Origin: a virus
Length of the DNA stretch: 23,102 nucleotides
IMG/VR virus record: IMGVR_UViG_3300021378_000174
Span: 1-23,102 of that record
Reading direction: 5' to 3' (one strand)
Part shown: positions 1 through 23,102 of the stretch, in pieces
Position numbering within the stretch: the stretch's first letter is position 1
Layout of the letters: each line of letters starts with the position of its first letter
The notes under the pieces: model-generated
The model's input: only the letters and a program-made list of their open reading frames with translations
The model's database searches: none
Told to the model about the DNA's origin: nothing
Program-made: the position numbers and the translations under genes

Positions 1-149
1 TCTTCTGAAATGTTTGATTCAATATTTAAAATTTTTGAAAGAATTTTTGTTTTTGTCTTAGCATCGCCCAAGCTAATGTTGTTCTCTTCTGCATACTCTC
101 TAAGTTCTTTTGCAGTTTTTAATGATAGATCTTCCATTATGTCTCCCAT
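1..149 (-). CDS. Partial small helical protein, SAP/Rho-N-like motif
   Basis: The 5' part of a gene that runs off the left edge; 49 codons are visible. The visible peptide is charged and helical and contains LSLKTAKELREYAEENNISL followed by a lysine-rich helix. This helix-turn-helix pattern resembles SAP, HeH or Rho N-terminal-like motifs, which phages often carry in small head-completion or DNA-binding proteins; that resemblance is by eye only. Two in-frame starts exist. ATG at 149 sits exactly 6 nt after a TGTTATAAT promoter, as in four other genes here, so it would be leaderless. ATG at 137 has GGGAG upstream. I chose 149 because of the promoter phasing. The gene follows the major capsid gene, where head-completion proteins are usual. 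Confidence 0.6.
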   Translation of the reverse strand, partial: MGDIMEDLSLKTAKELREYAEENNISLGDAKTKTKILSKILNIESNISE

Positions 150-155
150 TCTCTA

Positions 156-164
156 ATTATAACA
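156..164 (-). promoter_or_regulatory. Extended -10 promoter (TGTTATAAT)
   Basis: Minus strand reads TGTTATAAT, with a perfect -10 hexamer and the TG of an extended -10. The hexamer ends 6 nt before the ATG at 149, so the predicted start of transcription is the A of that ATG. It lies just after the hairpin that follows the capsid gene. Confidence 0.65.
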
Positions 165-177
165 GAATATAGCTGAA

Positions 178-203
178 GGGGCAGAGAACATTCTCCCTGC
201 CCC
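178..203 (-). terminator. GC-rich hairpin after the major capsid gene
   Basis: As minus-strand RNA this is an 11-bp stem (7 bp of GGGGCAG/CTGCCCC, then a G-U pair, two standard pairs and a further G-U) closed by a 4-nt loop. It lies between the capsid stop codon and the next promoter. The tail after the stem has only UU before mixed sequence, so it may be an inefficient terminator or a 3'-end stabiliser rather than a textbook intrinsic terminator. Confidence 0.6.
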
Positions 204-226
204 CACAAGCATTTTTTATTTAATTA

Positions 227-1357
227 TTAGGATGTTGCACCTGAAGCATCTGCGTAAGCAACTGCGTCAAGTTCTTCCCATGTAATTCCTAGACGGACGA
301 ATACTGTGTATTCGATTGTGTCCTTCTTGGCTTGGTACTCACGATTCACTGTGATATCGCGTTGGAATCCCCATACACGGTTCTGTGGGAATGTAAGATC
401 TACATAATCCGCAGGGTAGTAAGGAACCTCCATAACATCAATACCGAGGACACGAGTAGTGCGAGCACCACCGAATGTCTGTCCAGCGCCACCTAGGTAA
501 GCGTTGGTGTACTGATCTGTACCGCGTAGAGCAGGAGCAACAGCCTCTGCAATAGCGTCTGCAAGTGTTCCGTTGTTAGCAACGATACCAGCAAAGGCAT
601 CTGTTCCTGCATAGAACTTAAGACCGCTCTTTACAGCACGGTACTTGCGTGGCATTGCATAAATGATTTGCTGCATTACCTCTGGGGTCCAGTCGTTTCC
701 AGAAACAGAAACAACTGCTTGATGAGCATCAGATCCTGCTGTAACTTGGTTAACGAAACCGTCCCAAATTCCGAGGAATGGGTCAGCTCCACCGTCACCG
801 TTAATAGCCAAATCTTCGATATCGTTACCGAAAGCGTTGGTCATCAAACGGACAAGATGATCTTCAAGAGCACCTCCTTCAATGTTGTCCTCAAGGGACT
901 CTGTTGAAACTTCCCAGTCAAGACGGATCTTCTTTGTTGTAAGCTCCACCTTTGTGAAAGTTGCGCCAGCATTTGTGTAGCTGCCTTCTGCTTGTGCTGC
1001 TGCACGGATAACGCGCTCACCAACGTTGACCTTTTCGATCTCCATTGTATTTGCACGCATAGTTACCCTGCGTCCATCATTAGCAAGAACTGTTGCATCC
1101 CAAACATAATCGATAAAACGATTAGCCTGTTCTGGATTCAGGATACCTCCAGCAACACCTGTTGGGTTAACTGCGTTTGGTCCTGTTAGATCTCCGTAGT
1201 TAGCGGTTGGGATATTCCCAATTACACCAGCTCCTGGATCTGTTACTCCGCCAATATTACCTGCTGCAACGGCTCCTTGACCTTGGTATAGACCTGGTGC
1301 TGGATCTCCGTATCCGCTAGCTTCACTTGGCTGATTCTTTAAAATTTCTTCTGACAT
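227..1357 (-). CDS. Major capsid protein, HK97 fold
   Basis: Forms the icosahedral head shell. The protein is 376 residues from the chosen start. Its first 75 or so residues are rich in Gly, Pro and Ala, a plausible flexible or processed N-arm. The body then shows the pattern of phage major capsid proteins: NRFIDYVWDATVLANDGRRV near the start of the core, then EIEKVNVGERVI, an E-loop-like stretch, a long helix around LEDHLVRLMTNAFGNDIEDL, and a C-terminal strand QAKKDTIEYTVFVRLGITWE. The start at 1357 (MSEEILKN) is preferred over the ATG 18 nt upstream because a perfect GGAGGTGA ribosome site (1373-1366) sits 8 nt before it and overlaps the upstream ATG. It follows the protease-scaffold gene by 33 nt, the standard order for head genes. 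No clear promoter lies directly upstream. Confidence 0.93.
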   Translation of the reverse strand: MSEEILKNQPSEASGYGDPAPGLYQGQGAVAAGNIGGVTDPGAGVIGNIPTANYGDLTGPNAVNPTGVAGGILNPEQANRFIDYVWDATVLANDGRRVTMRANTMEIEKVNVGERVIRAAAQAEGSYTNAGATFTKVELTTKKIRLDWEVSTESLEDNIEGGALEDHLVRLMTNAFGNDIEDLAINGDGGADPFLGIWDGFVNQVTAGSDAHQAVVSVSGNDWTPEVMQQIIYAMPRKYRAVKSGLKFYAGTDAFAGIVANNGTLADAIAEAVAPALRGTDQYTNAYLGGAGQTFGGARTTRVLGIDVMEVPYYPADYVDLTFPQNRVWGFQRDITVNREYQAKKDTIEYTVFVRLGITWEELDAVAYADASGATS

Positions 1358-1390
1358 TGTATATTTCACCTCCATTTTTCTTTTTTATTA

Positions 1391-1981
1391 TTATGCGAAT
1401 AGGTCGGACTTTGTGAGGAAACGTCCACCCCATAGTGCTTTTTGCTGAGCCTTTTCGAAAATTGGCTCCTGTACGATCTCTCCGAGATCGCCAGACTTAC
1501 GGAAAGCAGTATCTTTTTCTACTGCATCTACACGCTTTCCAAAATCATTTTTTACTGAATCAACATCTTGTCTAACACCTGTAACTGTCTTGTTGAGTTC
1601 GTCTACCTTCTCATTAAGAGCCTTAATGGTGTCAGCAAGCATGGTGAATGTTGACTGGACCTCTTGAATGAGTGCTTTAGCAACTTCATCTTCTTCAGGT
1701 TTCATTGACTTCTCTTCCATGTCTTCCTCTTCATCCATGGACTTTTCAGCCATATCTTCATCATCTTCTTCTTCAGTTGAAATTTCAATCTCTACAGCCT
1801 TTTCTACTTCTTCTTCAGCCTTTTCTACTTCTGGCTCAGATTTCTCTAGTTCTGGCTCTACAGCTTTTTCAGCTTCTGCTTCAGACTTTTCCATTTCAAC
1901 TTCTACAGTTTTTTCTACAGTCTCTATAACAATCTCTGCTACATCTTCTGTAGGTGCTGTTTCTGTATTTTCATTTTCCAT
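1391..1981 (-). CDS. Nested in-frame scaffold protein (internal start)
   Basis: A second start inside the protease gene, at Met246, would yield a 196-residue acidic scaffold in the same frame. The minus strand just upstream reads AAAGGAGGTAAGCAAGATG; the AAAGGAGGT (1997-1989) is a near-perfect Shine-Dalgarno sequence, and 8 nt separate GGAGG from the ATG, an ideal distance. This stretch encodes AKEVSKM, at the junction between the cysteine element and the acidic repeat, exactly where a separate scaffold should begin. Lambda C/Nu3 and several other phages make the scaffold from an in-frame start within the protease gene. The start signal is seen in the sequence; expression of the short form is inferred. 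Confidence 0.7.
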   Translation of the reverse strand: MENENTETAPTEDVAEIVIETVEKTVEVEMEKSEAEAEKAVEPELEKSEPEVEKAEEEVEKAVEIEISTEEEDDEDMAEKSMDEEEDMEEKSMKPEEDEVAKALIQEVQSTFTMLADTIKALNEKVDELNKTVTGVRQDVDSVKNDFGKRVDAVEKDTAFRKSGDLGEIVQEPIFEKAQQKALWGGRFLTKSDLFA

Positions 1982-2716
1982 CTTGCTTACCTCCTTTGCG
2001 TCATTTTTGATAGTAGAAAGAATAGACTTTACTACTTCTGCCTTTTGAGCATCATTAGTCTCAACGAAACCAATGTTGTTCATACCTTTGTCGCATCTTG
2101 GGCAGTCTGATGTACTACCAGAAGATAGTTGAACAATATCATCACCTTTGCACCAAAATACATTTTCAATTAGGGCTTTAGAAAGATACCCTCCAGCATG
2201 ACCTTTTTCAATGCTAATAACATTGGCGTATTGATTTGCAGGATTGTCTACTAAAGACAATTCAAAGAGATCATAATCTTTAATGATCCTAATAGATTTA
2301 TTAGTACCTTCATCAAAAGTATCTTCGTAATCTTTTACACTGCCACCTATTGAAAAACCTGTTAATGTGCCGTCAAGAACTTTTTCCCATGTATCTTGAG
2401 CACCCTTACTTACATATGTAGAAACAAAAACACCTTTATAAAACTTTCCAGTTTCTTGATCATAGAATGAATCTTCTTTAAAGGAGACTAGTTTTCCTAC
2501 AGCTTTCTTATCATCGTGCATCTCTCTGATATTTCCACGGAATTGCTCAAAAGCTTTTACGCTAGCCTCTGATGGAACAATGTCCCCTTGTCTATCAATG
2601 TTATCAAGAGTAGCAAATCCAGACACGATTCTTCTCTCTATATCAATTTTTGCAATAGGCATTGAAAGACGTAAATTGCTTCCTTCAGATTCCCAGTGTG
2701 CCTTAGAAATTTCCAT
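1391..2716 (-). CDS. Prohead protease fused to acidic coiled-coil scaffold
   Basis: Processes the procapsid and probably guides its assembly. Residues 1-170 match HK97-family (U35-like) prohead proteases: REMHDDKKAVGK with candidate catalytic His67, TGFSIGGS with Ser122, and LFELSLVDNPAN with acidic Glu152. Residues 180-225 hold three cysteines (189, 205, 208) in FWCK and CPRC contexts, a possible metal-binding element. Residues 246-345 are an extremely acidic, Glu/Lys/Val-rich imperfect repeat (units like EVEKAEEEVEKA and EDMEEKSM). Residues 345-400 are a predicted coiled coil (IKALNEKVDELNKTVTGVRQ), followed by a C-terminal tail. Such acidic helical regions are typical of scaffolds. At 441 residues it is far longer than the usual protease of about 200. 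An internal in-frame start at 1981 could make the scaffold alone. It lies between portal and capsid. Confidence 0.92.
   Translation of the reverse strand: MEISKAHWESEGSNLRLSMPIAKIDIERRIVSGFATLDNIDRQGDIVPSEASVKAFEQFRGNIREMHDDKKAVGKLVSFKEDSFYDQETGKFYKGVFVSTYVSKGAQDTWEKVLDGTLTGFSIGGSVKDYEDTFDEGTNKSIRIIKDYDLFELSLVDNPANQYANVISIEKGHAGGYLSKALIENVFWCKGDDIVQLSSGSTSDCPRCDKGMNNIGFVETNDAQKAEVVKSILSTIKNDAKEVSKMENENTETAPTEDVAEIVIETVEKTVEVEMEKSEAEAEKAVEPELEKSEPEVEKAEEEVEKAVEIEISTEEEDDEDMAEKSMDEEEDMEEKSMKPEEDEVAKALIQEVQSTFTMLADTIKALNEKVDELNKTVTGVRQDVDSVKNDFGKRVDAVEKDTAFRKSGDLGEIVQEPIFEKAQQKALWGGRFLTKSDLFA
1989..1997 (-). promoter_or_regulatory. Strong internal ribosome binding site
   Basis: AAAGGAGGT on the minus strand inside the protease-scaffold gene, 8 nt (counted from GGAGG) before an in-frame ATG at 1981. 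It is as good as the ribosome sites of the independent genes in this window. Confidence 0.75.
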
Positions 2717-2726
2717 ATTAGTTCCT

Positions 2727-2734
2727 ATTATACA
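2727..2734 (-). promoter_or_regulatory. -10 promoter before protease-scaffold (TGTATAAT)
   Basis: A perfect TATAAT lies 10 nt before the ATG at 2716. The TG here directly abuts the hexamer rather than being one base away, so it is a weaker match to the repeated motif. An AGGA follows the hexamer; if transcription starts about 7 nt downstream of the -10, that AGGA would lie upstream of the transcript start and the leader would be only about 4 nt. Confidence 0.5.
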
Positions 2735-2751
2735 GCATTTTTATCAAATTG

Positions 2752-4383
2752 TTACTGTGTTGATCTTCCACTACCTTGAGGGTTTCTTCCAGTAGTTGTA
2801 GCGACACTATCTGATGCATTATTCATTCTTTCTGCATCTCTTTGTCTGTTACCTGCCAAGTTTGCACGAGCGTCAGTTGCTTGTCTTGGAGTCATCTCAA
2901 AGACTTCATCTCCACCTGGCCTTTGTGGTAATCCAATCTGCTCTCTTGCTTCATTTGGAGTCATTACCTGAGTCTTAATGTATCTTTCAAGCATTTGTGA
3001 TTGAGCTACTTCATCTGTCAAAGTTAATTCATTAAACTTAAGGTTGATTAGATCTGTTTTTGTTTTTACAATCTTATTTACCATTTTTTCAATATATCTT
3101 TGTGCTGGACGAGTTACCTGTTCCTTGAATGTTCTATCTTGAGCCATAGCCGCAGCAAGACCTCCAGTATCAACTCCACCAAGTTTTGAAAGCGGAACCT
3201 GATGAGCCATAAGAATGTCATCCCGATTCTTTTGATGATAGTCATTAAATGATGCTTCTTGAACATTTGCTTCAACAGGAATCATCTTAAAGTCAATAGC
3301 GTTTCCTTGTGAGTCTGCAGGAAGTGGAACATAAAGGGTCCTATGATTCTGACCTTTTAATCCAGTCTGCAAGAATCTAAATAGTCTATCCTCTGACTCA
3401 GAATCAAGTCTTGCTCCCTTGACAACAACAATATACCTTGGAACAGCCTTATTTTCAAAGTAATCTATGTTAAATTGTGCTGCTAACTGATCACCCTTGA
3501 GAGATAGATAAGCAGAAAGAATATCTGGTACACCATAAAATGTGTTTAGTGGTGAGTAGGCTTTAAAGTGAATTACTTCGTTTGGACGAGGATCTTCTGT
3601 GATTGGGTTAGGGTTTGTTGCTCCAAAGTTTCTAAAGTATACTATTTTACCTGCAATAATTTGAGTAAAACCATCACGAATTCTGCGTACCCTCATTGTT
3701 GTAGCTGGAATATGCCCAAGGTATCCAATGTCTCCAGTAACTGTTCTACCAACTTCTAGATAACCATTTCCTGTTGATTCAAGATCAAGAAGAACCTTCT
3801 CCATTGTTGTAGTGAAGCTATCATCATCATTTAGGCTTTCAATCCACTCCATTGCCTCGCCTTTTAGTCTATCTAAGCGGCGGCGAGCCTTTTGCATAGC
3901 TGTTTCGTTCTCCATTGATTCAATTCTAAGAATAACGTCTTTTGCTACATCAAACTTATATCCAAGTCCAACAGTGTTTGACACCTTTGCATCAATTGCT
4001 GCATGATTGGCAAAGTTTGTGTCATAAAAATTTGCAAGTTCGTATAAGTTATATGGCGGTGTTATAACATCAAAAAGTCCATACCCATTTCTAAAAACTT
4101 CTCCTGGATTCATTTGCTTTGACTTGACCCCATCAATGCCAGAAGCCCTCGTTCCCGCTGAAACAGCATATGACCCAGTGGCTCTGCCATCTCTATCTAC
4201 AGGAATGTTTATTGATTTTTCCAACTTATTGTTTGTTCTAGTGGTCCTTCTTTTAAAATTAGTGTTTATTCCATCAAAATCTTTGATCTCTTCCCATGAC
4301 TTGTTGAAAGGATCTTTGGATAGAAACTCATTCTCAACCTCAATGTCATCAGAGTACTTTATAGCAATTCTTTGTTCTTCCAT
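2752..4383 (-). CDS. Portal protein
   Basis: Forms the dodecameric ring at the head vertex through which DNA passes. The protein is 543 residues, within the family's usual length. The first 100 residues are polar and probably flexible. From about residue 100 it shows PPYNLYELANFYDTNFANHA and DAKVSNTVGLGYKF, the membrane-like N-terminal pattern of PBSX/HK97-type portals. Around residues 375-400 the diagnostic NDYHQKNRDDILMAHQVPLS is followed by KLGG, and after it a long helical region (VTRPAQRYIEKMVNKIV) and MTPNEAREQIGLP, a common portal C-terminal signature. The ATG overlaps the stop codon of the upstream 122-residue gene (TAATG), so the two are translationally coupled. Identification rests on these motifs and on the adjacent protease and capsid genes. 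Confidence 0.93.
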   Translation of the reverse strand: MEEQRIAIKYSDDIEVENEFLSKDPFNKSWEEIKDFDGINTNFKRRTTRTNNKLEKSINIPVDRDGRATGSYAVSAGTRASGIDGVKSKQMNPGEVFRNGYGLFDVITPPYNLYELANFYDTNFANHAAIDAKVSNTVGLGYKFDVAKDVILRIESMENETAMQKARRRLDRLKGEAMEWIESLNDDDSFTTTMEKVLLDLESTGNGYLEVGRTVTGDIGYLGHIPATTMRVRRIRDGFTQIIAGKIVYFRNFGATNPNPITEDPRPNEVIHFKAYSPLNTFYGVPDILSAYLSLKGDQLAAQFNIDYFENKAVPRYIVVVKGARLDSESEDRLFRFLQTGLKGQNHRTLYVPLPADSQGNAIDFKMIPVEANVQEASFNDYHQKNRDDILMAHQVPLSKLGGVDTGGLAAAMAQDRTFKEQVTRPAQRYIEKMVNKIVKTKTDLINLKFNELTLTDEVAQSQMLERYIKTQVMTPNEAREQIGLPQRPGGDEVFEMTPRQATDARANLAGNRQRDAERMNNASDSVATTTGRNPQGSGRSTQ

Positions 4384-4751
4384 TAATCTTGTGCTCCATA
4401 TTTCTTGAGTGTCTGTTGAGCATCGTAAACTGCTCCCATATCATTTAGGTTTGGAATTAATCCATTTTTCATTCTGTCTACCTGCTCAGAGTGACCTTCA
4501 TCACTGATTCTACTTATCCCAGCGTAAAACCATGGGCTTCCATCTGGCTGTCCATAGTGAGCTGCTGCTTTTCTTAGTTCAGAAATATTTGATAAGTCAT
4601 GTTTTCTTGACGGAATGTTTAAAAGATTTCCCTGACCATCATTAAAAAGGTGTCCATCTGGAAGTTTCCAGAAGTAAAGTCCCCAGTCGTACCCTTTATC
4701 TATGATTGTGGCTTTTGATTTGCCTACTTTTGGCTTTCTAGTATTACTCAT
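4383..4751 (-). CDS. Conserved phage protein of unknown function upstream of portal
   Basis: A 122-residue soluble protein with a basic N-terminus (TRKPKVGKSKATII) followed by an aromatic stretch YDWGLYFWKLPDGHLFNDGQ, then GNLLNIPSRKHDL and helical segments. I recall similar short proteins near portals of large actinobacteriophages, but cannot confirm this here, and no function is known to me. There is no signal peptide or membrane segment. The start is a predicted leaderless one: TGCTATAAT ends exactly 6 nt before the ATG and there is no ribosome site. The stop overlaps the portal ATG (TAATG), implying co-translation and a role linked to head or portal assembly. Confidence 0.8.
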   Translation of the reverse strand: MSNTRKPKVGKSKATIIDKGYDWGLYFWKLPDGHLFNDGQGNLLNIPSRKHDLSNISELRKAAAHYGQPDGSPWFYAGISRISDEGHSEQVDRMKNGLIPNLNDMGAVYDAQQTLKKYGAQD

Positions 4752-4757
4752 GGTTGA

Positions 4758-4766
4758 ATTATAGCA
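4758..4766 (-). promoter_or_regulatory. Extended -10 promoter (TGCTATAAT), leaderless spacing
   Basis: TGCTATAAT on the minus strand, ending 6 nt before the ATG at 4751, so the predicted first transcribed base is the A of ATG. A second TATAAT lies 10 nt upstream (4768-4773) and contains the TAA stop of the preceding LamG-like gene. Confidence 0.65.
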
Positions 4767-4768
4767 GA

Positions 4769-7700
4769 TTATACGGGTTTAAGGATATATGATGGTTCAA
4801 ACCATATCACAGATGAGAATACGCTGAATTGATCATTTTGCACTGACATACCTGTATTATCATCAATAACTATGATATTTGTACCTGTGTAAGTTGCATA
4901 TATCTCTTTGGGGGTAGTGGAAAACTGTCGTGCCTCTTCTAAGACATAAACATCTTTCCATTTGTTTGGAATTTCAAGTACTCCGTTTTCATCATACCAA
5001 GACTGCCAATCAACTATATTCCCTGGATCTATTTCTTGATCTCCGTAAAGAACATCTTCCCAAGTTCTAGCAATGGTTACGCCAAACTCATTTAATCCAG
5101 TTGATTTAAAGAAGGATATGTTGCTGTATGTACAACCAAACAACAGACTTAAAGATCCAGAGAAGTTATTCATATCCAGTGGCTCTTCAAATGAAAAGGC
5201 TACTACATTCCATTCATATTTTTCTATGTATGGATTGTCTACCTTTATTCCGTTTTGATAAAAAGATATTCCAGAGTATTCTTGTTTTGTATACTTGTCT
5301 CTTGCCGATATATACAATCTTCCAAGACTCTCTACTGGAGTAACAATAAACTCTATATCTCCGTCTCTATGCGTTAAATAAAATATAGCTTGAGTTGTTC
5401 CAATTTCCTGGAATATATCATATTTCATAAATAATTGAAATGCTCCAAGTAAGTAATTTGCGCTTCTGTTTCTGTTTACTGGGATTAAAGAGCCATACTC
5501 AATATCAGCATCCGTATCCAGAACCTTGATTCCAGTGTTTTCCGTTAAGTATAAGTATGGAAGATTTTGCTTACCTAGCATAATTGGATTCTTTGATTTT
5601 CCACTGTAATATATTCCAGTTTTTACATATGGATAGATCGGAGTTCCTGTTTTAGTTCCAATCGCTGTGAGTGATTTTTGATTAAGAGACTTTGAGGTAA
5701 TCTCCAGGTTCTTTACTTTTAGCGGATTACTTATTATGCCATCTTGTTCAATTTCAAAATGCACAACCATTGCCACGTTTTTAAAATTTATTGCTTTTGG
5801 TGGATAGATTACTGTTCCATCTATCACCCTGAACTTTGTCTTATAAGATTTATATGGATCAAGGTTGGTGTTTTGGTTGTCTGCATAAACTGTATAAGAG
5901 TCTGTTAAGTTTTTTGTATAAGTAAAGCTTGACAATGGCTCATCTGCTCCTTCAGCAAGGAGTTGGAAAGTAACATAAGCATCAAGGGATGATTGAGATG
6001 TATCAATTTGATATTCTGTAATAATGTTTCCTGCAAGATCCGCATAGTCTGCATATCCAGAAAGAACTGCATTATCTAAAATACCATAATCTTTCTGAAT
6101 AGGATCGTTATAGTCTTCAAAAAGCTCTTGGTATGTCCAATCTGGATTATCTATAGTTGTCTCTACAATGGTGGTTAATGATGGGTATCCAAAGTTAAAC
6201 TGTAGATAGTCAAGGTCATAGGCGGTTGCTCCATCGCTTGTCTCTATGTATGATGCAAAAGATGATAGAGGAAAATACTCTTCCCATTTAGACGAAACAG
6301 ATATGTCAAGGAAAAATGCATTGTATCTAAAGAATGGAGACAAGGTGTATGAAGCATAGTGTCCATCTAGTAAAGCTTCATCTGCATTATCTGCAATTCC
6401 GTTTTCTTGAAAATGTTCGGATATTGACTGATAGTTTTCTTGATCAGAAAAACCTATTCTGTATATCTTACCCTCAAATGTTGAAACTCCATTCCCTCCA
6501 ACAAACATCGACAGTACTTCTGGGGAACCAAAGAAGGATGCTAGTTCATAATTGAAAGATTCAGATATTGTTGGTATATGGATGCCTACAGCAAAATGAC
6601 TATTCGCCACAGTAAAACCTGTACCTGCCAATTCCTGCCCATCAAATTCATATGTTATGTCATATCCAGTTATATTTATTTCAAATCTTTTTCCATTTAA
6701 AGTATTTACTATATGAAGAAGCGGTCTTGTTTCTATCACTTCGGACTCTACTTCAAAGATTCCATAAAAAGAACTTAGAGGGTTGGACAGAAAAGTTAAA
6801 GAGGTAAAGTTTAGATAGCATGGCTCTGTCCAGTTTGTTCCAGTTATTGGCACCCATTCATCACCTTCAATATTTGGCCTAAATGATATATTTTTAGCAT
6901 GGTTTCCACTTGGATATAAGAGATCGTTTAGATCTTTGCAGTCTGAATACCACTCAACAACATCTCTTCCTCCCAAATATATGTCTGGCAAGGAGTAGTC
7001 TGGTACAGAGATAGAATTTGTATTTGCAATTAGATTGTTATAGTATCCTGCATCCCACCTTTCCATGTCTGGATACACTTTATTTACTGTGTAATTTGCA
7101 TTTGCAAAGTTTATAATTGCTTCTTCACCATCAAATGAATCATTGATCAGTTCAAGAGGGTCAGTTCCTTGTCCCCAAACAAAATGCTTTCTTGCAAGTT
7201 GAAGAGGTATTGCATAAGGAAAGATTGACAGACAATCAATCTCCATAAGATTTATATCTTCATAGCTATAAATGCCTAACCATTCACTTTCAGAAAGGGA
7301 CACGGTGTTCTTGTCTACAGTTATTTGAGCAACCTGCTCTCCATTGATAAGCATATAAAAGGCATCTCCCTTTATATATATGTGAACAAGCATTGGTCGA
7401 TACCAATAAGATACGTTATGAGATGAAAATTTCCCATCAACAACAAGGGTAATAAATCCTTCACTTACATAAACCCCATCATTTGTATCTATTGGTCCAA
7501 GGATTCTTCTTGATTCTTTTGTAGATGGCCTTGTTTTTATCCAAAACTCCAATGTAAAATCTTTAGAAATTCCGTCAGTTGTAAAAAACTCTTTGTTTGG
7601 GAAAATGAAGGATGGAGAACCATCTAGTGATGGATATATCTTTGTAACATTCTCTGATCCAAAAATCATCGGTATTCCTTTGTTTTTTGCAAGAGCCTTT

Positions 7701-8437
7701 CCATTTTCACAAACAAAATAAGCATTCTGAGAAAGAACCCCATATTGATCTGATGAAACAACTTTATTGGATAGTCCAGAAGATGCTGGAGCGACCTCTG
7801 TTATTGCCCCCAAGCTTTTTGAAGTAAATGGTTCAGACCATTGACCAACAGTTATTCCATTAAAGATAAAGTTATAGTCTCCAGGAGTTCCGCCAGTATT
7901 CACTTTGGCTCTGAAAATTATGTGACAGTAATCTGAGTCAAATTGTTCAATAAGGAAAGTATCTTGTATATGAATCCATTCTCTTCTGTCTGTAGTTGGT
8001 ATTACCGTAAATACCTCAATCCAAGAAGATGTTGCATCGTCATAGTACTCATACCCAATCTCATATTCAGATACATAAAGAGAATCTTGGTAAACATAAG
8101 CACTTATACAAAACGTCTCAAGCTCTTCGCTGCAGTCACTAAAAAGAAAAGTATCTGGACTCTTTGCTTCTATATAAGTTCCGTCCGATAAAGGAACACT
8201 TCCTTCTATTCCAGCATAAATATCACTAGAAAAAGGAGATCCTATATTTGGTAGTTCTAGAGAATCATTAGCTGTTCCATTTGTTATATTCCAACCAAGA
8301 TATGGAGAGTCTGCTTCGAACCTTCTTTGTTGATTTGTAATTAAAGAAATATATGGAAAATCATCATCAATAGGCCAAATACCTATCGGATGTTCTGAAT
8401 ATAGCTTTGCTGCGTACATATTAGAAACGTTTGTCAT
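4769..8437 (-). CDS. Large LamG-like minor tail / adhesion protein
   Basis: A 1222-residue, beta-rich, aromatic- and Asn-rich protein, probably a structural tail or receptor-binding component. The start (MYAAKLYSEHPIGIWPIDDD) resembles the N-terminus of actinophage minor tail proteins as I remember them. Residues about 240-420 look like a LamG/concanavalin-like jelly roll: FTLEFWIKTRPSTKESRRIL, then GFITLVVDGK and FYMLINGEQVAQITVDKNT. Two further stretches, about 580-690 (GKRFEINITGYDITYEFDG) and about 1020-1150 (FIVTPVESLGRLYISARDKY), look like additional, more degenerate jelly rolls. There is no signal peptide or transmembrane segment. LamG domains commonly bind glycans or surface proteins. 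The gene has its own promoter and an AGGAGAG ribosome site, and sits between the reductase and head genes rather than with the fibre array. Tail assignment is an inference from domain type and genome context. Confidence 0.8.
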   Translation of the reverse strand: MTNVSNMYAAKLYSEHPIGIWPIDDDFPYISLITNQQRRFEADSPYLGWNITNGTANDSLELPNIGSPFSSDIYAGIEGSVPLSDGTYIEAKSPDTFLFSDCSEELETFCISAYVYQDSLYVSEYEIGYEYYDDATSSWIEVFTVIPTTDRREWIHIQDTFLIEQFDSDYCHIIFRAKVNTGGTPGDYNFIFNGITVGQWSEPFTSKSLGAITEVAPASSGLSNKVVSSDQYGVLSQNAYFVCENGKALAKNKGIPMIFGSENVTKIYPSLDGSPSFIFPNKEFFTTDGISKDFTLEFWIKTRPSTKESRRILGPIDTNDGVYVSEGFITLVVDGKFSSHNVSYWYRPMLVHIYIKGDAFYMLINGEQVAQITVDKNTVSLSESEWLGIYSYEDINLMEIDCLSIFPYAIPLQLARKHFVWGQGTDPLELINDSFDGEEAIINFANANYTVNKVYPDMERWDAGYYNNLIANTNSISVPDYSLPDIYLGGRDVVEWYSDCKDLNDLLYPSGNHAKNISFRPNIEGDEWVPITGTNWTEPCYLNFTSLTFLSNPLSSFYGIFEVESEVIETRPLLHIVNTLNGKRFEINITGYDITYEFDGQELAGTGFTVANSHFAVGIHIPTISESFNYELASFFGSPEVLSMFVGGNGVSTFEGKIYRIGFSDQENYQSISEHFQENGIADNADEALLDGHYASYTLSPFFRYNAFFLDISVSSKWEEYFPLSSFASYIETSDGATAYDLDYLQFNFGYPSLTTIVETTIDNPDWTYQELFEDYNDPIQKDYGILDNAVLSGYADYADLAGNIITEYQIDTSQSSLDAYVTFQLLAEGADEPLSSFTYTKNLTDSYTVYADNQNTNLDPYKSYKTKFRVIDGTVIYPPKAINFKNVAMVVHFEIEQDGIISNPLKVKNLEITSKSLNQKSLTAIGTKTGTPIYPYVKTGIYYSGKSKNPIMLGKQNLPYLYLTENTGIKVLDTDADIEYGSLIPVNRNRSANYLLGAFQLFMKYDIFQEIGTTQAIFYLTHRDGDIEFIVTPVESLGRLYISARDKYTKQEYSGISFYQNGIKVDNPYIEKYEWNVVAFSFEEPLDMNNFSGSLSLLFGCTYSNISFFKSTGLNEFGVTIARTWEDVLYGDQEIDPGNIVDWQSWYDENGVLEIPNKWKDVYVLEEARQFSTTPKEIYATYTGTNIIVIDDNTGMSVQNDQFSVFSSVIWFEPSYILKPV

Positions 8438-8452
8438 TTACTCTCCTAGTTA

Positions 8453-8461
8453 ATTATAGCA
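8453..8461 (-). promoter_or_regulatory. Extended -10 promoter (TGCTATAAT) for the LamG gene
   Basis: TGCTATAAT on the minus strand, 15 nt before the ATG at 8437. Predicted transcription start is near 8446, at the beginning of GGAGAG, giving a leader of about 9 nt that is essentially only a ribosome site. It directly abuts the hairpin that ends the reductase unit. Confidence 0.65.
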
Positions 8462-8492
8462 AAGCGGGGCAGCCTCAAACGCTACCCCGCTT
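8462..8492 (-). terminator. GC-rich hairpin after the reductase gene
   Basis: A perfect 8-bp stem (AAGCGGGG/CCCCGCTT), then one mismatch and 3 more pairs around a 7-nt loop, lying between the reductase stop and the next promoter. On the minus strand the stem ends in CUUU and runs straight into the next -10 element, so a long U-tract is missing. It probably separates the reductase transcript from the LamG transcript. Confidence 0.65.
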
Positions 8493-8505
8493 CGCAACCA
8501 ACCTA

Positions 8506-10449
8506 TTACGCAGAAACTAGGTCTACAACATCACATGCTCCAGCAGTACATGCTAATTCCTGTGAGCCAGTTGTTGTATCTTCTAGTTCATAAAGTGGAA
8601 GTGATTGCCAAGGAATATTCTCTGGCATTGATTTCACCGCTTTATTGTACTCTTCTTCTGTTATTTCTTGGTATGGCGCTTGTTTATAAGAATGCTCAGA
8701 CAATGGAAGGAATGAAACTCCACCAATTGAGTCAAAATTCTTAAACACCCAAGCACCTACATCTAACCATTCATCCTCTGCAACATTGATAGTTACAGAT
8801 GGATTATGCTCTGTCCAGTGTGTTCTATATGCTTTCCAAACTTCAAGATGATCAATTGCTGAAAGATCCTTTGTTACCGTAGCGTTATCTGGAGCCTTGA
8901 TTGGAAAATAGAAGACTGTAGTCATATCAGGCTTCATCACATCAGGTTCATTTGGAACACCAAAGTCCTTGAGGAATGCTGTTAGTGGATCTTTGTTGTC
9001 TGCACGAACAGAACGAATGTAGTACTTTGAATACCATGGATGAATACCAGAGGAGACTCCAGTTAATTGAGAAACTGTCCCTGAGGGCTTTACTGTTGTA
9101 ATTGCAGTAGAGTGGTTTATTCCAATCTTATCTGCTTCCTTGGCATTTTCGCTTACTGCAAGTTCTCTCATTTTATCAAGCATTGAATTAAGTTCTGGAT
9201 GAAGTGTTCCAGTCAACTTATTTCCAAAGATTCCTGTCAATGAAACTCCAAGCAGTCTTTCTTCTTCTGTATTTGTTTGCCATGTTTTACGAATGTACTT
9301 AAAGTTACTTAGAGTTGATTGCCAAGTACCAAGAATTGTAGCCAGACGGATCTTTGCGGATAGGGTTTTAACGGTATCTTCTGCATCGATAACTACCTCA
9401 GTCAGATTACAAAACTGATTAGCACGCAATAGAATCTCTCCACATGGATTTGTGCCAGCAACTTTTGAAGAGTCTCTACGATCAAACTTATCAATATGCT
9501 TACGAACAGCATCAAGATTGTAAATACCTCTTTCACCTGACTTTGACTCATAAAGGTTTCTCCATTCACGGAGGAACTGAGCAGTGTTTGGCTTTGAATT
9601 ATATACCGCTGAGTTGTTGGCGAGAGCACGCTGCCCTTCTGTTTCCCACCATTGACCACTCTTTGCCTTAGCCATTTCAAAGTCATCAAGGTTAGACAGG
9701 GAAATAAGTGCTGATCGGCGTACTCCACCTACAACAACAACTTCTCCAACCTTGCACATTAGGTCATGTGCCTCAATGGACTTGAGCCTACGACCTTTTG
9801 CAATAGAGAATGTTTCAACAGTAAACTTGAACAAATCATTAAGAGGCTCTGGCCCTGAAGCACGGCCTCCGAAAGTCTTTAGCCTTGCTCCTGATGGACG
9901 AACCTTTGACATATCCCATTCTGGAATCTGTCCTGTAACTAGAAGACCAATTAATTCCTTAAATGATTTTGCCCATCCTAATTTAGAATCTTCAACAACA
10001 ATGGTTGTATTTGTCTGAAACATCTCTTCTGCAACGATAGGAAGGTTCTCAATATATTTCTGTTCTACAGAAAAACCTACTCCTGTTCCATTCATCAAAA
10101 TATACATAGCCTCATCAAAGGCTCTGAGCGAATCTACGGCGATAAAAGAGCAATTGTATGCTGCGATATGGTCTCTTTCTAAAGCTGGCCCAGCTGTCAT
10201 CATGGCTCTCATAGAGGGCATTACCTTGTGACTAAGAATTGCATCTCTTACTTCTGCAAAAGTCTTATCTTTTTGTTCATACCCATAATTCTTTACGAGG
10301 TGATTTGTCATGAAGTCCATATAACGATCTACAGTTTCCACCCATGTCTCCCTCCTGCCTTTTTCTTCCAGCCAACGACTATACCTTGAAACATGAATAA
10401 AATTGCGGTATGGATCTGAAATTGATCCATTTTTGTTAATAAACGACAT
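8506..10449 (-). CDS. Adenosylcobalamin-dependent ribonucleoside-triphosphate reductase (class II)
   Basis: Reduces ribonucleotides to deoxyribonucleotides for phage DNA synthesis, using a B12 radical and needing no oxygen or second subunit. At 647 residues it is of the monomeric RTPR type, somewhat shorter than the Lactobacillus enzyme of about 740. Visible active-site parts are Cys100 (NCSF) and Cys347 (NQFCNLTE), the redox pair; the NPCGE motif with Asn334, thiyl-radical Cys336 and Glu338; VKPSGTVSQLTGVSSGIHPW, typical of class II enzymes; and the C-terminal swinging pair Cys634/Cys639 in ELACTAGACD. All expected catalytic residues are present, so the gene looks functional. The start is supported by AAAGGGTG 7-8 nt upstream and a good promoter. 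It stands alone, flanked by fibre and LamG genes. Phages often carry such enzymes, but usually in the replication region. Confidence 0.96.
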   Translation of the reverse strand: MSFINKNGSISDPYRNFIHVSRYSRWLEEKGRRETWVETVDRYMDFMTNHLVKNYGYEQKDKTFAEVRDAILSHKVMPSMRAMMTAGPALERDHIAAYNCSFIAVDSLRAFDEAMYILMNGTGVGFSVEQKYIENLPIVAEEMFQTNTTIVVEDSKLGWAKSFKELIGLLVTGQIPEWDMSKVRPSGARLKTFGGRASGPEPLNDLFKFTVETFSIAKGRRLKSIEAHDLMCKVGEVVVVGGVRRSALISLSNLDDFEMAKAKSGQWWETEGQRALANNSAVYNSKPNTAQFLREWRNLYESKSGERGIYNLDAVRKHIDKFDRRDSSKVAGTNPCGEILLRANQFCNLTEVVIDAEDTVKTLSAKIRLATILGTWQSTLSNFKYIRKTWQTNTEEERLLGVSLTGIFGNKLTGTLHPELNSMLDKMRELAVSENAKEADKIGINHSTAITTVKPSGTVSQLTGVSSGIHPWYSKYYIRSVRADNKDPLTAFLKDFGVPNEPDVMKPDMTTVFYFPIKAPDNATVTKDLSAIDHLEVWKAYRTHWTEHNPSVTINVAEDEWLDVGAWVFKNFDSIGGVSFLPLSEHSYKQAPYQEITEEEYNKAVKSMPENIPWQSLPLYELEDTTTGSQELACTAGACDVVDLVSA

Positions 10450-10485
10450 ACAAACACCCTTTCTAGATTTAATTTGTGAGTATTG

Positions 10486-10515
10486 AGTATAGCACTTTTA
10501 TAGCTTTAAATGCAA
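10486..10515 (-). promoter_or_regulatory. Promoter of the reductase gene
   Basis: Minus-strand TGCTATACT (10486-10494) gives an extended -10 with a 5/6 hexamer. TTGCAT at 10510-10515 could serve as a -35 with an 18-nt spacer. Predicted transcription start is near 10479, leaving a leader of about 30 nt, the longest in this window and too short for a cobalamin riboswitch. Confidence 0.6.
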
Positions 10516-10597
10516 TAACTTTAGTAACATTTTTATTAATATTGTTGAAAAATAAAGATTTTTGAAATAGTGATATTTATAACAGTTTGATTACTTT
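10516..10597. other. AT-rich intergenic stretch
   Basis: Together with the reductase promoter this makes the largest gap between genes (10450-10597, 148 nt). It is AT-rich with no stable GC hairpin. A second possible extended -10, TGTTATAAA, lies on the minus strand at 10576-10584 and could make a longer reductase leader. No convincing small gene is present. Confidence 0.5.
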
Positions 10598-11446
10598 TTA
10601 TGCAATCCTATAAGCAACAATTACCGTTCCGCCGCCTCCGCTGCCACCACCAGAATAGTAAGAACTACCGCCACCGCCGCCACCACGGGTTCCAGCCGCT
10701 CCTGAACCGTTTCCAGACACCCCGTTGCCGCCACCGTGAGTGCCAGTTCCACCTGTTCCCCATGGTGAAGATCCGCCTCCACCTCCTCCGTAGCCCAGTG
10801 AAGTTCCGTTAATAGTGGATACGACACCTGTTCCACCTGTTCCACCCGTACCTGTATTTCCACCAGCAGCTTGACTACCATTTCCAGTAGACCCTCCACC
10901 ACCACCGCCTTGCTTACGGTCTGGTTCGGAACCATTGTTTCCATAGCCTCCTACGCCACCACCAGTAGTACCACCAGGAGGCCAAGAGTTTCCTCCAGTT
11001 CCACCCGAAGTCCAATATCCACCCGCTGAAGAGCAACAGTTTGCTCCAGGACCACCGCCACCAGCAGTTTGGCTAAATGCTGTAGTCGTTCCACCAGCAC
11101 CACCAGAACCTCCACCACCGCCAACAGCTATTGAATATGATGTTGTACTGAGTGTTATATCTGATCCAGAAATTATTCGACCACCTCCACCACCTCCACC
11201 AGCAATTCGATCTGGATTAACTGAAGAGCCACCTGGTCCACCACCTGCGCCACCACCAACAATAAGATAGTTAAATGTTTTAAGCGCACTTGTAACAGTA
11301 AAAGTGCCACTATCAGTAAATGTGTGAATCTTCCATGTTTCACCAGTACCATTGTAATTAGCTACAGTTGTTTCAGTACCACCAATAGCAGCATTAAATC
11401 TACTACGTCTTTTAGAAACAGCAAATCCAAAACTAGCTAATGTCAT
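10598..11446 (-). CDS. Glycine-rich tail-fibre adhesin
   Basis: A 282-residue protein probably at a tail-fibre tip. An N-terminal beta module (TVANYNGTGETWKIHTFTDS, then GTFTVTSALKTFNYLIV) leads into a long Gly/Ser/Asn-rich region with many runs of 4-7 glycines, and it ends in a strand GGGGTVIVAYRIA. This matches the shape of glycine-rich phage adhesins, in which parallel polyglycine-II helices pack into a sandwich (known for gp38 of phage S16). Shared motifs with the other glycine-rich proteins here include TINGTSLGYGGGGGG and TSYSIAVGGGGG. A CC pair (GANCCSSAGG) is present. The ATG overlaps the stop of the 111-residue gene (ATGA), so the two are coupled. Receptor specificity cannot be read from sequence. 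Confidence 0.85.
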   Translation of the reverse strand: MTLASFGFAVSKRRSRFNAAIGGTETTVANYNGTGETWKIHTFTDSGTFTVTSALKTFNYLIVGGGAGGGPGGSSVNPDRIAGGGGGGGRIISGSDITLSTTSYSIAVGGGGGSGGAGGTTTAFSQTAGGGGPGANCCSSAGGYWTSGGTGGNSWPPGGTTGGGVGGYGNNGSEPDRKQGGGGGGSTGNGSQAAGGNTGTGGTGGTGVVSTINGTSLGYGGGGGGSSPWGTGGTGTHGGGNGVSGNGSGAAGTRGGGGGGSSYYSGGGSGGGGTVIVAYRIA

Positions 11447-11778
11447 GCTGTGGTGTCACCACTTAAAAGCCATGTATCTGTAGCCCTTTTTATTAAGAGA
11501 GCTGATGACCATTGACCATATAATTTTAGCCCATTGGAGGAGTTAACTGTTACACCTACCGATCCTGCAACAGTTACTTGTGATGATCCAGTTTGTGTAA
11601 TAAGAATAGATGTACCTATTGGAAATGAAACAGAACTGTTTAGAGGAACTGTTAAAGTTGCCCCCCCAGACATCTCAATGTTTTTTCCTCTGTCCGATAG
11701 TACAAGAGTATAAGATCCACCTTGAGCGTTTGTCAGTAGATCTCGAACTCCATCTGCTGTATCTCTTGCTCTAGTCAT
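11443..11778 (-). CDS. Small beta-rich tail-fibre protein
   Basis: A 111-residue protein starting TRARDTADGVRDLLTNAQGG, followed by strands YTLVLSDRGKNIEMS, TLTVPLNSSVSFPIGTSILI, QVTVAGSVGVTVNSSNGLKL and WSSALLIKRATDTWLLSGD. I recognise this as a module widespread in aquatic-phage tail fibres, where it often forms the end of a longer fibre protein; here it is a separate gene. It begins with SD AGAGGAG under its own TGGTATAAT promoter and is coupled by ATGA overlap to the glycine-rich adhesin that follows, suggesting the two form one fibre or tip complex. A run of seven G lies in the codons for Ser-Gly-Gly. Confidence 0.8.
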   Translation of the reverse strand: MTRARDTADGVRDLLTNAQGGSYTLVLSDRGKNIEMSGGATLTVPLNSSVSFPIGTSILITQTGSSQVTVAGSVGVTVNSSNGLKLYGQWSSALLIKRATDTWLLSGDTTA

Positions 11779-11795
11779 ATTAACTCCTCTTTAAA

Positions 11796-11804
11796 ATTAT
11801 ACCA
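11796..11804 (-). promoter_or_regulatory. Extended -10 promoter (TGGTATAAT)
   Basis: Minus-strand TGGTATAAT, 17 nt before the ATG at 11778. Predicted transcript begins GAGGAGTTAAT then ATG, an 11-nt leader that starts with the ribosome site. Confidence 0.65.
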
Positions 11805-11844
11805 TTTTTTTTCTTATGCAATTTAGAAATAATAAAAAAATATT

Positions 11845-12636
11845 TTATATTTCCCATCTCAACATTACTATTCCAGAACCACCCAGACCTCTTGCGCCAG
11901 TTGTTGTGGAGCCTCCTCCGCCTGCACCTGTATTTGCTACAGCGTTTCCGCCACCGCCTGATCCAGATATTCCGTTTACGCCACCACTGGCTCCATAGGC
12001 TGCACTGCCACCGCCAGAACCTCCAGCAGCATACCAACTTAGAGTTCCATCAAAATTACTTTGTACTCCCTCACCTCCAGGGGCTGATCCGTTTGCTGAG
12101 TTTCCATTTTGCGTGTACCCACCTCCACCGCCGCCGCCAGCATGGTATTCATTTGTTCCAGATCCAGGAGAGAACCAATTTGCTGAGTATCCTCCAGTGG
12201 CGGTTCCTCCAACACGGCCTCCTTTTAACAAAACTCCAAAAGCGGAAGAATCTTGACCATTAGAATTTGAAACCCCTTGCCCAACAGTTATAGTGTGGGT
12301 TCCTGCTGGTATAAAGATTGATGCTCCCCCAGAAACTGTGGTATCGTGAATATCTCCTGCGCCACCGCCACCGCCGCCTCTGGATGTGCTTCCTGAGTTG
12401 TATCCTCCACCACCAGAACCCCCTGCGCTTAAAACAAAAAGATCTGCATAGCCCTCTTCTTCAACAACAAGGCTTCCGCTTGATAAAAATTTTACCAATC
12501 TATAATTTTTTCCATTGCCAAAGGGGTTTGTTAGGGTAGAAAAAGTAGCATTACTGCTTGCCCCTTCATCTACAGTAACTGTGGGAGCACCACCAGTATT
12601 TACCCAAGCTGCTCCGTCAAAAACTTTTAAAGGCAT
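11845..12636 (-). CDS. Glycine-rich tail-fibre adhesin
   Basis: A 263-residue member of the glycine-rich adhesin set. The N-terminus MPLKVFDGAAWVNTG resembles a fibre-attachment tag. Then come a beta module (KNYRLVKFLSSGSLVVEEEG, YADLFVLSAGGSGGGG), IPAGTHTITVGQG, glycine-rich loops, ANTGAGGGGS and the closing strand GGSGIVMLRWEI. The start at 12636 is chosen over an ATG 15 nt further upstream because it forms a TAATG overlap with the stop of the preceding fibre gene, the coupling style used repeatedly here, and because the protein then begins at the recognisable FDGAAWV motif. It probably acts at the distal end of a fibre together with the coupled 169-residue protein. Confidence 0.85.
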   Translation of the reverse strand: MPLKVFDGAAWVNTGGAPTVTVDEGASSNATFSTLTNPFGNGKNYRLVKFLSSGSLVVEEEGYADLFVLSAGGSGGGGYNSGSTSRGGGGGGAGDIHDTTVSGGASIFIPAGTHTITVGQGVSNSNGQDSSAFGVLLKGGRVGGTATGGYSANWFSPGSGTNEYHAGGGGGGGYTQNGNSANGSAPGGEGVQSNFDGTLSWYAAGGSGGGSAAYGASGGVNGISGSGGGGNAVANTGAGGGGSTTTGARGLGGSGIVMLRWEI

Positions 12637-13145
12637 TAGGCAGACCACCACATATCATAAGCTTCAGCATTAACTGGTTCTGCACTTCCAATCCAGTATG
12701 CCGCTCCAATTCCTGTTGGTCTTGCATAGTTTGCATCTGTTCCATGATTAACTATTATCATAGATTCTGACTTTAATCCATCTACCAGTGAATCAACTGC
12801 TGTTTGGGTATAGGTATTAGCTACTTCATATGTATCAGAAGCAACTACAACCAAAATATCATTTAGTGTTGCTCCAGATGTAATAGTTACAGATGTTCCA
12901 TTTAAAGCAGAGTAATCTAATGATGGAGTAAGAAGCACTCCATTTAAAAACACCTCTACTGCCCCCACGGTATAAGATAAGGTTAAAGAATTATCATCTA
13001 CCCCAGAAAAAAATGTCTGAGAAGATGTAGCAGTATAGACATAGGTAGTTACAAAGGCAAGTGCTTGTGCACCCACAGGATACCAAGTATCTTCACCTTC
13101 ATCATACACATATGCTGGTCTGGCTGTTGTACTTATAGTTGTCAT
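12636..13145 (-). CDS. Tail-fibre protein with beta-knob domain
   Basis: A 169-residue protein. It opens with TARPAYVYDEGEDTWYPVGA, a short repeat common in fibre proteins of cyanophages and other aquatic phages. The middle, TFFSGVDDNSLTLSYTVGAV then EVFLNGVLLTPSLDYSALNG and SVTITSGATLNDILVVVASD, is a beta domain I recognise from marine-phage structural proteins. A short helix (AVDSLVDGLKSE) and GAAYWIGSAEPVNAEAYDMW end the chain. It starts with SD GAGGATG under a TGATATAAT promoter and its stop overlaps the ATG of a glycine-rich adhesin, so it probably forms the shaft to which that adhesin attaches. Confidence 0.8.
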   Translation of the reverse strand: MTTISTTARPAYVYDEGEDTWYPVGAQALAFVTTYVYTATSSQTFFSGVDDNSLTLSYTVGAVEVFLNGVLLTPSLDYSALNGTSVTITSGATLNDILVVVASDTYEVANTYTQTAVDSLVDGLKSESMIIVNHGTDANYARPTGIGAAYWIGSAEPVNAEAYDMWWSA

Positions 13146-13160
13146 ATCATCCTCACATTA

Positions 13161-13191
13161 ATTATATCATGTAGATCGATAAAGTATATCA
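13161..13191 (-). promoter_or_regulatory. Tandem extended -10 elements
   Basis: Two copies on the minus strand, TGATATACT (13183-13191) and TGATATAAT (13161-13169), 22 bp apart, about two helical turns. The TGA stop codon of the upstream fibre gene is the first three bases of the outer element. The inner element predicts a transcript starting GAGGATGAT then ATG. Confidence 0.6.
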
Positions 13192-14148
13192 TGCACCCAT
13201 TAAAAAGAATGGGTTTACTCCTGCTCCAGAAAGCATTTCATCTATCTGTATCTTAGTGTAAAAATCAGTAGCGTTAAGCATTTCTGCTTCGCCATTCTTG
13301 TCTACCCACAGCGTACCATTTCTAAGGTCTACTGTTGGAGCTTCATCTTGATAAACGATAGTTCCGCTTCCGCCTTCTGATACTGCTTCAACAACGTATG
13401 CGGTTGTAGCAATCTTCGTGCTGTTGTCTAAAGGAGCTGGAGTTGTTGATGTTGGAGTTCCAGTAAGTGCTGGGGAATCAGAAAGAACCGCATTTCCTGT
13501 TCCCGTAGAAGTCGTTACCCCTGTTCCACCACTTGTCACAGGAAGAGTTCCCGAAACATGTGTGGTCAAACCTACCTTACCATATGATGGAGCCACTCCA
13601 ACCCCACCAGATATTAAAGCATTTCCTGTTGCTATCCCTGATAATTTTGCCAAAACGGTAGATCCAGAGGCATAAACAATGTCTCCTACTGAGTAAGAGG
13701 TTAATCCAGTTCCACCTTTGTTTACAGCAATTGTTGTTGCATTCCAGGTACCTGTTGCAATAGCTCCAACACTAGTTAAACTTGAGGAAACAACTGAAGA
13801 CCCTAGAGTGGTTGCAGTCAGTACTGAAACGTTGTTAATTTCATATTTTTTTCCTGTTGCAACATTCACATCTCCGACAAAATTTACCTGACCAGACGCA
13901 TTTCCAATATTTACTGCTGTTGCTGCTCCACCAATGTTCAGAGTAGTAGCATTGGTGTTAAATAGATTTGCACTTACTGCATCTGTTACAAGACTTCCGC
14001 CATCAATTGCTAGGTTATTTATAAATGCTGGGGCAGTTAAAAAAGCATCAATATCATCTGCAAGACTTTTTATATCCCCCGCAACATTTACTGGATCTGT
14101 AGGTACTGGATATGCTAAAGAATAATTAGATGTAGAGCCACTAGACAT
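13189..14148 (-). CDS. Tail fibre with T4/cyanophage-type repeats
   Basis: A 319-residue fibre protein. After an N-terminal YSLAYPVPTDPVNVAGDIKS (a common fibre-start motif) come short beta repeats (TLNIGGAATAVNIGNASGQV), then TGTWNATTIAVNKGGTGLTS and YSVGDIVYASG, and later VTSGGTGVTTSTGTGNAVLS and DSPALTGTPTSTTPAPLDNS-TKIATTAYV. The last two are classic repeats in long tail fibres of T4-like and cyanophages. The end carries GTLWVDKNGEAEMLN and a short helix. It has a promoter with leaderless spacing and no ribosome site, and no coupling to the next gene. The trimeric shaft role is inferred from these repeats. Confidence 0.88.
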   Translation of the reverse strand: MSSGSTSNYSLAYPVPTDPVNVAGDIKSLADDIDAFLTAPAFINNLAIDGGSLVTDAVSANLFNTNATTLNIGGAATAVNIGNASGQVNFVGDVNVATGKKYEINNVSVLTATTLGSSVVSSSLTSVGAIATGTWNATTIAVNKGGTGLTSYSVGDIVYASGSTVLAKLSGIATGNALISGGVGVAPSYGKVGLTTHVSGTLPVTSGGTGVTTSTGTGNAVLSDSPALTGTPTSTTPAPLDNSTKIATTAYVVEAVSEGGSGTIVYQDEAPTVDLRNGTLWVDKNGEAEMLNATDFYTKIQIDEMLSGAGVNPFFLMGA

Positions 14149-14154
14149 ATGTTA

Positions 14155-14163
14155 ATTATAGCA
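14155..14163 (-). promoter_or_regulatory. Extended -10 promoter (TGCTATAAT), leaderless spacing
   Basis: Minus-strand TGCTATAAT ends 6 nt before the ATG at 14148, so the predicted first base is the A of ATG. No Shine-Dalgarno sequence is present. Confidence 0.65.
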
Positions 14164-14170
14164 CTTGCAG

Positions 14171-14204
14171 AAAAGACAAATACCCCACAAATTATGTAGG
14201 GTAT
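14171..14204 (-). terminator. Intrinsic terminator after the 86-residue gene
   Basis: Stem ATACCC/GGGTAT (14180-14185 with 14199-14204), one mismatch, then ACA/TGT around a 5-nt loop. On the minus strand it is followed by UUUGUCUUUU, the best U-rich tail of the three hairpins here. It separates the MAHAAKI gene from the next fibre promoter. Confidence 0.7.
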
Positions 14205-14225
14205 CGTCAAATTATATCTATAACT

Positions 14226-14486
14226 CTAAACAGATTCTTCTGGTACCTCAAATACTGGAGGTACAAATTCATCAAGTTCTGCATCATAGGTAAATCCTAT
14301 TCCTGCATATATTCCTCTAAATCCATTTTCAGAAGCATTATATGATGTGCGAATCCATTTTCCTGTCAATCCAATGGAATGAATGAATGCTTCGATTGCT
14401 GCATCAGACTCTGTTTCATCTAAGTTATCTGGTACAACAATTACTTCTCTTACAATATTATCCTCTATTTTTGCTGCATGTGCCAT
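14226..14486 (-). CDS. Small MAH-AKI family phage protein (paralogue 1)
   Basis: An 86-residue protein beginning MAHAAKIEDNIVREVIVVPD, then GKWIRTSYNASENGFRGIYA and GIGFTYDAELDEFVPP. This is a small conserved family I know from cyanophages and other aquatic phages, usually near fibre genes and sometimes annotated as a virion protein; its function is unsettled. It is a paralogue of the 117-residue protein at 18390-18743, sharing the start MAH-AKI, the VIVV strand, GKWI-TSYN and the IG-YD segment. The start is firm: AAGGAGGA lies 8 nt upstream, under a TGATAAAAT promoter. It follows two glycine-rich adhesin genes, as its paralogue follows one, hinting at a role linked to these adhesins. Confidence 0.82.
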   Translation of the reverse strand: MAHAAKIEDNIVREVIVVPDNLDETESDAAIEAFIHSIGLTGKWIRTSYNASENGFRGIYAGIGFTYDAELDEFVPPVFEVPEESV

Positions 14487-14510
14487 TTTATTTCCTCCTT
14501 TTTTTTGTGT

Positions 14511-14519
14511 ATTTTATCA
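14511..14519 (-). promoter_or_regulatory. Extended -10-like promoter (TGATAAAAT)
   Basis: A 5/6 hexamer with TG one base upstream on the minus strand, 24 nt before the ATG at 14486. The predicted leader is about 18 nt, A-rich, and includes AAGGAGGA. Confidence 0.5.
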
Positions 14520-14523
14520 TATA

Positions 14524-16179
14524 TTAGTCTATTGGGTAGCGGATAATTACAATGCCTGAGCCGCCGTTGCCTCCAGTCCCAAGGCTATAATTACCACCGC
14601 CACCACCACCTGTATTTGCTGTACCTGCTGTGCTAGGTGCAGATCCACCACCACCATTTCCTCCTGCTCCACTGGGAGCACCACCACCTCCGCCTGCACG
14701 GAAAACTGCAGACCCAGTAATAGAATTAGAAACACCTACTCCTCCAGCTCCACCGCTATTACCACCTACGGAACCAGCTCCTCCGCCGCCGCCGCCTGCA
14801 TTGCTGCTACTCGAACCTCCGTTGTTGCCAATACCAGAAACTCCAAGACCTCCAGAAGATGCTCCACTTGTTCCACCAGCGCCTCCGCCAGATGAACCAT
14901 TTAAACCAGCACTTGTTGAGTTTGCACTTGTATCACCAGCGCCTCCGCCACCGCCAGGAGCATAATAATTTCCCAAACGCGAGGCTTCTCCATTTTGTCC
15001 AGCTCCATTTCTTCCCTGTGGACCTCCTCCAGCACCACCAGCGCCTATGGTAACGGTAAAGGCTCCTGCTTTCAAAAAGGTACTAGGAATATAAACATGG
15101 CCTCCTGCTCCACCACCACCAGCGCGCTCTCTTCCACCACCACCGCCACCACCCTGAACAAGAACATCCACAAACCCTTGAGCATTCACACTCAACGAAC
15201 CAGACGAAGTAAACGAATGAACCTTGTAGGTTTTACCTGCAACACCATTAGAACCATCAGCGACATACGTTGTTTCCGTTCCACCAGACGCTGCTACACC
15301 CGCTGCTGAACCACCAATAATGGTACGGACAATGACAACACCAGAACCGCCAGCACCACTACTACCACTTCCTGAAGTTGCACCACCACCGCCTCCCGTA
15401 TTTGCTGTACCACTTGTTCCAGTCCCTGTTGATGATGCGGCTCCACCTCCCCCTAAACCACCAGACCCTGCTCCGCTAGCAGGAGAAGAACCACCCCCAC
15501 CACCGCCATAAGTAACTGATGAACCAGTAATAGAATCAGCAACACCATTTCCACCACTACCACCAACAGCAGTTGTAGCATTTGCTCCTACGGTTCCTGT
15601 TCCACCTCCGCCGCCACCAGCTCTATCATTAGTCGCTCCACCAATTCCATTACCACCATTTTGACCAAAACCAACCCCTAAACCTCCTAAAGTAAAGCCT
15701 GAACCACCTGAACCACCACCACCACAACTACCACCGGGTTGTCCTAAAGGAGCGCCAGATGCTGCTAAACCTAATCCGCCAAACGGTGCTATTAAATCTA
15801 AGAAAGAAGATGTATTACCCTTTATTCCATCCTGTAATGCTCCAGAAACTCCAGCACCACCAGCACCAACAGTAACAGTGTGGGTTCCTCCGGGAATAAA
15901 GTAATTACTTACTGAAATTATTCCACCAGCGCCGCCACCGCCAGCACCGCCGTCAGTTCGTTTAGCCCCACCAGCGCCGCCGCCAACAACAACTACATCA
16001 ACTACACCAGACGACTGCACAACCAGCGAATCAGAAGACGTAAACGTCCTCACCTCATACGTCACACCACCATCCGTGTATGTAGTACGAGTGCCACCGC
16101 TAGAAATCTGTGCGAACCTACCCGCTGTAGGAATATCTGATCCTGCACCAAGTGCTGTTGATAGTTTAGAAATAGTCAT
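14524..16179 (-). CDS. Tandem glycine-rich adhesin (two modules)
   Basis: A 551-residue protein made of two glycine-rich modules in one chain. Module 1 spans about residues 33-286: TTYTDGGVTYEVRTFTSSDS, VVDVVVVGGGAGG, GGTHTVTVGAGGAG, DSITGSSVTYGGGGGGS, TANTGGGGGA and GGSGVVIVR. Module 2 spans about 300-548 with the same order: TTYVADGS, KTYKVHSFTSSGSLSV, VDVLVQGGGGGGG, GAFTVTIGAGGAGG, NSITGSAVFRAGGGGG, TANTGGGGGG and GGSGIVIIRYP. Each module would form a beta cap plus polyglycine-II sandwich. The ATG overlaps the stop of the preceding glycine-rich gene (TAATG). The duplication suggests unequal recombination between adhesin copies. The product is probably a receptor-binding fibre tip. Confidence 0.87.
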   Translation of the reverse strand: MTISKLSTALGAGSDIPTAGRFAQISSGGTRTTYTDGGVTYEVRTFTSSDSLVVQSSGVVDVVVVGGGAGGAKRTDGGAGGGGAGGIISVSNYFIPGGTHTVTVGAGGAGVSGALQDGIKGNTSSFLDLIAPFGGLGLAASGAPLGQPGGSCGGGGSGGSGFTLGGLGVGFGQNGGNGIGGATNDRAGGGGGGTGTVGANATTAVGGSGGNGVADSITGSSVTYGGGGGGSSPASGAGSGGLGGGGAASSTGTGTSGTANTGGGGGATSGSGSSGAGGSGVVIVRTIIGGSAAGVAASGGTETTYVADGSNGVAGKTYKVHSFTSSGSLSVNAQGFVDVLVQGGGGGGGRERAGGGGAGGHVYIPSTFLKAGAFTVTIGAGGAGGGPQGRNGAGQNGEASRLGNYYAPGGGGGAGDTSANSTSAGLNGSSGGGAGGTSGASSGGLGVSGIGNNGGSSSSNAGGGGGGAGSVGGNSGGAGGVGVSNSITGSAVFRAGGGGGAPSGAGGNGGGGSAPSTAGTANTGGGGGGNYSLGTGGNGGSGIVIIRYPID

Positions 16180-17030
16180 TAGTTAGTCCTCACTCGTACG
16201 ATAATTACACCAGAGCCGCCGAGTTTTCCTGTAGAAGTAGCACCACCGCCACCACCACCTGTGTTTGCTGTTCCATTGGCGTTGCCTGCTCCACCACCAC
16301 CAGCACCGCCAGCGCCATTAGATCCAGCCGAGTAACCCTTAGAGCCACCACCACCACCAGCGTAAGTTACTGCCGAACCAGTAATGCTCGAACTAATGCC
16401 AGCAGCACCAGCGCCACCATTACTTCCTGATCCAGCAGAACCCTTTGCGCTCGCGCCACCTCCGCCACCGCCACCAGCATTGATATCAGCCTGTGTCGAA
16501 CCAGTTCCACCAGAGTACCCGCGTTGATTGCCGCCATTGACGATCAACGGCTGGAGAGTTTGCCCTGCATAAGATCCACCAGAACTGCCACCCATACTGC
16601 CGCCAACACGCGGTCCTGAGTTGGTTCCACCACCACGACCACCACCATACTCAGAAAGACTTAACAATCCTGACGGACTACCCTCAGACATCGCGCTTCC
16701 ACCAGCGCCAATAGTAACAGCTATGCTTCCTTCGGGCAAATAAACATCGCTGTATTCCCAAATTGAGCCAGCACCGCCACCACCACCATTCTGGAACGAA
16801 CTACTTGGACTGCTGTTAGTTCCACCACCACCACCACCAGCGATAATTAATATATCTGCAATACCAGCAGCAGTTACGGTAAGGGTTTCTGTGCTAAGAA
16901 AAGAAACGTATTTGTAGTTCACACCTCCGTCTGTGTAAGTGCCAGTCGGTGTATTAGAAAAGTCAGCACTAGAAATAAAATTAGTATTAGTATTAGGTAA
17001 ACCTGCTTGACTAAAAGATTGTATAGCCAT
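16179..17030 (-). CDS. Glycine-rich tail-fibre adhesin
   Basis: A 283-residue adhesin of the same type: N-terminal tag MAIQSFSQAGLPNTNTNFIS, beta module TYTDGGVNYKYVSFLSTETL followed by IADILIIAGGGGGG, GSIAVTIGAGGS, glycine-rich loops, SSITGSAVTYAGGGGGS, TANTGGGGGG and a closing strand GGSGVIIVRVRTN. It starts only 3 nt after the stop of the 110-residue protein and has no clear ribosome site, so translation probably depends on coupling. Its own stop overlaps the ATG of the 551-residue tandem adhesin. The three genes form one unit: small beta protein, single module, double module. Confidence 0.85.
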   Translation of the reverse strand: MAIQSFSQAGLPNTNTNFISSADFSNTPTGTYTDGGVNYKYVSFLSTETLTVTAAGIADILIIAGGGGGGTNSSPSSSFQNGGGGGAGSIWEYSDVYLPEGSIAVTIGAGGSAMSEGSPSGLLSLSEYGGGRGGGTNSGPRVGGSMGGSSGGSYAGQTLQPLIVNGGNQRGYSGGTGSTQADINAGGGGGGGASAKGSAGSGSNGGAGAAGISSSITGSAVTYAGGGGGSKGYSAGSNGAGGAGGGGAGNANGTANTGGGGGGATSTGKLGGSGVIIVRVRTN

Positions 17031-17033
17031 TTT

Positions 17034-17366
17034 TTATGAAATCTCCGAAAGAAATGCAGTAAAGTTACAAGTATCAGCAGACGAAGACACGCGCACAAAC
17101 TTCGCGGCATCCAACGTCACACCAAGGGTTAAAGCAACCGTGTCATTACCAGCAATAGCAGCGTCATAGACGAGCCACTCGCTAGCACTGGGTTCTCCTT
17201 CAGTTGTATCCAGTCCAATTCTTACTGTAACAGCAGAAGAAGATTGGTTTGTTATAACCAAACTTGAAATTACCGCTTGAGTTGCGGCAGGTGTTGTATA
17301 TAAAGTTGCATAAGTTCCTGTGCTTGCAGTACCCTGAGTTTGTGAATATTTATAGTTCGTTGCCAT
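17034..17366 (-). CDS. Small beta-rich structural protein
   Basis: A 110-residue protein, MATNYKYSQTQGTASTGTYA, then strands QAVISSLVITNQSSSAVTVR, ASEWLVYDAAIAGNDTVALT and KFVRVSSSADTCNFTAFLSE. The pattern is a compact beta-sandwich as found in short phage fibre-associated proteins, and it resembles the 116-residue protein at 21276-21626 (both have a strand ending in Asn-x-Ser-Ser-Ala-x-x-Val). I assign no precise function. The start has GGGAGGAAT upstream, and the predicted transcript begins at GGAGGAATAAA. It leads a unit with two glycine-rich adhesins, so it may be an adaptor for them. Confidence 0.75.
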   Translation of the reverse strand: MATNYKYSQTQGTASTGTYATLYTTPAATQAVISSLVITNQSSSAVTVRIGLDTTEGEPSASEWLVYDAAIAGNDTVALTLGVTLDAAKFVRVSSSADTCNFTAFLSEIS

Positions 17367-17383
17367 TTTATTCCTCCCTATAA

Positions 17384-17392
17384 ATTATATCA
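17384..17392 (-). promoter_or_regulatory. Extended -10 promoter (TGATATAAT)
   Basis: Minus-strand TGATATAAT. A start about 7 nt downstream of the hexamer gives a transcript beginning GGAGGAATAAA then ATG, an 11-nt leader starting with a strong ribosome site. Confidence 0.65.
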
Positions 17393-17409
17393 TATATAGC
17401 AAAAAATCT

Positions 17410-18387
17410 TTATAAGTAAATTTTTAAACTTCCAAGGTAGGCAGTTCCGTTATTTGATGAAAGCGGCGACTCTTCATAATCTACCATTGCTTGAAGAGCA
17501 CCAGATCCATAGCTTATATCTAATCCGCCCAAATAACTTGAATAATCCCAAGTATACCAAAAAACATACCTGCCTCCAGCGTAGTCTAGAGTTTGACTAA
17601 CATAATCATATCCATCAACGTCATCGATAATATCTCCAAATGGTACATTATAATTTGTCTCTGTTATCCATAATTTAGATGGTGCTCCATATGCTGTAAT
17701 TGCATCTAAAACATCTCCAAGATATTCATTCCACTTTTCAGGACCTGTACCGTTTTCTGGATAAATATGGCAAGTTACTCTATCTACGGGCCAGCCTTTG
17801 TCTTGTAGTGCTGACCACCATAGTCCACCTCTTGTCATGCCCCCGCTTGATGTCCTTGGAAGAACTGAAGCAGCTAGAACAAGTGCATCTGAATCAATAC
17901 TCTTTATAGTGTTATAGGCTCTCTGAGTCATTCTTGCAAGAGCCTCTCTCATTGTAGAATCCCAAGGATATAAAAAATCTGCGAGCTGAGGTTCATTCCA
18001 AATTTCATATGCCTTTATTTTTCCTTTATATCTTGTTGCAAGCTCCCATATAAATTTATTCCATTCATCATACCCATTAGAATATGTAGTTCCATATCCA
18101 TCTATGCCACCAGAAGAAGATGGTAGAGAGTTTGAACCTACACCTATCCACTCTGCAGCATTTTCCTGATCTGGATCTCTAGCTATCCATTGTGGACATC
18201 CACCTATTGTAAAAACTATATTCTTTCCTACATAAACTTCATCAATCAAATAATCAAGCCTTGTCCAATCATATACATCTACTCCTAAGTGTATCTGTCT
18301 CCAATATGTTTGATTGTCCCAAAATCTTATCCAAGATATTTGAGATGGTACTGAAAAATTGTCCTCATTAAAATGCATTCCGATCAT
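17410..18387 (-). CDS. Clan GH-A (GH39-like) glycoside hydrolase
   Basis: A 325-residue TIM-barrel glycosidase. Diagnostic motifs are KAYEIWNEPQ with acid/base Glu132 preceded by Asn131, and KLWITETNYN with nucleophile Glu243, the Asn-Glu plus Glu arrangement of clan GH-A retaining enzymes. Supporting elements are an early WIRFWDNQTYW strand, VFTIGGCPQWIA (residues 58-69) and VTCHIYPENG (205-212), a His at a position often conserved in this clan. The general pattern is closest, by eye, to GH39 and its relatives; the exact family and substrate are not determined. There is no signal peptide or lytic-transglycosylase feature. It starts 2 nt after the stop of the MAHFAKID gene and ends the five-gene unit begun at 20301, so it is probably a virion-associated depolymerase acting on host capsule or surface polysaccharide. 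Confidence 0.85.
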   Translation of the reverse strand: MIGMHFNEDNFSVPSQISWIRFWDNQTYWRQIHLGVDVYDWTRLDYLIDEVYVGKNIVFTIGGCPQWIARDPDQENAAEWIGVGSNSLPSSSGGIDGYGTTYSNGYDEWNKFIWELATRYKGKIKAYEIWNEPQLADFLYPWDSTMREALARMTQRAYNTIKSIDSDALVLAASVLPRTSSGGMTRGGLWWSALQDKGWPVDRVTCHIYPENGTGPEKWNEYLGDVLDAITAYGAPSKLWITETNYNVPFGDIIDDVDGYDYVSQTLDYAGGRYVFWYTWDYSSYLGGLDISYGSGALQAMVDYEESPLSSNNGTAYLGSLKIYL

Positions 18388-18389
18388 TG

Positions 18390-18743
18390 CTATACATCCT
18401 CTAATGGATATGGTGGTGGATTATCTATTCCTTCAGCCCATTTATTTTTGGGTGGTATCCATCTCATAAGTTCTTCATTCCAAAAACACTCTTCATGTGG
18501 TTTTTCTTCATTATAGAAACAATCTCTCGTTTTATCCCATATAGATCCAATTGATGCTACATTTTTCCTAAAATTATTATTATATGAAGTTTGAATCCAT
18601 TTTCCAACAAATCCATTATCATTTAAATATTTCTCGCCTATTGAATCTGCATCTGGATAATCTTTTCCATCTAAAAATTCATTATCTACTACAATCACAT
18701 CAATAACTTTGTTATTTTTATCTATTTTAGCAAAATGTGCCAT
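18390..18743 (-). CDS. Small MAH-AKI family phage protein (paralogue 2)
   Basis: A 117-residue protein, MAHFAKIDKNNKVIDVIVVD, then GFVGKWIQTSYNNNFRKNVA, SIGSIWDKTRDCFYNEEKPH and a longer tail with WIPPKNKWAEGIDNPPPYPL. It belongs to the same family as the 86-residue protein at 14226-14486 but is longer, and matches the full-length form I know from cyanophages more closely. The ATG overlaps the stop of the upstream glycine-rich adhesin (TAATG), and the glycosidase gene starts 2 nt after its stop. Function is unknown; repeated placement after a glycine-rich adhesin suggests an accessory role in adhesin assembly or in the fibre. Confidence 0.82.
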   Translation of the reverse strand: MAHFAKIDKNNKVIDVIVVDNEFLDGKDYPDADSIGEKYLNDNGFVGKWIQTSYNNNFRKNVASIGSIWDKTRDCFYNEEKPHEECFWNEELMRWIPPKNKWAEGIDNPPPYPLEDV

Positions 18744-19471
18744 TAGACCTTCACCCTTATTAATACTATTCCACTATTTCCACTTGTACCGTTATTCCCA
18801 CCATTTCCAGTATTTGCTGTCATTGGCTTTCCAGCATTTCCTCCACAACCAAGCTCTCCTGGTGAACCCCATTGAGATCCTGGATTATATCCTACACCAT
18901 TTCCATCTCCAGCTACTCCTCCAGCAGCACCATTTCTACTATCACAATTACCTCCACGCATTTGTGCGCCGATTCTTCCTTGATAATACATACCTGAAGA
19001 TGGAGCTCCTATACCAGAATTTGAGTATGATGAACCACAAGCACCTCCACCACACATTCTATCCCTATACTGAGCTCCAGGAGCTCCACCAACCGATGCT
19101 ATTCCATAAAACTCAGAAGTTCCTGCTGGATGGGACATAGATAAATAGGTTGCTGTTCCTGTTCCAACCCTAATAGGCCAAGTACCTTCTGGGATATACA
19201 AACTTGTCCTTTCCACTTGACCCCCGCCACCTCCAGCACCTCCAGCACCATCTACAACGTTTCCAGCTCCCCCACCACCTTGAACTAAAGCATCTAGGAC
19301 TCCGCCCGATGATATTGTAACCGATCCTGCTCCAGTAAATTTATACACAACATAGCTATCTGAACCTATAGTTACATTTGTGGTTGATGATGCAGTACTT
19401 GATGAAATTATAGCAGGCTGATCTGCGCCGCCAATTCTAATTTCTCCCAAATATAACTTTGTGCTGGTCAT
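18743..19471 (-). CDS. Cysteine-containing glycine-rich adhesin
   Basis: A 242-residue adhesin with the same plan as its paralogues: N-terminal TSTKLYLGEIRIGG, beta module (SDSYVVYKFTGAGSVTISSG, VLDALVQGGGGAG), IPEGTWPIRVGTG, loops, TANTGNGGNNG and closing GNSGIVLIRVKV. It is less glycine-dense than the others and has four cysteines (RMCGGGACGS, GGNCDS, ELGCGG), which the other modules mostly lack; disulphides or a metal site are possible but unproven. The ATG overlaps the upstream stop (TAATG), so it is translated with the 276-residue fibre protein. Confidence 0.83.
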   Translation of the reverse strand: MTSTKLYLGEIRIGGADQPAIISSSTASSTTNVTIGSDSYVVYKFTGAGSVTISSGGVLDALVQGGGGAGNVVDGAGGAGGGGGQVERTSLYIPEGTWPIRVGTGTATYLSMSHPAGTSEFYGIASVGGAPGAQYRDRMCGGGACGSSYSNSGIGAPSSGMYYQGRIGAQMRGGNCDSRNGAAGGVAGDGNGVGYNPGSQWGSPGELGCGGNAGKPMTANTGNGGNNGTSGNSGIVLIRVKV

Positions 19472-20301
19472 TATGGTGTCACCACATATAAGGTAGCAGG
19501 ATCTTTGGTTACAATTGCATCATATTCTGCCTGAGTTAAAGCAATAATACTAGAAACTCCGTCTCCAGTTACTTTTTCAGAAAGGAATGATGATATTGTT
19601 GATACCCAATTACTTCCAGTATATACGAATGTTTCAAGGGTATCGCTGTCTACCCATAGATTTCCTGTTGCTGGGTTGGTTGGGGCATCTGATGAATAGG
19701 ACGATCCTCCCAAAATTTCATGACCATCATAATAAAATTTACCATCCTTGTTTACCCAAGATAGGGCAGTTCCTGATGAATTCTGCCATTCTTGAATATT
19801 TGCTGTCTGAGATGATTGAGATCTTACTGTTATGCCTTTGTGTAATGCATTTCCTAAAACTATATTTAAACCAGTAGTCGTTGCTTGGGTTATTGATCCA
19901 AGAGTTAGGTATCCAGCTAAATTCATGTTTCCCGCTATTCCAATTCCACCAACACTTACAGATGAAGAATTTTGCCATTGCTGCAATGGAGCAGTTTGAG
20001 ATGATATAGCCCTTATTGTAATAGGTATTGTTGTTGTTGATTGTCCAGTAAGTATGTTTGGGGTTAAGGTTTGAGAAATAAGTTCTACATAAGATCCACT
20101 TAATCCAGAAAGCTGAGATTCAGCAGTGGACAACCTTGTGTCAATTCCTCTAAAATTTCCCTCAATACTATCATCTGGAATTTCTTCAGTAGACCAATCA
20201 TCTACTCCATAATGATAGACTTTTAAAGCTTCAACGATTGTTGCATCGTCTGATAATGTCGGTATACGACTTTTATATTGAAATCCTACTGGTTGAGACA
20301 T
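19471..20301 (-). CDS. Tail-fibre protein with internal repeat
   Basis: A 276-residue fibre protein. Residues about 90-125 and 150-185 carry a repeated segment: TIRAISSQTAPLQQWQNSSS and TVRSQSSQTANIQEWQNSSG. It continues with VNKDGKFYYDGHEILGG, the common fibre motif DAPTNPATGNLWVDSDTLET, and a C-terminal LTQAEYDAIVTKDPATLYVV, a short ending found on many phage fibre proteins. The N-terminus (YKSRIPTLSDDATIVEALKV) may dock to the tail. It has its own promoter and an AGGTGA ribosome site and leads a coupled unit: fibre, glycine-rich adhesin, MAHFAKID protein, glycosidase. Confidence 0.84.
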   Translation of the reverse strand: MSQPVGFQYKSRIPTLSDDATIVEALKVYHYGVDDWSTEEIPDDSIEGNFRGIDTRLSTAESQLSGLSGSYVELISQTLTPNILTGQSTTTIPITIRAISSQTAPLQQWQNSSSVSVGGIGIAGNMNLAGYLTLGSITQATTTGLNIVLGNALHKGITVRSQSSQTANIQEWQNSSGTALSWVNKDGKFYYDGHEILGGSSYSSDAPTNPATGNLWVDSDTLETFVYTGSNWVSTISSFLSEKVTGDGVSSIIALTQAEYDAIVTKDPATLYVVTP

Positions 20302-20317
20302 ATAATCACCTACTAGA

Positions 20318-20326
20318 ATTATACCA
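20318..20326 (-). promoter_or_regulatory. Extended -10 promoter (TGGTATAAT)
   Basis: Minus-strand TGGTATAAT. The TAA inside the hexamer is also the stop codon of the upstream gene. The predicted transcript begins AGGTGATTAT then ATG, a 10-nt leader that starts with the ribosome site. Confidence 0.65.
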
Positions 20327-20909
20327 CTGTGATAAGAGTAGCAATATCAATTGCTTCTGAATCTAACGCTGTCCAGCTACCGCCAGAATATTTAATTCCT
20401 TCAATGGCTATTAATAAATTTGATCCTGAAACAGTTTGAGAGTTTATTGTCAGAACAATTGGGTCTGATCCTATTGGAGTTAAATTAACTACATAAGAAT
20501 ATGGACCAGAAACTACCACCCCTAAAGGAATAATATCTGATGTAGGTATACTCATTGTGGCTGTTCCTGCCGTAAAAATTTCTTCAACATTCCTGCTATA
20601 TATTGGAGGAGACAATCTAAGCACTTGATCCCAGTTATCTCCAGAAATCTTTGGATTATAAATATAAAGCCATCCGTAGTTTGCTCCTGCGGCTGTATTT
20701 ATATATACATCTCCATCTACGGGGACAACAACATCTCCAAATACGTTTTCTGATACCGTAACATCATTTGGATTACCAGAACCTGCATAAAACGTTGCCC
20801 CTCTTTGGCCCTGTGGACCAAAATCAACACCAACATCGATTACTGATGGCGGTGCAAAGACAACTATGTCATCAGAATTAACTACAACATCAAAAACGTT
20901 TGCTGTCAT
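20319..20909 (-). CDS. Fibre-like protein with a collagen-type motif
   Basis: A 196-residue beta-rich protein. Residues about 30-40 contain GPQGQRG, a minimal Gly-X-Y collagen-like stretch often seen in phage fibre proteins just before a module like GSGNPND, which occurs here. Then come VDGDVYINTAAGANYGWLYI and YNPKISGDNWDQVLRL, followed by strands. The ATG overlaps the stop of the preceding 117-residue gene (ATGA), so they are co-translated. A baseplate or fibre role is inferred from these motifs; no enzymatic feature is visible. Confidence 0.78.
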   Translation of the reverse strand: MTANVFDVVVNSDDIVVFAPPSVIDVGVDFGPQGQRGATFYAGSGNPNDVTVSENVFGDVVVPVDGDVYINTAAGANYGWLYIYNPKISGDNWDQVLRLSPPIYSRNVEEIFTAGTATMSIPTSDIIPLGVVVSGPYSYVVNLTPIGSDPIVLTINSQTVSGSNLLIAIEGIKYSGGSWTALDSEAIDIATLITVV

Positions 20910-21259
20910 GGTGTAGTGATATCTCCTGTAACGGATATCGTTCCTGTTAGAAGTGTATAAACTATATTAGCATTTTCTTTATCTTGAATAGAAACATCAT
21001 AGTAGTAAGTTGTTCCTGGAGTTAAGGAGTTTCCAACATCTGGTCTTATTTCACAGGTAACTGAATTGTCTCCAATTGCCGTACTTCCTTCTTGAGTGCT
21101 ACCAGATGAACCATTTCTAGAAGTTGAAATTCTAAAATAAGCGTCATACGTTGTATCATCTACTGGGTAAATATCTCCTGCAGTAGTTTTTGGACGGATT
21201 ACAAATTGATAAAGATCACCTTTGTAATATCTAATATTATAATTTCCTGGAAATGACAT
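20906..21259 (-). CDS. Small Ig-like/BppU-N-like structural protein
   Basis: A 117-residue protein: YNIRYYKGDLYQFVIRPKTT, then DDTTYDAYFRIST, NSVTCEIRPDVGNSLTPGTT and YYYDVSIQDKENANIVYTLL, ending GTISVTG. The order (GD-x-x-x-F strand, T-Y-x-A-x-x-R-I strand, L-T-P-G-x-x-Y-Y-Y-D-V strand) resembles the N-terminal Ig-like domain of baseplate upper proteins such as BppU. That is a pattern match, not a confirmed homology. It has a leaderless promoter and is coupled by ATGA to the collagen-motif protein. Confidence 0.76.
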   Translation of the reverse strand: MSFPGNYNIRYYKGDLYQFVIRPKTTAGDIYPVDDTTYDAYFRISTSRNGSSGSTQEGSTAIGDNSVTCEIRPDVGNSLTPGTTYYYDVSIQDKENANIVYTLLTGTISVTGDITTP

Positions 21260-21265
21260 ATCTTT

Positions 21266-21274
21266 ATTATATCA
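21266..21274 (-). promoter_or_regulatory. Extended -10 promoter (TGATATAAT), leaderless spacing
   Basis: Minus-strand TGATATAAT ends 6 nt before the ATG at 21259; the predicted first base is the A of ATG. It begins 2 nt after the stop codon of the upstream gene. Confidence 0.65.
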
Positions 21275-21275
21275 T

Positions 21276-21626
21276 CTAGGAAACTCTATTAACATATCCA
21301 GCAATGTTTATAACATCTGCTGTACCAGCAAAAGCTCTAACAACAAGGCTGTTTTGAAGTATCAATCCTGGAGATATTAATATTAATCCAGACTCTCCTG
21401 AAATCGTTATTTCTATGTTGTCAGTATTTGCAGTAGTTCCTCCATACTCCATAGTTAGCTTTACTGAAGATGCTGAAGAATTCGTGGCATATATCCACAA
21501 TTCATCTATTGATGATGTTCCAGATACTGCTGTATGAATTATTGTTCCAGGGGTGGATGTTGCAGAAACCGCAATCATCTTACCGTTGGTAGATCCTGAA
21601 AGAGGTAGTTTTGAAAAAGTAGCCAT
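21276..21626 (-). CDS. Small beta-rich structural protein
   Basis: A 116-residue protein: MATFSKLPLSGSTNGKMIAV, then strands GTIIHTAVSGTSSIDELWIY, SSASSVKLTMEYGGTTANTD, NIEITISGESGLILISPGLI and SLVVRAFAGTADVINIAGYV. It is a compact beta sandwich, similar in length and pattern to the 110-residue protein at 17034-17366 and perhaps its distant paralogue. No enzymatic motif is seen. It is transcribed as a single-gene unit from a leaderless promoter and follows the lectin-glycine-rich protein gene. Confidence 0.72.
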   Translation of the reverse strand: MATFSKLPLSGSTNGKMIAVSATSTPGTIIHTAVSGTSSIDELWIYATNSSASSVKLTMEYGGTTANTDNIEITISGESGLILISPGLILQNSLVVRAFAGTADVINIAGYVNRVS

Positions 21627-21632
21627 AACAAA

Positions 21633-21641
21633 ATTATACCA
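21633..21641 (-). promoter_or_regulatory. Extended -10 promoter (TGGTATAAT), leaderless spacing
   Basis: Minus-strand TGGTATAAT ends 6 nt before the ATG at 21626; no ribosome site is present. Confidence 0.65.
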
Positions 21642-21649
21642 TTAAATGA

Positions 21650-23102
21650 TCATCGAACATATAACTCTACTCTTGCTGATCTATTCATCCCTGTAGTATT
21701 TTGACAACAGTTGATCCTGTCTCCTGCAGAATAGCTTTGAAAGTTTCCAGTCATTCCTATTCCACCTGAAACGTCATCTGAGTCCATGTTTCCATTTGGA
21801 TATAATCCTCCACCATTTTCATTCCATCCAAATCCCCACCTGGTCCTACCCCAACCAGGATTATTTCTAAAGTTAAAACCATAAAAACGTACATCTACTT
21901 GAGAAGAAAAAACTCCATTTCCCCATCCAGAAAAAAGTCTTGCATCTCCAATAAACCAATTTGTTACGCTTGACCAAAATGTTATTGGAACAATTCGTGA
22001 ACCGCGATAAAAATTGTTTTGTAGCCAAGTCCACATTCCTCTGCCAGCAATGCTTCCCCCTGAACCTATATCTGGGAACCTTGCCATCATATCTTTTGCT
22101 GGAAAATAATTCATAACATCAAATTTTGCATCACCATCTGAGGTATTTGTTTGAGTTGGGTTTAATGTTGTAGCTGTTGTCCAATGTGTAGAATCAAAGT
22201 TGAACGTTGTACCCCTTGTGGCCTTCATCATCATCATCCATCCACCTCCATCATAGTTTGAGTCCATTATGCAATAAACTTGCTTAGGACCAACTGTTGG
22301 TAAGTCAATCCAATACAATCCGTCAATACTTGATGGAAAATTTTCTTTAATATGTTGAGCTGATGGAGCAGCATTCTCTATTGTTATTCCATCTAGTGTA
22401 GACGGAGAAACAATTAAAGATGGAGAGCTTGTTGGATACCTAACAATAACTATTCCAGATCCTCCCTCTCCTCCATTGTTGTTAGCATTATAGTGAGATC
22501 CTGCACCACCACCACCACCAGTATTTACCCCTGCATTACCACCTCTAGTATTTGTTTGACTATTTGGGCTTCCGCCTAAACCAGCTTCTCCTGGGTTTAA
22601 TGCGGAACCGCCTCCTGGAGCAGTTCCTACTGCACCACCTCCGCCTCCTCCAATTCCTCCTGTTCCTCCATTAGAAAGAGAATATGCAGAACCGCCTCCA
22701 CCACCAGCCCAGTATAAGTTATACCCTAAAATATCGTTTAGTATTCCTGGTCCACCATCAGACTGATATACAGTTCCTACCCCTTCTCCTCCTGCTCCCC
22801 CGCCACCACCTGAGCGATAAGCCATGGTAGAGTTTCCTCCTCGAAACCCCTGACCAACAGTTCCAGATCCACCATAAAACGTTCCTGCGTTATCATTATA
22901 TCCGCTAGACCCTCCTCCAGAGCCGCCATTGCCACCTGCAATTCCTGGTGCATACGCTCTATAAGAACTACCCCCAAATCCACCACCTATAGCGATATAC
23001 GGTCCTAAAATTGAATTACCTCCGTTTGTTGCTGGAATGGAGTACTGATGACTCGCTGGCTGTGTACTCCCTCCGTCTGATCTTATCTGGCTTGCACCAG
23101 GG
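21650..23102 (-). CDS. Glycine-rich adhesin fused to a fibrinogen/intelectin-like lectin domain (5' partial)
   Basis: The frame is open past 22825 to the right edge, so the ATG there is internal; 483 residues are visible and the N-terminus lies outside. The first 220 or so visible residues are a glycine-rich adhesin module (GSGTVGQGFRGG, NLYWAGGGGGS, VNTGGGGGAGS) closing with GGSGIVIVRYPTSSP. Nucleotides 22393-21653 encode a C-terminal domain of about 245 residues resembling fibrinogen-like/intelectin folds: IDGLYWIDLPTVGPKQVYCI then MDSNYDGGGWMMMMKATRG, later WGFGWNENGGGLYPNGN, a Cys-Cys pair, and a terminal strand SARVELYVR. In animals such domains bind glycans or acetylated groups. Here it probably binds a host surface ligand. 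Fold assignment is by pattern; ligand residues are not established. Confidence 0.85.
   Translation of the reverse strand, partial: PGASQIRSDGGSTQPASHQYSIPATNGGNSILGPYIAIGGGFGGSSYRAYAPGIAGGNGGSGGGSSGYNDNAGTFYGGSGTVGQGFRGGNSTMAYRSGGGGGAGGEGVGTVYQSDGGPGILNDILGYNLYWAGGGGGSAYSLSNGGTGGIGGGGGGAVGTAPGGGSALNPGEAGLGGSPNSQTNTRGGNAGVNTGGGGGAGSHYNANNNGGEGGSGIVIVRYPTSSPSLIVSPSTLDGITIENAAPSAQHIKENFPSSIDGLYWIDLPTVGPKQVYCIMDSNYDGGGWMMMMKATRGTTFNFDSTHWTTATTLNPTQTNTSDGDAKFDVMNYFPAKDMMARFPDIGSGGSIAGRGMWTWLQNNFYRGSRIVPITFWSSVTNWFIGDARLFSGWGNGVFSSQVDVRFYGFNFRNNPGWGRTRWGFGWNENGGGLYPNGNMDSDDVSGGIGMTGNFQSYSAGDRINCCQNTTGMNRSARVELYVR
21653..22393 (-). other. Fibrinogen/intelectin-like domain region
   Basis: The part of the adhesin gene coding the lectin-like domain. 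Key features are GLYWI at the start, VYC followed by MD and GGGW, and a C-terminal WGFGWNENGGG, Cys-Cys and ELYVR. It is much poorer in glycine codons than the upstream half of the gene, a sharp compositional join typical of domain fusion. Confidence 0.7.

Follow-up and report, generated by a model that had tools for sequence, protein, structure and literature searches.

Does a promoter-like motif that recurs before one gene after another in a phage gene block act as a promoter, and how would the genes behind it be translated? The window analysed here is the whole stretch of 23,102 nt (positions 1 to 23,102 of IMG/VR record IMGVR_UViG_3300021378_000174) from an uncultured virus of actinobacteria. 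A sequence-only reading had listed 13 sites with TGnTATAAT or a variant of it, and all 13 are present on the minus strand. Ten carry the exact motif, namely 156..164 (TGTTATAAT), 4758..4766, 8453..8461 and 14155..14163 (TGCTATAAT), 11796..11804, 20318..20326 and 21633..21641 (TGGTATAAT), and 13161..13169, 17384..17392 and 21266..21274 (TGATATAAT). Two sites are one-base variants (10486..10494, TGCTATACT; 14511..14519, TGATAAAAT), and at 2727..2734 (TGTATAAT) the TG is joined straight to TATAAT without the intervening base. The arrangement is that of an extended -10 promoter, in which TATAAT is preceded by TGn, both point the way the gene is read, and the -35 is dispensable or weak.

Over the whole window, the exact motif occurs 11 times on the minus (coding) strand and never on the plus strand, compared to a mean of 1.9 and a maximum of 5 in 100 shuffles. 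The eleventh copy, at 19407, is intragenic and no start follows it. When one mismatch is permitted the excess is small (48 matches versus a shuffle mean of 36.6, with at least 48 in 3 of 100 shuffles), and a generic two-box sigma-70 scan of the window gave no excess, because the sites lack a -35. What carries the signal is therefore the exact sequence and where it lies. To score the position, all 13 gaps that separate co-directional genes by 12 nt or more were taken, each extended by 9 nt of the upstream gene. Nine contain the exact motif in the sense direction and none in antisense (200 shuffles: mean 0.21, maximum 2). This count includes the site at 20318, whose sequence runs across the upstream stop codon, while the site at 156 falls outside it since its downstream gene runs off the window. 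The four other gaps hold the variants at 2727, 10486 and 14511 or, before the capsid gene, no motif. It had also been claimed that genes without a motif are mostly coupled to their neighbor, and indeed nine starts are coupled, overlapping or located 2-3 nt past the upstream stop. The motif partitions the window into units of 1-4 genes.

On sequence grounds, the phage, of which the window is a 23 kb fragment, is related to the Streptomyces phages of the Stanwilliamsviridae. The layout extends to its relatives, where the counts include related loci that are not independent of each other: in 276 gaps of six long relatives the exact motif occurs 87 times sense and 0 times antisense (shuffle mean 3.5), and the portal loci of 37 relatives contain 120 copies on the coding strand versus 2 on the opposite one, after removal of 43 of 80 loci that nearly duplicated the window or one another. 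In the six long relatives, 34 of the 85 gaps of the structural region have the motif versus 49 of the 191 elsewhere (odds ratio 1.9, p = 0.02). The proposed restriction to fibre parts was not borne out, as the motif is found genome-wide in the relatives, also before head genes and the reductase gene.

The main point, absent from the sequence-only reading, is that the spacing to the start codon falls into two registers, 6 nt without a Shine-Dalgarno sequence (SD) and 15-17 nt with one. In five of the 13 window sites, exactly 6 nt separate the hexamer from the ATG and there is no SD: 156 (ATG 149, of the gene running off the window), 4758 (ATG 4751, of a 122-aa gene that is translationally coupled to the portal gene), 14155 (ATG 14148), 21266 (ATG 21259) and 21633 (ATG 21626). 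From this distance and the missing SD, a leaderless mRNA is therefore predicted for each. At five further sites the hexamer ends 15-17 nt before the ATG and an SD lies near the predicted RNA start: 8453 (15 nt before ATG 8437 of a 1222-aa gene; SD AGGAG), 11796 (17 nt, ATG 11778; AGGAG), 13161 (15 nt, ATG 13145; AGGA), 17384 (17 nt, ATG 17366; GGAGG) and 20318 (16 nt, ATG 20301; AGGTGA). The remaining sites lie 10 nt before the protease ATG 2716 (2727), 24 nt before ATG 14486 with SD AAAGGAGG (14511) and 36 nt before the ribonucleotide reductase ATG 10449 with SD AAAGG (10486).

The relatives divide into the same two registers, as was seen in 664 of their genes scored for any hexamer with at least 5/6 matches, the motif not being preselected. 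Of these genes, 132 are SD-less and located behind a gap; 38 have a hexamer at 6 nt, with few at most other distances. For the 130 starts whose SD measures 5 nt or more, the peak is at 15-17 nt (7, 9 and 17), and a hexamer lies at 1-14 nt in 6 cases in total and at 0 nt in 7. There are contrary cases, namely 50 gapped SD-less genes lacking a hexamer and 12 SD genes whose hexamer is at 6-7 nt. When all 664 genes are counted, the 6-nt hexamer precedes 45 of 249 SD-less starts versus 12 of 415 SD starts (p = 5e-11). These hexamers are preceded by TGn in 33/57 cases at 6 nt versus 89/324 elsewhere. Among dereplicated exact-motif sites, an SD was found in 0/23 at 6 nt and in 21/22 at 15-18 nt, in a test that covered the hexamer-to-ATG stretch only, where little fits at 6 nt. 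This test started from 134 sites, of which dereplication removed 13; out of the resulting 121, it excluded 31 for which no start had been called within 0-60 nt downstream, as well as one whose distance is 12 nt. A pyrimidine precedes the ATG in 15/21 of the 6-nt class, and in the 15-18 nt class the SD begins 5-8 nt past the hexamer in 17/20. For comparison, M. tuberculosis start sites favor a purine at +1, a pyrimidine at -1 and a T at +2 (PMC3898074).

Site, spacing and off-consensus letters are kept gene by gene among orthologs, and hexamer and spacing persist down to 31-43% protein identity (alignments of less than 60% of the query or with starts more than 33 nt off were excluded). The protease orthologs have the hexamer at 8-10 nt in 35/36 cases, and 28/40 orthologs of the 122-aa gene carry a TGn -10 either 6 or 7 nt before the start. 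All 27 orthologs of the 1222-aa gene have a TGn -10; in 19 of them it lies at 15-18 nt and is followed by an SD, and in 8 it reads TAAAAT and lies at 9 nt. The 6-nt distance recurs in 5/5 orthologs of the gene behind 14155 and in 2/4 of that behind 21266, and the 16-nt distance in 2/2 of that behind 20318. Before the ribonucleotide reductase gene, TATACT is found in 7 of the 8 orthologs having a TGn site (TGnTATACT in 7/14 overall). The suggested individual tuning of expression thus has partial support, in that particular genes retain a characteristic spacing and off-consensus hexamer from one relative to the next. As a side observation on start calling, two Streptomyces orthologs of the 122-aa gene were scored as hexamer-less; with the annotated starts, their hexamers are at 6 and 7 nt.

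Strand, placement and gene-by-gene conservation support the view that the motif acts as a real promoter. Probably, each site is an extended -10 promoter of the host sigma-A type, from which 1-4 genes are transcribed with a leader that is short or absent. From sequence alone, we infer the start sites, the use of host sigma-A, leaderless translation, termination and tuning. The RNA polymerase of an actinobacterial host would read an extended -10 before almost every gene not coupled to its neighbor. In the 6-nt register it would start at the A of the ATG. A leaderless translation route is common in Actinobacteria, and the resulting leaderless mRNAs may be translated by it. In the 15-17 nt register, transcription would begin with the first SD base or one adjacent to it, giving a leader of about 9-11 nt, barely more than SD and spacer. 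A smaller set at 8-10 nt would be nearly leaderless. The dosage is probably fixed per gene by hexamer, register and SD strength.

Some units may in addition be insulated by a hairpin directly before the promoter. One such hairpin (172..210, minus strand) lies directly upstream of the 156 promoter, where 50 nt fold with -25.2 kcal/mol. Terminator-like hairpins adjoin the 8453 promoter (8464..8490, minus strand, with covarying pairs in relatives) and precede the 14155 promoter (14175..14208, minus strand). A search against Rfam returned no match at the gathering threshold, and a tRNA search found none.

The capsid gene had been presented as the exception to the layout. It does lack a TGn -10 of its own, as do all orthologs (0/23 have one), but it is a weaker exception than claimed, since the conserved start is codon 7, behind an SD. 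The start region spans 1357..1382 on the minus strand: the likely true ATG at 1357 is codon 7 of the longest ORF, and the 8-nt SD GGAGGTGA is situated just upstream, within that ORF. The gene would be carried on the transcript of the protease unit and use this SD.

Could transcription of the whole block instead start from a small number of strong promoters upstream, the TATAAT copies being tolerated AT-rich intergenic spacer? The gaps are short and AT-rich, the two-box scan showed no excess, and the late genes of actinophage Adephagia are transcribed from about one start (PMC11373665). However, tolerated spacer would have to match the 87 to 0 strand bias in 276 gaps (shuffle mean 3.5), the sharply preferred distances, the conservation to 31-43% protein identity and the hairpins that separate units, which makes this explanation highly improbable. 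Reinitiation on read-through mRNA, with own promoters being minor, is likewise unlikely for the 6-nt genes. The starts at 4751, 21259 and 21626 follow the upstream stop codon by no more than 16-23 nt, as reinitiation would favor, yet a distance of exactly 6 nt is seen again in relatives and at genes that are not linked, and at 14155 and 156 a hairpin separates the upstream gene from the start.

T4 middle promoters combine an extended -10 with a MotA box. In a similar way, the -10 could be used with a phage factor that replaces the sigma region 4 contacts, resulting in timed late expression. In agreement with this, no conserved -35 was seen among 97 sites (a partial one at 17 nt occurs in 12/97, versus 4.6 in shuffles), late genes need timing, and copies of the motif are also present beyond the structural region. 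On the other hand, no conserved box was found at -16 to -65 in the 97 sites or within 45 nt upstream of 67 dereplicated structural-region sites, and Sigma70_r4, the only sigma domain sought, was not found in nine long records, which are fragments and possibly incomplete. A phage factor is thus doubtful. A T4-type middle promoter, whose activator box lies some 30 nt ahead of the start, was rejected as there are no conserved upstream columns. For the preferred reading with host sigma-A, there is evidence for an actinobacterial host: portal and capsid are closest to those of Streptomyces phages, a WhiB gene is present in 6/9 long relatives, and one relative lies in a MAG named Actinomycetota bacterium.

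Phage T4 has dozens of late promoters, and these share with the window the many -10-only sites. Their motif, TATAAATA, is different; it has five copies in the window, one of them on the plus strand and none at the 13 sites. The claim that so many late promoters are unusual is accordingly too broad given T4 and AR9, the latter with 118 (PMC5312081), and holds against Adephagia with its single start or so (PMC11373665). AR9 and phiKZ resemble the window in their many late promoters and many short units, and the phiKZ late motif is TATG with the G as start; phage transcripts are often leaderless according to the AR9 paper. Their late promoters are, however, read by phage RNA polymerases, and AR9 leaders measure 26-491 nt (PMC5312081).

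The leaderless SigA TANNNT genes of M. tuberculosis resemble the window in having a -10 near the start codon, no conserved -35 and no SD; of the genes there that have a primary start site, 26% lack a leader. In that species TGn accompanies only 7% of TANNNT boxes (here 33/57 at 6 nt), and the starts were mapped, whereas here they are inferred and late virion genes are involved (PMC3898074). In Cluster O mycobacteriophages (Corndog), the predicted SigA +1 is likewise the first base of the start codon. Three such promoters (PL1, PR2, PL2) occur there among 8-9 per genome, rather than one ahead of most uncoupled structural genes as in the window (PMC4351075). The SAS/ESAS of cluster K mycobacteriophages, the cluster of Adephagia, is also a repeated element before start codons; ESAS holds a SigA-like promoter, and one leaderless gene (90) is predicted. 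In contrast to the window motif, ESAS measures 46-47 bp with a -35 and an inverted repeat and is present in 7 copies, and the late genes are transcribed from about one start (PMC11373665). A paper describing the present layout was not found in the open-access literature, the scope of the search, which leaves aside subscription papers and preprints.

The layout would provide a conserved, concrete case in which a lytic phage lineage merges the placement of its promoters and the initiation of translation into a single unit, leaderless mRNAs being predicted for virion genes. Knowledge of it may improve start-codon annotation, as for the capsid gene, and be a source of short portable promoter parts for Actinobacteria. 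A more speculative and rather unlikely extension is that virion assembly uses two translation channels: low-copy parts would come from leaderless mRNAs and others from mRNAs that start at the SD, the capsid relying on its 8-nt SD. If so, a shift in the host ribosome's handling of leaderless messages during infection would alter particle stoichiometry, and register switches between clades (e.g. in the 1222-aa gene) would be evolved dosage changes.

The compact layout is open to test in cultivable relatives, the isolated Streptomyces phages. BoomerJR and Faust share with the window a portal of 46-47% identity, the order portal-protease-capsid, a nearby reductase gene and a hexamer 6-8 nt before several orthologous or neighboring genes, but they have about 47-48% GC and a less regular TGn. 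Examples of the 6-nt class are BoomerJR genes 47, 48, 54 and 64 and Faust genes 32 and 42. Genome-wide, with our own gene calls, the signal is weak: SD-less starts with a 6-nt hexamer number 1/39 in Faust (whole) and 3/27 in BoomerJR (92 kb), next to 1/8 and 0/16 in the small controls T4 (50 kb) and SPO1 (50 kb). It becomes clear only with the annotated starts of the structural block, where the hexamer lies at 6-8 nt before 4/12 gapped genes in BoomerJR and 5/13 in Faust.

The sequence-only reading had placed an extended -10 promoter (TGn followed by a TATAAT-like hexamer) before nearly every uncoupled gene, and all 13 of its sites were confirmed in the window as described. The exact TGnTATAAT occurs 11 times, always in minus-strand orientation; 100 shuffled versions averaged 1.9 copies, with at most 5. 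The motif also exceeds expectation in shuffled DNA when only co-directional gaps of 12 nt or more are considered: 9 sense and 0 antisense copies were found in the 13 gaps of the window (shuffle mean 0.21), and six long relatives totalling 533 kb gave 87 sense and 0 antisense copies in 276 gaps (3.5 on average in shuffles, at most 10). In 37 dereplicated loci (of 80 from the portal search), the coding strand carries 120 copies versus 2 on the other strand. The 134 exact sites of the window and the six relatives are distributed over intergenic DNA (110), same-strand genes (19) and opposite-strand genes (5). A role specific to fibre parts, as had been proposed, is not borne out, with the motif in 34/85 structural and 49/191 other gaps. 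One exact TGCTATAAT at 19407-19415 is intragenic and precedes no start, and a related locus, L010, has a similar in-gene copy. A second promoter-like TGATATACT at 13183 (region 13161-13191) shares bases with the stop codon of the upstream gene and precedes the 13161 site by 22 nt.

The minus-strand sites of the window fall into two main registers, defined by the distance from the hexamer end to the ATG. At 156, 4758, 14155, 21266 and 21633 the hexamer ends 6 nt before the ATG and a Shine-Dalgarno sequence (SD) is absent. At 8453, 11796, 13161, 17384 and 20318 the distance is 15-17 nt and an SD is present. The sites at 2727, 14511 and 10486 lie 10, 24 and 36 nt before the ATG, respectively, and each has an SD of 4 nt or longer. 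If the RNA starts at the seventh base past the hexamer, counting bases predicts a leader of 0 nt for the 6-nt class and of 9-11 nt for the 15-17 class.

The same division is observed for the dereplicated exact sites in relatives. An SD is found in 0/5 sites at less than 6 nt, 0/23 at 6 nt, 0/12 at 7-10 nt, 21/22 at 15-18 nt, 17/18 at 19-35 nt and 6/9 beyond 35 nt; another site is at 12 nt, and for 31 of the 121 sites no start was called 0-60 nt downstream. Because this test inspects only the stretch between hexamer and ATG, a gene-side test without motif preselection was performed on 664 called genes, 332 of which are preceded by a gap of 12 nt or more; among these, 132 lack an SD and 130 have one of 5 nt or longer. 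A hexamer (at least 5/6 matches) stands at exactly 6 nt in 38 of the 132 gapped SD-less genes. In the 130 genes with an SD, hexamers peak at 15, 16 and 17 nt (7, 9 and 17 genes); distances of 1-14 nt together account for 6 and 0 nt for 7. Taking all 664 genes together, a hexamer stands 6 nt before 45/249 SD-less versus 12/415 SD starts (p = 5e-11). In this test no hexamer was found in 50 gapped SD-less genes, and the scheme is therefore not universal.

Two features hint at where the RNA may start: a pyrimidine directly precedes the ATG in 15/21 sites of the 6-nt class, and the SD begins 5-8 nt past the hexamer in 17/20 sites of the 15-18 class. In M. tuberculosis, transcription favours a purine at +1, preceded by a pyrimidine at -1 and followed by T at +2; leaderless genes make up 26% of those with a primary start site, the -35 is not conserved and TGn is associated with higher activity (PMC3898074). 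The 97 intergenic sites analyzed here showed no informative upstream columns, with a partial -35 at 17 nt in 12 of them versus 4.6 in shuffles, and the 67 dereplicated sites of structural regions likewise showed no upstream box.

The layout was also followed gene by gene. Protease orthologs (43-96% identity) carry the hexamer at 8-10 nt in 35/36 cases, the exception being Streptomyces phage BoomerJR. For the 122-aa gene, TGn plus hexamer is found in 28/40 orthologs, of which 11 have TATAAT at 6 nt and the other 17 TATACT at 7 nt. The 1222-aa gene has it in 27/27 (15-18 nt in 19; 9 nt, as TAAAAT, in 8) and the reductase in 8/14 at 34-36 nt, with TATACT in 7 of the 8; the remote reductase orthologs may be paralogs. 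Smaller sets are available for 13189-14148 (6 nt in 5/5), 19471-20301 (16 nt in 2/2) and 20906-21259 (6 nt in 2/4). No TGn -10 was found before the coupled portal gene (0/40 orthologs) and 20319-20909 (0/5), nor before the capsid gene (0/23), where most orthologs listed have a GGAGGTG-like sequence 5' of the start. Conservation of off-consensus hexamers is what would be expected if promoter strength were kept gene by gene.

Hairpins of -18 kcal/mol or lower lie directly 5' of 14/97 sites, and in 21/97 cases the folding energy of the upstream stretch is over 2 sd lower than in its own shuffles. Five window sites were folded singly: a hairpin precedes 8453, 14155 and 156, a weak one precedes 13161, and no such hairpin was found upstream of 10486. 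Nine canonical pairs of the hairpin before 8453 are kept across ten loci, whose stems fall into five different sequences; three of the nine pairs have changed on both sides. We infer that these hairpins terminate transcription and thereby insulate units; a long T run is missing from most of them.

By every sequence test applied, the promoters are real and their layout is conserved. Initiation by host sigma-A, giving leaderless or start-at-SD messages, is the likely mode. Similar single cases are described for Corndog (PMC4351075) and for Adephagia gene 90 (PMC11373665), and one paper comments that leaderless phage transcripts are frequent (PMC5312081).

The window is a virus record in its own right (23,102 bases), in which 23 genes were called on the minus strand. 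They include those for capsid, protease and portal (by Pfam) and a long series of tail-fibre-like and glycine-rich genes. A B12-type ribonucleotide reductase gene (8506-10449) lies within the structural block, in a position comparable to that of BoomerJR gene 45 and of gene 20 in Streptomyces phage Faust. The nearest isolated phages are Streptomyces phages of ~130 kb, both by portal (45-47% identity) and by capsid (43-45%); BoomerJR and Faust are assigned to Stanwilliamsviridae. WhiB, an actinobacterial marker (PMC10202952), is encoded in 6/9 long relatives, and bacterial genomes yielded a single match, on a contig from a MAG labelled Actinomycetota bacterium.

When annotated starts are used, 4/12 gapped genes in the BoomerJR structural block show the hexamer at 6 nt and one more at 10 nt; in the Faust block, 5/13 show it at 6-8 nt. 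Additional genes combine a hexamer farther upstream with an SD. The capsid genes have a strong SD; Faust shows no hexamer there, and BoomerJR none closer than 30 nt. Genome-wide, with our own gene caller, SD-less starts with a hexamer at 6 nt give a weak signal in Faust (1/39) and BoomerJR (3/27), and 1/8 and 0/16 in the control phages T4 and SPO1. The trait is clear only among the aquatic relatives and, for the Streptomyces cousins, within the structural block.

Several glycine-rich fibre-like proteins (10598-11446, 11845-12651, 14524-17030, 18743-19471 and 21650-22825) resemble one another, and clear orthologs of them in relatives are few, which suggests fast turnover. The 17410-18387 protein gave no Pfam or PHROG match at 0.001; it has a WNEPQ stretch reminiscent of glycoside hydrolases. 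Some start codons also deserve comment. The capsid start in relatives corresponds to codon 7 (window 1357), behind GGAGGTGA, and the longest-ORF start (1375) is probably wrong. The GTG at 12651 is a less likely start than the ATG in the TAATG overlap with the upstream stop (12636-12651). Downstream of the 156 promoter there are two in-frame ATGs (137-149); in the related locus L013 an ATG is preserved at a distance of exactly 6 nt, with the conserved protein start directly after.

Follow-up and report, generated by a model that had tools for sequence, protein, structure and literature searches.

Does the phage protein encoded at the edge of this contig end in a lectin of the intelectin type, known as a component of chordate innate immunity, and if so what could such a domain do for a virus? 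The window, the whole stretch of DNA analysed here, is an IMG/VR virus record of 23,102 bases. The open frame in question occupies positions 21650..23101 on the minus strand and encodes 483 aa, its 5' end being open at the contig edge. The frame reaches the edge of the window without a start codon, hence the true N-terminus is missing and lies beyond the contig; a 22-base exact probe from the contig edge, used to search for the missing N-terminus, found no match in the viral collection. The original prediction, made from the sequence, saw in this frame a lectin-like fibrinogen/intelectin domain fused to a polyglycine adhesin. The motifs GLYWI, VYCIMDSNYDGGGW, GGGLYP and the terminal ELYVR are all found in the frame, and the C-terminal domain, put at about 245 residues, spans about 249 residues (21653..22399, minus strand), with the NF040941 match, AlphaFold2 and VIA-align as evidence for it. 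It is preceded by an N-terminally incomplete glycine-rich module (22424..23101, minus strand) that resembles Gly_rich_2 (PF21722) and phrog_2295.

The lectin-like, fibrinogen-related domain is real by sequence. The window protein scores 43.3 bits against a curated cut-off of 30 with NF040941 (GGGWT_bact), the NCBIfam model for the fibrinogen-like YCDxxxxGGGW signature, which covers only 46 residues and is silent on the remaining 200 and on function. The domain also aligns to most of phrog_1325 (E 3e-40) and has 80 related loci in IMG/VR as well as relatives in 16 phage records, all of them cyanophages, including those of Synechococcus and Prochlorococcus. NF040941 is matched by 45 of 45 aligned relatives (E up to 1), and these sequence comparisons place the family far beyond chance similarity. 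The Pfam family Fibrinogen_C (PF00147) does not match the window protein at E up to 1, and only one of the 45 relatives matches it (E 9e-4). The nearest relatives of the window domain are found in other virus contigs (69% identity) and in cyanophages (64.5%). The description of the domain as known best from animals needs qualifying, as a bacterial GGGWT model exists, some phage proteins already bear a fibrinogen C-terminal name and the closest homologues identified here belong to phages and aquatic bacteria.

Members of the family combine an invariant core with variable loops and carry insertions around model residues 139-170 and 182-192. Invariant positions among the 45 aligned sequences include G58, W60, R193-G195, G197-N199, D215, D233 and C237-C238. 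W60 belongs to the GGGW motif of the fibrinogen-like segment (22238..22249, minus strand), and conservation in the family peaks in the block RTRWGFGWNE (mean entropy 0.47), which lies within RWGFGWNENGGGLYP (21797..21841, minus strand). The only conserved cysteines are C49 and the pair of neighbouring residues C237-C238 (21704..21709, minus strand), which is present in 43 of 43 aligned members and is perhaps a vicinal disulphide, judging from the alignment.

A search of the PDB with the domain as a single sequence returned chance matches only. The family profile ranks lamprey intelectin (E 1.3e-6), XEEL (7e-6) and human intelectin-1 (ITLN1; 1.7e-5) higher than tenascins and ficolins, with the matches to intelectins (E 1.3e-6 to 4.5e-5) confined to the GGGW segment. 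An AlphaFold2 model of the domain built with 43 sequences is confident (pLDDT 91.2, pTM 0.91), and its best six Foldseek matches in the PDB are intelectins, followed by ficolins. VIA-align superimposes this model onto ITLN1 with a Z score of 15.2 over 215 residues at 3.4 Å, onto XEEL with 15.0 and onto the lamprey lectin with 14.1, the next entry being ANGPTL6 at 8.2. Another model, which was built on a different alignment and covers the whole 483-residue frame, gives 15.7, 15.5 and 14.8, again with the next entry at 8.2. With both models five intelectin entries come out on top (Z 14.1-15.7, about 215 residues, rmsd 3.3-3.7), and other fibrinogen-related domains reach a Z of about 8 at best. 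The structural alignment, which is that of a predicted structure, extends to ITLN1 residue 313 and so includes the C-terminal lobe. The domain is thus modelled as the intelectin variant of the fibrinogen-related fold. A confident model with an unrelated fold had been named as the outcome that would speak against the original prediction; the confident model obtained instead places intelectins first by a wide margin. Since both models and the family profile agree on this order, the lectin claim stands, on the intelectin side.

The analogy is narrower at the level of sequence. The HMM-HMM alignment with intelectin, for which the human ITLN1 sequence was checked against PDB chains, has a probability of 95.9 over 43 columns and is confident there only. 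When the middle and C-terminal parts are compared with three intelectins, column shuffles score as well in 58/200, 60/150, 26/150 and 89/150 cases; the C-terminal lobe, which in intelectin holds the sugar-binding calcium, aligns no better than shuffles (58/200). HENxxxGxCTxGD is the structural calcium motif of intelectins (PMC9682848). It is absent from the aligned family, which reads KATRGTTF...W after GGGW, and the domain is for this reason called intelectin-like rather than filed as an intelectin. The carbohydrate site of intelectins is formed by residues 243, 244, 260, 262, 263, 274, 288 and 297 (PMC8324875), and because similarity outside the GGGW segment is not above chance these ligand residues cannot be placed with confidence on the phage domain. 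When a global HMM alignment is forced, N199 falls opposite N260, N208 opposite E274 and D215 opposite D282, with a lobe score at shuffle level; as the alignment is no better than column shuffles, the pairings are tentative and serve as leads only. On this alignment, not significant alone, RWGFGWNENGGGLYP would tentatively be the counterpart of the ligand and calcium region N260-E274 of intelectin, and the most invariant stretch could owe its conservation to structure instead of ligand binding.

That the ligand residues are not mappable is in keeping with the suggestion that the tip binds a receptor protein rather than a sugar, in the manner of the fibrinogen-like domains of angiopoietin and tenascin. 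Fibrinogen-related domains do also recognise proteins, and both tenascin and angiopoietin occur further down the match lists. However, the structural matches favour intelectin, the lectin branch, by about 7 Z units, and one bacterial homologue is fused to PA14 and lies beside a LamG-like ORF, so that binding to a receptor protein is considered unlikely.

The second part of the original prediction, the polyglycine adhesin that forms a fibre tip and thereby creates a double receptor-binding head, fared less well. A glycine-rich N-terminal part is certainly present, with 33% glycine in the first ~226 residues before the lectin domain, but it resembles the Gly_rich_2/phrog_2295 kind of module rather than an adhesin family. 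The match to phrog_2295 has an E value of 3.8e-30, and that to PF21722 (Gly_rich_2) reaches E 0.0038 and 17.7 bits in this N-terminally incomplete protein, under the cut-off of 24.3. Relatives of the same layout score mostly 31.7-117 bits with Gly_rich_2, one of them (L023) only 20.3. In the whole-frame model the glycine-rich part is unfolded (pLDDT ~35). No match to a T4-type gp38 polyglycine adhesin was found for this part in Pfam or PHROGs, in a setting where profiles serve glycine-rich low-complexity sequence poorly and the model leaves the module unfolded; "adhesin" is an interpretation of this part. Further glycine-rich ORFs of the phrog_2295/Gly_rich_2 kind lie in the tail region at 10598-11446, 11845-12651, 14524-16179, 16179-17030 and 18743-19471, all on the minus strand. 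This kind of module is thus found in no fewer than five other ORFs, in one of them in two copies, and is a building block that the phage uses repeatedly in its tail region. A double head is unsupported, since many relatives with the lectin domain lack a glycine-rich part and the stretch before the domain varies widely among 44 distinct complete phage proteins (fewer than 40 residues in 14/44, 400 or more in 5/44), which argues that the lectin domain is independent of the glycine-rich part. The latter may rather be a spacer or a module for attachment to the virion.

The lectin module forms the C-terminus of 44 or more distinct complete phage proteins whose N-termini differ greatly. The leaders range from fewer than 40 to more than 1300 aa and include Gly_rich_2, Laminin_G and fn3 modules, and some phages carry more than one copy of the lectin domain. 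Carriers have T4-type portals in 9 of 26 records and HK97-type portals in 2 of 26, and by these sequence matches the module is spread over cyanophages and unrelated phages. In S-H9-1 and ACG-2014h the lectin gene directly follows a giant tail-fibre gene, and in P-TIM40 it lies in the tail-fibre gene region, a few genes past the giant fibre gene. In 15 loci it is followed by a downstream gene of about 120-160 aa that is absent from the window and whose S-H9-1 example has no PHROG match. At 7923-8758 of locus L072 the lectin gene is split into three overlapping frames.

The domain might instead help to build or decorate the virion, as a head fibre, a capping or a trimerisation domain would, and make no contact with a receptor. 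Many virion structural proteins do end in small beta domains and the glycine-rich protein families encountered here have no tested function, yet a tip is the better fit for a domain that closes the chain after unrelated stalks, is present more than once in certain phages and sets variable loops on a constant core, and only a low probability is assigned to the structural role. The C-terminal position, the swapped N-terminal modules, the invariant core and the variable loops together point to an exchangeable receptor-binding tip.

The window also encodes a phage portal, protease and capsid. Some of its ORFs match tail or tail-fibre families of PHROG, and a phage tail tip domain is present as well. 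Three ORFs, all on the minus strand, are nearest to large Streptomyces phages: the portal (2752-4383; 46-47% identity), the capsid (227-1375; 43-45%) and the ribonucleotide reductase (8506-10449; 62%). On account of these affinities the phage looks actinophage-like and its host is likely to belong to the Actinomycetota. The portal of the window had no match in eight carriers of the lectin domain, an absence that carries no weight because all of them are fragments. Among the tail genes, the ORF at 17410-18387 (minus strand) resembles cellulase GH5 and GH39 weakly, with scores under the cut-off, and possibly encodes a glycosidase.

Relatives also occur in 40 genome contigs, mostly from aquatic Bacteroidota, Actinomycetota and Verrucomicrobiota, and many of these cellular relatives are large or apparently secreted proteins. 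Homologues of aquatic Bacteroidota share about 60% identity and have signal-like N-termini. A protein of Flavobacterium ammonificans combines the GGGWT domain with a PA14 domain. The chromosome of this species (L087) has three GGGWT matches, two of them above cut-off, within ~8.5 kb, and the neighbours are secreted fibre-like ORFs, one with an apparent S74-type chaperone end, and the LamG-like ORF; from its gene content this looks like a bacterial adhesin cluster that resembles phage tail fibres. In the tree, virus and cell sequences each cluster but neither forms a single group, and well-supported branches force at least two changes between virus and cell. A P-TIM40-like lectin gene is located on NODE_6 of Nonlabens xiamenensis (L088), which at 188,235 bp is close in size to the P-TIM40 genome (188,632 bp) and is probably a cyanophage contig inside a bacterial assembly.

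Such cellular copies raise the question of whether the gene is a cell-type surface adhesin that is merely borne by the phage and serves the infected host rather than the virion. The apparently secreted homologues of aquatic Bacteroidota, some of which lie in adhesin-like clusters, are in keeping with this. The phage copies of isolates, however, adjoin tail-fibre genes, and the complete 529-aa glycine-rich version of the phage type (L088) starts MSLLKVSSI and has no evident signal peptide, which makes a host adhesin very improbable.

The favoured explanation, held with reasonable though not high confidence, is that the protein is a subunit of a phage tail appendage, a fibre or fibre tip, with a C-terminal receptor-binding tip of the lectin type that adopts the intelectin variant of the fibrinogen-related fold. 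Its basis as computed here is the sequence family, the predicted fold, the constant C-terminal position in phages and the swapping of N-terminal modules. It is proposed that the C-terminal tip is displayed on the virion and binds a glycan or glycopolymer of the host surface. By analogy with intelectins, a bound metal and vicinal hydroxyls would probably mediate this binding. Phages and aquatic bacteria would appear to swap the domain as a ready-made surface-binding module.

Intelectins and X-type lectins (ITLN1, XEEL, lamprey LSSL/LSVL) share with the phage domain the same predicted fold, to the C-terminus over about 215 residues (Z ~15), and an N-terminal fibrinogen-like segment with GGGW. 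They differ in that identity is only ~15-19%, with significant similarity in the GGGW segment only, and in that the phage and bacterial domain is devoid of HEN...CTxGD and is attached to stalks. The C-terminal part of phrog_863 (tail fiber assembly) has the same glycine-rich and lectin layout, and phrog_1325 is listed as "unknown function"; neither family states a fold or a ligand. Fibrinogen-like phage domains were already known from annotation, as was the NCBIfam model of the bacterial GGGWT domain. Phage proteins annotated as "Fibrinogen C-terminal domain-containing" (P-SSM4, Pseudomonas phage PaBG) have a fibrinogen-related fold, but their structural matches (E 4e-6 and 6e-3) are far weaker than that of P-HM2 E3SSV2 (TM 0.85), and they are probably other fibrinogen-related branches. 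The mosaic adhesive trimers of Bdellovibrio are likewise phage-like fibres, and their interchangeable tips adopt known adhesive folds; the tips described comprise TNF-like, C-type lectin, S74 and new folds, with no mention of intelectin or fibrinogen (PMC10769870). In marine phages the most variable genomic islands often hold genes for recognition, lectin-like and fibrinogen-like ones among them (PMC3909814). A phage fibrinogen-related domain was proposed in 2022 as the source of intelectins in a study which states that the intelectin domain does not exist in bacteriophages (PMC9682848), a statement with which the phage domain as modelled here disagrees at the level of the fold. A search of the open-access literature found no paper in which a phage tail protein is given an intelectin fold.

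For most phage receptor-binding tips neither the fold nor the ligand class can be assigned from sequence. Linking phrog_1325, a module of dozens of marine and freshwater phages, to an intelectin-like fold supplies a ligand hypothesis, namely metal-dependent binding of microbial glycans with accessible diols. The presence of an intelectin-like fold in phages also bears on the origin of intelectins. A far-reaching and rather improbable extension would be that intelectin stems from an older family of bacterial and phage surface-recognition folds, in which the phage domains would be calcium lectins for microbial diol glycans that are exchanged among cyanophages, actinophages and aquatic bacteria, and from whose pool the animal gene would descend.
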